From Brachionus manjavacas (taxonomy: Eukaryota > Rotifera > Eurotatoria > Ploima > Brachionidae): a DNA stretch of 64,000 nt. The notes beneath the pieces are model-generated. The model searched no databases and was not told where the DNA came from. It saw only the letters and a list, made by a program, of their open reading frames with translations. The stretch lies in the NCBI GenBank assembly GCA_019054805.1, contig JAHQIY010000012.1:2046001-2110000 (forward strand), read 5' to 3'. The position numbers and the translations under genes were made by a program. Below are positions 1 through 64,000 of the stretch, in pieces (position 1 is the stretch's first letter; each line of letters opens with the position of its first letter).

Positions 1-1800
1 AAAAAACATTATTTTATTTTTTTGTTGGGGCTTTTTATTTTAGAATTTTGAAAATTTTGGACAACAAAAAAATCAATTTCCCTTGATCTGCAACTTGGAT
101 TATTTTTTTGCTCAGATTTATTGCGCAACTAATCACAACAAATTCCTCATCTGCATATCTGATCATAAACTTTCAATAAATATTTTGCCAACAATTTAAA
201 TTGTATGTTTTCGCATTGACCGAAAAGACTTCTTGCCAATTAAATACCCATAGAACTTTTAAACTATTTAATTGCTTGGAGATTTGAATTAGGCCAAAGA
301 AATTACATTCTCTTTATTTGCTTAGTCAAGGATCAATTATTGGCACCGTAATAAAAATTTTCCATCATTACTAATACTGTTTTTTGCGAATTGGAACTTC
401 GTCCAAGGCATGAAATGAGTAATAAGGGTTTAAGTGATAATTTTTATTATCCTTGCCAAAAAAATTCTAGTACAATTAAAAACAGGCGAAAATGGCAAAA
501 ATGCATTGCCCAACTTAATCATTTGATTTTAATTTTAGACTTTTAGTAAAAAGTCAATTTTTTTATTTTTGTATAGTGGTGATTTGACTTAAAGATTTAA
601 ACAAATTTTCAAAAATAATCGCCAATTTTGGTTTAATTATTGGAAAAAAAAGAAAAAATTTGAAAAAACTTTTTTATTTTTGGTCCCAAGAAATTATGCT
701 GAAAAAAATGGATTTTTTCGGCCTAAAATTTCACGAAAAAAGTTTTGGCGTTAGATTTTTTTAAACTTTTTTAAGCCTGTAGCTTTTTTACCTGTCTGAA
801 TAGTCAGAATATTGACCCCCCTCATTTTGCATTGAATGCCTCAAGTTCAAAGCTTAATGGGTTACCAATTTAAAAAAATCGCCTTTTTTTTTTCAATTTT
901 ATTCAAAAGATGTTTGAGGCTTAGATTGAATGCTAAAAATTTCAATTCCTGATTATGTCGGGTTTCTAAATATGCGACTTAAAAGAGCATCTGAAGTACA
1001 ATAGTTTGCGAGGTTTCGGGCAAAATTGGAAGCGGTAAAGGTAGAGACAATTCTATTTAAAAAAATTTCTTAGACAAATAAAAAAGTAATTTATATGGAT
1101 CAAGAAAATTATTTTTTTGGCTACAATTAATATTGATACAGTCAATTTTCAATTCTTGATTTAATTTCGTTACTTTGCCTTGGTTATTTTAATTTTTTTG
1201 ATGAAAAAATTTTATTTTAATTTACTATAAACAAATTCAACCGGCCATGCTGAACTAATCAAATTTTATGCATCAATTTTTGAACAATAATATTCAGAGC
1301 TAGAAGATAAAAATTATTTTTCCACAATTTCTTAATATGAAATATTTAATAATCAAATTCACTGAGCTTAATACAATTTGAAAATTTTTAAGTTGATATA
1401 CAAAGTAAATTTTATTTTGGTCAAAAAATAAAAAACATAAAAAGAAATTGCACTTTTTAAGACTAGAAAACTTCTTAATTTTTATCATAAAGAATGATTT
1501 ATGGGAAAAAATTCCAGTGAAAAAAATCCAGTAGAAAAAAATTCTACTCTAAAAATTATAATAACATGACTATTTTTTATAAATTATTACAAAAAAAATT
1601 AAGTAATTAGATCAATTTTTTTTAAAGAATATTTATTCTTAAATGTCTTTTGCATGTGTCTTCTATAAATGCAAAATACAAATGGAAAATTATCAAAGAT
1701 TGAAACAAAATATAAAATATTCTTTGATTTCTTATAAAAATGGAAAATACCGAAGAAGTCTTCGAATTTTAAGACAATGATAGAACTTCTGTTCATTTTA
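1..1800. other. AT-rich gene-free stretch
   Basis: Homopolymer-rich A/T sequence with only short chance reading frames of low-complexity Lys/Phe/Asn content. I see no splice-consistent exons, RNA gene or repeat structure here. Confidence 0.6.
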
Positions 1801-1805
1801 ATTTT

Positions 1806-1902
1806 GTTAATTTTACTCGAAACGAAGAAAACCAGGATGGATCAATCCGCTTTAGATGCTGCAAGTGCAGTATAACACTAAAAGTGACAATCAGAAGTAA
1901 CT
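1806..1902 (+). pseudogene. FLYWCH-like zinc-finger fragment of a MULE-type transposase
   Basis: A short plus-strand reading frame gives an acidic/polar stretch followed by a Gly-Ser-Ile-Arg-Phe-Arg-Cys-Cys-Lys-Cys segment. This is the spacing typical of the FLYWCH-type zinc finger at the N-terminus of Mutator-like transposases (a charged loop, an aromatic/Arg strand, then CxxC). No initiation codon, downstream transposase core or second half of the finger remains nearby. The identification rests on about 30 residues and is weak; a chance resemblance is possible. Confidence 0.3.
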
Positions 1903-1909
1903 TTGATAA

Positions 1910-3470
1910 TTCTATAAAAACAAAAATTTTTATTGATATTTAATGTTCTGTAAATAATAAACCAAGAAATGTAATTCCTTTAATGATTTAATTGTAGAAT
2001 TTTATTACCTTTTCTTTTTTTATCTTTTTTTAATTATAATAAAATATACAAAATTATAGGAATTATTTATATAAATATTCAAATTTAGTTTTAATTATAA
2101 GTGGATTTTTTTTCTTCGGGAAGTTTTTCCTATTTGCCATACGGAATTCATAGACACATTTTTGTTAGAGAATTGGAAAATTATTATTTAAATTAATTTT
2201 TAATACACATACTTCAAATGATTCATTAAAATTGTTCAAATCTATGTCTTGTCTTCTTTTCCCCATTTTTCTTGCACATTTTTTGCAGCTTAAGCTTAGC
2301 TTCTAGATGCTATATAAATCAGAAACATTTAGTAATAAACTTTGGATTTCAAAAAACTTAAAACTAATCCATTGGTATTATTTAAAGTCTTATTAATTTT
2401 CTTTATTAAAATAATAATATTTAAAAAATCTCGTGGTGGGTAGGTAACAAGTCTCAGGTCAAGTCCAAGCCCGGACTTAGTCTTAAAAAATTTTAAAATT
2501 TTATTCTCCCAAATTTTACCTTTTAAAAGTGATGTTTTACATTATTTGCTTTTATAGTTAATTTTACATAAAAAATATAAATTTTTTTTAACATCAAAAT
2601 TTTCTAAAAATACAATTTACACAAAATCTTTGTTACAAATCACTACAGTATTTATATATTTACTTTTTCATATCACGAAAATACATTTTCTTCAACATAA
2701 AATTAAGAACTTAGATCTAAGGTTATACAAAGTTAAATCAAATAATCAAATTTCTAAAAAAAACCTTGCTTGCCTTTAAACTTAAAAACGTACTTCATTT
2801 AAATTTCAATTTAATTTGCAAAAATTTATTTTACCTCATTGAATACTTTTTCATCCGGTTTTATTATGCTAGAAATGCTTAGCAAATAAACCATGTTGAC
2901 CAAGATGTTAGTTCTTAAATTGTTTTTCAATTTTATTTTTGTAAAACTTTTCAGCAAACAACAAAATTTTTTATTTGTTAGCTAATTTTTTCTAGGTAGC
3001 GTAAAGCCATATTTAAAAAAAAAGCTAACGTTTTAAAAAAGTCATTAAAATCGAAAATATATCACTTTGTTACTTGTTATTTCAGAGCTAAATAAACATT
3101 TTATTGTATATTTGAGTTGTTTAAAAAGCACATTCACATGGGACTTTTAAAAAACTCTGTGCATATCCTTTGGTATCTAAGAGTTTAAAGAATTAAAAGT
3201 TTTCTCTCTTTAATTTTATAATAAATTCAATTTTAATCGGTTTAAAGAATAAATAAAAAATGCAATTTTAGTTTGTTTTTAAAAGTTTTTGAAATTTATT
3301 GAAAAAGCCAAATTAAAATTTTGCTAAAAATTGCTGAGTTTAATTCAGTAATTCTAAGTCTAAACTAAAATACTTCAACAACTAAATATTAATTCTTTAA
3401 ATTCTTTTGTATTAAATTATCTAAAATCAAAAAGGCAACTACTTCTTGGGCGACTGTGGGAGCATACTAA
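1910..3470. other. AT-rich gene-free stretch
   Basis: Low-complexity A/T sequence. A small AAGTC-rich patch near 2445-2480 recalls the AAGTC-rich termini of the MITE at 11936, but no inverted partner was seen. No supported gene. Confidence 0.5.
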
Positions 3471-3477
3471 TTAAGTG

Positions 3478-3665
3478 AACTCAAGAAACAGACCTAGAAG
3501 TAATTTTCAATAGCGATTTGAAAAATTCAGACCATATTGCCGCAGCCATTGGCAGCTTTAGGTCTCATCAAGCGGACTTTTAAACATCGTGACATGGAAA
3601 TATTCAAAAATTTGTTAGCCCGAAACCAGACCTATTGAAGATTTTTGGTCAATTTTGAAATGGAA
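3478..3665 (+). pseudogene. CR1-like reverse transcriptase fragment (thumb region)
   Basis: Two adjacent frames, joined by one frameshift near 3555, reproduce a segment of the RT C-terminal half. The first reads as a Leu-x-Val-Ile-Phe-Asn-Ser-Asp-Leu-Lys-Asn-Ser-Asp-His stretch. The second contains Gly-Leu-Ile-Lys-Arg-Thr-Phe-Lys. The same order (DLKWSDQ then MVKRTFK) is present in the fuller CR1-like copy at about 16090-16160. Internal stops follow immediately. This is an isolated, degenerate remnant. Confidence 0.6.
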
Positions 3666-4142
3666 AATCTACGAAGATGGCTCAGGAGCGAAAACACTTC
3701 ATCAGTGAGGCTCAGGATACTATAATGTTTGCTTGAAATCAATCTAACATCAATACATACCCTAGTGGAAGTTATCAAAAGTCGGATTGACTAAGTTCGA
3801 AGAAATGATATAATAGAAAAAAGTTAATAAATAAACTTTGTAAAGCTTTAAATTCTCTTTCTAAATCACTTGGATATTAATTAATTTTATTCAAATTTTA
3901 AAAATAATTGGTTTTATTTTTAATTTTAAGTTAGTATTGCAAACATGAAAAACTTTGCTTTTTTTTTTATAAATTTTGACTTTGGGTTTGTGATATGATG
4001 ATCCTTAAAGATTTTTGCAGTTTAAAAAATTATCTACGCTATGTTTTCCATTTTTCATAAATTAAGTTTTTGTTAAAATGCATCAAACGAAAGTAAATTA
4101 TCACTAAAGTCAAAATTTTCTAAGAAAAAAACATACTTTTTC

Positions 4143-4804
4143 GGGTCTAGTCGCTTAGCTAAACTTTGTTTCACCTGTTACTGGAACAATTCTTGTTCTT
4201 AGGTTTAATGAACTATTAGTTGACCTAATCTAAAAATTGTTCACTTATTTTGAAATTGTTTCATCTATTTAGAAAAAAGCTAGTGTAATAATAAAAAATA
4301 AGTTAGAAAAATAATTACATAGAAAATTAAAAGTTTGGCGGAGTAGGTAAATTTTGCGAAATAGATGAATCTTTGTCCGCCAAAGTCAAACAATAAAAGG
4401 GTGAAAAATTAATTTTAATTTTCTTTAATTTTTATGGTTTTATGCTGAAAGGCAAAGATTTAAGAAGAGGGCGCATTTGGGTAATTGAAATTGCTGAAAG
4501 AGTAATACCAAGTCAACCAGATCAGAGCAAATGCTAAGCTTTTTCTAAAGCTCCTTCAAATTAAAAAAAAAAAACAAAAAAATTATTAACTAATTTTTAT
4601 ATCAGTTTCGAAAAATTAGAATTCTATTAAATAGCTTTATTCAATTTGTTCACATAATCTAAAAATTGTTCGTCTAATTCTATTTTGGTTCACCGTAATT
4701 ATATTTTGAACAAAAAAATTGGGTGAACCAATAGTTCACAAAATCTGAGAACAAGAATTTTTCGGATAACAAGTGAACTATGGTTCGCCTAACCCACTAG
4801 ACCC
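4143..4804. mobile_element. hAT-like MITE, 662 bp, long imperfect inverted repeats
   Basis: The two ends form imperfect terminal inverted repeats of at least 80 bp starting GGGTCTAGT. They contain matched blocks such as the TTCTTGTTCT region and the TGAACTATT region on both arms. Flanking 8-mers ACTTTTTC (4135-4142) and AGTTTTTC (4805-4812) differ at one base and fit an 8-bp target duplication, as made by hAT elements. The interior has no coding potential. It is an old, non-autonomous copy. Confidence 0.7.
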
Positions 4805-4910
4805 AGTTTTTCATGGATTGAATATTAACTTTAATCTAATGAATTTTTTTTTTTTTTTTATCTTATTTTTTATTATTTTACTTAAATTTTAGTTTTTTCA
4901 TATGTTTTTA

Positions 4911-4951
4911 TTCCGAAGAAGCATTTGCTCGGTAAAAATAAATAAATGAAT
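4911..4951 (+). repeat. Non-LTR 3'-tail repeat (GGAGCATTAGCTCGG family), copy 1
   Basis: Diverged copy of a tail sequence with core TTCTGAAGGAGCATTAGC, followed by CGGTA and an A/T tail of repeated AAATA. Upstream TCTTATTTT...TTACTTAA is shared with the copy at 17846. Other copies are at about 42386 (minus) and 47560 (minus). The 47560 copy directly follows a reverse-transcriptase remnant on the same strand, which ties the motif to a non-LTR element family. Confidence 0.6.
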
Positions 4952-6600
4952 TGTTTAAAAGTTAAAAAAGAATTCTAATTTTTTTTAAATATCCAAACAA
5001 TAATTAATCTCATTCTATTTCAACAAAAAAGTTCAATTTTAAATATGAAAATTTTTGCAATATTAACATATAATTTTTTTTTTTGAAACTGAAAAAAATA
5101 TTTGAAACATCGCACTTTTTCAATGTTATTTCAACATTTGATACATTTTGTAATTCAAACACAAAAATTAAACCAATTTGGTTTTTATTTTAATTCTTAA
5201 ATTGTGCTGCTAATTAAACTAGAAATACATTATTTTTTCTTAATTTTTTTAGAATAAATCTAAAATAAAGATTATCTTTTTTTAGAAAGCGAAATTTTAA
5301 ATTTTATTCTTTCTCATTTTTATATTTAATTACAATAAGTCACATTTATCAACGCCTTAGATTTCCCAGTCGTATCTTATAGTTGACTGGTTGACTGGTT
5401 GAGAACATATATTGAAAAGACATATATGAATCGCCGTGCATAACAACAAAAAATTTGATTCACAAGGCTAGTTAGATGTACAGTGATGTTGGAAAAGCAA
5501 AATGCTTTCTCTTAACTATAAAGAAGACAGAACTGCTCGAAAGCAAACCATTTGACTTTTTTGTCGAGTAATAGAAAGACCGTATAGTGATAAGGATACA
5601 TCAATACAAAAGCTTAGCAGTTCCGGTCTTAAAAAAGAAGAGAACGAGAGCCTAAGCATTGCAGGACAGGATCTGGATTGCTATTTAACTAAAATAAATT
5701 TTTTTGAAAGGAAGTAATAAAAAATCAACTTTCTCTTTTCCATTCATTTCTTTATTTTGACAAATCAATTTGACTACTATTGACTTTATAGTGTAATAAA
5801 TATGCCACTTTAACTGAAAGAATACTGATCATAGTTAATATTGAATTAAAATAAATGATATTTTATAGATAACTTTGTAAACAATATTAAGTCTGATTTT
5901 TATAACTTTTAAAATCTTTTTTTTACAGATTAAAATGAGGCTAAATAAATAAATTATAAAAATTAAGAAAATAAAAATACAGGCGACTTTACCATGTTGG
6001 TACTTTACAAGTTTTTTTCAATAAAATCAATAAGATTTTTTAAAGAAAGCCATTTAAATTGAACCCAATTCCTCTAGTTAGCTGCTATCCAACTGTAAAA
6101 TAATATTTTAGTGATGATAAAGAAAAAATTATGCTTGTTAAAAAAAATTAAATTCAAAATAAAATTTTTTAACTGATTCCTTTAAATCACTTGCTAATAA
6201 TTTTTAATTTACGCCATCAGAAAAACTGCACTGATAAATGAATTAGTAAAGCTTGATATTGTTACAGTTCCAGCTTTAAATATTCTCTCAAATTTTTCTA
6301 ATTTAAAATCATAAAAATAAGTAAATCACCTAAAAATTTTGTGGTTATTAAGATTGAAAAAAAAAATTATAATTTAAATATTAATTTTCATTTAACTTGT
6401 AAAGGAAAAGCGTTTAAAACGCTTACTTTTTATTACCAAACATGAGGTGGTTGTGAAGCTGATCCTTAAAAGAAAATTTTTCTGATAAAAATTTAAATAT
6501 TGGTTTTTTGAATAATAAAATAAAGTGAACTTTTCTCTTAATATTAATTTCTATTTTCTTATCTTCTCTATGCAAAATCATTTTTTTAAATAAAAAATCA
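4952..6600. other. AT-rich stretch without recognisable gene
   Basis: Mostly A/T low complexity. A less AT-rich patch at about 5340-5690 does not translate into anything I recognise in any frame. Confidence 0.4.
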
Positions 6601-6606
6601 TAATTG

Positions 6607-6800
6607 CCGCGGCGCTGAGAGGGAATAGCATCAGAGTCCAGAAAAATAGTTTCCCTACTCAAATTGGAAACGATTTTGCAGCTAAGGTGAGTGCTAGACA
6701 TTCCTTTTTCTCAAACAGAGTAGTTTCGCATTGGAATAAGTTGCCTGAAAATGATTTCTACTCAAATAGAAATTTTTTAAGATTGGTTTCAGACCCTTTT
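6607..6800 (+). pseudogene. CR1-like RT C-terminal fragment
   Basis: An open plus-strand stretch ends in the family signature SFFSNRVVSHWNKLPE. The equivalent in the fuller element at 16550 is NFFTNRVSTVWNRL, where it lies about 30 codons before the ORF2 stop. Upstream residues retain the RGNSIRV-like strand. The fragment ends without the 3' hairpin or ATT tail seen in other copies. No catalytic motifs are present, so it is a 5'-truncated dead copy. Confidence 0.65.
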
Positions 6801-6929
6801 AAGGTTATTAAAATTATCTATATCTTTATAATTTTAAATGTAGATTATTTAAAACATTCATTTTTTTTAATTAAAAAAAAATACTTAAAAATTTCAAGTT
6901 ATAGTTATACCTTCTTTGGATTATAAAAT

Positions 6930-9900
6930 TACTTTGTTCTAAATTTCTGGTCATAGACAAAAAGAATGTTTTAAAATTTTTTTAGTACTTTTTAAAATTT
7001 ATGATTAAGAAAGAAGTAAATAAGGAAAAGGGGTCTTGGTCAGAGCTCTAATTTTTAAATTAGGTTATGCTAGCGAACACCTTTGATCGATCGATCAAAT
7101 GAAATATTCCTATATATACAAAAAATATAAATTCATCTAAATAATAAAGTACAAAAAGTACTCCAAGGATATAAATTAAATTATAATCTCATTTTCTTTA
7201 CATTTGATTAAGATTAAATTTAAATTTTTTTAACTCTAATCAAATTTAAAGTAGCTTACCCTAATTAATAATATTTGATATTTTTTAGTGTCATTACTTC
7301 TGGTTTGTAATCTTAATTTAACAATATCTTTTTAAAAATTCTAAATTTAACTAACATATTGTATAAAGATGGACCTAAATTTTTATAATCCTTGCCAAAA
7401 CACTTACCATCCAGAAGGGTAATTTTCTTTGTTGACTGTAGAAGTTTTTCTTCTAACAAAATAACCATCATGAGCTACACAGTATAAACAAACCAATCCT
7501 TTGAATTTATATTTTTAATATTTAGTTTACGCGGTATCCAAGGTACTTATCTATACACAATCTGGCATAAATTAGATAAGAAAATAATTTTATATTTAGT
7601 AAAGTTTCTCTCTTTTAAAGATGAGAAAGAACTAATTGGGACAATTTTTAGATTCGAAAATTTGAAAAGCAGTATTTTCAAAGGAAGTAGAAAATCACCA
7701 GTTGTCTTGGAGATAATTTTATTGAACAAATTAGCCAAACAAGTCTTTTATTGATCGATTGTTATACACTTACAAAAAAATAAAGAATAATTTACCAGCG
7801 AAAGAATTCTTGGATATTAAATAGTAAAAAAAACAAAAGTTATTCAATCCACAATAACAATTCTTTCAATCTCTTTAAAAATTTAAATTTAAAATTTGCA
7901 ATTCTTCTCATTACCTAACCCTTATTGAAAATTAAATTTAAATTTAGCCTGGTTTTTCCCAGCAAGACAAAAGACTAGTGCACTGGAATTTAATTAAAAA
8001 TCTCTTTGATTAAGCATTTTTTTGCCTAAAATCTAAATTAAGATAAAATGTATTTTAAATAAATAAATGTAATTGAAAAGGACGATGAAATTTTAGAAGT
8101 CTAAATGATTATTTATTTGGACTAAAAGAATTTGATTTTGATATGATTAGTAATGGTCTTATTCTCGAATATCCGGAGACTTGGAAATGAGCGGATTATT
8201 TTTGATTAGAAACAATTTTTGTCACCTGATCTAAATTAGGACCATGATTGTAAACTAGGAAAAAATTAAAATATTTAAGAATTTGGTGTTTTGTTTTGGG
8301 TTGTATTTCACTTGCAAAGCTTTTGTTTTTTAATCTTTTAGCAATTGCAATTCAAAATATAATATTTTTTTCTAATTTGATTTCTTTATTAGAAGAAAAA
8401 TGAATGAAGCCTTTTGGTTTTCCGCAGAATTTGCATATACAACTACAAGGGTGTTTCTAGGCTTTCAAGAGCTTGTAATATATTCCAAGTGTTTGCGCTA
8501 AGAGAAATTTAATTAAAATAGCCAAAGCTTTAATATTTAGCGATATTGTTTTATTGAAATGCTAAATTAGAAAATGAGAATAGTTGTAAAAGACTTATAA
8601 CTTATGTGTTTAATTTGGTCATGTCAGGCAATTAAATTTTAACAAAAAATTTATTATGTTGTCAATTAATAAATTGTGTTTGACCCATTTGAAGCAAGTT
8701 TGTCCGTCAATTGGTAAAGAGAGAACATAAATTTTATTGTAGACAAACTTTAATTTGAATAAGCCAGCTGAAGATTAAATTTGAGATTTGATTAAACTCG
8801 TAATTAATTTTTCAAATAAATTATAAAAATTACCGATAATAATCTTTTGGTTTTGTTTCACATTTGGGTTTGTAAGTATTTGAATATATCTTTCCATCTA
8901 GCTCAAAAAGCATCGACTTGTATCCGAAAATACATGAATAACTAATAATAAAAATTAAAGATTGAAAATATTTTAAAAATAAATCATTAATAAATTAAAA
9001 TCATAGTTTAATTTTTTTTAAATTCTAGATTGATAAATAAACGAAAAAAGAAAAATTAAAATGCATTTTTTTTTATCAATAAAGAATGACTCTGAAAAAA
9101 ATTACTTTTTTATCAGTATCTAAATTTTCAATTGATGAATAGTAATCAGAACTTTTTTATTATTTTTTTTTAAATACTTCTTTTTTTTTTCTCCTTATTC
9201 ACTCCTTGTGGAGCATAGGGTCATTTTTTATTTTTTTTTAAATAATTTGTTTTTTGCTAAATTTTTTTTATTTGAAATTATTAAAATAGAATTAGAAATT
9301 TTAAATAAATTTAGGAAAATTTAGTATGGATTAAAAATTATTTTACACAAAACAAAAAATGGGCAGACAGGCTATCTCCTACGATATCACTAATATCAGA
9401 AATTTTTTTCTTGAATTTCAAGTTTTTATTGGACTTTTACTCAAAAGTTGCATAATAAATACATTTTCAAAGAATAAATTATTTTAAAACTCAAATTAAA
9501 ATATGTCTGCATTAAACAAAAAACACCTGGATAAACGCGCAATTTTTTTACAATCTAATAAAAAAAGTTTTTCTTTTAAAATATTACTAAAGAATTTTTA
9601 AAGACAGGTCATTTTGAATTTCTAAAGATTAATTTTATTTTTTATAAAAATTTATAAATCTTTCATGCTCTCTAAAAAAAGAATTTAAAATTGTTAAATA
9701 TTTAAAAAATTTTTAAATAAATTTAATCAAATTTTTATCTTTTGGAATCAAATCAAATATGTAACTGATAATTTTTAGACTTTGTAATTTTATAAAATGA
9801 CTTTTCAAATCATTAAATTTTTCCATTTTATTTTTACCAGACATTTTTAAAATTCAAAAAGTAAAAGACATAACCTTAAATGTTTTAAAAAAAGTAAAGG

Positions 9901-10270
9901 CTAATTAAAAATTTTAATTTAAAATCATGTACAAAAATTTTTAATAAAAGTACTCAAACTAAATATTACTGACCATACTTTAAATAAAAATAAACACAAA
10001 TAAAATTAAATACATAAAAAATCAAAAATAAAATTTTTAATGACTCTTAATATTTTGGCACAATATTTTTAGTAAAAATTCCACAGAAATACTAAAAAAC
10101 CCATAAATATATAAAAAAGTAATAATATTAATTTTGTGTCAATTTTTTAAATAAAATTAATAAAAATAGTAAGAATAACCAAAAAAAAATAATTTTTCCA
10201 TTTAATCAATAATAAAAAATATTTTTAGTAAATAAAAAAAAAAAAAATTATCAAAAAATTTAATTTTTTT
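6930..10270. other. AT-rich gene-free stretch
   Basis: About 3.3 kb of A/T-rich DNA with many homopolymer runs. Short frames at 7547-7738 and elsewhere are low complexity and match nothing I know. A phrase near 9190-9225 (TCACTCCTTGTGGAGC) is less AT-rich and might be a further retroelement tail, but I found no second copy. Confidence 0.45.
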
Positions 10271-10289
10271 TCCTAATACAAACATTTAG

Positions 10290-10560
10290 GCAATAGAAAC
10301 CTCTTTTTTATTCATTGGGGCATTACAAGTTTTACAAATATTCTCTATTGATAAGGCTGGATCATTCGGTTTGTGTTTTTTAAATGAAGTTGGAGCTTGT
10401 TCAAGTTCTTTATCCGAATCTTCTTCAGATTCATATTCATATGGCATTCTTTTCGTTCTAAATACAGTCCGCTGGTTGATGTTGTAGGCACGACCTTGTT
10501 TTCTTTTTTGATCCTCGCTTTGGCTTGTATATCCAAGCCAATATCATTGAAGTTCATCAA
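10290..10560 (-). pseudogene. Unrecognised acidic/basic coding fragment, possibly a broken exon
   Basis: On the minus strand, one frame begins after a good acceptor (TTTTTTAG before 10560) and reads ELMNFNDIGLD...; a second frame continues with a basic patch, then an acidic EYESEEDSDKELEQ segment and an ICKTCN cysteine pair. The two frames together look like one coding sequence broken by a frameshift. Another short Cys/Arg-rich frame lies upstream at about 10830-10900 (minus), ending at a GTAAAA donor-like site. I do not recognise a family. It could be an old gene remnant or transposon accessory sequence. Confidence 0.25.
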
Positions 10561-11148
10561 TTCTAAAAAAAATAATATTAATAAATTTAAAGAAAATTTT
10601 TTGTATTATGTTTTCATTAATTTAATTGTTTTATTTTTAATAAGTTGGGAAAAAAAAGAAAGAGATAAAAATTTATTAATTTTTGTTGATTTTCTATATA
10701 AATTTGTCGTAATTTTACTAATTTTATCGCGTTAAATACTGACAGCAATTTTTAATATTTAAAACATAATTAAACAAAAAACAACAAATCTAATTATTTT
10801 TTATTTTTTACCAGATTTGTCTGCACACACCACGTTCTTTAGTCATTCTTGTTCCACATTTATCTCATGACTGAGAAACGGTGTCTGAGATAAGTAAAAG
10901 GGGTCCGGCTTTACATTATTATTGAGAAAATTTTAGAATGTATTTTAAATTTTTAAGTACTTACTGTAAATTTTAAAAATTTTAATTTTTTTGCTTTATT
11001 TAAAAACTTATCAAAAATTTCAAATTTAAATATAATAATAATTAAAAATGCTCAAAAATTTAAGAAATGTAATTAATTGAATAGTTGGATAGTTCTACTT
11101 TATTAAGTTAATGACACAAAAAAGACAATAATTAATTCTTTATTACGT

Positions 11149-11241
11149 AAAGGACACAAAAGGACACAAAAGGACACAAAAGGACACAAAAGGACACAAA
11201 AGGACACAAAAGGACACAAAAGGACACAAAAGGACACTAAA
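11149..11241. repeat. Minisatellite, unit AAAAGGACAC
   Basis: Nine or so head-to-tail copies of a 10-bp unit, nearly perfect, with degenerate copies at both edges (GACACAAAAAAGACAA upstream, GACACTAAAGGACAA downstream). Confidence 0.95.
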
Positions 11242-11261
11242 GGACAATATTTAATTCTTTA

Positions 11262-11377
11262 TTAATTAATTAAAATTAATTAAAATTAATTAATTAGTTA
11301 ATTAAAATTAATTAATTAGTTAATTAAAATTAATTAATTAGTTAATTAAAATTAATTAATTAGTTAATTAAAATTAA
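11262..11377. repeat. AT tandem repeat, about 22-bp unit
   Basis: Four or more copies of a unit built from TTAATTAATTAG followed by TTAATTAAAA. It directly follows the 10-bp minisatellite. Each unit is itself close to palindromic. Confidence 0.9.
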
Positions 11378-11935
11378 TACTCAATTATTAAGGATATCTT
11401 TTCAAAAACTCAATTTTTTTTTTCTTGATTAAAGTCATTTAGTCAAAAATTACGTATTTGTTTGAGCGCTTGTTAGAATCACCAGTTGAAAGGATAAAAT
11501 TATGATTTGATAAAAAAATTAATTCAAATTAAGCATTGTCACAAAGAAATATGGTAAATTTAAAAAATTATCTAATTTAACGAGTGAAAAATTTTTTTGT
11601 CCTATTAAACAGTAGCAATTTTAAAGGATCAAAATAAATCCTGTTAATTTGATTTTGTCAGAATGAATAGTAATCGACAAACCGTTTAGTCATACAGTCT
11701 TAGTGCACACTTTAAGTGCACCAAACCAAGTGGGAAATGATTCGATCACGTCCATCTACAATTTCTTTTCAAGCAAATAAGGATAATCAAGTTTAACGCT
11801 GATTTAAATCAGACGTTACTGCTTTGACTAATGTTCATTATTTTTTGACTTTTATCAGTGTGCTATTAAAGCAATATTCAGTCCAACTGAACATTCAAAA
11901 GTTTTGTTTTTTATCGATTCAAAGTTAATTAAACC

Positions 11936-12192
11936 CAGACTTGTTTTATAAGTCACAGTTTTAAGTCTAAGTCACAAAAATTTAAGTCATGACTTGCACA
12001 GAAATTTTTATCAATACCTTCATCAGGACCAGTTGAAAGAATTATTTTCTAAATCTGATTAAATTTACAGAGCACATAGGTCAAGATTAACCGCCATGAA
12101 TTTGGAAGTAACTACTTTATTGGTATCAAATATGGATTTATTAAATCATTGACTTGACTTGACTTAAGACTTGTGACTCAAAAACAAGTCTG
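11936..12192. mobile_element. hAT-like MITE, 257 bp, TSD ATTAAACC
   Basis: Terminal inverted repeats begin CAGACTTGTTTT followed by a GTCAC block on both arms and extend about 40 bp with AAGTC repeats. The flanks carry identical 8-bp duplications ATTAAACC at 11928-11935 and 12193-12200. CAG...CTG ends with an 8-bp TSD are the hallmark of hAT elements. There is no coding content. A related 5'-end fragment is at about 33508. Confidence 0.9.
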
Positions 12193-12200
12193 ATTAAACC

Positions 12201-12590
12201 AAATATTCCAATTTCAAAAGCATATTTCAATACAAAAAAAAGATTTGTTTAAACAAAAGATTTTAATCATTTAGAGACACTCAAGCAACGACCAAAAGAC
12301 ACATTAAAACACGGGATTAAAAAATTACTAAACAAAAGACACTATTCGGCATGCTAAAAGTCATTTCTATATTTGAATAAAACAGTTGAAGCCAAAAAAC
12401 AAAAACTTGACAACAAAATGAATCCAAATCGTACTCAATCGACCACATAAAACAATTTGAAATACTTCAACAGTTCAAAAATTTCCACCACGTAGTTGCA
12501 GCAACGAACGAAGATCCAAGTCTGATACAAGTTATCCAAAATTTAGCAACACAATCAATTTTGAATTTAAAACATAGAACACCAATATGA
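12201..12590. other. Intervening sequence, no gene recognised
   Basis: A/C-rich patch with polar low-complexity frames and no recognised domain. It may be decayed 5' sequence of the MULE-type remnant that follows. Confidence 0.3.
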
Positions 12591-12599
12591 TACAATATA

Positions 12600-12945
12600 A
12601 TATAATAGATACTTTAATGGAATCAAGTATTCCAGAATATGTGTCGGACGATGAAGTTGAGATTGAAGATGAAACAGATTATCCAACTCAACGAAGAGCA
12701 AAACGAAACCACTAGTAGATAATGGAGGATAAGTACTCAAGCAAAGAAGCAGCATTGACAAAAATAAACGAAGAAAGAACGTGGGGCTATCATTATGAAA
12801 ATAAAAGTTAAGATGGAAAAATGATTTTAAATTGATCTAATAAAAATTAATTTAAAAGTGAACAGTACAGCTGGAGTTAAATTTATGTTCGACAGCGGCA
12901 GTTACGATGTTTTTGTTTTCAGAAGCGAAAATGATTCTTTTTAAC
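12600..12945 (+). pseudogene. MULE-type transposase N-terminal fragment (FLYWCH-like domain)
   Basis: A plus-strand frame starts with an acidic segment (PEYVSDDEVEIEDE), then after stops continues with EDKYSSKEAALTKINEERTW and GYHYENKS. After a frameshift it goes on to an FMFDSGSYDVFVFRSEND segment. The order (charged helix, Trp-x-Tyr-x-Tyr strand, later hydrophobic strands and an ExD turn) matches the zinc-binding N-terminal module of Mutator-like transposases. I first read the DSGS as a retropepsin site, but the flanking pattern fits the MULE module better. Stops and frameshifts make it dead. The CR1-like element begins immediately downstream. Confidence 0.5.
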
Positions 12946-12998
12946 TTTTTACTCAAAATTTTGCTACATAATTTTATTTTGCTATTTAATTATTCCAA

Positions 12999-13699
12999 AT
13001 GGTAAACGTTCAAAAAGCAACATTTGATTCGTTTGTTGCTGAACAGAAAATGCTAGTTGATGGGATGGTAAGGAGAATAGCTGATCTAGAAAGGAAGTAC
13101 AATGAAGTCTTGAAAGAAAATCAAGAACTTTAAACAAGTTAAACGCCTTAGAGAACAAAGAAAGGTCCAACAATTCTCAACCAGAATTATTTGCAGATCT
13201 TTTAAAAAAAAACAAATTAGACAATGTTGAAACGAACATTTTGAACGCAATAAGATTATAAAAGAAAGAAGAAGACAAGAAATCGAAGAATGTTTTGATT
13301 TTTGGTACCGATTTTACTGAAGATGCTGAAGCTGATAAGGAAACAGTTGATAAAATCTCTGATGCTATTGGGTTTGACAAGTCGAAAATCAAATTTATTA
13401 AAAGATTTAAACGTAAGAATGATAGTGTTAAAAGTACACCAATTCTTGTTGAATTGGAGGATAAATCGAGCAAAATAAGCATGTTGAAAAATGCTAAAGA
13501 GCTAAGAAAAAGGAGTCACTTTTATAACATATATATCAACCCTGATCTTACCTTTGCAGAGCGTGAACTTAGCAAAAAACTGGTAACCGAGCGTAATGAT
13601 AAAAACAAGCAAAATGATAGTTCTAAGACTGGTTTCAGATACGGAATTAGAGACTTTGAAGTTGTCAGGATCAAAATTGGTCATGACAATTTAGATTGA
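12999..13699 (+). pseudogene. CR1-like ORF1 (coiled-coil nucleic-acid-binding protein), disrupted
   Basis: From ATG 12999 a heptad-like helix is encoded (about 44 residues, ending KYNEVLKENQEL) before a TAA at 13131. The reading then continues in another frame from 13133 with more charged helix, hits an in-frame TAA at 13259, and continues to 13699 as an RRM-like ORF1 core containing NVLIFGTDF and a C-terminal GIRDFEVVRIKIG strand. In related elements ORF1 protein coats the RNA and forms trimers through the coiled coil. One frameshift and one nonsense codon break it. The final TGA (13697-13699) is in the same frame as ORF2, so the two may originally have been fused or joined by readthrough. 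Confidence 0.7.
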
Positions 13700-16674
13700 T
13701 ATTTTCATAAACGTTCATTTAACAGCAGTTGTCAGGTTAACAGTATTGAAACAAATAGCAAATATTCTTCTCAAAGATCGAATCACAAAAATTTGGTTAA
13801 AAATAGAGTAACAACATTCGATAAAAACTTCATTAACTTCTGGTACACCAATGCTACTTCGCTGGATAACAAAATGCATATTCTAGAAGCCGAGCTCTCT
13901 GTAGAAGATCCGGACATTGTTTTGGTGTCTGAGACATGGTTCAAAGACACTTCGATCACCAATATCAGTAACTACATTCTCTTTAGAAAAGACAGATGTT
14001 CGAGAGGTGGAGGAGTATGCATTTATGTTAAAAAATCTATTAAATCAAATGAAGTTAATGTAGTCGAGCTTCAAGACAATTTCTTTGAATGTGTTTGGTG
14101 CGAGTTGCACAACCTGAATGATAGAATATTAGTTGGTTGTTTCTATAGGCCACCGAACAGTTCAAATGAGACAAATACGAGAATAAACCTGTTATTAAAA
14201 GAAGCAAGTAACCTAGTTTCGAATAAGCGTTTTAGTAGTTTGATTATATGTGGTGATTTTAATTATCCGGCAATTAAATGGTCTAACTTCGGTTTCTCAG
14301 AAATAGCACCTTTCGATTTACCAAGTAAGGTCTTTATCGAAACTCTACAGGACTCATTTTTAAGCCAAATTGTCGAAAAAAACACTTTTCAGCTAAACGA
14401 ACACGATTGCTCTAATGTTTTGGATTTAGTTTTAACCTCGAATCGCGAACGGCTGCTGGAGTTAATTCATAAGCAGATTTTAGGAAACTCGACTAAGGGT
14501 CATCATATTTTAACGTTCAAGTTTTCCACTATTTCAACAGTTGAGAATTTCGATAGTCGTCGTTTCAATTTTAACAAAGCGAACTTCAATTTGTTTTCAG
14601 AGGACATATCAAAGATTGATTGGACTAATTTGTTTTTTGACAAAAACGTTGAGACTTGTTATGAGATATTTTTAAATATTTATAATAAATTGTGTGAAAA
14701 AACATCCCTTTTCGTCGGTCACCGAAAAAAAAAGAATTTAACTTGGTAATCGATGTCAACAAGAAAACTAATACGAGAAAAGAAAAATGCATGGTTTAAG
14801 TATGTCGCCTCAAATAAAAGTGGTTTGCTCTTGTTAAGATTCAAAGCACTAAAAAAAGTAACAAAAATTTCGTTAAACAAAGACCTTAAAGAATTTGAGC
14901 GCAGCTTAGTTAAAAATTCGAAATCGAATCCGAAAACTTTTTACTCTTACTCTTATGTAAATTCGAAATTGGCGGTAAAAGATCAAATTAAAGCTTTAAA
15001 TGATAAAAATGGAGATTTAATAACAGAACCAAAAGAAATTTGTAAAATTTTGAGCGAACAATTTGAGTCAGTTTTTATCAAGAATGAACCTGAGTTGGCA
15101 AATCAATTGGATAGGCGTACAAATAAGATATTAAATCTTGATCCAGTCGTTACATTTTCACTAGAAAATTTGGTTAAAGAGCTAAAGCTACTTAACAAGT
15201 ACAAGGCCTTAGGCTCAGACAAAGTACATCCTTGGGTGCTCAAAGAAACTTCAGTAGCTGTTCCTCTTTCTCTTATTTTCATAAAGTCATTTGAAACCTC
15301 TGAAGTACCAAAATATTGGCGACAGGCTAATATTACTCCCTTGTTCAAAAAAGGTTCAAGACTGCAGGCTTCAAATTACAGACCGGTATCTCTCACTTCC
15401 GTCGTATGTAAGATAATGGAGAGGCTAATTAAACACGAGGTAATACGCTTTTTAACTGAAAACAAATTGATTAGTTTGAGTCAACATGGTTTTGTTAAAA
15501 GCAAATCTTGTGTTACTAATTTGTTGGAAACTATGGACATTGCAACAGAAGCTCTTAACTTAAAGGGTGCTTTGGACATAATTTATCTGGATTATGCCAA
15601 AGCCTTTGATACCATCCCACATAAACGTTTAGTTCATAAAATTGACAAGTATGGTTTTGGACAACTTATTAAAGGATGGATCAGTGCATTTTTAAAAGAC
15701 AGAAAGCAAAGAGTTATCTTAGGTGAATTTGTTTCAGAATGGATAGATGTGCTTAGTGGTGTACCTCAAGGTTCAGTTCTTGGCCCAATTTTATTCATTC
15801 TTTATATTAACGATCTCCCGATCTTATTGAGAACATGATCGAAATGTTTGCAGATGATACGAAGATAAGTGCAATGATTAATAATGTCGACTGTTGTTTA
15901 TCACTTGAAAGTGATCTTCAGAGAATATCTAACTGGACTAATGATTGGTTGGTTGCTCTGAATGCTGAAAAATGTAAAGTAATGCATATTGGAGACAAGA
16001 ACCCGAATTATAGTTACGATATTAATAACACACCCTTATTAAAAACAACGTCAGAAAGAGATCTGGGTATAATTATTTCAAATGACTTGAAGTGGTCTGA
16101 TCAAGTAAATGCTTGTGCCAACCGAGCAAATATGGTTTTGGGAATGGTTAAGAGAACATTCAAATTTCAAAACATCGTATCTTTAAGTAGACTGTATAAG
16201 GCCTTTGTAAGACCACATTTAGAATATGGAGTTCAGGTCTGGAACCCACATCTGAGAAAAGACATTGCTGTGTTAGAATCAGTTCAGAGGAGAGCTACTA
16301 AGCTAGCTTTTGAAGTAAGAAGATTGGACTACAATGATAGAATCAAAGCCATGAATTTAACAACACTTGAAACAAGAAGACTCAGAGGCGATTTAATACA
16401 AATGTTTAAAATTGTTAAAGGTATTGATAAGGTTAACTGGTTCAAGCCCCTTTTATCTAAAAACGAAGGCAATGGTTTTCGTCTGGCACCAAGAAGTCAT
16501 GAATATGTAGTAGAGAGACAACTGGTTAAAAACTGCGACCAAAGATACAACTTTTTCACAAATAGAGTATCAACTGTTTGGAATAGGTTAACGAATCAAA
16601 TTGTTAATTCAACTACTGTCAATGAATTTAAAAACAAAATTGATTTAATAGACTTAAGCAAGCTATCACAGTGA
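13700..16674 (+). pseudogene. CR1-like ORF2: APE endonuclease plus reverse transcriptase, disrupted
   Basis: The endonuclease domain runs from about 13820 to 14560 with VSETWF (catalytic Glu) and ICGDFNYPAIKW; the usual SDH motif is replaced by a GHHIL stretch. A single in-frame TAA at 14747, where relatives have an aromatic residue in a Trp-Trp/Tyr pair, separates it from the linker RKLIREKKNAW. The RT domain carries KALGSDKVHPWVLKE, YRPVSLTS, motif A LDYAKAFDTIPH, motif B GVPQGSVLGPILF and motif C FADDTK. A one-base deletion near 15818 shifts frame just before motif C. The thumb region ends with the FFTNRVSTVWNRL signature before a stop at 16674. The element reverse-transcribes its own mRNA at a nicked target site. 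This copy cannot do so without suppression of two lesions. Confidence 0.85.
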
Positions 16675-16851
16675 GGGTGAAACCTCATTTCATGTGGTTT
16701 ATCCACATCATAGCTTTAATTATTATATTATTATTATCATAGCAAATTACAGGATCTAATCGGTTATCTGATGAAAAAAAATTGAAATTCAAAAATATTT
16801 TGATTCAAGAATAAGCAAAAAGCAATTTTGTTTGTTTTTTTAATCAATAAT

Positions 16852-17452
16852 AGGGGTTGTGAAGTTCATTTCAATTCAGAAAAACTTGAATATCTTTTTT
16901 ACTAAAAGAGATAATTTGCGACGAACGAGCGGTCGCGTGACGAGCTGATTAAGCAGATACGGACACGTAGAAAAATCGTATGTGGAACAGTTTTAAAAAA
17001 AATTCTTGATGTAAATCGTCAATAGAGTATACACATTAATTTATAAATTACATGTTATTTTTTACTTTTTCGAAACTAATAGATTATAATAAACATGCAA
17101 ATAAAACATAACATTATATTGAAAGTTAAGGCCTCGTTACTCGCAATTATAAAGCCATGCTTCCCAATCATTTAGTTCTGTAAAATGCTTAATGGCAAGG
17201 CAACTTTGCTTAATCAAAAAATATATATGTCTGCAAAAAATCTGCAATGTAATTGCACACTTAATTTGAATACTTTTTAATGTGGTGCAAAATGCAAAAA
17301 ATTACAAAGTATTTTGCAAACTTATTTTACTGCATTAAGCAAATTTGCTTATAATTAAGCATTTTACAGAACTGAATTATCTCTTTTAGTAAGAAAGATA
17401 TTCAAGTTTTTCTCAATTGAAATGACCGAATTGAAACGAACTTCACAACGCC
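16852..17452. mobile_element. hAT-like MITE, 601 bp, TSD TCAATAAT
   Basis: Inverted ends share AGG(G/C)GTTGTGAAGTTC and then AAAAACTTGAATATCTTT and TTACTAAAAGAGATAATT; the right arm has a short insertion. Identical 8-bp flanks TCAATAAT occur at 16844-16851 and 17453-17460. It is non-coding. A second inverted repeat lies nested inside the right half. Confidence 0.88.
17171..17376. repeat. Nested inverted repeat inside the 601-bp MITE
   Basis: Arms of about 46 bp sharing AGTTCTGTAAAATGCTTAAT then CTTTGCTTAAT/AATTTGCTTAAT face each other across a roughly 110-bp loop. This may be a smaller MITE inserted in the larger one. No clear TSD was seen. Confidence 0.7.
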
Positions 17453-17460
17453 TCAATAAT

Positions 17461-18090
17461 ACATTTTATTACAAATAAAGATTTTTCTTTTAATATTTAG
17501 ATTTTACCTAACATTATTTATTATTTTATTAATATAATTAAATACTGATCTAATTGTAAAAATACTGATAAAAATATTTATGAAACTAATCAATTAATAT
17601 GTGATCTTAAATAAACTTAAACTACTTACAGTCTCAAATCGACTTTGGGTTGTGTTTCTTCTTTTTCTACTGAACTATCAAATTTAGAAAATCTAACCTT
17701 TAGCTATTTCAACTTAACGTTTTTAATTTTCTTTTCATTACTAAGATTTATTTATATTTTTATTTCTTATATCTTTTTTTCTTTTAATTTTCTTTTATCT
17801 TATTTTACTTAATTTTTAATTACAATTTTTTTAATCTATTTTTTTCTGAAGGAGCATTAGCCCGGTAGAGATTAACAAATTAATAAATAAACAAATTATA
17901 TGATGCCAAAATTCGAAGACTTAATGCAAATGAAAATCCAATTTCTTGTGATATTATTAGGCGAAATCTGCTTATTGATGAAAAAATCTCGAGATTAAAT
18001 TTTTTTGGCAGAAAAAAAAATTATATACCTAGAAGAGATTTTTTTGCTCTACAAGATGATAATCAATTTTTTTAAGCGTCAATTTCTTGT
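17461..18090. other. AT-rich stretch with retroelement tail
   Basis: A/T-rich DNA with no gene. A clear copy of the GGAGCATTAGC tail family lies at 17846-17900 on the plus strand, followed by AATAAATAAAC. It shares upstream sequence with the copy at 4911. Confidence 0.6.
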
Positions 18091-18098
18091 AATTCAGA

Positions 18099-18690
18099 TT
18101 ACTCAATATTCATGAGGCTTATTTCATTTAATCTTTCTTGGCCTGTCATGTTTCGAAAACAATTTTTTTTCTTTTCAAAGTAGAAAAAGTTCTCTTTTAA
18201 AGAATGAAATTTCGCCTTAATCTTATCAGTAGTCGGCTGTTCTTTCTTTTTTAAATAAAATTTACAAAAAATTGGATAATGGTCACTCAAGGTGCTTGTA
18301 TCAAGAAAGACATCAAAATTTGATATGTTAACTAAATCATTTTTTTTGACTAGAATATGGTCTGGTGTTGCTTTATAATTACCATTCATATAAATATAGT
18401 CAATACATGGTTCAAATTTGTCCAAGAAATCAACAAGTTGATTGTCACTAATAAAATTATTAAATAATATGTCAAAGCGTTTTCCACGTTTCAGATCGCA
18501 ATTCCAGTCACCAACAATGATATAATTTTCATTTGAGTAATTTTCTAATGTGTTTTCAATCGAAGATAAAATTGATTTGAAGTTACAGAGTCTTTCAAGT
18601 TTATTATTATCAAATGGGATCCAGACACCAATTATATTAATAATCTCAGTGCCAGCTAGTCTGCCTCCGCGTATGAAATTAACTTTATTT
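18099..18690 (-). pseudogene. APE-type endonuclease domain of a non-LTR retrotransposon (fragment)
   Basis: A single open minus-strand frame encodes the C-terminal two thirds of an APE endonuclease. It begins in an IRGGRLAGTE strand, with GVWIPFD, the GDWNCDLKRG motif (GDxN active-site loop), the CIDYIYM strand and the terminal STLSDHYPIFCKF motif containing the catalytic Asp-His pair. The N-terminal strands and the reverse transcriptase are absent. It differs from the endonuclease of the CR1-like copy at 13.8 kb (WN versus FN after the Gly-Asp, and a canonical SDH), so it represents another element family. It is uninterrupted over about 190 codons, which suggests fairly recent truncation. 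Confidence 0.75.
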
Positions 18691-18883
18691 AAAAGCAGTT
18701 AAGTTAACAATGCATTTTTGGATTTTAAAGTATCAAATAAATGAAGGTTTTTGTTTGTTAATTTTGTTTTATTTATTTCTATAGTTGGTTCAAAAAAGTA
18801 GAGATTAAAACAAATTTTTCTTTTTTAATTAAAATTTTTAACAATTTTCTTCTATGGCGGCGCCACAATAATTCTAAAGATGG

Positions 18884-19190
18884 TGTGGCGATCACCACAC
18901 TTCACCACGCTTTGCCATAACATAGCTCGGCCTCTGTATATAATAAACCAATTCCTCATTAATCAAGACGGGAGGTAACCTAACATTCTGTTTAGTTCCA
19001 AACGTTACACGTAAATGTAGAGAGAGAGAGAAAGAGACACACTTTCATTTTCTTTTTTGGACAGACTTTAGTTGGTTGTTAGTTTTGTTTTTGAGGAAGA
19101 ATAAAATAAAGTTTCTCCCCAAGCAACTTTCCTGATGCTTTTAGTTTATTTCCTTATATAATCTCAATGGCCAAAACCTCGTCCATTACA
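18884..19190. mobile_element. Probable solo LTR, 307 bp
   Basis: Begins TGTGGCGATCACCACA and ends CGTCCATTACA, so it has TG...CA termini. It contains a TATA-like TATATAATAA and a downstream AATAAAATAAAG polyadenylation-type signal in the order expected of an LTR. Flanking pentamers GATGG (18879-18883) and GATGT (19191-19195) match at four of five bases. Its last bases (ATTACA) equal those of the mini-LTR element just downstream. Confidence 0.45.
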
Positions 19191-19270
19191 GATGTAACTA
19201 ATAATTTTGATGTTAATCTTTGATAGGGGGTATCCAAAAAATAATTTTTTCAATAATACTTAAATCCTTA

Positions 19271-19700
19271 TGTGATATAGCGACATCTTTGTCGATATCA
19301 CTGGAAAGTTGATTAACTTAACCATGAGCGTTTAAGTTAACAAGGAGCATAAATAGCTGCTCCAATACGTCTTACGAGAAGATCGGATAGACGGGCCCAA
19401 GGGTACTAATGTAAACATTACATCTGGCGACGAGGATAAAAGCCCCCCAGAAGACTAATAAAGTGCTTCTCGGTGGCAGGAATGTTTATAGTGCGTCCTG
19501 ACAAGGTTCAGTTAGTACCTGGGAAAAATAATAGTCTATGGCTGGTCCCGGTCATTGGTGATCCGGCAGTGGTCACAATGGTCGACAGTTCCCTAGCATT
19601 CGCTTTATAAAAGCGGGGGAAGATGTGATATAGCGACATCTTTGTCGATTTCACTGGAAAGTTGATTAACTTAACCATGAGCGTTTAAGTTAACATTACA
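19271..19700. mobile_element. TRIM-like miniature LTR retrotransposon with TSD CCTTA
   Basis: A 430-bp element bounded by direct repeats starting TGTGATATAGCGACATC and ending AACATTACA. The 5' LTR is 19271-19422. The 3' LTR is 19624-19700 and lacks an internal block of about 75 bp. Two bases after the 5' LTR is a primer-binding-site-like TGGCGACGAGGATAAAA (starts TGG, complementary to a tRNA CCA end). Immediately before the 3' LTR is a polypurine tract AAAAGCGGGGGAAGA. Identical pentamers CCTTA flank it at 19266-19270 and 19701-19705. The internal region is only about 200 bp and non-coding, so movement would need enzymes from an autonomous relative. LTR, PBS, PPT and TSD together make this call firm. 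Confidence 0.9.
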
Positions 19701-19705
19701 CCTTA

Positions 19706-20111
19706 TTTTTTCAATTTAAAAAAAATTAGTTTTCTGAATCCAGTATTAATTTTTCTTAATAAATTTAATATAATTAACATATGTTTTTGCATTTTCATTT
19801 CATAAAATTTTGATCAAAAATTATTAAAGTTGAAATAGCTTTCAAAGTTGAAATCATTTAAGAAAAAAGTTTCAATATCTAAGAGTAAAAATATGCTCTT
19901 AATAAAACATTTAAAAAACTTAAAATTAAAAAAGTTTTTGAAAATCGAAAATAAATTATCATATCAGCAGATTCAATGAACATTTTTTTTCCAAAATAAA
20001 TGTATTTTGATTATTAATTTTCAAAATGAATAATAACAAACAAAGCTTATTTAATTCCATCAGACAGTCTGTTAAAAAATTAGACATTGTTTATTTTCAT
20101 GAAGACTTGAA
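19706..20111. other. Intergenic region upstream of the cathepsin gene
   Basis: A/T-rich sequence with no clear TATA element placed at a standard distance. It presumably contains the promoter of the gene starting at 20112. Confidence 0.4.
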
Positions 20112-22966
20112 ATGGAAAAAACAAAAAAATACAATTTACTTTTTATTTTTTTTTTGTGTACTTTGAACTTGCTTCTAGCTGATGAATTCGATGACTTTGA
20201 AAAAAAACACAACAAAAAATACCAAAACAGAATAGAAAGAATGTACCGGTAAATTCCGAGAAAAAATTAAATTCATCAAATTTAGTCTTAATTGCAGGCG
20301 GTCAGTTTTTTTCGACAATTTGAGCATGATTAGGGAACACAACAAACTATATAGACAAAATCTTGAATCATACATGCTAAAACCAAACAAATTCAGTGAC
20401 TTAACTTATCAGGAGATGATGATCCATTCTCATGGTCGAGTAAAAATTCTGAAAAATCTGGTTCCAAGTTTATCAAGAAGAACTCCAATACTGAGAAGAA
20501 AATCAGTGCCACGAAGACTAGGTAGGAAAAAAATCTTGGAAATTTCTTATCATTTTAATTTAGACTGGAGACGCCGGGGCTTAGTAACAGCAGTGAAGGA
20601 TCAAGGAACATGCGGGTACGATAAGAAAATAATTTTTTAATTTAATCTAATCGTTAAAGAGCTTGTTGGGCATTTTCGGTTATTGGGGCTGTTGAAGCTC
20701 AGGTTAAAAAAGAACTAGGTAAATTAGTTGATTTGTCGTCTCAACAGCTTATTGACTGCAACTACGATTTGACTCACGGCAATTGGGGCTGTGACGGTGG
20801 CTTCGAGGAACCAGCTTTTCGCTATATTCAAGAACATGGAATAATGAATCAGTCTGATTATAAAGTTAAAATCTAATAAAATAATTCTTTTGTTTAATAA
20901 ATTTTTTTCCAGTATGATGAGAGTAGACTGTATGAATGCAAGCATAACGTCACAAAAGGCTACAAGACAAAGTCTTTTGAAATAATTCCAGTAAGTGAAG
21001 TGCAACTTCAAATGGTAATTTTATTTAATTTTTTAATAAATAGGAACACTTTTTAATCCATTAAACTTATAAAGTAAGAGGGATTAAGGACAAATTGAGT
21101 ATCAGAGTTTTTCAAAAATAAAAAGTAAATGCAAAGTGGTAATCTAACTTTGATTTGAAGCCAGATAAATTTTGTTTTTTACAAATTTCAAAAAAAATAC
21201 CGATAATTTGGTAGTTAAATACTTTATTATTATTATTATTTTATTCAATTAACGCCAATTCTGGCGATCTAAACAAAAATTAAAAAAGCTAAATGATGCA
21301 AGAAAATATTTCATTTTGCATAATTTTTTTGCATAAAAATGTCCTAAATTATTTATTCCTAAAAAAATTTTTCTAAATTATTAATTTTTGAAAACTTTTT
21401 TAAGTTTTTTTTCTTTTATTTTCTTTTTCACTTTTTCAATTTCCTGATTTTAAAAAGCTTTAATTAATAAGTTAAGTACGACTTTTCCATTTTGCTCTTT
21501 ATTTTTAATCATTCAAAAAAAAATGCTTTATTAACTTTTTTACATAAAATAAAACTGAAATTTTGAAGATTTAAAAAATTAGAGATTTGATTGACAATAT
21601 CAAATCTCTAATTTTTTAATCTAATTTTTTTAATTGATATTTAAGAATTAAATCTAAATCCATAAATCCATAAAATTGATTTTTTTAAAGTCAAGTATAT
21701 TTAAGATATTAACTTGAGCTCATAAAGAATTTAGATTGAAAAGTCATATTTTGACTTGTCTTTCAACTAACTCTAATTAAAAAAAAAATTGAATTCATCA
21801 TAATTTAAATTGGGTAAATATAAAAAGATCAATAAATTAGAATTAGTTTCTTTATAAACTAAAATTTCGAAATTAGAATATTAGAGGAAAAATGTTTCAC
21901 CATTTTGTTTTAAAGCATCCCCTTTTTCACAAAATGATAAATTTTGAATTTGAAATCAAATTTTTTATCACATAAAAATCTCCAAATATTATCAAACTCA
22001 AATAGTTATTTGTGAAGGTTTACACTTTCGCTAACTCAAATTTCTACTTCTCAAGGATCTTCTAAATTCGGAAATTCAAAGATATTAATCCGAAAGTCTT
22101 TTTTTACAACAAAAAAAGATTTTAATAGTTTGGTTCAGTTTTTAAAGCCCCGAGGTTGCTCTTTAGAACTCTAAAATTTTGGGAAAAATTTTGTCCAAAA
22201 AATTGTTTACAAGCCTTTTTTTCTATTCTATCTTATTTTTTTTTAAATTCTTTCATAGATAAGAAAATCTCTTTATTTTTAACAAAAAATTCATTTTTTT
22301 TCGCAGAATTGTGACCGAACTCATTAAAAAAGTAAAATTAATCCGAATTTTCAAATTCCAAAACCTCTTTAAAATCTATTTAATTATTTTATAAAATTTA
22401 AAAATTTTTTTAAAAATAGCAAAAATAAGCTTTAAAATGAGGGATAATAACCTTAACCCTGAAATTCTAAACTTAAATTTCAGAAAATACGGGTCACCCA
22501 GTTAAACCATCTCATTTTACTTTGGATAATTTACTTTTATTTAAAAAGATTTTGAAAAAATCTAAACGCTAAAAAATTAAAAAAAGAGTGACTTGAGTTG
22601 TGACATTGATCTTTAATTAAAAAATAGATTAGCAAATTTTTATATTATTTTAAAAGACAATTAAAATTTTAGGCAGTGGCATCAATTGGCCCTATTTCGG
22701 TAGCACTACATATTGATAGAAAGTTTGAGTTTTATCGATCAGGTGTATATTCAAACAACAATTGTAAAAAAGACTATTATTCATTAAATCATGCAGCACT
22801 AATAGTTGGCTATGGAAATGATAACAAGACTGGTTATGATTTTTGGTTAGTAAAAAATTCATGGGGTTCCGATTGGGGAGAGAGAGGATACATTAGAATG
22901 AGAAGAAATTTTAATAATATGTGTGGAATAGCCACAAATGGGTTATATGCTCTATTAGACCTTTAA
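20112..22966 (+). CDS. Cathepsin L-like papain-family cysteine protease, five exons
   Basis: Exons 20112-20248, 20298-20615, 20660-20864, 20913-21014 and 22673-22966 join in phase to 351 codons. The first three introns are 49, 44 and 48 bp; the fourth is 1.66 kb of AT-rich repeat. The protein starts with a hydrophobic signal peptide (YNLLFIFFLCTLNLLLA), then an I29 propeptide with ERFNIN-type spacing (ERMYRRSVFFDNLSMIREHN) and NKFSDLT. A basic linker precedes the mature enzyme. All catalytic residues are visible: the oxyanion Gln and nucleophile Cys in DQGTCGACWAFS (the usual Ser before Cys is Ala), His in NHAALIVGYG and Asn in VKNSWG. It is an endopeptidase expected in lysosomes or secreted into gut. 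AATAAA lies 8 bp after the stop. The first ATG is chosen because it precedes the signal peptide. Confidence 0.92.
21015..22672 (+). other. Large intron 4 of the cathepsin gene, with embedded repeats
   Basis: AT-rich 1658-bp intron. At 21225-21300 it holds a minus-oriented non-LTR 3' tail (ATT run, then TTAACGCCAATTCTGGCGAT; other copy at 61410). At about 21521-21660 it holds one arm of a direct repeat whose partner is in the 3' flank of the gene (about 23005-23140). No other coding sequence was seen. Confidence 0.65.
21521..21660. repeat. Direct repeat, copy 1 (intron 4)
   Basis: Shares TTGAAGATTTAAAAAATTAG and neighbouring blocks (GCTTTATTAA..., CATAAAATAAAA) with 23005-23140. The two copies flank the last cathepsin exon. 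In this copy a short inverted repeat (AAATTAGAGATTTGATTG / CAATATCAAATCTCTAATTT) is added. Confidence 0.75.
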
Positions 22967-23004
22967 TTTTTCGAATAAAAATTTCTGATGTCTATCAAAA
23001 AAAA

Positions 23005-23140
23005 TTGCTTTATTAATTTTTTTGCATAAAATAAAAATGAAATTTTGAAGATTTAAAAAATTAGAGATTTGATTGAAAAATATTTAAAATAAAAACTAGA
23101 TTATTTTAGATATTAATGATTTAAATCTAAATCCATAAAT
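23005..23140. repeat. Direct repeat, copy 2 (3' flank of cathepsin gene)
   Basis: Partner of the repeat at 21521 in the same orientation, about 1.48 kb away. The arrangement could reflect a partial tandem duplication around exon 5 or two insertions of one AT-rich element. Confidence 0.75.
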
Positions 23141-23261
23141 TAACAGTTTATTGTTTTCAGTCAAAATTCATTAAACTAAAATGTAAAATAAATTTTGATT
23201 GTCAAATATTTAGGAATAGTTTTCAATATAATGAAAATCAAGCTTTATAAAAAAAGCTAAT

Positions 23262-23420
23262 TATGCCTTTTTTATCCTATCGGATAATAAGTGGAGGCGC
23301 TCATCTCTTTTTCAGTACCTTTTTGAGCCAGGGTTCCGATCTGATACAGAGGTAACTGCATTAAATCCTCTGATAAGATAACTAACACACAAGCCCTAAG
23401 TCTATACGAGCTTATGTAAC
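23262..23420. other. Structured, less AT-rich segment shared by A and B only
   Basis: Contains three self-complementary stems: TTATCC/GGATAA around TATC, GGCGCTCA with TGAGCC, and CAGAGG/CCTCTG. A GGGTTCCGATCTG stretch is only loosely like a pol III B box. It is conserved in block B (about 36370-36535) but absent from C and D. It could be a short interspersed element or an RNA-coding unit; I cannot assign it. Confidence 0.4.
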
Positions 23421-23507
23421 AAAAAAATTGGTGATATTTAAAACTTTATTTGAAAATAGAAATTTAGGTAAAAAAAATAGAGAAAAATTGTTTTTTAACA
23501 CTGAAAA

Positions 23508-24379
23508 TCAAAGAAAAAGACCAGATGCACATGGAGATGAGCATGGAGGTGGACAAGTTTGAACTGGTACGGGATGTGGAATAGGAACTGGCTGAGGGCA
23601 TGTTACTGGTTGTGGAACTGGTACAGGTTGTGGGCATGGCTGAGGTACTGGTTGAGAAACAGGTACTGGACATGGTTGAGGAACTGGAAATGGCAATGGA
23701 GTTGGACATGGTTGAGGTATTCTGATCGGAATTGGCACTTCTACTGGTACTGGAACTGGTCGTGGTACTCTAATTCTAATCGGAATTCGAACTGGACAAG
23801 GTTCTGGAACTGGTTGAGGTACTGGATACGGTTGTGGCACTGAGTATCTTACTGGAACTCTAACTGGAAGTGGAACTGCTACTGGCTGAGGAATTTGATA
23901 TGGCAATGGAACCTGAACTCGGTTCACTTGTGGAACTGGTTGTGGTATTTGAACAGGCTGAGCAACTGGTACAGGCTGGGGAATTCTGATTGGCGTTGGA
24001 ACTGGAACACGTTGAGGTACAGCTACAGGCTGAGGGCATGGAGTTGGAACTGGTACAGGTACTGGTCTTGGACAAGGAGTTGGCACTGGAATCTAAATAA
24101 AAGATACAAAATTTAATTTGTTTAATCTAATTCATTCAATAAACAGTCTTTGTAATGAAAACTTACAGTTACATGTTGTGGCACTGGAACTGGAGTGGGG
24201 ACTGGTGTTGGTACTGGGACTGGTATTCTACATGGAGCTTGATTTTTTGTTTGATATTTTATTTTTTAGTTATTAAAAAAATAATAATTACCAGCACATG
24301 GTGATGATGAGTCTGAAAAAGGTAGCGATAAAAGAGTTGAAAATTCAGAAGTAAATGGAGATGAATCGAAAAAAGCCAT
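23508..24379 (-). CDS. PVP1-A: Pro-Val repeat cysteine-containing protein, 247 aa
   Basis: Three exons on the minus strand: 24292-24379, 24167-24237 and 23508-24092. The introns are 54 and 74 bp with GT-AG ends, and phases join exactly (88 + 71 + 585 bp). The product has no signal peptide. It starts with a Ser/Phe-rich head (MAFFDSSPFTSEFS), ending SSSPCAAPC, then about 190 residues in which nearly every second residue is proline (units such as VPVPTPCPRPVPVP and IPQPVPVAQPVQ). It ends CPPPCSSPCASGLFL. Twelve cysteines sit mostly in PCP contexts; Gln is frequent. This copy reads STLLSLP in the head, where B has STPFSLP. It is divergent from PVP2-A with 394 bp between start codons. Function unknown: composition suggests an intracellular cross-linked structural protein, by analogy only. 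Confidence 0.88.
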
Positions 24380-24773
24380 CTTTATATTTATTATTTAATA
24401 AACTCTTGAGAATTATTAATTCAAAACAAATTGTCTAGTTGAAAAAAATTCATTTTCTATTTATATCAGAAGGTTCTTTGTTTTAAGTCCCATGCATTTG
24501 TAAATATTTTGTATGATAAATCTTTAAACAACAAAGATATGATTTTTAAATAATGTGTATTTATCTTACACTAGTGATTTGCAAAAATAATTGACAAAAA
24601 ATAAGAAACAATCAAAACAAATCGAATAGTTATGTAAAATTAATCGAAGCAGAAACTAGTTTTGTAATAATATAAATTCGAAGATAAAAAAGAATCAGAA
24701 CCTCAATAAAAATCAAATAAAAAACAACAATTTTATTAAAAAGAAAACAAATTTACCAACTTTTATAGAAACA
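24380..24773. promoter_or_regulatory. Shared bidirectional promoter of PVP1-A/PVP2-A
   Basis: Only 394 bp separate the two start codons. A TATAAATAG-type element lies on the minus strand at about 24458-24466 (80-90 bp before PVP1). A TATAAATTCG on the plus strand lies about 105 bp before PVP2. A TTTTATAG acceptor-like site directly before the PVP2 ATG could receive a 5'-UTR intron or a spliced leader. The whole interval is nearly identical in all four copies. Confidence 0.65.
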
Positions 24774-25748
24774 ATGTTCGGATTATCTTCATTTGACGGT
24801 AAATAGCTAGAAAAGCTCTGAAATTTCTATTTTTATTCCATCATAATTTAAATTTTTTTCATCAAAATCAAAGGCTCATTTGGCTCATTTGGCTCATTTG
24901 GCTCACCTTGTGAAACATCGTGTTGTCCACCTCCACCACCTCCACCGCAACCAGTACCAGTTCCAGTTCCCGTTCCACAGCCATATCCTGTTCCAGTCAG
25001 AATTCCTCGTCATGTTCCACATCCAATCCCAACTCCAGTTCCACAACCAGTATCATTTCCAGTAAGAGTACCGGTGCCAAGACCATGTCCAGTTCCGACC
25101 CCAGTCCCAGTTCCTCAACCATGCCCTGTACCAGTTCCATTCAGAGTTCCTGTGCGAGTGCCTGTCCCAGTTCAACTTACTATTCACGAGCCAGTTCCAC
25201 AAGCTCAAACTGTTCAAATTCCAATCAGAGTACCAGTACCACAGCCATGCCCAGTACCAACACCAGTTCCAACTCCAGTGCCAGTCCGAGTACCAATCAG
25301 AATTCCAGTCCCACAACCATACCCAGTTGTTGAATGTTTCCAAGTGCCGTACAGAGTTCCAGTTCCAAGACCATATCCAGGTTTGCTTATTAATCTTTTT
25401 TTTTTCTTTTCATTTTTTTAAGTTATAATTTAACTATTAACATTTTATATTTCAATTATAGTGCCAGAAAGATTCCCAGTTCCAATAAGAGTGCCAGTTC
25501 CACACAAATATCCAGTGCCTCAACCAGTATCAGTTCCATTTAAAATTCCAACTCCAGTGCCAGTCCCACAAAGAGTTCCAATACCAACTCCAGTGCCAGT
25601 ACCTCAACCAGTGCCTGTTCCAGTTCCACCACCGTGTCCACAGCCATGTGCACAGCCATGTCCATCACCATGTGCCACTTCTTCACCATTTCTACCATTT
25701 TCTTCTCAATTAGAAGCTACCTCATTTGATTCTCCGCTTTTGTTTTGA
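24774..25748 (+). CDS. PVP2-A: Pro-Val repeat cysteine-containing protein, 272 aa
   Basis: Exons 24774-24798, 24874-25380 and 25462-25748 (25 + 507 + 287 bp) join in frame, with introns of 75 and 81 bp. The head is MFGLSSFDG followed by a triplicated GSF repeat, SPCETSCC and a polyproline run. The body is Pro-x-Pro-x with x mostly Val, Gln, Arg, Thr, and includes one less regular insert, VQLTIHEPVPQAQTVQ, and a VVECFQVPYRVP turn. The end is PPPCPQPCAQPCPSPC followed by a Ser/Phe tail, FDSPLLF. It has eleven Cys and no signal peptide or membrane span. The Ser/Phe tail resembles the head of PVP1 in composition. Its partner gene is transcribed away from the same short intergenic region, so co-expression is likely. 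Family unknown. Confidence 0.88.
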
Positions 25749-26058
25749 ACAAATATTTTCCAGAATCCAAATTTTTTAATATATTCTATCTTTTTGAAAA
25801 AAAAATTAATTATTCAACTTCCTCAAATATGAATATTTACTTTAAGTTTTTTTTTTTAAAGCTTCCACAGTGAGACTAATTTAACCTCACTTAGCAGCTC
25901 TTCTGCTCTTGCTTTTACTATTTTATTTATTATTATCCTTTTATTGTCATTTTTAAATAAAAAAACAGTTTTCATACTTTTTGCAAAGTCTTTATTTTCT
26001 GAAATTATAAAAAAAAATATAAACAATTCAATTGATATTAACATTTAAAATTTAATTT

Positions 26059-27058
26059 TCAGTGTTTAAAGTTTATTAAATTTGGGAAATTTGTCAAAGT
26101 TACAAACGGATTGCTGAAGTATTCTAAATCGTTAAGAAAAAAATTATCATTTTTTTTCTCACTTAAGTTTCTCACATTATTAAATTTAAAACCACTTTTT
26201 AAGTCACTTGAATCCAACTTGGATGCATTGTATCTGTTTATCTTCAAATTTTTCATTTCCTGATCTGAATTAAGATAAAATGCCTCGTTTTTTAACTTAT
26301 CATAATTCGAAAAATTGCTTTTTGTTCTTTTGACCATCGCTAATGATCTTGGATCCAAATTGCTTAAGCATACTCTGCTTAAATCCTTTTCCATTATGTT
26401 CGCTTCTGAATTTTCCTGAATACTAACACTATGGTCAAGTTTTACATTGCTCAAACTACTCGAATTAGATCTGTAATCATCTCCAATATTTTTCCCAACT
26501 AAAATTAAAATTTAAAAAAGTTTGATGCGAACAAAATCAAATTTTACAAAATCTCATTGAACGCTCAATTGATGATATACTAGCTTCAATAATTTTATTT
26601 TCTGAGTTGTTAATTGTTGGATTGATTATGTTGTTTGTAATGAAGACACTTTCTCTAAAAATATTTTATTCTTGACAATAGATTTCTAGAAAATTTACCT
26701 TGGTCTGATAGGTTCGACCATTGTCATCTCCTTCTTTTGCTTTTCAAAATTAACTAAATAAATGGATAGAGAAAATTTCAATCAAGTTCTATGACTACTC
26801 ACAGTAAAATATTATTGAGCTGATTATGAACAATGAAATAGCAAACAAAAGTAAAAGAATGGCACTTATTATTTCCAAATAAGCTTTAAAAAATTCGATT
26901 AATAATAAGTGAAGTATATTTTATTAAAAATTACAATAGTCAAAGTTGTTCAATGGAGTTAGGAGACCGAAGCCGCTGCAATAAGAATTAGTGAGAATCA
27001 GCAAAGTCGAGGAGATCAGCTCCATTATTGTATCAGCAACTATTAGTACGAGATTCAT
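26059..27058 (-). CDS. Unrecognised two-TM protein with long polar tail, five exons
   Basis: Exons 26935-27058, 26803-26883, 26699-26753, 26548-26654 and 26059-26498 have consistent phases and total 268 codons. The introns are only 44-51 bp. The product has an N-terminal hydrophobic helix (MNLVLIVADTIMELISSTLLIL), a short extracytoplasmic loop with two Cys, a second strong helix (YLEIISAILLLLFAISLFII) and a roughly 190-residue Asn/Ser/Lys-rich tail ending FPNLINFKH. The start chosen is the first ATG of the first recognisable exon. Upstream exons may exist or may have been lost where an RT remnant begins at 27178. A fragment of its 3' end was carried into block B at 33637. I do not recognise the family. 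Its helix-loop-helix layout recalls the end of the Ig gene upstream on the same strand. Confidence 0.7.
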
Positions 27059-27177
27059 TCTTTTTAAATCATTTTCTAAATAAAAATAATTAAAAATTTT
27101 ATAGAAAATATAAAAAAGGCTAGGCAATCAAATCTTATTTTTGATCTGTTAATAAAATAATAAAACTTAAGCACATA

Positions 27178-27835
27178 TGGAAACACGCGAGAAGAGAGAG
27201 CAACTACAAAAAGACATCGACAATGAAACTGAATGGTGCAATACGTGGAACATGAATTTAAACTCTAAAAAATGCAAAGCAATGAGCTTTGGTCATGGAA
27301 ACACCAAGTACAAGTGTGCCACAAAAAAGCATCAAAAATGTTAGGCATGCTAAAAAACACATTTATAAATCGAGGGTGCGAGTTATGGAAGAAGCTATGC
27401 ACAAGCCAAATAAGACCTCGTTTAGAGTTTGCGGTCCCAGTATGATCACTACAAAATATTCAAAGGTGCCAATTGTAACTAGGAATATGAACTACGCAGA
27501 GCGACAAGTTAAAATGAATTTCACCAGACTCGAAGCAAGAAGAAAAAAGAGAAGATCTGATACAAATGTATAAAATCATCAATTGCCTCGAAAACGTAAA
27601 CCTTCATCAAAGACCGATGCTTAGAAATTCAATTGGTATAAATGGTTCAGTTGCCTCAATGAGGGGTCACAGTAAACGTATCAGATCACAGAGCTTTACA
27701 GCAGCAGAAATAAATGATAACTATGCTTTTGGTAATTCCCGAAGGAGTTTCTTCACAAATAGAGTGGCAAGCTTGTGGAAAAGACTTCCAATCAACTATG
27801 TAGAATCAGAAAATTTAACACTTTTGAGTTAACTA
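27178..27835 (+). pseudogene. CR1-like RT C-terminal half, degenerate
   Basis: Starts after motif C with WCNTWNMNLNSKKCKAMSFG (the post-FADD helix and the KCK-x-M strand). It continues through frameshifted NTFINRGCELWKKLC and RPRLEFAVPV pieces, then NYAERQVKMNFTRLEARRKK, and ends with the SFFTNRVASLWKRLP signature. The order matches the RT C-terminus at 15.9-16.65 kb. Several frameshifts and a deletion are present. It abuts the 5' side of the TM-protein gene and may have truncated it. Confidence 0.75.
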
Positions 27836-28750
27836 AATTTTAGCCAACTTAACTAAAATTGATAACTAAAGTTTAATTTTTAAATTCAATTATTAAGGGA
27901 AAATTTTTACAAAATAATATTTATAACTTATACATAAACCTCAAAAAAATTAGCATTGTTTTTTTTTGTAATTTGATTGTATGTATTTTTTCTTCGTTAA
28001 TATTAAATTTTCCATGAAAAAAATTTAAATAAATTTTTTTTTAAATTTTTAATTTATTCTCACTATTCCCCCTATATCTCGTGTCCCCCATAATTTCCCG
28101 CTATCCCTGAGTTGTCTCACTAATATTTCTCATTTCTCCCACAACAACTTTTTTTTTCTTAATATAATACTAATCTCGAGATCTGCATCGCAAAAAACAT
28201 CTGTTTATTTCACATTATTTTGTACTCTTGGTGTAACTAAACTAAAAATTGGTCGGCTAAATATTAGTCGACTAAGAATTATTTAACTTATTTTTAGTCG
28301 CCTTAATTTTATCCGACTAAACTAAATTAGTTAAGTTAAGACCCATCACTAGTAAAAAACCAACATGCAATAACTGTACAGCTGAGAAGGACATAATTTT
28401 TAAGAAATGTGATGTGAAGGTATTTAATTTATTGTCTAAAAATTATTTATTTTCATTTTAAAATGTAAATAAAAGAAAGTTTCGGTATATAATATGTGTA
28501 TTTTTTCTCAAAACTTTAAAAAAGTCATTTGACTTCGTTCAGTGCTTCTTGTGTTTAACAAATTCAAAACAAGGTTAGAGAAGTGGCTAGCAAAAAGTGA
28601 AGAAGAGATGAGTTGAATGGGAACCATTCAGAAAATCAGTTTTCAAAACAATATTTTAAGCTTATCTATATTAACTTCTTGGATTAAATTGTTTATTTAT
28701 ATTAGCGTTATAAAGTTTTGTTCTTAATAAATCTAAGTTTTGTTCTTAAT
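27836..28750. other. AT-rich stretch without supported gene
   Basis: Contains a short C-rich patch (about 28055-28130) and a GTCGACTAA-rich area (28200-28345) that may be the terminus of a hAT-like element ending GACCCATCACTAG. No inverted partner was confirmed. Confidence 0.4.
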
Positions 28751-28751
28751 A

Positions 28752-29360
28752 TTTTGACAACCAAAAATCTGCTAATTACAACCAAAAAATGATTTTCACA
28801 CACAACGTCTAAAAAATTTTTTTTTCGGTTTTGAAAATTATTTTTTGTGTGCATTGAGAATTTTACAAAAAATAGTTGAAAAAAATTATAAAAAAAAGTA
28901 CATGAATTTAATTTCTTGGAGTTGTTTTATAAATATTATGTTCAATTTCAAATTTCATAAAATGCCAAAAATTCTAAATTTTGAACTTGAAGCAATTTTT
29001 GGAAGTTTTGAAGAATTTAACGCTTTTATGCTTAAAAAGCTTCAAATACATTACCCAAAGTCAAATTTGGTTAGTTATACAATATGTAAGCATCGGTCAA
29101 ACCACAAAATGCGCCAAAAATATGGATTTTGTGTCAATAGAGATTGTTAAATTTTGGTGAATGTCCTTATCAAGTTAAGCTAAGTATTTGCCTAAACATC
29201 GCGATCCACATAATAAAATTAGACTCTTAATTCATTTTTTTTGTGTGTAATGAGAAATTTTTTCGTGTATATATTAAAATAAAATTGATTTTATAAAAAT
29301 TTTAGTAGTTTTGATCTAGATTTTTTTTGTGTGTGAAAACCAGATTTTTGGTTGTCAAAA
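28752..29360. mobile_element. 609-bp DNA transposon derivative with perfect 20-bp inverted ends
   Basis: The left end TTTTGACAACCAAAAATCTG (28752-28771) is exactly the reverse complement of 29341-29360. Further in, TTTTCACACACAA-type blocks are also inverted, and GTGTGCATTGAGAA / GTGTGTAATGAGAA forms an internal direct repeat. A 101-codon plus-strand frame (28845-29150) encodes a helical segment and ends in a Cys/His-rich ICKHRSNHKMRQKYGFCVNRDC-like tail (Cys-x-His...Cys...Cys), possibly a transposase zinc module. The TTGACAA termini resemble the subterminal TGACAAA repeats of MULE-like remnants elsewhere in the window. No target duplication was seen. Confidence 0.8.
28845..29150 (+). CDS. 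Hypothetical 101-aa protein inside the 609-bp element
   Basis: Open from 28845, where a GTG is read as start. The first plausible ATG begins MNLISWSCFINIMFNFKFH. The central part (KILNFELEAIFGSFEEFNAFMLKKLQIHYP) is helical and the C-terminus has spaced Cys and His residues. It fills half of the element between the inverted ends, so it may be the remnant of the transposase DNA-binding region. No catalytic acidic triad is visible. It could also be a chance frame. Confidence 0.35.
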   Translation: MCALRILQKIVEKNYKKKYMNLISWSCFINIMFNFKFHKMPKILNFELEAIFGSFEEFNAFMLKKLQIHYPKSNLVSYTICKHRSNHKMRQKYGFCVNRDC

Positions 29361-29746
29361 GACTTTCCCAAATATCTCGAAATTATTTTTCTACTGTATT
29401 GTTTTTAATTAACCAAATAATTAAAAACGAATGAAAAGTTTTCTTAACTTATAATTCTAAAAATCATGATATTAATAAACTTCCTTTTAATTTTTTTAAA
29501 TCCGGATCTTAGGGCATTCCAATACGAAAATAAATCAGCATTTTAATTTTTAAATCCCACAGCTTGGCAATACGAAATGATGTTTTAGAGTTATCAGAGT
29601 TAACTCATGCTAAATAAAATTTATCAAAATAATTTGACTTCTTTAGGATACATTTTCTTTGAGAAAAACGATTTTTTTTAAGTTTTATAACCTAACAAAA
29701 ATTTCTTTTTGATTGCGAAAATTTTAAGTAAAGTTTGAGGTTTAAT
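29361..29746. other. Intergenic AT-rich sequence
   Basis: No coding or repeat structure recognised between the 609-bp element and the 3' end of the Ig gene. Confidence 0.5.
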
Positions 29747-32027
29747 TTATTGCCTTTTATCAATTTTTTTGGAAAATATCCTTATATCCGAAATATATTT
29801 ACTTAGATTGAGGCGAATAGCACTCTGAAGATTCAACGTCCACAATATAATGCATCCGATCAGCATAATACTAATTATATAAACAGAGATCGATTCATTC
29901 GAAGATCCATACTTAATCCACAACAAAATGGCCATCACTTGGCTTGACACACAAATAACAACAATCGCCCATGTCATGATTTTTTCAACCAAGTTTCCTG
30001 AATTTAAAAATAAATTAAATAAAATTAAATTAATTTAAAATTTTATATTTTAACTTTTTGATGAAAAATGAAACATAAAAGTTGTCACTAGAATAACAAA
30101 AAAACAAAAAATAACCAAAGAATACTGAATTGTGTTGAAAACACCAAATAGACAAATTGGTTTGAATGCATCTAGTTCTAAATAAATTAAAATAATAATT
30201 TCAGAATAAAAAAAAATACTAGATGGAGTTGTTAACATAACGGCAACAATTGAAGCATTCGACTTGGCATGGTTCGTTGTGGAGCACCTTTTGTAAATGT
30301 TACACACACACTGGTAGCCAAAAAGCTCGTCATTTTTGTCAACATTGTGAATGTTCAACGAAGTTGTCAACAAATCATCACTAATCAGTTCAGTTTCTAT
30401 TGAATACTTACGCGATGAGTTGCCAATGTAGATGTTATCGGAAAAAACGACCCGCTGTTCAAATGGGCTCTTTATTGAATAAACTATCCAAACTATGTCT
30501 GCTGGACTGAGATTTTGGCCTTTACAAGTCATTTTGATCGATTCACCAATTATTGCTTCATAGAGGTTAGCCTCGAATGTCAGATTGACATAATTTTTCA
30601 ATTCAGCCAAAGCCACTAAAAATGAAAATTTAAATAAAAAAAAATTAATTTAAATTTTCCAAAAGAAGCAAATATTTTATAAATAGATAATTTTTTTTAT
30701 TATTAGTTCCATACTTAAAGTTAAAAATTCTAAAACAAAATTTTTAAAAAGTTGATTTTTACGAAAGGGTTTTATGCAAGGATGGCTCTACTATTCTAGA
30801 AACTTATCTTGATTTTGTTAATTTTAAATATAACTCATGGTTGAACAATAAAAAATTTTCAACCATTTTAATTTCTTGTCTGTCAATAAATTAAAAAAAA
30901 AGAAAAATTAAGATAAAATCTTTTTTACTTTAATAAAACAAAATAATATCAATAACATATTTTTTAAAATAACTAAAAAATAAATCTTTATTCTTTTGAC
31001 CACTTTTTCTCTAGAATTTTTCTGATGCAATAATTTTTTATACTTCAGACAATGGTCAAGATCACAAATAACGCCACGTATCCAGTCGTTAGAATAGGAG
31101 CAAGAAAATAAAACTTTAAGAATCCCAAAAAATTGTAAAAAACTTTGACTTGAATTAAATTGAAAATAAAATGGGCTTTAAATTATATGAAGGTTTTCTA
31201 AACTTATTAAAAATTTGGTGTTCAATTGAATTTCAAAATTAAAAAAAAATATTTTCTTTTTTTAAAGTCCATTTGAAATTCGCCCAAAAAACCTTAAAGA
31301 AAAATAATTAATTCAAATATCTAAAAAGAAAATCCAATAAAATAATAACTTGACAAAAATTAATCAGAAAAAAGAAAAATTACTTTAAAAACAATAAATT
31401 ACCTTTAAAAAAGTCAATTAATTTGTAGACTTTTATTTGAAAGAGTTGAGGTCAATTCAAAATTTTGACTCTTGATTTTTAAAAATGATCAAATTAATAG
31501 TTAGTGTAAAATCTCTGTAAATAAGAAAAAACTGAATATACAAAAAATTAGATTTCAAACAATTTTTTGAAGTTTTTCAATCGTTTGAAAAATGAAAATT
31601 TAAATTAAATTAGCTAAATTTAAAAAAAAATTACGAGAGGTAGGAAAAAGGAAAAAAACAATAATCCTTTAAAAACTAAAAGTAATTAAAAAATAAAAAA
31701 AAGGAAAAATTCTAAGGTTAATTATATGTCCTTTTTTTAAACTTTTTAAATTTTATAGCAATTTTCTCTATAAATTCTAGAAATACGATTGAAATTATTT
31801 AATTTACCAAGATTATTCTCAAAAATCAATTAAGCAAAAGGTTTCCAACTTTTAAATTCTTGAAAAATTAAATTATTTCAAACAAATTGCTTCTTTATTT
31901 AAACATTATATTTTTCTTTTATAAAAGCTAATAAATTTTTGATAAATTCTGGCAAAAAATAAACAAAAATCAAAATGTAAAAATTACCTTTTACAAGCAG
32001 AATAAAGATGAACAAAATTTTTCGCAT
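29747..32027 (-). CDS. Ig-domain multi-pass membrane protein, three or four exons
   Basis: Exon 1 (31988-32027) encodes a signal peptide start, MRKILFIFILLVK, and ends at a GGTAAT donor. A 1372-bp intron follows. Exon 2 (30055-30615) completes the signal peptide (VALA) and encodes one Ig-like domain: IKMTCKG with the first Cys, IVWIVYS with the core Trp, and SLNIHNVDKNDELFGYQCVC with the second Cys and D-x-x-x-Y-x-C-type corner. A 42-bp stop-free AT-rich segment within it (30178-30219) has GT-AG ends and may be a further intron. Exon 3 (29747-29997) joins in phase. Three hydrophobic helices follow the Ig domain (VIFCFFVILVTTFMFHF, IMTWAIVVICVSSQVMAILL, YIISIMLIGCIILWTLNL). Total is 269 aa if the 42-bp segment is spliced, 283 if not. 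Likely a cell-surface protein; exact family unknown. Confidence 0.8.
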
Positions 32028-33500
32028 ATTTTTAAAAAATTATTAATTTTACCGACAGAGCAACCACTTTTTAGCCAATTCTGAACATTTTTCTTTTAAC
32101 GAGTATTAGCAATAATCTATAAGCTTAGGAATGAATAAAATTTTTAAATTAAACACCTTTTTTTTAATTCTAAGTACACTATTGATTATTAAACTAGTTA
32201 CGAAATCATTTTTTCTTAGTTGAATTAAATGAATTTGAGAAGTTATATTTTATACGATTTTCGGCTAATAGTTGTTGATTATTAGCTCAAGTGTACAAAA
32301 CATAGAATTTTATTAAAAAAGAAAACTCCAACAAATTTCTATTAAAGTTAAACTTTTGTTTATTCTACATTAATTGTATAGCTTATTCTTTTAAGCCAAG
32401 CTAAATGAATAAAAGCTATTTTCACTTAGGAAAATTACCACTTGATGAATACTCTTTTTGTTGTCGTAGTCGTGGTTTGTATAATTTAATTTTAATTTTT
32501 GTTAACTTTTCAAACTTTGTTTTGTTAAACTAGTCGATACCAGCACAGAAAAATATTGGTATAGGCCTAAGTGCCATTCTTATTTTGTTTATTCAATTAA
32601 ATCGCTTGTTCAAATTTTCACGGATTCTGCTTTTTTCTTTGCTTTTCTTAATAAATGGCTTCATTTAATGTTGACTAAATTTTAGTTTTATTTTTCCAAG
32701 CGATTTTTGTTTAAATAATGTAAATTAATTTACTTTTAAAAGAGTTGATTCTAAATTTATAGGTTAATTAAATTCGGAATTTACATTTTTATGTTCTACC
32801 CTTGGGATTAAATACTTGAGAATAATTTTAAATTTATTTTAAATTTACATACTGAATTTAGGATTTATAAATTTACATCATTTAGTCAAAGAAAAGAAAA
32901 AATTTTCAGATTTAACTTTTGACCTAAAATTCTTAAATAAATCAGTTCTTAATTACAGTTAAATAATCGAATAGTTTTGTGTCCTAGGAAAAGTTACAAA
33001 TTATTTAATTACAAAAAAAAGTTTGAAGTTCAGAATTTTTTAGCAAACCAACTTTTTCAAATATAAATCATTTTTTACCTTTTAAAAACTACTTTAACTA
33101 TTATAGACAAGTGTCCTTTAAATTAGTAAATAAATTCTTTAACTCTATTTTTGATTTTGATTTTTTTACAAAATGGTTGAAAATTTAAGATTTAAAAAAA
33201 TATTTCTATTATATCATTACCTTGATTTAAAAGAACTTCAACTTTTTAAAAAGATTTTTTTAGACCCCTGGGTACAATTTTTTTTTTTTAAATTCCAAAA
33301 TAATGAAATTTGATTTCAAAGAACTTACTTTAAAAATTTCAAGTCAAAAATTAGAAAATCAGATTGCACTCAAATTTAAATTTTTTTTTCTATTTATTTA
33401 ATGTAATGATAATCATATTTTTTTTATTAAAAAATTATATTTGCTATTATGCTAATTATGGAAATTTTACAATTTCACTTAAGAATGTCAACTTGAAGTT
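32028..33500. other. AT-rich gene-free stretch
   Basis: Upstream region of the Ig gene. No exons or element structure could be supported over about 1.5 kb. Confidence 0.5.
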
Positions 33501-33507
33501 TATGCGG

Positions 33508-33575
33508 ACTTGTTTTTAAGTCACAGTTTTAAGTCTAAGTCAGAAAAATTTAAGTCAAAGTTATGACTTGACTAA
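33508..33575. repeat. Fragment of the AAGTC-type hAT MITE
   Basis: Matches the left arm of the MITE at 11936: GACTTGTTTTTAAGTCACAG then TTTTAAGTCTAAGTCA. The other arm is not found before block B begins at about 33637, so the copy may have been cut by the B insertion breakpoint. Confidence 0.65.
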
Positions 33576-33636
33576 AATTTTTTTTTTTTTTTTTATCATT
33601 TTTTAAGTGAAAGTTAGTCGAGTCTACTAATTTTCT

Positions 33637-33727
33637 AAAATGATAATTTTTTTCTTAACGATTTAGAAAACTTCAGCAATCCGTTTGTAACTTTGACAAA
33701 TTTCCCAAATTTAATAAACTTTAAACA
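33637..33727 (+). pseudogene. Truncated 3' end of the TM-protein gene (copy of 26059 region)
   Basis: Encodes FLNDLENFSNPFVTLTNF and the remaining residues up to the stop, nearly identical to the C-terminus of the gene at 26059-27058 (one Tyr to Asn change). All upstream exons are missing. This marks the duplication breakpoint. Confidence 0.85.
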
Positions 33728-34041
33728 CTGAAAATTAAATTTTAAATGTTAATATCAATTGAATTGTTTATATTTTTTTTTTATAATTTCAGAAAATAAA
33801 AACTTTGCAAAAAGTATGAAAATTGTTTTTTATTTAAAAATGACAATAAAAGGATAATAATAAATAAAATAGTAAAAGCTAGAGCAGAAGAGCTGCTAAG
33901 TGAGGTTAAATTAGTCTCACTGTGGAAGCTTTAAAAAAAAAAACTTAAAGTAAATATTCATATTTGAGGAAGTTGAATAATTAATTTTTTTTTCAAAAAG
34001 ATAGAATATATTAAAAAATTTGGATTCTGGAAAATATTTGT

Positions 34042-35016
34042 TCAAAACAAAAGCGGAGAATCAAATGAGGTAGTTTCTAATTGAGTAGAAAATGGTAGAA
34101 ATGGTGAAGAAGTGGCACATGGTGATGGACATGGCTGTGCACATGGCTGTGGACACGGTGGTGGAACTGGAACAGGCACTGGTTGAGGTACTGGCACTGG
34201 AGTTGGTATTGGAACTCTTTGTGGGACTGGCACTGGAGTTGGAATTTTAAATGGAACTGATACTGGTTGAGGCACTGGATATTTGTGTGGAACTGGCACT
34301 CTTACTGGAACTGGGAATCTTTCTGGCACTATAATTGAAATATAAAATGTTAATAGTTAAATTATAACTTAATAAATGAAAGGAAAAAAAAAAGATTAAT
34401 AATCAAACCTGGATATGGTCTTGGAACTGGAACTCTGTACGGCACTTGGAAACATTCAACAACTGGGTATGGTTGTGGGACTGGAATTCTGATTGGTACT
34501 CGGACTGGCACTGGAGTTGGAACTGGTGTTGGTACTGGGCATGGCTGTGGTACTGGTACTCTGATTGGAATTTGAACAGTTTGAGCTTGTGGAACTGGCT
34601 CGTGAATAGTAAGTTGAACTGGGACAGGCACTCGCACAGGAACTCTGAATGGAACTGGTACAGGGCATGGTTGAGGAACTGGGACTGGGGTCGGAACTGG
34701 ACATGGTCTTGGCACCGGTACTCTTACTGGAAATGATACTGGTTGTGGAACTGGAGTTGGGATTGGATGTGGAACATGACGAGGAATTCTGACTGGAACA
34801 GGATATGGCTGTGGAACGGGAACTGGAACTGGTACTGGTTGCGGTGGAGGTGGTGGAGGTGGACAACACGATGTTTCACAAGGTGAGCCAAATGAGCCAA
34901 ATGAGCCAAATGAGCCTTTGATTTTGATGAAAAAAAATTTAAATTATGATGGAATAAAAATAGAAATTTCAGAGCTTTTCTAGCTATTTACCGTCAAATG
35001 AAGATAATCCGAACAT
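34042..35016 (-). CDS. PVP2-B: Pro-Val repeat protein, 272 aa
   Basis: Exons 34992-35016, 34409-34915 and 34042-34328 have the same phases and lengths as copy A. Distinguishing residues: Val instead of Ile in the RFPVPVRVP strand at the start of exon 3 (shared with copy C, not A or D), and STQLETTSF in the tail, unique to this copy. The first base change of intron 2 (GGTTTGATT rather than GGTTTGCTT) is shared with D. The gene is fully open, so the inverted copy has been kept functional or is very recent. Confidence 0.87.
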
Positions 35017-35411
35017 TGTTTCTATAAAAGTTGGTAAATTTGTTTTATTTTTAATAAAATTGTTGTTTTTTATTTGGTTTTTTATTGAGGTTCTGACTCT
35101 TATTTATCTTCGAATTTATATTATTACAAAACTAGTTTCTGCTTCGATTGATTTTACATAACTATTCGATTTGTTTTGATTGTTTCTTATTTTTTGTCAA
35201 TTATTTTTGCAAATCACTAGTGTAAGATAAATACACATTATTTAAAAATCATATCTTTGTTGTTTAAAGATTTATCATACAAAATATTTACAAATGCATG
35301 GGACTTAAAACAAAGAACCTTCTGATATAAATAGAAAATGAATTTTTTTCAACTAGACAATTTGTTTTGAATTAATAATTCTCAAGAGTTTATTAAATAA
35401 TAAATATAAAG
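35017..35411. promoter_or_regulatory. Shared bidirectional promoter of PVP2-B/PVP1-B
   Basis: 395-bp divergent interval, nearly identical to the one in copy A but inverted. TATAAATAG at about 35325-35333 lies 80 bp before the PVP1 ATG. Confidence 0.6.
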
Positions 35412-36283
35412 ATGGCTTTTTTCGATTCATCTCCATTTACTTCTGAATTTTCAACTCCTTTTTCGCTACCTTTTTCAGACTCATCATCACCATGTGCTGG
35501 TAATTATTATTTTTTTAATTACTAAAAAATAAAATATCAAACAAAAAATCAAGCTCCATGTAGAATACCAGTCCCAGTACCAACACCAGTCCCCACTCCA
35601 GTTCCAGTGCCACAACATGTAACTGTAAGTTTTCATTACAAAGACTGTTTATTGAATGAATTTGATTAAACAAATTAAATTTTGTATCTTTTATTTAGAT
35701 TCCAGTGCCAACTCCTTGTCCAAGACCAGTACCTGTACCAGTTCCAACTCCATGCCCTCAGCCTGTAGCTGTACCTCAACGTGTTCCAGTTCCAACGCCA
35801 ATCAGAATTCCCCAGCCTGTACCAGTTGCTCAGCCTGTTCAAATACCACAACCAGTTCCACAAGTGAACCGAGTTCAGGTTCCATTGCCATATCAAATTC
35901 CTCAGCCAGTAGCAGTTCCACTTCCAGTTAGAGTTCCAGTAAGATACTCAGTGCCACAACCGTATCCAGTACCTCAACCAGTTCCAGAACCTTGTCCAGT
36001 TCGAATTCCGATTAGAATTAGAGTACCACGACCAGTTCCAGTACCAGTAGAAGTGCCAATTCCGATCAGAATACCTCAACCATGTCCAACTCCATTGCCA
36101 TTTCCAGTTCCTCAACCATGTCCAGTACCTGTTTCTCAACCAGTACCTCAGCCATGCCCACAACCTGTACCAGTTCCACAACCAGTACCATGCCCTCAGC
36201 CAGTTCCTATTCCACATCCCGTACCAGTTCAAACTTGTCCACCTCCATGCTCATCTCCATGTGCATCTGGTCTTTTTCTTTGA
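35412..36283 (+). CDS. PVP1-B: Pro-Val repeat protein, 247 aa
   Basis: Exons 35412-35499, 35554-35624 and 35699-36283. The head reads STPFSLPFSDSSSPC. Near the C-terminus this copy has PQPVPCPQP, as in D, where A and C have PQPVTCPQP. The final tail is CASGLFL, as in A, where C and D have CGSGLFL. This mixture of shared differences does not follow the block pairing. The downstream flank carries the structured segment also present in A. Confidence 0.87.
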
Positions 36284-36547
36284 TTTTCAGTGTTAAAAAA
36301 CAATTTTTCTCTATTTTTTTTTTACCTAAATTTCTATTTTCAAATAAAGTTTTAAATATCACCAATTTTTTTGTTACATAAGCTCGTATAGACTTAGGGC
36401 TTGTGTGTTAGTTATCTTATCAGAGGATTTAATGCAGTTACCTCTGTATCAGATCGGAACCCTGGCTCAAAAAGGTACTGGAAAAGAGATGAGCGCCTCC
36501 ACTTATTATCCGATAGGATAAAAAAGGCATAATTAGCTTTTTTTTTT

Positions 36548-37400
36548 AGTTTTATAATTTCATTATTTTGAAAACTATTTCCAAATATTAGACAATTAAA
36601 TTTATTCTAAATTTTAGTCTAATGAATTTTCCCTTATTACAATGAACTGTTATTATAAGGTCTTTCAACTTTATCTAAATTAAGTAAGAGTAATTGAAAA
36701 TAGATCATTCGTAAGACATAAGTAAAAAATAGAATAAAAAGCTAAATTAAATTCATGTATATAAGCAGATTGAAGTTACAAATATAATAAAAATTATAAA
36801 TATCCACACAATTTTCATTTTCATCAATGTTAACTTTCCAGTCAACTAAATTTTAAAGATATTCAAAAGATTTTTTAAGGATCTTTAAAAGTTCTTTATA
36901 TATTCTCTTTTTTTAAAAGAAAATAGAAAGATTATTTAGAGATTTATTTTAAGTATAAAATTTTTATAGAATTTTCTTCAATTGATTTTTCTTCATTTTT
37001 CTTTATTTTTCAGAAACTATATTTTTAACACTATCTAAAGTAAAGTTTTTACTGTTATATAACATGAAAATATAAATTGAAAATTTCATATAACTGATAG
37101 ATTTTAAAAAAATTTATTAAATAATTTAAATTTTTGACTAAAACAACAAAATTAATAATGTGAAAACTAATCGTTTTTTACCAACAAATGTTAATTTAAT
37201 TTTGCAATTTTTAAAATTATATACGCTAGATTTAAAAAAAACGTTCTTTTATTTCAATTTATCTAATTAGTTTGACTGAATCTTATTTTTAAAGCTTCAT
37301 TGCAGAAAATGCTAAAAAAATTTGAATACTTACGGACCTTGGATAAAAAAATTTCCTAAAAGCACTGCCTATAATTATAAAAAAAGAAGAGCTTATTTCG
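36548..37400. other. AT-rich gene-free stretch
   Basis: No coding sequence or repeat recognised between block B and the decayed transposon that starts near 37420. Confidence 0.5.
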
Positions 37401-37419
37401 AAAAAGCTTCAAACTTTTT

Positions 37420-38800
37420 TTTCAAAGATGGATATTTACGAAGAAGCAACTGATGATGATACAATGAATTTTCTTTCATCAAACTTAGATATTGGCAGCG
37501 CAGATCAAAGCGGTCTAATAGACAACTGCATAGAATCAGTAGGTTTTGTTCTGGTGAGTCAACATTTTCCGGTAGCAATAGTAAATTGATTCAAAATACA
37601 AAAAAAACGAATAAAAATGAAAAAGAAGAGTCTTTTATAATTTCTTTATTAACAAATTTTTATTCAGGAAAAATAACTCGAAATGCCTTAAAGCTAGTTA
37701 TTAATTTATTCAACATGGCCACAGATATGAGAATACCAAGGAACTTTGACAGTCTGAGCAGAAGTATCCTGAATTCCAATAAAGAAAAAATCATTTATGA
37801 AAAAAAGTGGTTCTGTTGTAAATGAAGTGAAAAAGTCATTTTAGATCATAGAAAGCAGGGTGTTTTTACTAATTGCCACTCCTGGTTAAAAAAAATTTAT
37901 CCTTTTTTCTTCTTATTTTAGTTGTTTTCATTATATATAAGACTAGACATATTTTATCTTCTCCCATTAGAAGATCAAATAAGACGGCTGTATAAAAATA
38001 AAAACTCCCCTTTTTTGTTCAGTCAGAAACAAGTTCATCGGATATAGCAAATGTAAAAGACTGATCTTTGTACAAGATTACTTCAAAGCTTGCTTTAAAT
38101 CTCATGAAAAAAATGATTATCAAAAAATTTATGAAAAATTTTCTTTAAAAAAATTCTATGAAAAAATGAATAACCGTTTAAAATCAATTCGCACCTCGAG
38201 AACTTAATACATTCAAATTGTGGGGAGCTGACGAATTTATGAATTCTATTTTCTTCTATTCAGTCCCTTTATTTTATGAAATTATGCCAACAGAGTATTT
38301 TGAAAATTTTTTATATTTATTAATAGGACTAGAACATCTTTACTCAGAAAAATAATTTATTGAAACTTGAAAAAAGTGGACTTGTTTTACAAAAAAATTT
38401 TCAAAGGCTTAGAGACGTTATATAATGAACATATAATGATGTCCGGATTTCATGAATTAATTCATCTTGTAAAATCTACTGAAGACTTAGGCCCCTTAAC
38501 GATGCGTTTGCTTTCCATTTGAGGAACTAAACCGTAAATTTACGTCAATGATCAATGAAAAGGACCTAATCGGACATGAATTCATTAAATTATGGAATAT
38601 TTCACAATTAATCGAAATTCCTCTGCAAGACAAAAATTTTGATACGGAATATTTTAAATTCATTAAAGAGAATTTTAAAATAAAAACATCAAATTCAAAA
38701 AACAATCATACAGATTATGAAAAAAATAGCAAAAGACATGGAAAAAAAATTAACATATTAATTTCAAACATTTCAGATAAATTCATTTTTTTTTGAAAAT
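37420..38800 (+). pseudogene. Decayed transposase-domain gene (CACTA/Transposase_21-like)
   Basis: Successive plus-strand pieces separated by stops and frameshifts line up in the order of a transposase-domain protein common in invertebrate genomes. An N-terminal acidic part with an FIISLLTNFYSGKITRNALK helix comes first, then a KKWFCCK cysteine strand. Next are a FMNSIFFYSVPLFYEIMP-like piece near 38240-38285, a YNEHIMMSGFHELIHLVKS helix near 38420 and the FEELNRKF-like turn near 38520. The family assignment rests on this order and on the His-rich FHELIHL...GPL motif; it is tentative. Many lesions make it non-functional. The neighbouring sequence to about 39400 may contain more of its C-terminus. 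Confidence 0.5.
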
Positions 38801-40380
38801 TACAGTGTTTCTCCAAGTAAATTTGTTTATTATGAAAAAATTACATTTGGAAAAAAGTAAATTACTATTCAAAATAATAAAGCACGCTTTTCTGACTGTT
38901 ATAGTAGTAGTAGGAGTTTTGACTGTAGCTGGCTAGCCAGCGAGTGTGCTGATAAGGCACACTTTGACATCTGATAGCTGAAATTTTTTAAATCTCTTTA
39001 ACGATAATATAGATAATGTTGAGTATATTGAAGCTTTTTCGTCTGAATATCCAGAAATTATAGTCAATAGAATAACAAAATATTCTATTTCAGAATTTTT
39101 GCTTTAGGTTTTCTGATCATAAAGGACCATTTTTTTTTTGGAAAAATAATAATTCTTCTGATTCCAAGAATAAGCGACTGGACCAGTCGAAATGCATCTG
39201 AACTAAAGGCAGATTATAAGATAATTATCAATGCCATATTTGGTAATCAAAAAGAAACTTAAAATTATTTTCAAAAAATTAATTATTTTAATTATTTTTA
39301 ATATTTAAGATATGGTTCACAAGCAAGTCAAGTTTTTTACTTCCCAACAAATGAATCTTAAGTCAAACACCATAATCCAAGACTTAAAAAAGATGACTAG
39401 AAATGCTTGATTAAGCCTGAAATAAAATTATATATATTTTTAAATTTACTATACAATCTACTATACTTTTCATCAGTTGATTTTACAAATATAGATTATA
39501 TATTTTATGATGGTTTTATAGAGTGTTTAGGAGAAAAAAATCAACAGTCCGAGCAATAAAAGTTTTATCTTTAAGTGTGTTAAACTATTTTGATTAGAGT
39601 CTGGGTACTCATTTTCTGGAATGCTGATTTCAGCCGGTCCACTAAAGAGTTCAAAGCACAACTTACTTCAACCAAGGTATCATGATTTCCCAACGATCCA
39701 AATTTATTTTCAGCTTGACGAAATTCAATACTAGCAAGCGCTTAATTTTATTCCTTAAAAAATAAAAAAAATTTTAAGAAAAACGGTGGTAACTCTATCA
39801 ATTATTAATTTCATTAAATCATTTATCGCCTCGGACAGGTAAGTTGTTATCCCAGTTATGTGACTTAAAAAACGTTTAGCTTTACTGTTTAAGCAGATAC
39901 ATCTTCTATTTCGCAAGTAAAATTTTTTTTAAATAGAATTTCGAAACCTATCTTCACAATGAGTTTTAATAAAACCTTTGTCTTCTATTTCCGCTAAATT
40001 TCTTAGATTAAACGCCAAAATTCTTCATGTGATCTTTGAAATTTTTATTCATGGAAACAAGAAACGAGGACGATAGAATGTTAATTTTTGCTACTCAAAA
40101 AAATTTACAAATTTTTAGCGAGCAGTTGGCTTTGTGATGGTACGTTTGACGCTGTTCCATTAATTTTCAAACATCTTTTTCGGTTCATGTTATTAAAAAT
40201 AGTGAAAATTTGGCATTGATTTTGGCTTTGTTTACTAACAAATAAGAAGCTATGTTCACAAAATTTTTTCAATTTATTAATTCAAGGTTAGTAATAGTCC
40301 TCTAAGTGTTTCCAGTGATTGTGAATTAGCAATAATTAACTCGATTCAAGAAATTTTTCCTGAATCCGAAGTTTGAAGTT
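38801..40380. other. Degenerate sequence, probably transposon-derived
   Basis: Short broken frames (for example around 39130-39260 and 39310-39400) look like decayed coding sequence, but I cannot assign them. No intact gene. Confidence 0.35.
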
Positions 40381-40389
40381 GTTTTTTTT

Positions 40390-41093
40390 TATTTGAAAAA
40401 GTTAATTTGGAGGCATGTTCAAGAAAACGGCTTAGCGACAAAGTATTCAGACTTTTCAAGTAAAAATTTAATTCGTCGACACTTAAAAATGCTAGCGAGC
40501 CTTGCATTTGTGCCTATTGATTTCGTTGTCGATTCTTTTGTAGAACTTCAAAGTTGCATACCAAATGATTTGAAAGAAATTTTTACATATTTTGAAGATA
40601 ATTACATCGGCGCCAAAAAAAGAACCAAAGTACCAAGTCGTAAAACACCAAGATTTGGATTGGAATTGTGGAGTTGTTTTGAGAGAACTAGATTAGACCT
40701 TTCTAGAACTAACAATAATTTAGAAGGCTGGCATAATGCGTTGAAATCAACAATTAGATCACATCCACATTTGTTAGCTTCGATATATAATTTACAGCTT
40801 GAACAGTCAAATACTGAATCAAAAATAAAATGTCAAAATCAAAAATAAAATTAAAGATAATGAGATAAAAAAAAATGAAGGTTTAGAAAACATAGATTGT
40901 TACATGTGGCAAATGTTTACATAGTTCAGGTTTCAGGAAAAAAGGAGGAAATAGTAAGGTAGCAATTATTGAGCACGGGTCAGATTAACAAAAGAAAAAC
41001 TAAATACGTATTATTAGAAGAGCAAATTACTAATATAATTACCGATTTCAATAGTCAGAAAATAATGGATTTTTTGTATAATTTATCTTTATA
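40390..41093 (+). pseudogene. MULE-type transposase C-terminal part
   Basis: An open frame at 40393-40848 contains LASLAFVPIDFVVDSFVELQ, FEDNYIGAKKRT and the diagnostic LSRTNNNLEGWHNALKSTI segment, which in Mutator-like transposases follows the DDE domain (the T-N-N-x-x-E-x-W-H signature with its final catalytic Glu/His region). After two frame changes the coding signal resumes at about 41000-41093 with KYVLLEEQITNIITDF and MDFLYNLSL, the usual C-terminal helix, ending at a stop. The upstream DDE core is not recognisable. This is a dead 5'-truncated copy. Confidence 0.7.
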
Positions 41094-41104
41094 AATTGAA
41101 TATT

Positions 41105-41240
41105 AACTTTTTTTTGTCTAAATAATACTTGTTTAATTTATTTTTAGTTGTCAAATTTATTCATATCTAAATAAAACTTGTCAAAATTAACATTTGTCGT
41201 AATTGATTTTGTCGAAATATGTTTGTCAAAATAATCGGAT
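41105..41240. repeat. Subterminal TTTGTCAAAA repeats downstream of the MULE remnant
   Basis: Six or so short motifs of the type TTGTCAAA, TTTGTCTAAA or TTTGTCGAAA at 12-30 bp spacing. The same motif in both orientations brackets the element at 59806-61166. Dense subterminal binding-site repeats are typical of Mutator-like and some hAT ends. Confidence 0.55.
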
Positions 41241-41499
41241 ACCCAAACTGGAAACAAATTCGATTATCTGAATCAAAAATTGCCAAAATTATTTTCGTTT
41301 CCTTTAAAAACTCCTCATCTACTCCTATTATTCTTATGTCCGGTACTGTAACTATGAGGTTTGGAAATCCAAGCGCAATATGCATTAATGGATGTTGGCT
41401 ATTTCTTCATAAGTGAATCACTTTAGTCTATTTACAGCCTTTTATTTTAAAAATAATTATTGCTTTCTAAAAAAGTAAAATAATCAAATATATTCTAAT

Positions 41500-41880
41500 G
41501 CAACAAAGATTTTGACATTTTTTGAGGTCACGGTGGCCTTTTTTTTGACAATGGTTTATATACTTTTGAAGGAGGATTTTGGCTCAAGTGCTCTTTTAAC
41601 TTATTCATGACAGATGGCAGAGTTCTAACATAATCTTCATTGTTTTATTTATTTTTGTATTTCCATGAGGGCCTGAAGAATATTTATTTTTCCAAAGTAA
41701 TGAACCAAAACAAGTATTTCTTGGCCATTCAAAATGTAAACATATTTAACAAAATCATTTCTTATTTCCCCATTTTTATTTTTCAAATGATAATAACTTT
41801 TAAATAAATCTGGATAATTAGAGCCTAATGGTTTTTTGGCACCTTGATTCCTCCATTTAAAACCATCAACAACCCAACGT
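41500..41880 (-). pseudogene. Transposase N-terminal fragment, FLYWCH/MULE-associated type
   Basis: The minus strand encodes WVVDGFKWRNQGAKKPLGSN, then FKSYYHLKNKNGEI and a HYFGK strand. After frameshifts it has SPHGNTK-, then EDYVRTLPSVMNKLKEHL and NPPSKVYKPL. I associate this order (WxNxG-KK-P domain, PHGN, RT-x-PSVLxK, PSxVYK) with N-terminal regions of Mutator-like transposases in invertebrates. At least two frameshifts break it. It faces the MULE remnant at 40.4-41.1 kb tail to tail. Confidence 0.5.
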
Positions 41881-42234
41881 AGATATTAGAAAGCTTATTA
41901 AAATCTTTTGCAAAAATATTCATTTTTTTTAAATTTCAATTTTGAAAATTTAAATTTCAGAAATAAATTTTTTAGTAAATTTTTTTTATTTCAAAAGAAT
42001 TTATTTTTGAAATTTTTTTTAAGAGAGTCTGAATTAGTACAATATTTTATAATTATTATTACTTTAAATCATAAATTTACTCTTAAATATTTTCCACATT
42101 TTATCCCATATTTTTTCCGCTGAAAAATTACTAAAGCCCAATGTGCGGAAAAATCGAAAAAATTTTATTTTCCGCTTTTTTAGGACAACCGTCCTGAATT
42201 CTAAAATTAATCGGACTAATTATATATTTTTTTT

Positions 42235-42445
42235 TGGTAAAAACAGCTACCATAGCAGCACTACATCTAGTGTCGCCCACAGGGCTCCTGCTATAGCATA
42301 TTATTATTAAAATTATTATTATTATTATTATAATTATTATTATTATTATTATTATTATTTTAGAAAGCTTTTATTTTTTTGTAAATCAGTACCGAGCTAA
42401 TGCTCCTTCAGAATAAAAAAAAAATAATAAAATTAAAAAAAAAAG
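42235..42445. repeat. Two opposed non-LTR 3' tails with (ATT)n microsatellite
   Basis: A plus-strand tail ending GGGCTCCTGCTATAGCATA runs into an ATT array (about 42299-42360). Directly after it, a minus-oriented GGAGCATTAGCTCGG tail (about 42386-42412) abuts. Two retroelement 3' ends thus meet head to head. Confidence 0.65.
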
Positions 42446-42709
42446 TTCAATAAGATAAAATAAAAAAAAGGATTAAATTATGAAAAAAAAAATTAAAAAC
42501 CTTATGTTTAAATATTTGATATTACTGATCAATATTTTATTTATAGAAAAATTTGAACTTGGAAAAGCTTGCAATCAAATAAAGAAAAATAAGTTTGTAT
42601 TTAAATTTAAACTTGTTAACTTTTATATTAAAATAAATGATTCTAATACTATTATATTTTCTTTTTCTTCTGCAAATACTCAAAATAAAAAATTCTTCTT
42701 TTTTAAAAT

Positions 42710-44035
42710 TTATTTTTTATCAAATTGACAAAGTATATGTTTCAAAGCGATTATGCTCCATTCTCTCAAAAACGGATTTTCTACATCTAAATTTAAATTT
42801 TCGGCAATGATTTGTAGCAAATTGTCGTCAACTAGACAATTTTGATTTCTTTGGTTTTCGTAGACTAAAATTCCGATCATCCTCACCAACTCACATTTCA
42901 ACAACAACCACTCAAATGACTTTGAGCTGGAATATTTTTCCACTAAAATCGCATAGTTTCGGTTGCAATTTATTTCCTTGAACAATTTACAAGTAGATTG
43001 AAACAGTTGGTCTTGATCCTGAACAAATGACACCATCTGTTTATTATTAAACAGTCTTGTCTCTTCCAGTGTTAATAAATCGCTTAAAATCCCGGCTATC
43101 AACTTAGTCTGCCTAAATGAGTCAACAACTTCATCAAATGTTTTTTCTAAAATTTGATCAAATAAACCCAATAGATCCTGAAATGTAAGTGTGTATATCT
43201 GACAAATAAATGCTAGACTCTTAAAATTTAGAAAAGTCCTTTGAATTTTTGTCTCTTTTGCATCCAACAATCTATCACTAATGTGATAAATGAGAAAAAA
43301 TGTGAACCTTTTTGAAAAATCTTTGGTATCACACTCAACTAAGTATTTCAAATAAAAAAAGTCGAACATTTTGTCCAGGAGTTTGAATGTCCAGTTGGAA
43401 AATTTGGTCGCCAAGGTCTCATTTTTGAACTGTTCTTCAACACTTTCGACCAAATTGACAAAATTAACAAAATCAAATTTTGAAAAAATGTCTTCATATA
43501 ATTTATCACTGTTTTCTTGGCCCTTAAAAGCGTTTATTATAATCATAGATGATATGTCCGATACTTGAGCATCCAAATTTTGGTTTTTTAATAAATCTAG
43601 AGCTAAATTTGTCCATTTAGAGGATCGTTTGTCTAATGCTGTTATATTTCCTTGAACTAAATTGAAAATGTATTGAAGAATGTTCAAATGAAAATGAAAT
43701 TCATCTTGGTCTGCGTTTTTAGGATTGACAAAAAGTTTTCTATCTAAAATTTGAACTAATTGATCGCATAGATCGCACTCTTCTTGACTAAATTCTGTTT
43801 TGAATGAGGCGGCTGAATTTTTTATGCATTTTAGAATTTGTCGTAAAGTGGTCCATCTCTTTTGATCAGAATGAAAAATTGTTGACAATTTTTGGTATAA
43901 GACTGTGTAAAAAAGGACGGGTGTTTGGCATCGAAAATCCTGGTGCTGTTTGATGTGTGTGTCGAGATCATTTAGTAAAATTACAAAGTTTTTATCAAAG
44001 GGAGACAAGCCATCTAGAGCAGTTACTATTTCCAT
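42710..44035 (-). CDS. ATXN10: Ataxin-10
   Basis: Single-exon ORF of 441 aa, close to the usual 470-500 aa of animal ataxin-10. The protein is all helical with ARM-like repeats. The conserved C-terminal ataxin-10 domain is recognisable: LLLKCELVRMIGILVYENQ followed by VENPFLREWSIIALKHIL at about residues 418-435. In animals ataxin-10 is a cytoplasmic scaffold linked to cytokinesis and O-GlcNAc transferase. The first ATG gives MEIVTALDGLSPFDKNF, conserved in the duplicated fragment at 58145. It lies 370 bp downstream of the PVP2-C stop on the same strand. The 5' third was copied into block D. A single exon is unusual for this gene family, but no processed-copy signs (poly-A tract, TSD) are seen. 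Confidence 0.85.
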   Translation of the reverse strand: MEIVTALDGLSPFDKNFVILLNDLDTHIKQHQDFRCQTPVLFYTVLYQKLSTIFHSDQKRWTTLRQILKCIKNSAASFKTEFSQEECDLCDQLVQILDRKLFVNPKNADQDEFHFHLNILQYIFNLVQGNITALDKRSSKWTNLALDLLKNQNLDAQVSDISSMIIINAFKGQENSDKLYEDIFSKFDFVNFVNLVESVEEQFKNETLATKFSNWTFKLLDKMFDFFYLKYLVECDTKDFSKRFTFFLIYHISDRLLDAKETKIQRTFLNFKSLAFICQIYTLTFQDLLGLFDQILEKTFDEVVDSFRQTKLIAGILSDLLTLEETRLFNNKQMVSFVQDQDQLFQSTCKLFKEINCNRNYAILVEKYSSSKSFEWLLLKCELVRMIGILVYENQRNQNCLVDDNLLQIIAENLNLDVENPFLREWSIIALKHILCQFDKK

Positions 44036-44405
44036 TGTGGAAAATAAAATAGAACTTTAATACTATTTATCTTATTGATTGCAAAATAGAAAAAAAATAT
44101 TAAATAAACTTCACTATTAATATATAAATTTTGATTTAACAAATAGTTTTTAAAAATAAGTTTAAAAGAATTTGATAATTATTACAGAAAAAATAATTTT
44201 TTTTTCAAATTTAGACTTAGATTTTGTCTTTTATTCAATTTGAGAGTAAAATTCAAATTCAACTCTAAAATTGATTAAAATTAAAGTTGAATTAGATAAG
44301 ATTTTTTGTTTATATTAGAAAATATATTTGCGAACAAGAGGATATTGAATATTTAAAAAAAAAATCTAAAAAAATTAATAAATTGCGATTCTGGAAAATA
44401 ATTGT

Positions 44406-45386
44406 TCAAAACAAAAGCGGAGAATCAAATGAGGTAGCTTCTAATTGAGAAGAAAATGGTAGAAATGGTGAAGAAGTGGCACATGGTGATGGACATGGCT
44501 GTGCACATGGCTGTGGACACGGTGGTGGAACTGGAACAGGCACTGGTTGAGGTACTGGCACTGGAGTTGGTATTGGAACTCTTTGTGGGACTGGCACTGG
44601 AGTTGGAATTTTAAATGGAACTGATACTGGTTGAGGCACTGGATATTTGTGTGGAACTGGCACTCTTACTGGAACTGGGAATCTTTCTGGCACTATAATT
44701 GAAATATAAAATGTTAATAGTTAAATTATAACTTAAAAAATGAAAAGAAAAAAAAAAGATTAATAAGCAAACCTGGATATGGTCTTGGAACTGGAACTCT
44801 GTACGGCACTTGGAAACATTCAACAACTGGGTATGGTTGTGGGACTGGAATTCTGATTGGTACTCGGACTGGCACTGGAGTTGGAACTGGTGTTGGTACT
44901 GGGCATGGCTGTGGTACTGGTACTCTGATTGGAATTTGAACAGTTTGAGCTTGTGGAACTGGCTCGTGAATAGTAAGTTGAACTGGGACAGGCACTCGCA
45001 CAGGAACTCTGAATGGAACTGGTACAGGGCATGGTTGAGGAACTGGGACTGGGGTCGGAACTGGACATGGTCTTGGCACCGGTACTCTTACTGGAAATGA
45101 TACTGGTTGTGGAACTGGAGTTGGGATTGGATGTGGAACATGACGAGGAATTCTGACTGGAACAGGATATGGCTGTGGAACGGGAACTGGAACTGGTACT
45201 GGTTGCGGTGGAGGTGGAGGTGGTGGAGGTGGACAACACGATGTTTCACAAGGTGAGCCAAATGAGCCAAATGAGCCAAATGAGCCTTTGATTTTGATGA
45301 AAAAAAATTTAAATTATGATGGAATAAAAATAGAAATTTCAGAGCTTTTCTAGCTATTTACCGTCAAATGAAGATAATCCGAACAT
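44406..45386 (-). CDS. PVP2-C: Pro-Val repeat protein, 274 aa
   Basis: Exons 45362-45386, 44773-45285 and 44406-44692. Exon 2 is 513 bp because the polyproline run has two extra Pro codons (also in D, absent in A and B). The 5' leader lacks two A residues just before the ATG relative to A, B and D. It has Val in RFPVPVRVP, as in B. Fully open. It precedes ATXN10 on the same strand. Confidence 0.87.
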
Positions 45387-45779
45387 TGTCTATAAAAGTT
45401 GGTAAAATTGTTTTCTTTTTAATAAAATTGTTGTTTTTTATTTGATTTTTTATTGAGGTTCTGACTCTTTTTTATCTTCGAATTTATATTATTACAAAAC
45501 TAGTTTCTGCTTCGATTGATTTTACATAACTATTCGATTTGTTTTGATTGTTTCTTATTTTTTGTCAATTATTTTTGCAAATCACTAGTGTAAGATAAAT
45601 ACACATTATTTGAAAATCATATCTTTGTTGTTTAAAGATTTATCATACAAAATATTTACAAATGCATGGGACTTAAAACAAAGAACCTTCTGATATAAAT
45701 AGAAAATGAATTTTTTTCAACTAGTCAATTTGTTTTGAATTAATAATTCTCAAGAGTTTATTAAATAATAAATATAAAG
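45387..45779. promoter_or_regulatory. Shared bidirectional promoter of PVP2-C/PVP1-C
   Basis: 393-bp divergent interval with the same TATAAATAG placement (about 80 bp before the PVP1 ATG) and few substitutions versus the other copies. Confidence 0.6.
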
Positions 45780-46651
45780 ATGGCTTTTTTCGATTCATCT
45801 CCATTTACTTCTGAATTTTCAACTCCTTTATCGCTACCTTTTTCAGACTCATCATCACCATGTGCTGGTAATTTTTATTTTTTTAATTACTAAAAAATAA
45901 AATATCAAACAATAAATCAAGCTCCATGTAGAATACCAGTCCCAGTACCAACACCAGTCCCCACTCCAGTTCCAGTGCCACAACATGTAACTGTAAGTTT
46001 TCATTACAAAGACTGTTTATTGAATGAATTAGATTAAACAAATTAAATTTTGTATCTTTTATTTAGATTCCAGTGCCAACTCCTTGTCCAAGACCAGTAC
46101 CTGTACCAGTTCCAACTCCATGCCCTCAGCCTGTAGCTGTACCTCAACGTGTTCCAGTTCCAACGCCAATCAGAATTCCCCAGCCTGTACCAGTTGCTCA
46201 GCCTGTTCAAATACCACAACCAGTTCCACAAGTGAACCGAGTTCAGGTTCCATTGCCATATCAAATTCCTCAGCCAGTAGCAGTTCCACTTCCAGTTAGA
46301 GTTCCAGTAAGATACTCAGTGCCACAACCGTATCCAGTACCTCAACCAGTTCCAGAACCTTGTCCAGTTCGAATTCCGATTAGAATTAGAGTACCACGAC
46401 CAGTTCCAGTACCAGTAGAAGTGCCAATTCCGATCAGAATACCTCAACCATGTCCAACTCCATTGCCATTTCCAGTTCCTCAACCATGTCCAGTACCTGT
46501 TTCTCAACCAGTACCTCAGCCATGCCCACAACCTGTACCAGTTCCACAACCAGTAACATGCCCTCAGCCAGTTCCTATTCCACATCCCGTACCAGTTCAA
46601 ACTTGTCCACCTCCATGCTCATCTCCATGTGGATCTGGTCTTTTTCTTTGA
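45780..46651 (+). CDS. PVP1-C: Pro-Val repeat protein, 247 aa
   Basis: Exons 45780-45867, 45922-45992 and 46067-46651. It has head STPLSLPF as in D, PQPVTCPQP as in A, and tail CGSGLFL as in D. Intron positions and phases are identical to the other copies. No lesions. The block ends about 100 bp past the stop (GTTGATTCTTTT), after which sequence is unique AT-rich DNA. Confidence 0.87.
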
Positions 46652-46757
46652 TTTTCAGTGTTTAAAAACAATTTTTCCCTATTTTTTTTTTTACCTAAAT
46701 TTCTATTTATAAACAAAGTTTTAAAAAATACTAGTTTTTGTTGATTCTTTTGATTTT

Positions 46758-47550
46758 CAATAGCTTTTGAAATAAAAACTAGATATTTTATATTTTAAAA
46801 TACAATGTCGTATTTTGGCTTTCAAAATTTATCAAAATCATGCAACATTGGACCATATGTTTCCATTAATAAATAATCATTGCTTTGCTCATTTCTGAAA
46901 CATTTTTGTCTATCATACTGTTTTAGAAATCAGTCTCGAATCTTTTCACACAAGTTTTAACGATAAAAATTTAAAAAAAGATCAAAAAATTCCAGTTGTT
47001 TATGCCTTCTTTTAAATAAACTATGGAAAACCAATACTCATTTTTTATTTTAATAAGTAAAGACCATAAAAAATCCAACACATGTTATTTTTGATTTTGA
47101 AAAAGCTTTAAAAGCTCATGTCATATGTTTATAAGTTCTTAAGTGTCTTGTTTGTAGTTTTTTTGGTTGCATTTTGAATTTATCTTGAATATTTTACAAA
47201 GAATAATTTTATAATTCTTTTCTTACAATAGATAAATATCTTCAATTTAAAAAAAATCGGAGATAAAATATCTGATTGATAAATTAACTATTGAAAGATA
47301 GTTCATTTTTGCAAGAAAATTATTCCAGCTTTTTTTTCACATATTCACTAATTAACAATTAGATCCCTTAAGAAAGAAATAAGCAAATTAAATAAATAAT
47401 GAGTATCTAGATAAACAAATTATTAACATTAGCTATGATTCCGACGAAATAGATCACCAGTACAATAAAAAGGAATCTGACAGTTCTCTAGTGTGCAGTA
47501 TTTGTAACTTGAAATTGCACTTTGATACTTATTTTTTATGGTATTAATTT
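46758..47550. other. AT-rich gene-free stretch
   Basis: No supported coding or repeat features between block C and the RT remnant at 47555. Confidence 0.5.
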
Positions 47551-47554
47551 ATTT

Positions 47555-47925
47555 GTTTATCTGTATCGCTAATGCTCCTACAGAATAAAAATATTTAAAA
47601 ATCTAAAAATAATAGACTTTTCAATAGAAATTTCCATTTTCCATCTGAAAAGCCAACTTTCAGTTTCTTTTACTACTTATTTATCATGTTTTCAAGATTA
47701 CCTATCTTTATGAAAATAGAAAAAGTAGCCAATTCATCTGCACAAAAAAATGAATAATGACTGTTTGTTTTATTACTCTTTGGTATGTCATTTATAAAAA
47801 TGCTGAAAAAAAGTGGACTAATTACTGACCCTTGTGGAACTCCTGCTTTAATACGGTATTGATCACTTAGACGACCATTTACATTTACTCTTAAAGATCT
47901 TAAATGCAGAAACGATCTTATTCAA
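47555..47925 (-). pseudogene. Non-LTR reverse transcriptase fragment with its 3' tail
   Basis: The minus strand encodes LSDQYRIKAGVPQGSVISPL and FFSIFINDIP (motif B region), then a damaged motif C, SFFCADELATF, where FADD is expected, then KETESWLFRWKMEISIEKS. About 30 codons later the sequence runs into the GGAGCATTAGC tail at about 47556-47600 and an AATAAATTAAT end. It links that tail family to an RT of this type. The Asp-to-Glu change in the catalytic pair and the internal deletion make it dead. Confidence 0.75.
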
Positions 47926-48215
47926 TAAATAATTTCGTTTAAGTCAAAAGATGTTAACTTTTGATAATACCAACTCCAAAAATGGCCGCCTTATTATAGG
48001 CATGGTTTTGAGAATGTGCAATATGTTAATACTCAAAACAATGGTAATTTAGGTATTAGAAATATAACTTAGCAGACAGAACAAAAAAAGAAATCACGAA
48101 CACAAATATTCCAATTTCAGAAACAAAATCCGATCAAAAACAAGCCAACACACAAATCTCATTACAAAACGAACACCCCCAAACAAAATCTGACAAAACT
48201 GCTTGTTTATCTTTA

Positions 48216-48352
48216 GCTTTTACAACCCACAAAATAAACTTCTAAATTTTGAGCTTTTTGAACTAATAAACAAAAAGTGTAGAAACTTCATTCTTAGTGG
48301 TGACTTAAATGCTAAGTCCAAGCATATATGATGTTTTGGTCAAAACGAAAAT
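48216..48352 (+). pseudogene. APE endonuclease fragment of a non-LTR element
   Basis: Encodes FYNPQNKLLNFELFELINKK, then CRNFILSGDLNAKSKHI, a stop, then CFGQNENGNILERI. GDLNAK and NENG-x-x-L are standard APE endonuclease landmarks. The remainder of the element is missing; a pogo-like remnant follows within 25 bp. Confidence 0.7.
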
Positions 48353-48375
48353 GGAAATATCTTAGAGAGAATAAG

Positions 48376-48615
48376 ACCCTATCTGATAAAGAATTGATTG
48401 ACCATGTAAAACTGAAACAAATTGAACAACAAGATGAATGCGAAGATGGTGAATCAGAGGAACAAACAATACCGACTCATGTTGAAGCTTTAGATTTAAT
48501 TGCAATGCCTAAGTTATTTTTCTATTCCAAATCAAATGATACTTCAGCTACAATTGCAAATCTTAATCATTCTGATGTAACCTACTTATTCGACACTAAG
48601 CGGTTTATACTCTGA
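48376..48615 (+). pseudogene. pogo/Tigger-like transposase C-terminal fragment
   Basis: A frame reads LSDKELIDHVKLKQIEQQ followed by an acidic run (DECEDGESEEQ), IPTHVEALDLIAMPKLFFYS and ATIANLNHSDVTYLF. The acidic linker followed by T-H-x-E-A-L-x-x-L...YF is the C-terminal tail of pogo-type (Tc1/mariner superfamily) transposases. The DDE core and DNA-binding domain are absent. It is fused in frame with the endonuclease fragment just upstream, by chance juxtaposition. Confidence 0.6.
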
Positions 48616-48984
48616 ATATTTAAAATAAATAAAAGAAATTCTTCTTAATAGATATTTTATTTAGTTATGTTTTTGGCCACTTCTAGCCTAAAGAAAAGAT
48701 AGGAAAAAATAACAAAAAAATAAGTAATAATGAAAATACTAAAACATGTGCTACAATTTCAACATGCTTCTATTTAATTAAATGAACATGCATATGTAAT
48801 ATTTTAAATCAAAATAAACTGTTCTTTAAGTGAGAAGATAATGTAGTTATTTAGAGAACTACAACACTGAGTCAAACTTCCTGGATTTTTCAAAAAAACG
48901 ATCAAAAATTACGAATGTCATCACAATCCTACAAATTAATTTTCTTTTTTTTATCCTATTTTTATTGTTTTTTTTTATTAAAAA

Positions 48985-49185
48985 TTTTCACATTTTAATA
49001 ATATTTTTTTGGTTTTTTTTAAGGTTAAGTCGAAAATTTTTACGACCGCTCTTCGACTTCGCATTTTCCTTATTCTAGTAAGGATAATGCGTTCAAGTAA
49101 CTTTTCAAGACAACGAATTTGACGAAAGTTATTAGGGTCTTGAGAGGGAGAAGATTTCTTAGATATCATGGTTATATTTGCTATT
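48985..49185 (-). pseudogene. Non-LTR RT fragment (finger region)
   Basis: The minus strand encodes ISKKSSPSQDPNNFRQIRCL followed by EKLLERIILTRI, the equivalent of the PNNYRPISL-x-x-x-x-K-x-x-E-R-x-I segment before motif A. It ends after about 40 codons in A/T-rich sequence. Confidence 0.55.
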
Positions 49186-49189
49186 TTCT

Positions 49190-49515
49190 AGGATTTTGGT
49201 TAACTAAAATTAATAGACCAAAAAAGCATTGGTAAGCAAACCAAAAATTGCTAAATGTTTCAAAAATTTATGGAAATATAACGTTTTTATTAGTATTAAT
49301 TCAAACTTTTATTAATTAATTTAATGAGCATAGGATTAAAACTGATAAGTTGTGATAAATTTAGCAGGACTAAAAACTAAAAAAAATTTAATTTTCTATT
49401 CAATAGAAAATTAAATTTTTTTAAATATTTTAGTAAAATAACGAAAGGATATTTTGAAAAAAATTAAAATTAGTTCTATTATAACATTTGTATTGACGTG
49501 TTGATTTCCAAATTG
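49190..49515. other. AT-rich intergenic sequence
   Basis: A/T-rich DNA; an inverted AAATTAAATTTT-type patch at 49380-49420 is the only structure seen. No gene. Confidence 0.4.
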
Positions 49516-49520
49516 TAAAA

Positions 49521-49772
49521 ATGAGTAATTGTACTAATAATTCGCTAGTTTCCACCCCAAGCCAAAAACATCGTAATAGGAATAGCTTTTAGAATAATCA
49601 AGATGGTTTGCTAGATCAAGACTATTCTTCAACTCAGCTTCCTAAATCATCGCCTAATTCGAGCTTAAGCCAAGCATGTATTTCTGATGATAATAATAGC
49701 TCGGATAATAAATCAACCTCAAGCAATAATAAATTGGAAGAATATTTTTTTTCTTTAAAACCTTTAATTTAA
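49521..49772 (+). pseudogene. Ser/Asn-rich polar frame of unknown origin
   Basis: From ATG 49521 the frame reads MSNCTNNSLVSTPSQKHRNR, meets one TAG and continues Ser/Asn/Asp-rich to a TAA at 49770. Complexity is higher than the surrounding DNA. It resembles disordered N-termini of transposases, but no domain is visible. Confidence 0.25.
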
Positions 49773-49774
49773 TA

Positions 49775-50520
49775 GTTTAGTATGCAAAGTTTGATAAACC
49801 AAATTGGTCGACTAAATTTTTTGTCTGCTAAAATATAGGTTTTGCTAAATAGGTTTTACTAAAAATTAGCCAACTACACCAGCTTAGTTTTGTTTTGGCC
49901 CATAACTAATAATAAATTGATAAAAGTAAATTAAATTTAGAAGAGCTAATCTAAGAAAAAATGCAATACAGTTTAATACTGACCAAATTTACGACCACAA
50001 ATTTTTTTTATTTTTAATCATTAAAAAATTAATATTTTAATATTTGTTATTCAAATCTGTGAACTAACAATAATCCATTATTTTTCAGCAAAAAACCAAC
50101 ATTTTAAAAATTAAAATTTTATATTTTATTAAGATTAAAAAAATCTTAACAGACATTGATATCAACAACCGAAATAAAATTGAGTTAATATCTTTTTCTA
50201 AACAAAAATGAAATTAATCTATTTCAAGTCTACTTTGATGTAATATTAATTTAAATTGAAATTGAATTGTCGAATTGCTGAAAATTTTTGTATGTAAATT
50301 AAGTGTCTTAAATAATTTGAAATAATCAAACGTAATAGTTCGGAAAATTTATCTAGAAATGTGTTAAATTATGAAAGATACATACAAGATCAATTTTTGT
50401 TTTATTTAAAAAGTATTAAAATTTTAAAATAATTCTTTCACAAACAAGAAATCAAATACTTTTGATTCAAAAGCAAAATTTTTTCAAAAAAGAACAAACT
50501 TATCTGACACTTTGGCTCTT
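49775..50520. other. Intergenic region upstream of the LysM gene
   Basis: AT-rich. Contains a 43-bp repeat at about 50054-50096 (AATCTGTGAACTAACAATAA, then TCCATTATT) that recurs at about 52220-52263 with roughly 85% identity. No gene. Confidence 0.5.
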
Positions 50521-50523
50521 TAT

Positions 50524-50531
50524 TATAAATA
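50524..50531 (+). promoter_or_regulatory. TATA box of the LysM gene
   Basis: TATAAATA placed 60 bp before the ATG, with a plausible initiator TTCATCATCA about 28-33 bp downstream. It is the cleanest core promoter in the window. Confidence 0.7.
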
Positions 50532-50590
50532 CTCTGGATTTTAATTCTTCATCATCAATTTACTTGAGAAACTAAGAGAAAGTATTCAAA

Positions 50591-51241
50591 ATGAATTGTT
50601 TATTAATTGTTCTGTTGGCTGTTGTTGGTCTCATCAACGCTCAATGCACCTACTACACCATTCAACCTGGCGACACCTATGACGCCATCGCTAGAAGATA
50701 CGGAACCAGTGCTAGTGTTCTTCAGCAAGCTAATCCAACCATTCCAGCCAACTTGTTGAAAGTTGGTCAATCAATCTGTATTCCAAGCGGATACAACAAC
50801 TACAATGGATACAACACTTACACCAACACTTACCCAACTTACAACAACTACGGTACCAATTGTGGCAACTATATCATCAAAGCAGGAGATACCTGCGCTG
50901 CATTGTCTCAAGGCTCGCTCAGCAATTTCAATCAATTGAACCCGGGTATCAACTGCAACAATTTGCAAATCGGTCAAGCAGTCTGCGTTCCATACGGTAC
51001 CCAAACCAATTATAATAATGGCGCTTACAACCCAAACTACAATAATGGTGCTTACTATCCAGACTACAACAATGGTGCTTACAATCCAGGCTATGCTTGC
51101 TCTGGCAGAAGTTACACTGTCCAAGCAGGTGACACTTGTTGGTCAATTGCTCAACGATACGGCACAACAACTGAAAATGTTCAGTCATGCATTGGAGTCA
51201 ATTGCTCAAACTTGCAAGTTGGCCAAGTTATTACATTTTAA
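50591..51241 (+). CDS. Secreted protein with three LysM domains, 216 aa
   Basis: Single-exon ORF with a clear signal peptide (MNCLLIVLLAVVGLINA). LysM 1 is at about residues 20-64 (YYTIQPGDTYDAIARRYGTS ... LKVGQSICIP). LysM 2 is at about 95-135 (YIIKAGDTCAALSQG ... LQIGQAVCVP). LysM 3 is at about 170-216 (YTVQAGDTCWSIAQRYGTT ... LQVGQVITF). Asn/Tyr/Gly-rich linkers with a near-tandem NNGAY-NP repeat separate domains 2 and 3. Cysteines bracket each LysM. LysM binds chitin or peptidoglycan, so roles in cuticle, mucus or antimicrobial defence are possible. Codon use is clearly less AT-rich than its surroundings, and it has a TATA box and an AATAAA about 35 bp after the stop, as expected for a highly expressed gene. 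The multi-LysM, linker-rich layout is fungal-like, so ancient transfer is worth testing. Confidence 0.9.
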   Translation: MNCLLIVLLAVVGLINAQCTYYTIQPGDTYDAIARRYGTSASVLQQANPTIPANLLKVGQSICIPSGYNNYNGYNTYTNTYPTYNNYGTNCGNYIIKAGDTCAALSQGSLSNFNQLNPGINCNNLQIGQAVCVPYGTQTNYNNGAYNPNYNNGAYYPDYNNGAYNPGYACSGRSYTVQAGDTCWSIAQRYGTTTENVQSCIGVNCSNLQVGQVITF

Positions 51242-51267
51242 ATCTTTAGCTTATTTTTAAAGCTATT

Positions 51268-51285
51268 TTTAATCAATAAAAAATT
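51268..51285 (+). terminator. Polyadenylation signal of the LysM gene
   Basis: AATAAA within TTTTAATCAATAAAAAATTA, about 35 bp after the stop codon. Confidence 0.65.
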
Positions 51286-51299
51286 AATATTTTAATCTG

Positions 51300-52187
51300 T
51301 ATTATTATTATTATTATTTATTAGTTTAAAGCCCCATAGGCAAAATTACAAAAAATTACATTAAATTCGAGATAAATAAAAAAAAAAAAAGAAAGAAAAT
51401 TGCACCAGTGTTACTAAGTAAAAAAGTTTACTCTCAAAAGATCATTTAAAATTTTATAAAAATAAAAGTAATCCAATTTTAGTTCCATATTGATTTTTAT
51501 TTGCGAGCACACAAACTTAACCGAGTCAACCAAGCCACGATTTTTATCTAAAAACATATGATCAATTATGACTATTGAAGTCTTTGTGCTATATTCCATC
51601 GGATCAAAGTGTATCTTTTTCTCTAGGTTCTTGAGCTGTTTGCAACATGAGGTATTTTTTTGTTCAAAAGTCGAGTAATCCGAATGTAAAAATAGGACTT
51701 ACTCCCAACAGATTTTACTATTTTTAAGCTGTTTCATAAAAAATATCTTGTGTTTCATATAAAGTTGTTCTACCGTTTCAAGACGTAGAGCCTCTAACAT
51801 CGGTCTGAACCTGGCATATTTCTTTATGTCAAACATTCTCTTAATTAGTAAATTTTGCCTGATATCAAGTTCACCAAGTTTAGTTTCACCTACAAATACC
51901 AGGTCTAAGTGGTATCGAAAAATCGATTGACAAAATTGCTTGTATAGAAAACCAACTAATCCCAGTGGTGCAGCTTTTGGTTTACAGCCGAGGCCATAAA
52001 GTGAGTAGAAGCTCTTTTCTACTTTCTTCCATTTCTCTTCGACAAAATTCCAAACAAATTCACAATTGCCTATTGGAAGGCCTAAATATTCTACATTCTC
52101 ATTTTGAGGTATTTCATTACCATTTAAGGTGAAATTTCTCATCATTATAGCTTTACCTTTTTGAAAGACTAAAGCCGCTGATTTCAA
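51300..52187 (-). pseudogene. Non-LTR RT C-terminal fragment with 3' tail
   Basis: Open minus-strand frame from 52187 to 51699: ALVFQKGKAIMMRNFTLNGN, then ENVEYLGLPIG, KWKKVEKSFYSLYGLGCKPK and RQNLLIKRMFDIKKYARF. This is the post-catalytic strand (Y-L-G-x-x-I) and thumb region of an RT whose sequence differs from the CR1-like copies. Downstream (51600-51300) is untranslated sequence ending GCCTATGGGGCTTTAAACT and an AATAATAATAAT tail. It is 5'-truncated before the catalytic core. Confidence 0.7.
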
Positions 52188-52199
52188 AGGATAAAAGTC

Positions 52200-52867
52200 A
52201 ATTATTATTATGTATTATGTAAATCTGTGAAGTAAGAATAATCCACTATTATTCAGCAAAAATTAGCTTTGGTTAAATTCCTTCTTAAACAAAAAATTTT
52301 TTCTTCATTGACACATTCTAATGACAAACAGACACAAAAAAGATGTCGTAAAAATTAAATTTTATCTGAAAGAAGGAAAATTTCGATAAATGAAAAAAAT
52401 ATCAAAATATTTAACATTTTATTAATAACATTTAAACGTTTTTATTAATGAATAAACTAAATAATAAAAAAGAAAGCAAATTTTCTTGATTTAATCGCAC
52501 AATTTAAACAAAGAAGTTGACTTTTCAAATGATTCTAACAATACTCAGCTTATTCATCTGTTTAAAACAGAACAAAACAGGTAAAGTTTACCTGTTCAAA
52601 TTCTTCCTTTTGTTTACCATCTAAACAATAGATTAAAACAACAAATTAAATTTTTCTCATGTCAGTGAAATACACCTTGGAAAACAAGCTTTAACCACCC
52701 AGATTTAAACGTAATCGAGAATTAATGGTCTTGTATCTAAATGGTAAGTTTAAAAATTATTTTCCAAATCGTTTAAAGATTAGTATGAATCAGTTTGGTT
52801 TCGTAAAAAAACATTTTTTAATTATATTTTTTTTTGTAATTAAGTAAATTATTCTTAATTATGACAA
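52200..52867. other. AT-rich intergenic sequence with one short repeat
   Basis: Holds the second copy of the 43-bp repeat (about 52220-52263). Otherwise no recognised feature. Confidence 0.45.
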
Positions 52868-53700
52868 TAATAATAATAATATAAGTTACAACAAGCTAGC
52901 AAGCTAGACTTGCGAAGATGGAAAACAGGAGGATCCCATCTATAGTAACTGTGGTATGTACACTGTGTTTAGAGCATAGTCACTTACAACTCTGCCTCCA
53001 TCACACTGAAGATTGTTATTCGTTAGGTCACCATTCCTTCGTATCGATTCTACCGAGCTTCATGGCTTCATCAATGGTAGGTTTCTCCTTACGTCTGTGC
53101 TTATCCAGTCTGTTCTTGAATTTTTTGACGGATTTGGATTGAACGATCTCTTGGGGTAGGGCGTTCCATGGCATAGTCACTCTATAAGTGAAAAAGTGCT
53201 CTCTCAGTTGGCTGTTGGCTGGAAGTGGTCGGACAAAGCTGTGCCTGTTGGAGCTTCTTCTTGACCTCCCGTTGACTTTGACAGACAGAGCTATGTGCCA
53301 GTTTACAAGTAACATTGCCTGTGTAACATTTAAAGAATTGAATAATATCACCTCTAGTCCTCCTGTCCTCCAGGGAGGTCAGATTTAGTTTCACCAGTCT
53401 CTCACTGTAGTCAAAGTTTTTAAACTGTTTGACCAATTTGATAGCTCTCCTTTGGACATTCTCTATGGAGGTGATGTCTCTCCTTAGATGTGGTGACCAG
53501 GCCATAGGGGCGTTTTCTAGATGTGGGCGGACAAAGGTTGTGTAGAGGGTTCTGAAGATGGTCGATGTCTAGCATTTGAATGTCTTTCTAAGAATACTTA
53601 GTGCAATTGTTGTTTTTGACACCGCATTCGATATCTGATTCTCCGATTTCAAGTTGGAGGATAACATAATGCCAAGGTCACGTTCCACTTCAGTATTTCA
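52868..53700 (-). pseudogene. CR1-like RT C-terminal third, higher-GC copy, with ATT tail
   Basis: The minus strand reads VERDLGIMLSSNLKSENQIS, NAVSKTTIALSILRKTFKC, a stop, TIFRTLYTTFVRPHLEN, MAWSPHLRRDITSIENVQRR and LTSLEDRRTRGDIIQFFK. After a frameshift it reads REHFFTYRVTMPWNALPQ and KKFKNRLDKH. The 3' end finishes with a TTATTATTATTATTGTCAT tail near 52868-52885. The stop (TAG) and one frameshift are the main lesions. Its base composition is clearly less AT-rich than neighbouring DNA and than the 13-kb copy, so it is a different CR1 lineage or a recent arrival. Confidence 0.8.
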
Positions 53701-53729
53701 GGACGTGTCTTTTTTAGGAATCTGTCCAG

Positions 53730-54010
53730 ATTGTAAAATAGCTTATCTGGATGGTCGAAAAGCATTTGATTATATTGAGAAATAGGATGTTTTACAAACT
53801 TATTCCTAGATTTGAACTAGATTGAAGTCTTCTTAAGACTTTGCTTCAGTTAATTTGTCTACCAAAAGATGCAATTCTCACCAGTTATTTTATTGTTTTT
53901 ATCAATGACATAATTAATGGATTGACAGAAATCAATCTAGGGGCCATATTTAACAATTTAAAGTTATCGGTAACGCTGAGGATACTATACTCATCAAAAA
54001 AGTCGATACT
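53730..54010 (+). pseudogene. RT fragment (motif A and C region), degenerate
   Basis: Plus-strand pieces: IAYLDGRKAFDYIEK (motif A with the catalytic Asp), then after stops LPKDAILTSYFIVFINDI and NGLTEINLGAIFNNLKLS, then a frameshifted AEDTILIKKVDTHL in place of ADDTILI. The strand pattern (E-I-N-L-G-x-x-F-N-N) fits the RT family whose C-terminus is seen at 51.7-52.2 kb. Multiple lesions. Confidence 0.6.
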
Positions 54011-54019
54011 CACTTATAG

Positions 54020-54840
54020 AATTTAATTTTTGTTACAAGTTGGAGACTAAAATGGCCCTTTAAAGTTTAAGTTTAATCAATTTTTATTGCTCAAATTAAT
54101 CAAATCAAGTTTTAATCATGAAATATAAAGAAAATTTTTAAAAGAAAAAATTCAGTGATACATTTTTGGATTTAAAATACTTTGTAAAATTAAAAATTAA
54201 TATCTGCAAAATTTTGCAAATAATTACTCCCTTGAAATAGCATCAATTAGATAATATGAATTCAGCAATGAGCTTTTAATAATGCAGAGTTAACCGTATC
54301 ATTAAACAAAGTATGTTCAATCCAAATATGTAATTTTGCATTATTTATATTAAGAAATTTTTATATATTTCATAATTAAAACTTGATTAGATCATTTTAA
54401 AAATCAAAAATTGATCATTAACTTCAAGTTGCGGACTAAATTTAATCCTTATAGGTCAAACGTCATTGAATTTGTTTATCTTTTGATAAAAAATAGAAAA
54501 ATATTGGTTAACTCTTTATTCAAATAATGTCTACATATTTGACCAGTCTCCTTTTTTTTCAATAACAACCGGAATGACAATTTTAATTTATTAATGAGTT
54601 TTAGACATTTTTCTGATTTTAGACTTTCTGTATAGTGTTTTATCGCTAGATTAATTTCTTCATTGTTCAATCACATCTTAGAAAAGTAGAAAAGGATTCA
54701 AACACATCTTTTGTGCACATTTCGTGGAAAAATCAAGATAAACATTTCAAGAAATCTTTTATTTATTAACCTCCTAATAAACTTGGTGGTTTAAACTCAG
54801 ATTAATAGCAACCTTGTAAACGTCTTCCAGATCGGCGAGT
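54020..54840. other. AT-rich stretch, no gene recognised
   Basis: Includes a 64-codon Lys/Asn-rich minus-strand frame (54476-54670) that I do not recognise and consider possibly chance. Confidence 0.4.
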
Positions 54841-54843
54841 CTC

Positions 54844-54981
54844 TACTGCAAGCAAACTTACTTCAAAGTTTTTGATAGCCCGAGCAAAAACGCCTTTTGT
54901 TCCAAGTGTAATCGAAGTGGTCACTCATCAGACAAGTGTTCAATCGCTAAAATAATTTCTCAAAAAAGCTTTGTCGATTAA
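54844..54981 (+). pseudogene. CCHC zinc-knuckle fragment (retroelement gag/ORF1-like)
   Basis: Encodes YCKQTYFKVFDSPSKNAF followed by CSKCNRSGHSSDKC, an exact Cys-x2-Cys-x4-His-x4-Cys knuckle as found in gag and non-LTR ORF1 proteins, then a stop. No start is recognisable. Likely the C-terminal part of a retroelement RNA-binding ORF. Confidence 0.6.
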
Positions 54982-54984
54982 GTT

Positions 54985-55436
54985 GATAAAGATGAGAAAA
55001 ATTTTGACAACAGAGATATAAATAAAACCACGACGAAGTAATTATGTAAACAAATTTGGCTCATTCGAGCAATGTTTACCGAGTAGAGTCCTCGTCGACT
55101 GTTCCGAGTTCCGGGTAAAACCGCTTAAGCTCTGGATATTTAAGCATAATGAATAAAAAATCTAACCAAGATGAGGTAAAAAAAAAAAGAAAACTAAATC
55201 GAAAATTCCAAGGTCATCCCAGAATAAAAATGCACCTGAGTTCAAAGTACCTGCAGTTTCAAGAGTGTCAATGTCTAGTTCAACATTTGGTAAATCAAGC
55301 TCTGTAAAACGTTCAAGCGAAACGTTCTCAATAATAGCCTAAAAAGGGACAAAATCGATGGACAATCCCAGTCACATCCTAAATAATGTTTCATCCAGGA
55401 ATTAGCGCAGTTCATCGAAAAATCAGCAAGAACTAG
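54985..55436. other. Ser/Lys-rich remnant frames next to block D
   Basis: From an ATG at about 55150 a Lys-rich then Ser-rich frame (SKIPRSSQNKNAPEFKVP, SSTFGKSSSVKRSS) runs with one frameshift to about 55340. It could belong to the same retroelement ORF1 as the zinc knuckle upstream. Block D was inserted or copied in immediately after. Confidence 0.3.
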
Positions 55437-55535
55437 AAAAGAATCAACAAAAACTAGTATTTTTTAAAACTTTGTTTATAAATAGAAATTTAGGTAAAAA
55501 AAAAATAGGGAAAAATTGTTTTTAAACACTGAAAA

Positions 55536-56407
55536 TCAAAGAAAAAGACCAGATCCACATGGAGATGAGCATGGAGGTGGACAAGTTTGAACTGGTACGG
55601 GATGTGGAATAGGAACTGGCTGAGGGCATGGTACTGGTTGTGGAACTGGTACAGGTTGTGGGCATGGCTGAGGTACTGGTTGAGAAACAGGTACTGGACA
55701 TGGTTGAGGAACTGGAAATGGCAATGGAGTTGGACATGGTTGAGGTATTCTGATCGGAATTGGCACTTCTACTGGTACTGGAACTGGTCGTGGTACTCTA
55801 ATTCTAATCGGAATTCGAACTGGACAAGGTTCTGGAACTGGTTGAGGTACTGGATACGGTTGTGGCACTGAGTATCTTACTGGAACTCTAACTGGAAGTG
55901 GAACTGCTACTGGCTGAGGAATTTGATATGGCAATGGAACCTGAACTCGGTTCACTTGTGGAACTGGTTGTGGTATTTGAACAGGCTGAGCAACTGGTAC
56001 AGGCTGGGGAATTCTGATTGGCGTTGGAACTGGAACACGTTGAGGTACAGCTACAGGCTGAGGGCATGGAGTTGGAACTGGTACAGGTACTGGTCTTGGA
56101 CAAGGAGTTGGCACTGGAATCTAAATAAAAGATACAAAATTTAATTTGTTTAATCTAATTCATTCAATAAACAGTCTTTGTAATGAAAACTTACAGTTAC
56201 ATGTTGTGGCACTGGAACTGGAGTGGGGACTGGTGTTGGTACTGGGACTGGTATTCTACATGGAGCTTGATTTTTTGTTTGATATTTTATATTTTAGTAA
56301 TTAAAAAAATAATAATTACCAGCACATGGTGATGATGAGTCTGAAAAAGGTAGCGATAAAGGAGTTGAAAATTCAGAAGTAAATGGAGATGAATCGAAAA
56401 AAGCCAT
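55536..56407 (-). CDS. PVP1-D: Pro-Val repeat protein, 247 aa
   Basis: Exons 56320-56407, 56195-56265 and 55536-56120. It has head STPLSLPF and tail CGSGLFL as in C, but PQPVPCPQP as in B. No stop, frameshift or splice-site change relative to the other copies. Confidence 0.87.
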
Positions 56408-56802
56408 CTTTATATTTATTATTTAATAAACTCTTGAGAATTATTAATTCAAAACAAATTGTCTAGTTGAAAAAAATTCATTTTCTATTTATATCAGAAG
56501 GTTCTTTGTTTTAAGTCCCATGCATTTGTAAATATTTTGTATGATAAATCTTTAAACAACAAAGATATGATTTTCAAATAATGTGTATTTATCTTACACT
56601 AGTGATTTGCAAAAATAATTGACAAAAAATAAGAAACAATCAAAACAAATCGAATAGTTATGTAAAATCAATCGAAGCAGAAACTAGTTTTGTAATAATA
56701 TAAATTCGAAGATAAAAAAGAGTCAGAACCTCAATAAAAAATCAAATAAAAAACAACAATTTTATTAAAAAGAAAACAAATTTACCAACTTTTATAGAAA
56801 CA
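56408..56802. promoter_or_regulatory. Shared bidirectional promoter of PVP1-D/PVP2-D
   Basis: 395-bp divergent interval with the same TATA placement as in the other copies. Confidence 0.6.
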
Positions 56803-57775
56803 ATGTTCGGATTATCTTCATTTGACGGTAAATAGCTAGAAAAGCTCTGAAATTTCTATTTTTATTCCATCATAATTTAAATTTTTTTTCATCAAAATCA
56901 AAGGCTCATTTGGCTCATTTGGCTCACCTTGTGAAACATCGTGTTGTCCACCTCCACCACCTCCACCTCCACCGCAACCAGTACCAGTTCCAGTTCCCGT
57001 TCCACAGCCATATCCTGTTCCAGTCAGAATTCCTCGTCATGTTCCACATCCAATCCCAACTCCAGTTCCACAACCAGTATCATTTCGAGTAAGAGTACCG
57101 GTGCCAAGACCATGTCCAGTTCCGACCCCAGTCCCAGTTCCTCAACCATGCCCTGTACCAGTTCCATTCAGAGTTCCTGTGCGAGTGCCTGTCCCAGTTC
57201 AACTTACTATTCACGAGCCAGTTCCACAAGCTCAAACTGTTCAAATTCCAATCAGAGTACCAGTACCACAGCCATGCCCAGTACCAACACCAGTTCCAAC
57301 TCCAGTGCCAGTCCGAGTACCAATCAGAATTCCAGTCCCACAACCATACCCAGTTGTTGAATGTTTCCAAGTGCCGTACAGAGTTCCAGTTCCAAGACCA
57401 TATCCAGGTTTGATTATTAATCTTTTTTTTTTCTTTTCATTTTTTTAAGTTATAATTTAACTATTAACATTTTATATTTCAATTATAGTGCCAGAAAGAT
57501 TCCCAGTTCCAATAAGAGTGCCAGTTCCACACAAATATCCAGTGCCTCAACCAGTATCAGTTCCATTTAAAATTCCAACTCCAGTGCCAGTCCCACAAAG
57601 AGTTCCAATACCAACTCCAGTGCCAGTACCTCAACCAGTGCCTGTTCCAGTTCCACCACCGTGTCCACAGCCATGTGCACAGCCATGTCCATCACCATGT
57701 GCCACTTCTTCACCATTTCTACCATTTTCTTCTCAATTAGAAGCTACCTCATTTGATTCCCCACTTTTGTTTTGA
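56803..57775 (+). CDS. PVP2-D: Pro-Val repeat protein, 271 aa
   Basis: Exons 56803-56827, 56904-57407 and 57489-57775. Exon 2 is 504 bp: it has the two extra Pro codons of C but lacks one GSF repeat unit. Unique change SFRVRVP where the other copies have SFPVRVP. It has Ile in RFPVPIRVP, as in A. Open throughout. Confidence 0.87.
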
Positions 57776-58144
57776 ACAATTATTTTCCAGAATCGCAATT
57801 TATTAATTTTTTTAGATTTTTTTTTAAATATTCAATATCCTCTTGTTCGCAAATATATTTTCTAATATAAATAAAAAATCTTATCTAATTCAACTTTAAT
57901 TTTAATCAATTTTATAGTTGAATTTGAATTTCACTCTCAAATTGAATAAAAGACAAAATCTAAGTCTAAATTTGAAAAAAAAAATTATTTTTTCTGTAAT
58001 AACTATCAAATTCTTTTAAACTTATTTTAAAAACTATTTGTTAAATCAAAATTTATTTATTAATAGTGAAGTTTATTTTAAATTTTTTTTCTATTTTGCA
58101 ATCAATAAGATAAATAGTATTAAAGTTCTATTTTATTTTCCACA

Positions 58145-58474
58145 ATGGAAATAGTAACTGCTCTAGATGGCTTGTCTCCCTTTGATAAAAACTTTGTAAT
58201 TTTACTAAATGATCTCGACTCACACATCAAACAGCACCAGGATTTTCGATGCCAAACACCCGTCCTTTTTTACACAGTCTTATACCAAAAATTGTCAACA
58301 ATTTTTCATTCTGATCAAAAGAGATGGACCACTTAACGACAAATTCTAAAATGCATAAAAAATTTAGCCGCCTCATTCAAAACAGAATTTAGTCAAGAAG
58401 AGTGCGATCTATGCGATCAATTAGTTCAAATTTTAGATAGAAAACTTTTTGTCAATTCTAAAAACGCTGACCAA
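58145..58474 (+). pseudogene. Truncated ATXN10 pseudogene
   Basis: Near-identical copy of the first 110 or so codons of the ataxin-10 gene at 44035, starting MEIVTALDGLSPFDKNF with one Thr-to-Ser change at the LNDLDSHIK stretch. A T-to-A change turns Leu of TTLRQIL into a stop (TAA) after codon 63. Homology continues past it (CIKNLAASFKTEFSQEECD) and ends abruptly after NADQ. Truncation plus the nonsense mutation mean it cannot make ataxin-10. It is passenger sequence of duplication D. Confidence 0.92.
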
Positions 58475-59800
58475 AATATCCTTTTAATGAGCAGGATTTC
58501 CAAATTTCAAAAAATTACAGTAAAATTGATCACAATTTTTACAATGTCTTTATTTTTGTTGTATTCATTTAATAATTTTCAGCTTATATATATTCTAAAA
58601 AAATAATTTAAATATAAAATTAAAACAAAAGTTAATTATTTATTATTATTTATTTTAATGCTTTAAAATTAAAACTTAAATAATTTAATTTTCTTTTAAT
58701 AAAAATTTAAAAATCCATTTCTTTTTTTCTTAATTTAAATTTTTCTTGTGTTATTGTAATTAGAATTTCAATGGCTCACTTGGCTTCAAAAAAACAAAAT
58801 GTCTTTTTGATATAGATTTTGAATTTATCGTATTCCCTCGTTCTTTGTTGCATCCCATACTAAAACACGCTTTTGGGTGATGCTTAAAAATTTTTGATTA
58901 AGAACGCATGCTCTAATAGTATTATCAGGGGTTTTGGGTCACATCAAACTCTAAAATACTCAATTTAATGCCTCTTCAAGACTTTATTTTAAGACAAAAA
59001 ATGAAAAAATAGCAAAAATAACAAAACTATTTTTTTCCAATATTTTTTTGTAATTCTTGGTGGTGCACCAAATGCATGATAAAAAGAGTGTTTTTCGGTC
59101 TCTCAATTTATCAATTTATCAATTTTTAAAAAAACTTTTCTAAAAATTTTATATAAATATTTATTTTCATATATTAAATTATATTTATTCAACTTTACCC
59201 AGCTTTAGTTAATTCAGAATAAAAATTTTGAGTTTGAATTAAATAAAGTAGATTAAAATAAAACTAAAGAAAAATGATCACAAATTTTTATTTTTTAAAT
59301 GGCAGCCTTTTTTTTGAATTGTTAAGAAGAATAAAAAATTAAACGAAATGGAATCGGTGGTGAAAAATGCTGTGATCTGGTAAAGATAAAATGATGAAAA
59401 TTTAAAAGTTTGTGTAAAATTTTTATAATTTTAAAATTATTATTGAAGAAAATAAGTGTTCAGTTCAAAAAAAAAATTTTAAATCATAACAAGGTAGAAT
59501 TTGAGTCTTGGGATAATAATTTTTTGGAAATTTTTGGTATTCTAACTATATTCTGTATTATATCATCATAATTTAGATGCAGATTTAAAAAAATCATAAT
59601 CTATCAGAGATTTTCGGTCAATTTTGTTCTAAAAATGTTTAAGTTTTATGTTTAAAGAGCAGGTCTTACGAATCAATGATATGACATAGATGGTGTGGAA
59701 TATGAGCGATAATTTTACCGATAATTTTTAGACAAATTTCTTCAAAAAAAAAATATAAAGATTAATATATATATATTTTTTGGCGTGTTTTTTACCTTCT
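58475..59800. other. AT-rich gene-free stretch
   Basis: No coding sequence recognised. A slightly less AT-rich patch at 58760-58960 gave no recognisable frame. Confidence 0.45.
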
Positions 59801-59805
59801 GACAA

Positions 59806-61166
59806 AAATGAATTATTCGCTGACAAATTTTTACTGACTAAATTAATTAATGTATTGACAAATTATTTATTATATGACAAATAAAATAAATAACTGACAA
59901 AAAAATTATTAAAGAACTAATTAAATTAAATTTAATTAAATTAAATTTTAAACTGAAAAATAAATAAATTTCTTGAGACTATTTTAATAATTAAATTGCA
60001 AAATAATAAATCTGTACTGACATTTTTTTGAAAATTTATTGTCAATTATTTTAAAAAAAATTGGTCAAAAAAGAAAAAGAGGCAGACCAAAAAAAACTAA
60101 ATCAGCATTCTTCTATCAAGACGATACAGAGATCAATGTAAATGATGTTGTTCTAGATATTGAAAAAAACAACCACGCACAAGTAACGATCCCAATTGAA
60201 TCCGATGAAACGATGGAAGCTCAAATGGAAATAAAATAAAATTGTTATTTTTTAATTTTTACTAAATTTTTTTTTGGAAAATGTATTTTACGCATAAAAA
60301 AATTTAGATAACGGAGTCACTTTAGATACTTGAGCTCCTATAAAAAATTTTTAATGAAAGGTCTTTTTTTCTCTCGTCGAGGCCGAGTTACGAATTACCT
60401 TGGACAAAGATTTTTAATGCTTTAATAATACAAAATAATCTTAACTTTTTATTCATTAACCCTCGTCCATTTTTTTGTTATCAAAATTATATTTTGTTTG
60501 AATTGTTATATTTTGAATTATTTTGTCGTACTAAATTTTTATTTTTGTCTTTGGAGAATAATTTTTTGTCAATTAATTAAAAAAGTTACAATTAGTCACT
60601 TTTTTATTAGAATACGTTTATTTTCACGTAAGTTACCTGAAAATAAATAGAAAATTGTAACAATTAAGATGCGTGTACGTTTTACAAAAAATTTATTTTA
60701 TTTTCACTTAATTCGAAAAAAAACAAAAAAAATTAACAAGGTTTTAAGAGCAATTAGTACATTTCCAAATTTTCTTGATTTGTACATAAGTTCGATTTAT
60801 AAATTTTAAATGGAAAAAAAAATTACAAGAACCACAAGTAAGAAATCTAGAATCACATTCGCATTGCTATACGTTGTCCACACTGTAAATGAATTGGGGA
60901 ATTGGGGAATTGTTAAAGATAAGTTTAAGTATATGAAAAAATTTGTGATAATATATCTAAGCTTCATCTGTATGATTTGTTTTGTTTTTTTAATTAAAAT
61001 TGACACATGCGTGAAAATAAAAGATTTTTCCTTAAGATAAGATTTAAAAAAAAATTTATTTACACGAAAGTTACGTGAAAATAAGTGCACTCTTTTTATT
61101 AGTAAATTTGTTAGTAAAAAAAATTATTTTGTCAGTCGAAAAAAATTTTCTTTGTCAGTAAGAAAA
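59806..61166. mobile_element. MULE-like non-autonomous element with TGACAAA subterminal repeats
   Basis: The left end has TTCTGACAAAAATG, GCTGACAAATTT, ATTGACAAATT and further TGACAAA motifs. The right end has the same motifs inverted (TTTGTCAGTCG, TTTGTCAGTAAG), so the termini form loose inverted repeats. Internally an ORF with an AT-hook is found (60039-60239). The boundaries are approximate and no TSD was determined. The same motif lies downstream of the MULE transposase remnant at 41.1 kb. Confidence 0.5.
60039..60239 (+). pseudogene. AT-hook reading frame inside the TGACAAA element
   Basis: A 66-codon frame opened by TTG, with no ATG near the start, contains a clear AT-hook core GQKRKRGRPKKTKSAF followed by an acidic tail. 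GRP-centred basic motifs bind the minor groove of AT-rich DNA. Such motifs are found at the C-termini of Mutator-like transposases. It is probably the last exon-sized piece of such a gene, retained in a deletion derivative. Confidence 0.45.
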
Positions 61167-61395
61167 AATAAAAGCCTATTTTTTTCATCAATCTAAGTCA
61201 AAAATATCAAAAATACAAATATATCATTTGAAAGAAGAAAGATTAGGAATAAGCTGGTTATATTAAAGAAATGACTTTATATTTTTTTTAATGAGGAAAA
61301 ACTATTTGAATAGAAGGCCATGCATCAAAGGCTGCCTAAGTCATAGAAACAATCCAAAAATCTAACAAATTATGATTTTATGCACAACACATCTT

Positions 61396-61500
61396 TATTT
61401 ATTTATTTGTTTATTTCATTTAACGCCAATTCTGACGATGTATTAAAATTAAAAAGTAAAATTAAAAAGTAAAATTAAAGACAAAATTAATGATACAAAT
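61396..61500 (-). repeat. Non-LTR 3'-tail repeat (CGCCAGAATTGGCG family)
   Basis: Contains TTAACGCCAATTCTGACGAT followed by ATTAAAATTAAAAAGT repeats and AATTAATGATACAA, matching 21225-21300 in the cathepsin intron. On the minus strand it ends in AAATAAATAAATA-type sequence. In the intron copy the core can fold as CGCCA/TGGCG. Confidence 0.6.
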
Positions 61501-62079
61501 TAGTGATAAAAATGAAATAAAGATTATTTAGTTAATTTAGTTTCAATTAAAAGAATAATTTATACATACGAGTTTGTTTGTAGATACAAGGGTTTTAATT
61601 TTTGCATAATAAATTTAAATTAAACAGCATAAAAAATTTTAATCTTTTAATTAATTAATCTTTATATTCACAAATTTTCAAGCATTTTCTATATTCCTAG
61701 TAGACAAACAAAATCTGCAAATAATTGGCAGACAAAAAATCGGTCACGTCTTCACTTGATCCAACATTGTGCGCGTTGCAGCGTGCAAATTACTAGCACG
61801 GCAATTATAATAAATAATTCAGTGCGAAATAAATCCCTGCGTATGAGGGGAGGCGGACGACCGGGACCCAACAGACCCCCGGTTTATTATAGATCCTAAA
61901 ATGCTACAATATTATTCGACATAAACCGACACTAGCACATAGAAATAGAAAACTTTATAAAATAATTTTATTAATTAAGAATAAAAAAAAATAGAAAAAA
62001 AGAAAAAATCTTGTTGAATTTAAAAAAAAGACAAAAAGTTTGATAATGTTCATCAAATAGGCCTGATTGATTGCACACA
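61501..62079. other. Upstream region of the SETD1-like gene
   Basis: A less AT-rich segment at about 61740-61890 (GCGCGTTGCAGCGTGC, GAGGGGAGGCGGACGACCGG) probably belongs to the promoter or 5' UTR. It is followed by a short AT-rich stretch before the start codon. No separate gene. Confidence 0.45.
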
Positions 62080-64000
62080 ATGATGAGTAGTTCAACCGAC
62101 CTAGCCAACAAACCGATGTATTTAGCGCGTTCGCGCAACACCGACGAGCACTCGAGTCACTTGTCCTCGTCGTCGCAGGCGTCCACATCGTCGCCACACC
62201 TGCTCTCCACCAGCATTGCCGCGGAGCACACGGAACACATGGCGCTCAAGGACCCGCGCCTGTTCTGCTCCAACCCGCAAAAAAAAAAGCGCAACTACCG
62301 CACCGACCCGCTCGACCTGGCCGTGCCCAGCTTCAAAGTCGACCAGTACTGGGTGGGCCCGGTGCCCTCCAAAGAAGTCACATTCGCCAACCTAAACGAC
62401 AACATCGACCACAAATTTCTGCACGACATGTGCGCCAAATACGGCGACATAGCCGAATGCCGCATCTACTACCATCCGAAGAGCCGCAAGCACCTCGGCA
62501 TGGCCAAGTGCATATTCGCGAGCGAGAAGTCGGCGCGCGACTGCTGCGACGCGCTCAACCAAGCGACCAAAATGGGCAACCAGATGAGCGTGTTCCTGGA
62601 CACGATGGGCATCGAGCGCGCCAAAATGGTCGAGCAGCTGTGCACGCCGGCGCCGCCAGCGCCTGTGCCGCGCGCTCCCCCGTCCCCGCCGGCGCGCGCC
62701 ACCACTCTCGAGTCGCGCATCGCCTCCATCTTCAACATCAGCCTGCAGCCGAGCGCGCCGCCGAGTGTGTCGGCCGTGGCCGCGGCCCCCGCGCCTCCTC
62801 AGGCCCCACCGCCAGCGCCACCGACCCTTCCGCCGCCTCTACCCCCGCCACCGCCGCTCGACAAGGCCCAGCTCAAGCAAAAGTCTGTCGCCGGCATCGT
62901 ACACGAACTAAAGCAAGTTATACGCACGGACCTGTGCCGCAAGTACTTCGAGCACACCGCTTTTCAGCTGATCGACGAGTGGTTCGGCAGCGTGAGGCTG
63001 TACGTGCCAGCCAACCGGCGGCCGAGCACTCCGCCGTCGCCGCGCCTCGCCGACCGCAACAACAACCCGGTGCACAAGCGTTACGAGCGCCACCGACGAC
63101 GCTCGCCGTCCAGATCCCGCCGTCGACGCTCGCACTCTCGCTCGTCCAGTCGCAGACGATCACGTGATCGACACTACCGGCCCAGGCATCGACGACGCCG
63201 TTCGCCGCACAGACGACACGACAGAGTGTCGCCGCGAGCCCGCTCAAGCTCGTGGGACTCGCCGCCCGCTCCCACCAAGCGATTCAAACACACCACCACC
63301 CACTCTCTTGTACAAAGTGTAAATAATGCCAAACTAGACGACGACCGCGACTACTACCACAAATCAGACAAATCCCCGTGCAGTTCAGCTCAAGCTCAAG
63401 CGCACAACAGGCCCTCGCACGCTTTTGCCGAATCAGAAAAAAAAATTGTCACCGCTGTTGTTGAGAACGAGTGTGTGCGCCGCACAAGTGTTGAGAGTGC
63501 GATTGGGCATAGTTGGACTGTCAAACAAGAAGAAGCCAATTTGGAAGAGAATAACAATGTTGTAGGTGATTGTGAGAGTGGCACTGATAAGTGTTGTGTG
63601 GTGCAGACAGAGGAGGCTGTTTTGGAGAGCGATAAAACTGGTGAGGTTGTTGTTGAGGCAGCTGATGAAGGCTGTGGTGGCGGTGATGCGAATGGTGGTG
63701 GTGAGAAAGGAGGAGAAGACGGAAAAGAGGGAATAGAGGAAAAGGATGCGGCTGAGTTGGAAACAATTGACGAAGGGATGGAAGAGCTATGTGCAGATCA
63801 AAATGAAGAGAATATTTCGACTATTGATTCGATTATTGATTTGGTCATAAAGCAAACCCAGGACAAAAGAGACATGGTTGATTTGGTTGAAAAAGAGAGT
63901 GCAGAGTTTAAATTCAGCGCGATGATCAAGGTATTTTTTTTTATTTGTTTATTTATTTTAAATGAAAAATTAGCAGAGCTGTTCAGAGACCCTTTTTTAT
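62080..64000 (+). CDS. SETD1: SETD1-like histone H3K4 methyltransferase, N-terminal part (runs off window)
   Basis: Open from ATG 62080 for 617 codons to a GT donor at 63930. A 43-bp intron (63931-63973) leads to a second exon, cut by the window end. After a Ser-rich head comes the SETD1 signature LKDPRLFCSNPQKKKRNYRT and VDQYWVGPVPSKEVTFANL. The RRM (about residues 98-185) includes CAKYGDIAECRIYYHP and HLGMAKCIFAS. A Pro-rich linker, the conserved helix VIRTDLCRKYFEHTAFQLID, an Arg/Ser-rich region and a Glu/Gly-rich acidic region follow. Catalytic n-SET, SET and post-SET domains would lie beyond 64000. The protein is the methyltransferase subunit of a COMPASS complex. Codons in 62.1-63.3 kb are strongly GC-ending, unlike the rest of the window. 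Because the frame has no stop inside the window it is easy to miss. Confidence 0.93.
   Translation, partial: MMSSSTDLANKPMYLARSRNTDEHSSHLSSSSQASTSSPHLLSTSIAAEHTEHMALKDPRLFCSNPQKKKRNYRTDPLDLAVPSFKVDQYWVGPVPSKEVTFANLNDNIDHKFLHDMCAKYGDIAECRIYYHPKSRKHLGMAKCIFASEKSARDCCDALNQATKMGNQMSVFLDTMGIERAKMVEQLCTPAPPAPVPRAPPSPPARATTLESRIASIFNISLQPSAPPSVSAVAAAPAPPQAPPPAPPTLPPPLPPPPPLDKAQLKQKSVAGIVHELKQVIRTDLCRKYFEHTAFQLIDEWFGSVRLYVPANRRPSTPPSPRLADRNNNPVHKRYERHRRRSPSRSRRRRSHSRSSSRRRSRDRHYRPRHRRRRSPHRRHDRVSPRARSSSWDSPPAPTKRFKHTTTHSLVQSVNNAKLDDDRDYYHKSDKSPCSSAQAQAHNRPSHAFAESEKKIVTAVVENECVRRTSVESAIGHSWTVKQEEANLEENNNVVGDCESGTDKCCVVQTEEAVLESDKTGEVVVEAADEGCGGGDANGGGEKGGEDGKEGIEEKDAAELETIDEGMEELCADQNEENISTIDSIIDLVIKQTQDKRDMVDLVEKESAEFKFSAMIKVFFFICLFILNEKLAELFRDPFL

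What the first reader, a model, noticed from the sequence alone, without database searches (positions are those of the whole stretch)
23250..58474. Four copies of a divergent gene pair encoding Pro-Val repeat cysteine proteins
Two related but distinct proteins (PVP1 247 aa, PVP2 271-274 aa) with proline at nearly every second position, 11-12 Cys and no signal peptide are encoded back to back, with about 394 bp between start codons. The pair occurs four times in 35 kb, and all eight genes are open with identical intron positions. I know of no described family with this architecture. Composition (PCP motifs, Gln, alternating Pro) suggests an intracellular disulfide- or transglutaminase-linked structural material. 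If the organism is a rotifer, the intrasyncytial lamina is one candidate site.
Basis: partly seen in the sequence, partly recalled or inferred. Interest (0 to 1): 0.92.

Follow-up and report, generated by a model that had tools for sequence, protein, structure and literature searches.

The report
Rotifer family of paired proline-rod genes
This stretch of an apparently rotifer genome holds four copies of a back-to-back pair of genes for proline-rich, cysteine-armed proteins; they belong to a family of at least 51 genes under strong selection and look like a bulk structural material, organised much like silkmoth eggshell genes but without an evident signal for secretion.

Summary
All eight window genes splice cleanly and stay open. 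The same genome (114 Mb) holds at least 51 intact family members, these eight included: 22 PVP1, 23 PVP2, 3 PVP3, 3 PVP4, with 21 head-to-head PVP1/PVP2 pairs. Five further loci were too divergent or broken to model. Between representatives dN/dS is 0.08-0.22 in 54 of 56 comparisons (dS 0.2-1.1), so these are selected protein genes.

The core has proline at every second position only, in 51 of 51 genes, and a fixed length in 44 of 45 PVP1 and PVP2. Cys-Pro arms and short tails flank it. In the window, CDS differ by 0.1-0.7% while about 130 bp of flank differ by 13.5-13.7% between the two lineages, suggesting gene conversion. No Pfam or NCBIfam family was found; the only close database relative is an unnamed Brachionus calyciflorus protein.

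Best explanation: co-expressed, disulfide-linked cytoplasmic structural rods; the rotifer intracytoplasmic lamina (lorica) is the leading but unproven site. Gene layout parallels silkmoth high-cysteine chorion. Scarce lysine argues against transglutaminase self-linking.

The parts
23508..24379 (-). PVP1 copy A, 247 aa; exons 24292-24379, 24167-24237, 23508-24092
24774..25748 (+). PVP2 copy A, 272 aa; exons 24774-24798, 24874-25380, 25462-25748
   Evidence: a spliced aligner gives the same exons
34042..35016 (-). PVP2 copy B, 272 aa; exons 34992-35016, 34409-34915, 34042-34328
35412..36283 (+). PVP1 copy B, 247 aa; exons 35412-35499, 35554-35624, 35699-36283
44406..45386 (-). PVP2 copy C, 274 aa; exons 45362-45386, 44773-45285, 44406-44692
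45780..46651 (+). PVP1 copy C, 247 aa; exons 45780-45867, 45922-45992, 46067-46651
55536..56407 (-). PVP1 copy D, 247 aa; exons 56320-56407, 56195-56265, 55536-56120
56803..57775 (+). PVP2 copy D, 271 aa; exons 56803-56827, 56904-57407, 57489-57775
24380..24773 (.). Presumed shared bidirectional promoter, copy A: TATAAAT 86 nt before the PVP1 ATG and 103 nt before the PVP2 ATG; GAAGCAG upstream of the PVP2 TATA box
35017..35411 (.). Presumed shared bidirectional promoter, copy B (TATA at -86 and -104)
45387..45779 (.). Presumed shared bidirectional promoter, copy C (TATA at -86 and -102)
56408..56802 (.). Presumed shared bidirectional promoter, copy D (TATA at -86 and -104)
23133..26153 (.). 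Duplication unit A; inverted partner of unit B, 98.25% over 3028 bp
33637..36660 (.). Duplication unit B
43703..46751 (.). Duplication unit C; inverted partner of unit D, 98.69% over 3053 bp
55437..58477 (.). Duplication unit D; its end (58014-58477) matches 43703-44166, the 5' part of the ataxin-10-like gene

Best explanation
A rotifer multigene family makes a bulk structural material. Each PVP protein is probably a stiff, extended rod (polyproline-II-like, about 190-200 core residues, roughly 60 nm if fully extended at the recalled rise of 3.1 Angstrom per residue). Its X-Pro register never slips, and in PVP1 and PVP3 one of three faces is poor in Val/Ile and richer in Cys and Gln (in PVP3 also Arg/His). 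Cys-Pro arms at both ends, plus Cys in most cores, allow disulfide linking, and short Ser/Phe/Gly/Ala tails may add self-association. PVP1 and PVP2 are made together from a shared promoter with two TATA boxes, and many homogenised copies raise output. With no signal-peptide-like stretch the product should stay in the cytoplasm; the intracytoplasmic lamina (lorica) of the integument is the most likely site. Shown: gene structure, pairing, TATA boxes, purifying selection, fixed register, near-fixed PVP1 and PVP2 core length, homogenisation. Inferred: rod conformation, disulfide linking, co-expression, cytoplasmic location, lorica.
For: 51 intact genes and 21 head-to-head pairs. dN/dS 0.08-0.22 in 54 of 56 PVP1 and PVP2 comparisons; the other two are 0.23 (dS 0.10) and 0.25 (dS 0.05). 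All core prolines on one parity in 51 of 51 genes (68-85 against 0); core length 201 in 21 of 22 PVP1 and 198 in 23 of 23 PVP2, while arms range from 15 to 70 residues. Three-face Val/Ile contrast reached in 0 of 5000 shuffles when one member of each of four subfamilies is pooled; periods of 2, 4 and 5 units give p 0.53, 0.85 and 0.25. TATA box 63-104 nt before the ATG in 50 of 51 genes. PVP1 and PVP2 core distances correlate at r = 0.93 over 21 pairs (20 divergent, one head to tail; one divergent pair with a deleted core left out; distances are not independent). 414 of 692 Cys lie between two prolines. Hydropathy maximum 0.26-1.55 over 25 distinct N-termini against 2.7-3.3 in four database VP-repeat proteins, three of them named insects.
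Against: No transcript, proteomic or localisation evidence was available. AlphaFold2 on one PVP1 exon gave pLDDT 57 and no secondary structure, which neither supports nor excludes a rod. Face periodicity is not significant in PVP2 of the window or in PVP4 taken alone, one database protein (P0017) also shows a 6-residue period (p 0.001), and the period could be a relic of an 18-bp repeat origin. PVP3 and PVP4 cores vary in length (189-199, 188-198), so a fixed length holds only for PVP1 and PVP2, and the one PVP4 core tested for it has no Cys. The only named bdelloid hit (P0042, E 1.3e-5) looks like a composition match, although an intracytoplasmic lamina is widespread in rotifers (recalled; for Asplanchnopus seen). 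Sources seen differ on the lorica: scleroprotein and external cuticle in PMC10246822, chitin-containing in PMC5333405. Only hydropathy, not a trained signal-peptide predictor, was used.
Confidence: 0.45

Rival explanations
1. Eggshell or resting-egg shell proteins, a rotifer counterpart of insect chorion, released by an unconventional route or from cytoplasmic granules.
For: Gene organisation is strikingly like silkmoth HcA/HcB chorion: 21 head-to-head pairs 330 nt apart, small first exon, two TATA boxes, gene regions 86-96% identical against 300-bp flanks 48-72%, gene conversion (passages of PMC4639761). Here 21 pairs, 18 of them 393-599 bp apart, and CDS 0.1-0.7% apart against 13.5-13.7% in about 130 bp of flank between lineages.
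Against: No signal-peptide-like stretch in 25 distinct N-termini, whereas chorion is secreted. No protein named chorion appeared among the 34 and 42 hits.
Confidence: 0.2
2. Material of another intracellular rotifer structure: trophi-supporting cells, foot and toes, cilia-associated rootlets, or the filament-bearing rods made in the testis.
For: Testis rods of a rotifer contain 11-15 nm hollow filaments whose protein the authors say remains to be identified (passage of PMC13403294); several subfamilies on four contigs could serve different structures.
Against: No tissue data; testis rods look tubular, which an extended rod does not explain directly.
Confidence: 0.2
3. Members of the insect-type VP-repeat cuticle protein family, present by common descent or transfer.
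For: Most named database hits besides P0001 are insects (a barnacle, a nematode and a bdelloid also appear), and some database VP-repeat proteins also keep an X-Pro register for 99-205 residues.
Against: Of 14 database proteins with long registers (five named insects), 8 show an 8-residue contrast reached in 0 of 2000 shuffles, whereas PVP1 and PVP3 show 6; one of the 14, P0017, shows 6. Four of four tested carry hydrophobic N-termini, and the 14 have 0 or 1 Cys in the register stretch. A search with PVP2 core residues 100-180 found only a termite protein (E 5.9e-5) and P0001.
Confidence: 0.07
4. A by-product of segmental duplication or mobile elements with no protein function.
For: Units are recent, inverted and lie among retroelement remnants. 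Within the window PVP1 differences are all non-synonymous, 0 synonymous against 1-3.
Against: dN/dS 0.08-0.22 in 54 of 56 comparisons, 51 intact genes, conserved TATA boxes.
Confidence: 0.03

Closest known systems
Silkmoth high-cysteine chorion HcA/HcB gene pairs (PMC4639761, passages seen)
   Same: Two related gene types joined into head-to-head pairs with a short shared promoter holding two TATA boxes; many pairs clustered, some inverted; small first exon; high Cys; gene regions homogenised while flanks diverge.
   Different: PVP proteins lack a signal-peptide-like stretch, have a proline-alternating core, and show no detectable sequence relation in the searches made; found in an apparent rotifer, not an insect.
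Insect VP-repeat cuticle proteins (hits named cuticle protein 65-like, putative cuticle protein CPG39, zinc finger protein 512B-like and others)
   Same: Val-Pro alternation; long in-register stretches in some.
   Different: 8-residue rather than 6-residue periodicity in 8 of 14 database proteins tested (four of these 8 named insects), 0-1 Cys in the register stretch, hydrophobic N-terminus in the four tested; gene pairing in insects not tested.
Unnamed protein of Brachionus calyciflorus (P0001)
   Same: Residues from 243 on match the PVP1 core, C-terminal PC motifs and an S/G/F/L tail; 71-78% identical to all 22 modelled PVP1 genes over about 100-120 residues.
Small proline-rich proteins (cornifins) and loricrin of the vertebrate cornified envelope (recalled, no call)
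   Same: Cytoplasmic, Pro-, Cys- and Gln-rich, clustered genes for an intracellular protective layer.
   Different: Those are linked by transglutaminase through Lys and Gln; PVP proteins have almost no Lys. None was named among the hits.

Membership tests
Silkmoth chorion family | Head-to-head A/B gene pairs with short common promoter | tested here: met
   21 divergent pairs, 18 of them 393-599 bp ATG to ATG, 3 at 1682-1999 bp; compared with 330 nt in PMC4639761
Silkmoth chorion family | Sequence homology to chorion central domains | tested here: not met
   No Pfam match for PVP1 or PVP2; no protein named chorion among 34 and 42 hits
Silkmoth chorion family | Secreted with signal peptide | tested here: not met
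   Maximum 11-residue hydropathy 0.26-1.55 in the first 40 residues of 25 distinct N-termini; no trained predictor available
Insect VP-repeat cuticle proteins | Val-Pro alternating repeat | tested here: met
Insect VP-repeat cuticle proteins | Same repeat period | tested here: not met
   8-residue contrast in 8 of 14 database proteins with 0 of 2000 shuffles; PVP1 and PVP3 show 6, PVP2 and PVP4 not significant alone, P0017 shows 6
Insect VP-repeat cuticle proteins | Secretory N-terminus | tested here: not met
   four database proteins (three named insects) 2.7-3.3, PVP at most 1.55
Transglutaminase-linked envelope proteins (SPRR/loricrin type) | Lys and Gln available for isopeptide bonds | tested here: not met
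   Gln plentiful, Lys 123 of 14,737 residues and 0 in 9 of 51 proteins; linking to another Lys-bearing protein is not excluded
Rotifer lorica / intracytoplasmic lamina protein | Present in isolated lorica | not testable with these tools
   No proteome held; the lorica is called scleroprotein in PMC10246822, citing Bender and Kleinow 1988 (passage)
Rotifer lorica / intracytoplasmic lamina protein | Cytoplasmic, not secreted | tested here: inconclusive
   No hydrophobic N-terminal stretch, no direct test

The most novel reading that the evidence does not exclude
PVP proteins are the unidentified scleroprotein of the rotifer intracytoplasmic lamina: an intracellular armour built from X-Pro rods of strict register with a Cys-bearing face and disulfide arms. 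It is encoded by a locus system that arrived independently at the paired, gene-converted layout of insect chorion.
Probability: 0.33. Interest if true: 0.85.

Novelty: new variant of a known kind. Interest (0 to 1): 0.63.

Why it matters
Rotifers carry a skeletal layer inside the skin cell layer (recalled; one example seen), and six searches of this library with terms for lorica, integument, keratin, intracytoplasmic or intrasyncytial lamina, Bender and Kleinow, disulfide and proline-rich turned up no gene for its protein in the listings seen; most subscription papers are not in it. A large, selected, apparently undescribed family of proline-cysteine proteins without secretory start in a brachionid is a concrete candidate that can be tested by mass spectrometry of isolated lorica, or by gene editing, which is reported for a rotifer (PMC10395877, listing with title and start of abstract only). 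It is also a clean case of likely convergence with insect chorion loci, and a natural design for a rod made only of X-Pro units.

Tried and rejected
Promoter battery: the motif GAAGCAT N8-18 TATAAAT occurs 49 times in the genome against 15 for the reversed control. Six of the 49 are PVP promoters. Of the rest, 20 regions were read; they were parts of tandem arrays on C13 and C34 and scattered singles with no shared gene class visible, so no co-regulated set is claimed. The excess over the control comes partly from those arrays.

Fold: AlphaFold2 on one window exon, without alignment, gave mean pLDDT 57 and no secondary structure; no fold search was run on it. PDB by sequence, PVP2 only: one weak match, 8zvk_A, E 0.0023, no stretch passing on its own, not taken as a relative.

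Bdelloid lead: Rotaria protein P0042 has a VP stretch and no hydrophobic start, but it found nothing in the own genome, and the tool warns that an empty answer shows nothing.

Unique X-Pro register: rejected as a distinguishing mark, because some other database VP-repeat proteins keep it for 99-205 residues.

Fixed core length as a family-wide rule: rejected; it holds in PVP1 (21 of 22) and PVP2 (23 of 23) but not in PVP3 and PVP4.

First-pass gene models placed wrong first exons and some false 3' introns; they were replaced (one search stopped with a script error). Five of 56 first-pass models (L023, L028, two in L032, L036) were too divergent or broken and were left out of all counts; no attempt was made to restore them. 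Short or weak genome matches (such as those on C5, C20, C22, C47 and C3:8.70 Mb) were not fetched.

Phage collection: a 2-kb piece of the window found no match there, as expected for an animal genome.

Species: not determined. Literature on the lamina protein: six searches; one search was for the genome and for chorion.
Full report
OBSERVATION. The window is C12:2046001-2110000 of a 114.2 Mb genome in 61 contigs. It holds four head-to-head PVP1/PVP2 pairs. Splicing gives PVP1 of 247 aa with 12 Cys (four of four) and PVP2 of 271-274 aa with 11 Cys (four of four), each with two GT-AG introns of 54-81 nt. Start codons are 393-395 bp apart. The copies come as inverted partners: A with B (98.25% over 3028 bp) and C with D (98.69% over 3053 bp); about 2384 bp is shared by all four at 97.9-98.2% across partners.

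ORGANISM. The nearest protein in a database of about 5.8 billion is an unnamed Brachionus calyciflorus protein, P0001 (E 8.6e-26 with PVP1). Its PVP1-like part is 71-78% identical to all 22 modelled PVP1 genes, so the window is probably a brachionid or near relative but not that species. Low GC and genome size resemble B. plicatilis (106.9 Mb, 26.75% GC in a table of PMC11954553, passages). The species was not determined.

THE FAMILY IS LARGE. Own-genome searches gave 88 matches with PVP1 and 92 with PVP2, exon by exon. A spliced aligner run on 56 loci, the window's eight included, refined, gave 51 complete genes with start, stop and GT-AG introns: 22 PVP1, 23 PVP2, 3 PVP3 (C3, 2.18-2.21 Mb) and 3 PVP4 (C15, 2.22-2.24 Mb). 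Five models were left out as too divergent or broken, and short or weak matches were not fetched. There are 21 divergent pairs: 18 on C12 in five sub-clusters between 1.98 and 3.15 Mb (393-599 bp between ATGs), and 3 on C1 near 11.5-11.9 Mb (1682-1999 bp). A further PVP1/PVP2 pair on C1 at 4.59 Mb is head to tail, and one PVP2 at C12:3135973 has no partner. The first intron is in phase 1 in PVP2, PVP3, PVP4 and in PVP1 of the window and C1, but is missing from the other C12 PVP1 genes. In 15 C12 PVP2 genes outside the window the first coding exon is only 7 nt and was assigned by rule, so their start is less certain.

SELECTION. Among eight representatives each, NG86 gives PVP1 dN/dS 0.11-0.22 in 27 of 28 comparisons (0.25 in the one with dS 0.05) and PVP2 0.08-0.22 in 27 of 28 (0.23 in the one with dS 0.10). 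Third codon positions take most changes. PVP3 gives 0.10-0.33 and PVP4 0.36, 0.36 and one pair without differences, at low dS. Comparisons are not independent. Inside the window PVP1 shows 0 synonymous and 1-3 non-synonymous codon changes, PVP2 0-4 and 1-4, too few to judge.

PROTEIN ANATOMY. All core prolines lie on one parity in 51 of 51 genes. The core is 201 aa in 21 of 22 PVP1 (the other is 177), 198 aa in 23 of 23 PVP2, 189-199 in PVP3 and 188-198 in PVP4; these length differences are even numbers within each subfamily, so register is kept. PVP1 and PVP2 cores of standard length have 142 and 143 invariant columns; their arms vary from 15 to 70 aa. Reading the X positions alone, Val/Ile content differs between the three faces that a threefold helix would have. 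The pooled contrast of one member from each of four subfamilies was reached in 0 of 5000 shuffles; periods of 2, 4 and 5 X units gave p 0.53, 0.85 and 0.25. Singly, PVP1 and PVP3 are strong, one of three PVP2 is significant (p 0.004; the others 0.06 and 0.13) and PVP4 is not (0.06). In PVP1, core Cys columns 0, 120, 150, 156, 162, 174 and 186 fall on one face and 28 and 40 on another; in PVP2, 44, 56 and 98 share a face and 127 does not. A hexapeptide origin (18-bp DNA repeats) could also leave this period, so the rod model is inference. Of 14 database VP-repeat proteins, 8 show an 8-residue contrast instead and one, P0017, a 6-residue one. 414 of 692 Cys are in PCP. Lys is 123 of 14,737 residues, which argues against transglutaminase linking among these proteins.

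GENE CONTROL AND HOMOGENISATION. A TATA box lies 63-104 nt before the ATG in 50 of 51 genes. A motif NAAGCA(T/G) stands shortly upstream of it in PVP2 (23 of 23), PVP3, PVP4 and the three C1 11.5-11.9-Mb PVP1, but not in the C12 PVP1 genes or the 4.59-Mb PVP1 (in two PVP3 and the PVP4 read by eye from the printed sequence). Cores are 0-0.5% apart within C12 sub-clusters (up to 3.5% within the C1 group) and on average 4-27% apart between sub-clusters; PVP1 and PVP2 distances correlate at r = 0.93 over 21 pairs. In the window, CDS differ by 0.1-0.7%, introns by 1.1-2.1%, the region between ATGs by 0.5-1.5%, and the flanks inside the shared unit (131-133 aligned bases only) by 13.5-13.7% between A/B and C/D but 0% within each. 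This suggests gene conversion confined to the gene pair. C-terminal tails after the last Cys are identical between PVP1 and PVP2 in 9 of 21 divergent pairs (all eight of the 2.73-2.77 and 2.90-2.94 Mb clusters, one at 3.15 Mb), differ by one residue in two more, and differ more in the other ten, including all four window pairs, so exchange also seems to run between the two gene types.

FUNCTION. Two partners kept together, many homogenised copies, strict register, Cys arms and no secretory start point to a bulk intracellular structural material. The rotifer lorica is described as scleroprotein, citing Bender and Kleinow 1988 (passage of PMC10246822, which also calls it an external cuticle; the cited paper itself was not seen). 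A Brachionus manjavacas transcriptome paper calls the lorica chitin-containing (passage of PMC5333405). An intracytoplasmic lamina is described in rotifer epidermis (passages of PMC13403294). That PVP proteins are in it is not shown. Silkmoth chorion is the closest in gene organisation (passages of PMC4639761), not in sequence.

LIMITS. No transcript, proteome or localisation data. Protein searches scored only the 7,985 and 7,989 candidates sharing most words, one search scored 697; other rotifer genomes could not be searched as DNA. Own-genome counts are lower bounds by the tool's own statement.

Noticed in passing
window 42713-44056 (-) and 58014-58477: Ataxin-10-like gene (Atx10homo_assoc); its 5' part was copied along with PVP unit D as a fragment.
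   Followed up: partly
window 50591-51241 (+): Protein with three LysM stretches and, by eye, a signal-peptide-like start and N/Y-rich linkers; a second LysM-like reading frame, by eye only, lies in L056.
   Followed up: no
window 62071-64000 (+): RRM-bearing gene start, GC 55% in a window otherwise 21-37% GC; recalled as resembling SETD1 histone methyltransferases, not tested.
   Followed up: no
window 13262-16674 and 18099-18698: Non-LTR retroelement with endonuclease and reverse transcriptase in neighbouring reading frames, and a second endonuclease-like remnant just below the Pfam cut-off.
   Followed up: no
window 20236-22966 (+): Pieces of a papain-type cysteine protease with I29 propeptide, apparently in several exons.
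   Followed up: no
G000 C13:474604-503763 and C34:168513-174446: Tandem arrays with six and four copies of a GAAGCAT-TATAAAT motif, unrelated to PVP as far as seen.
   Followed up: partly
P0042, P0066: VP-repeat proteins without a hydrophobic start and nearly without Cys; P0042 is from the bdelloid Rotaria socialis, P0066 has no named source.
   Followed up: partly
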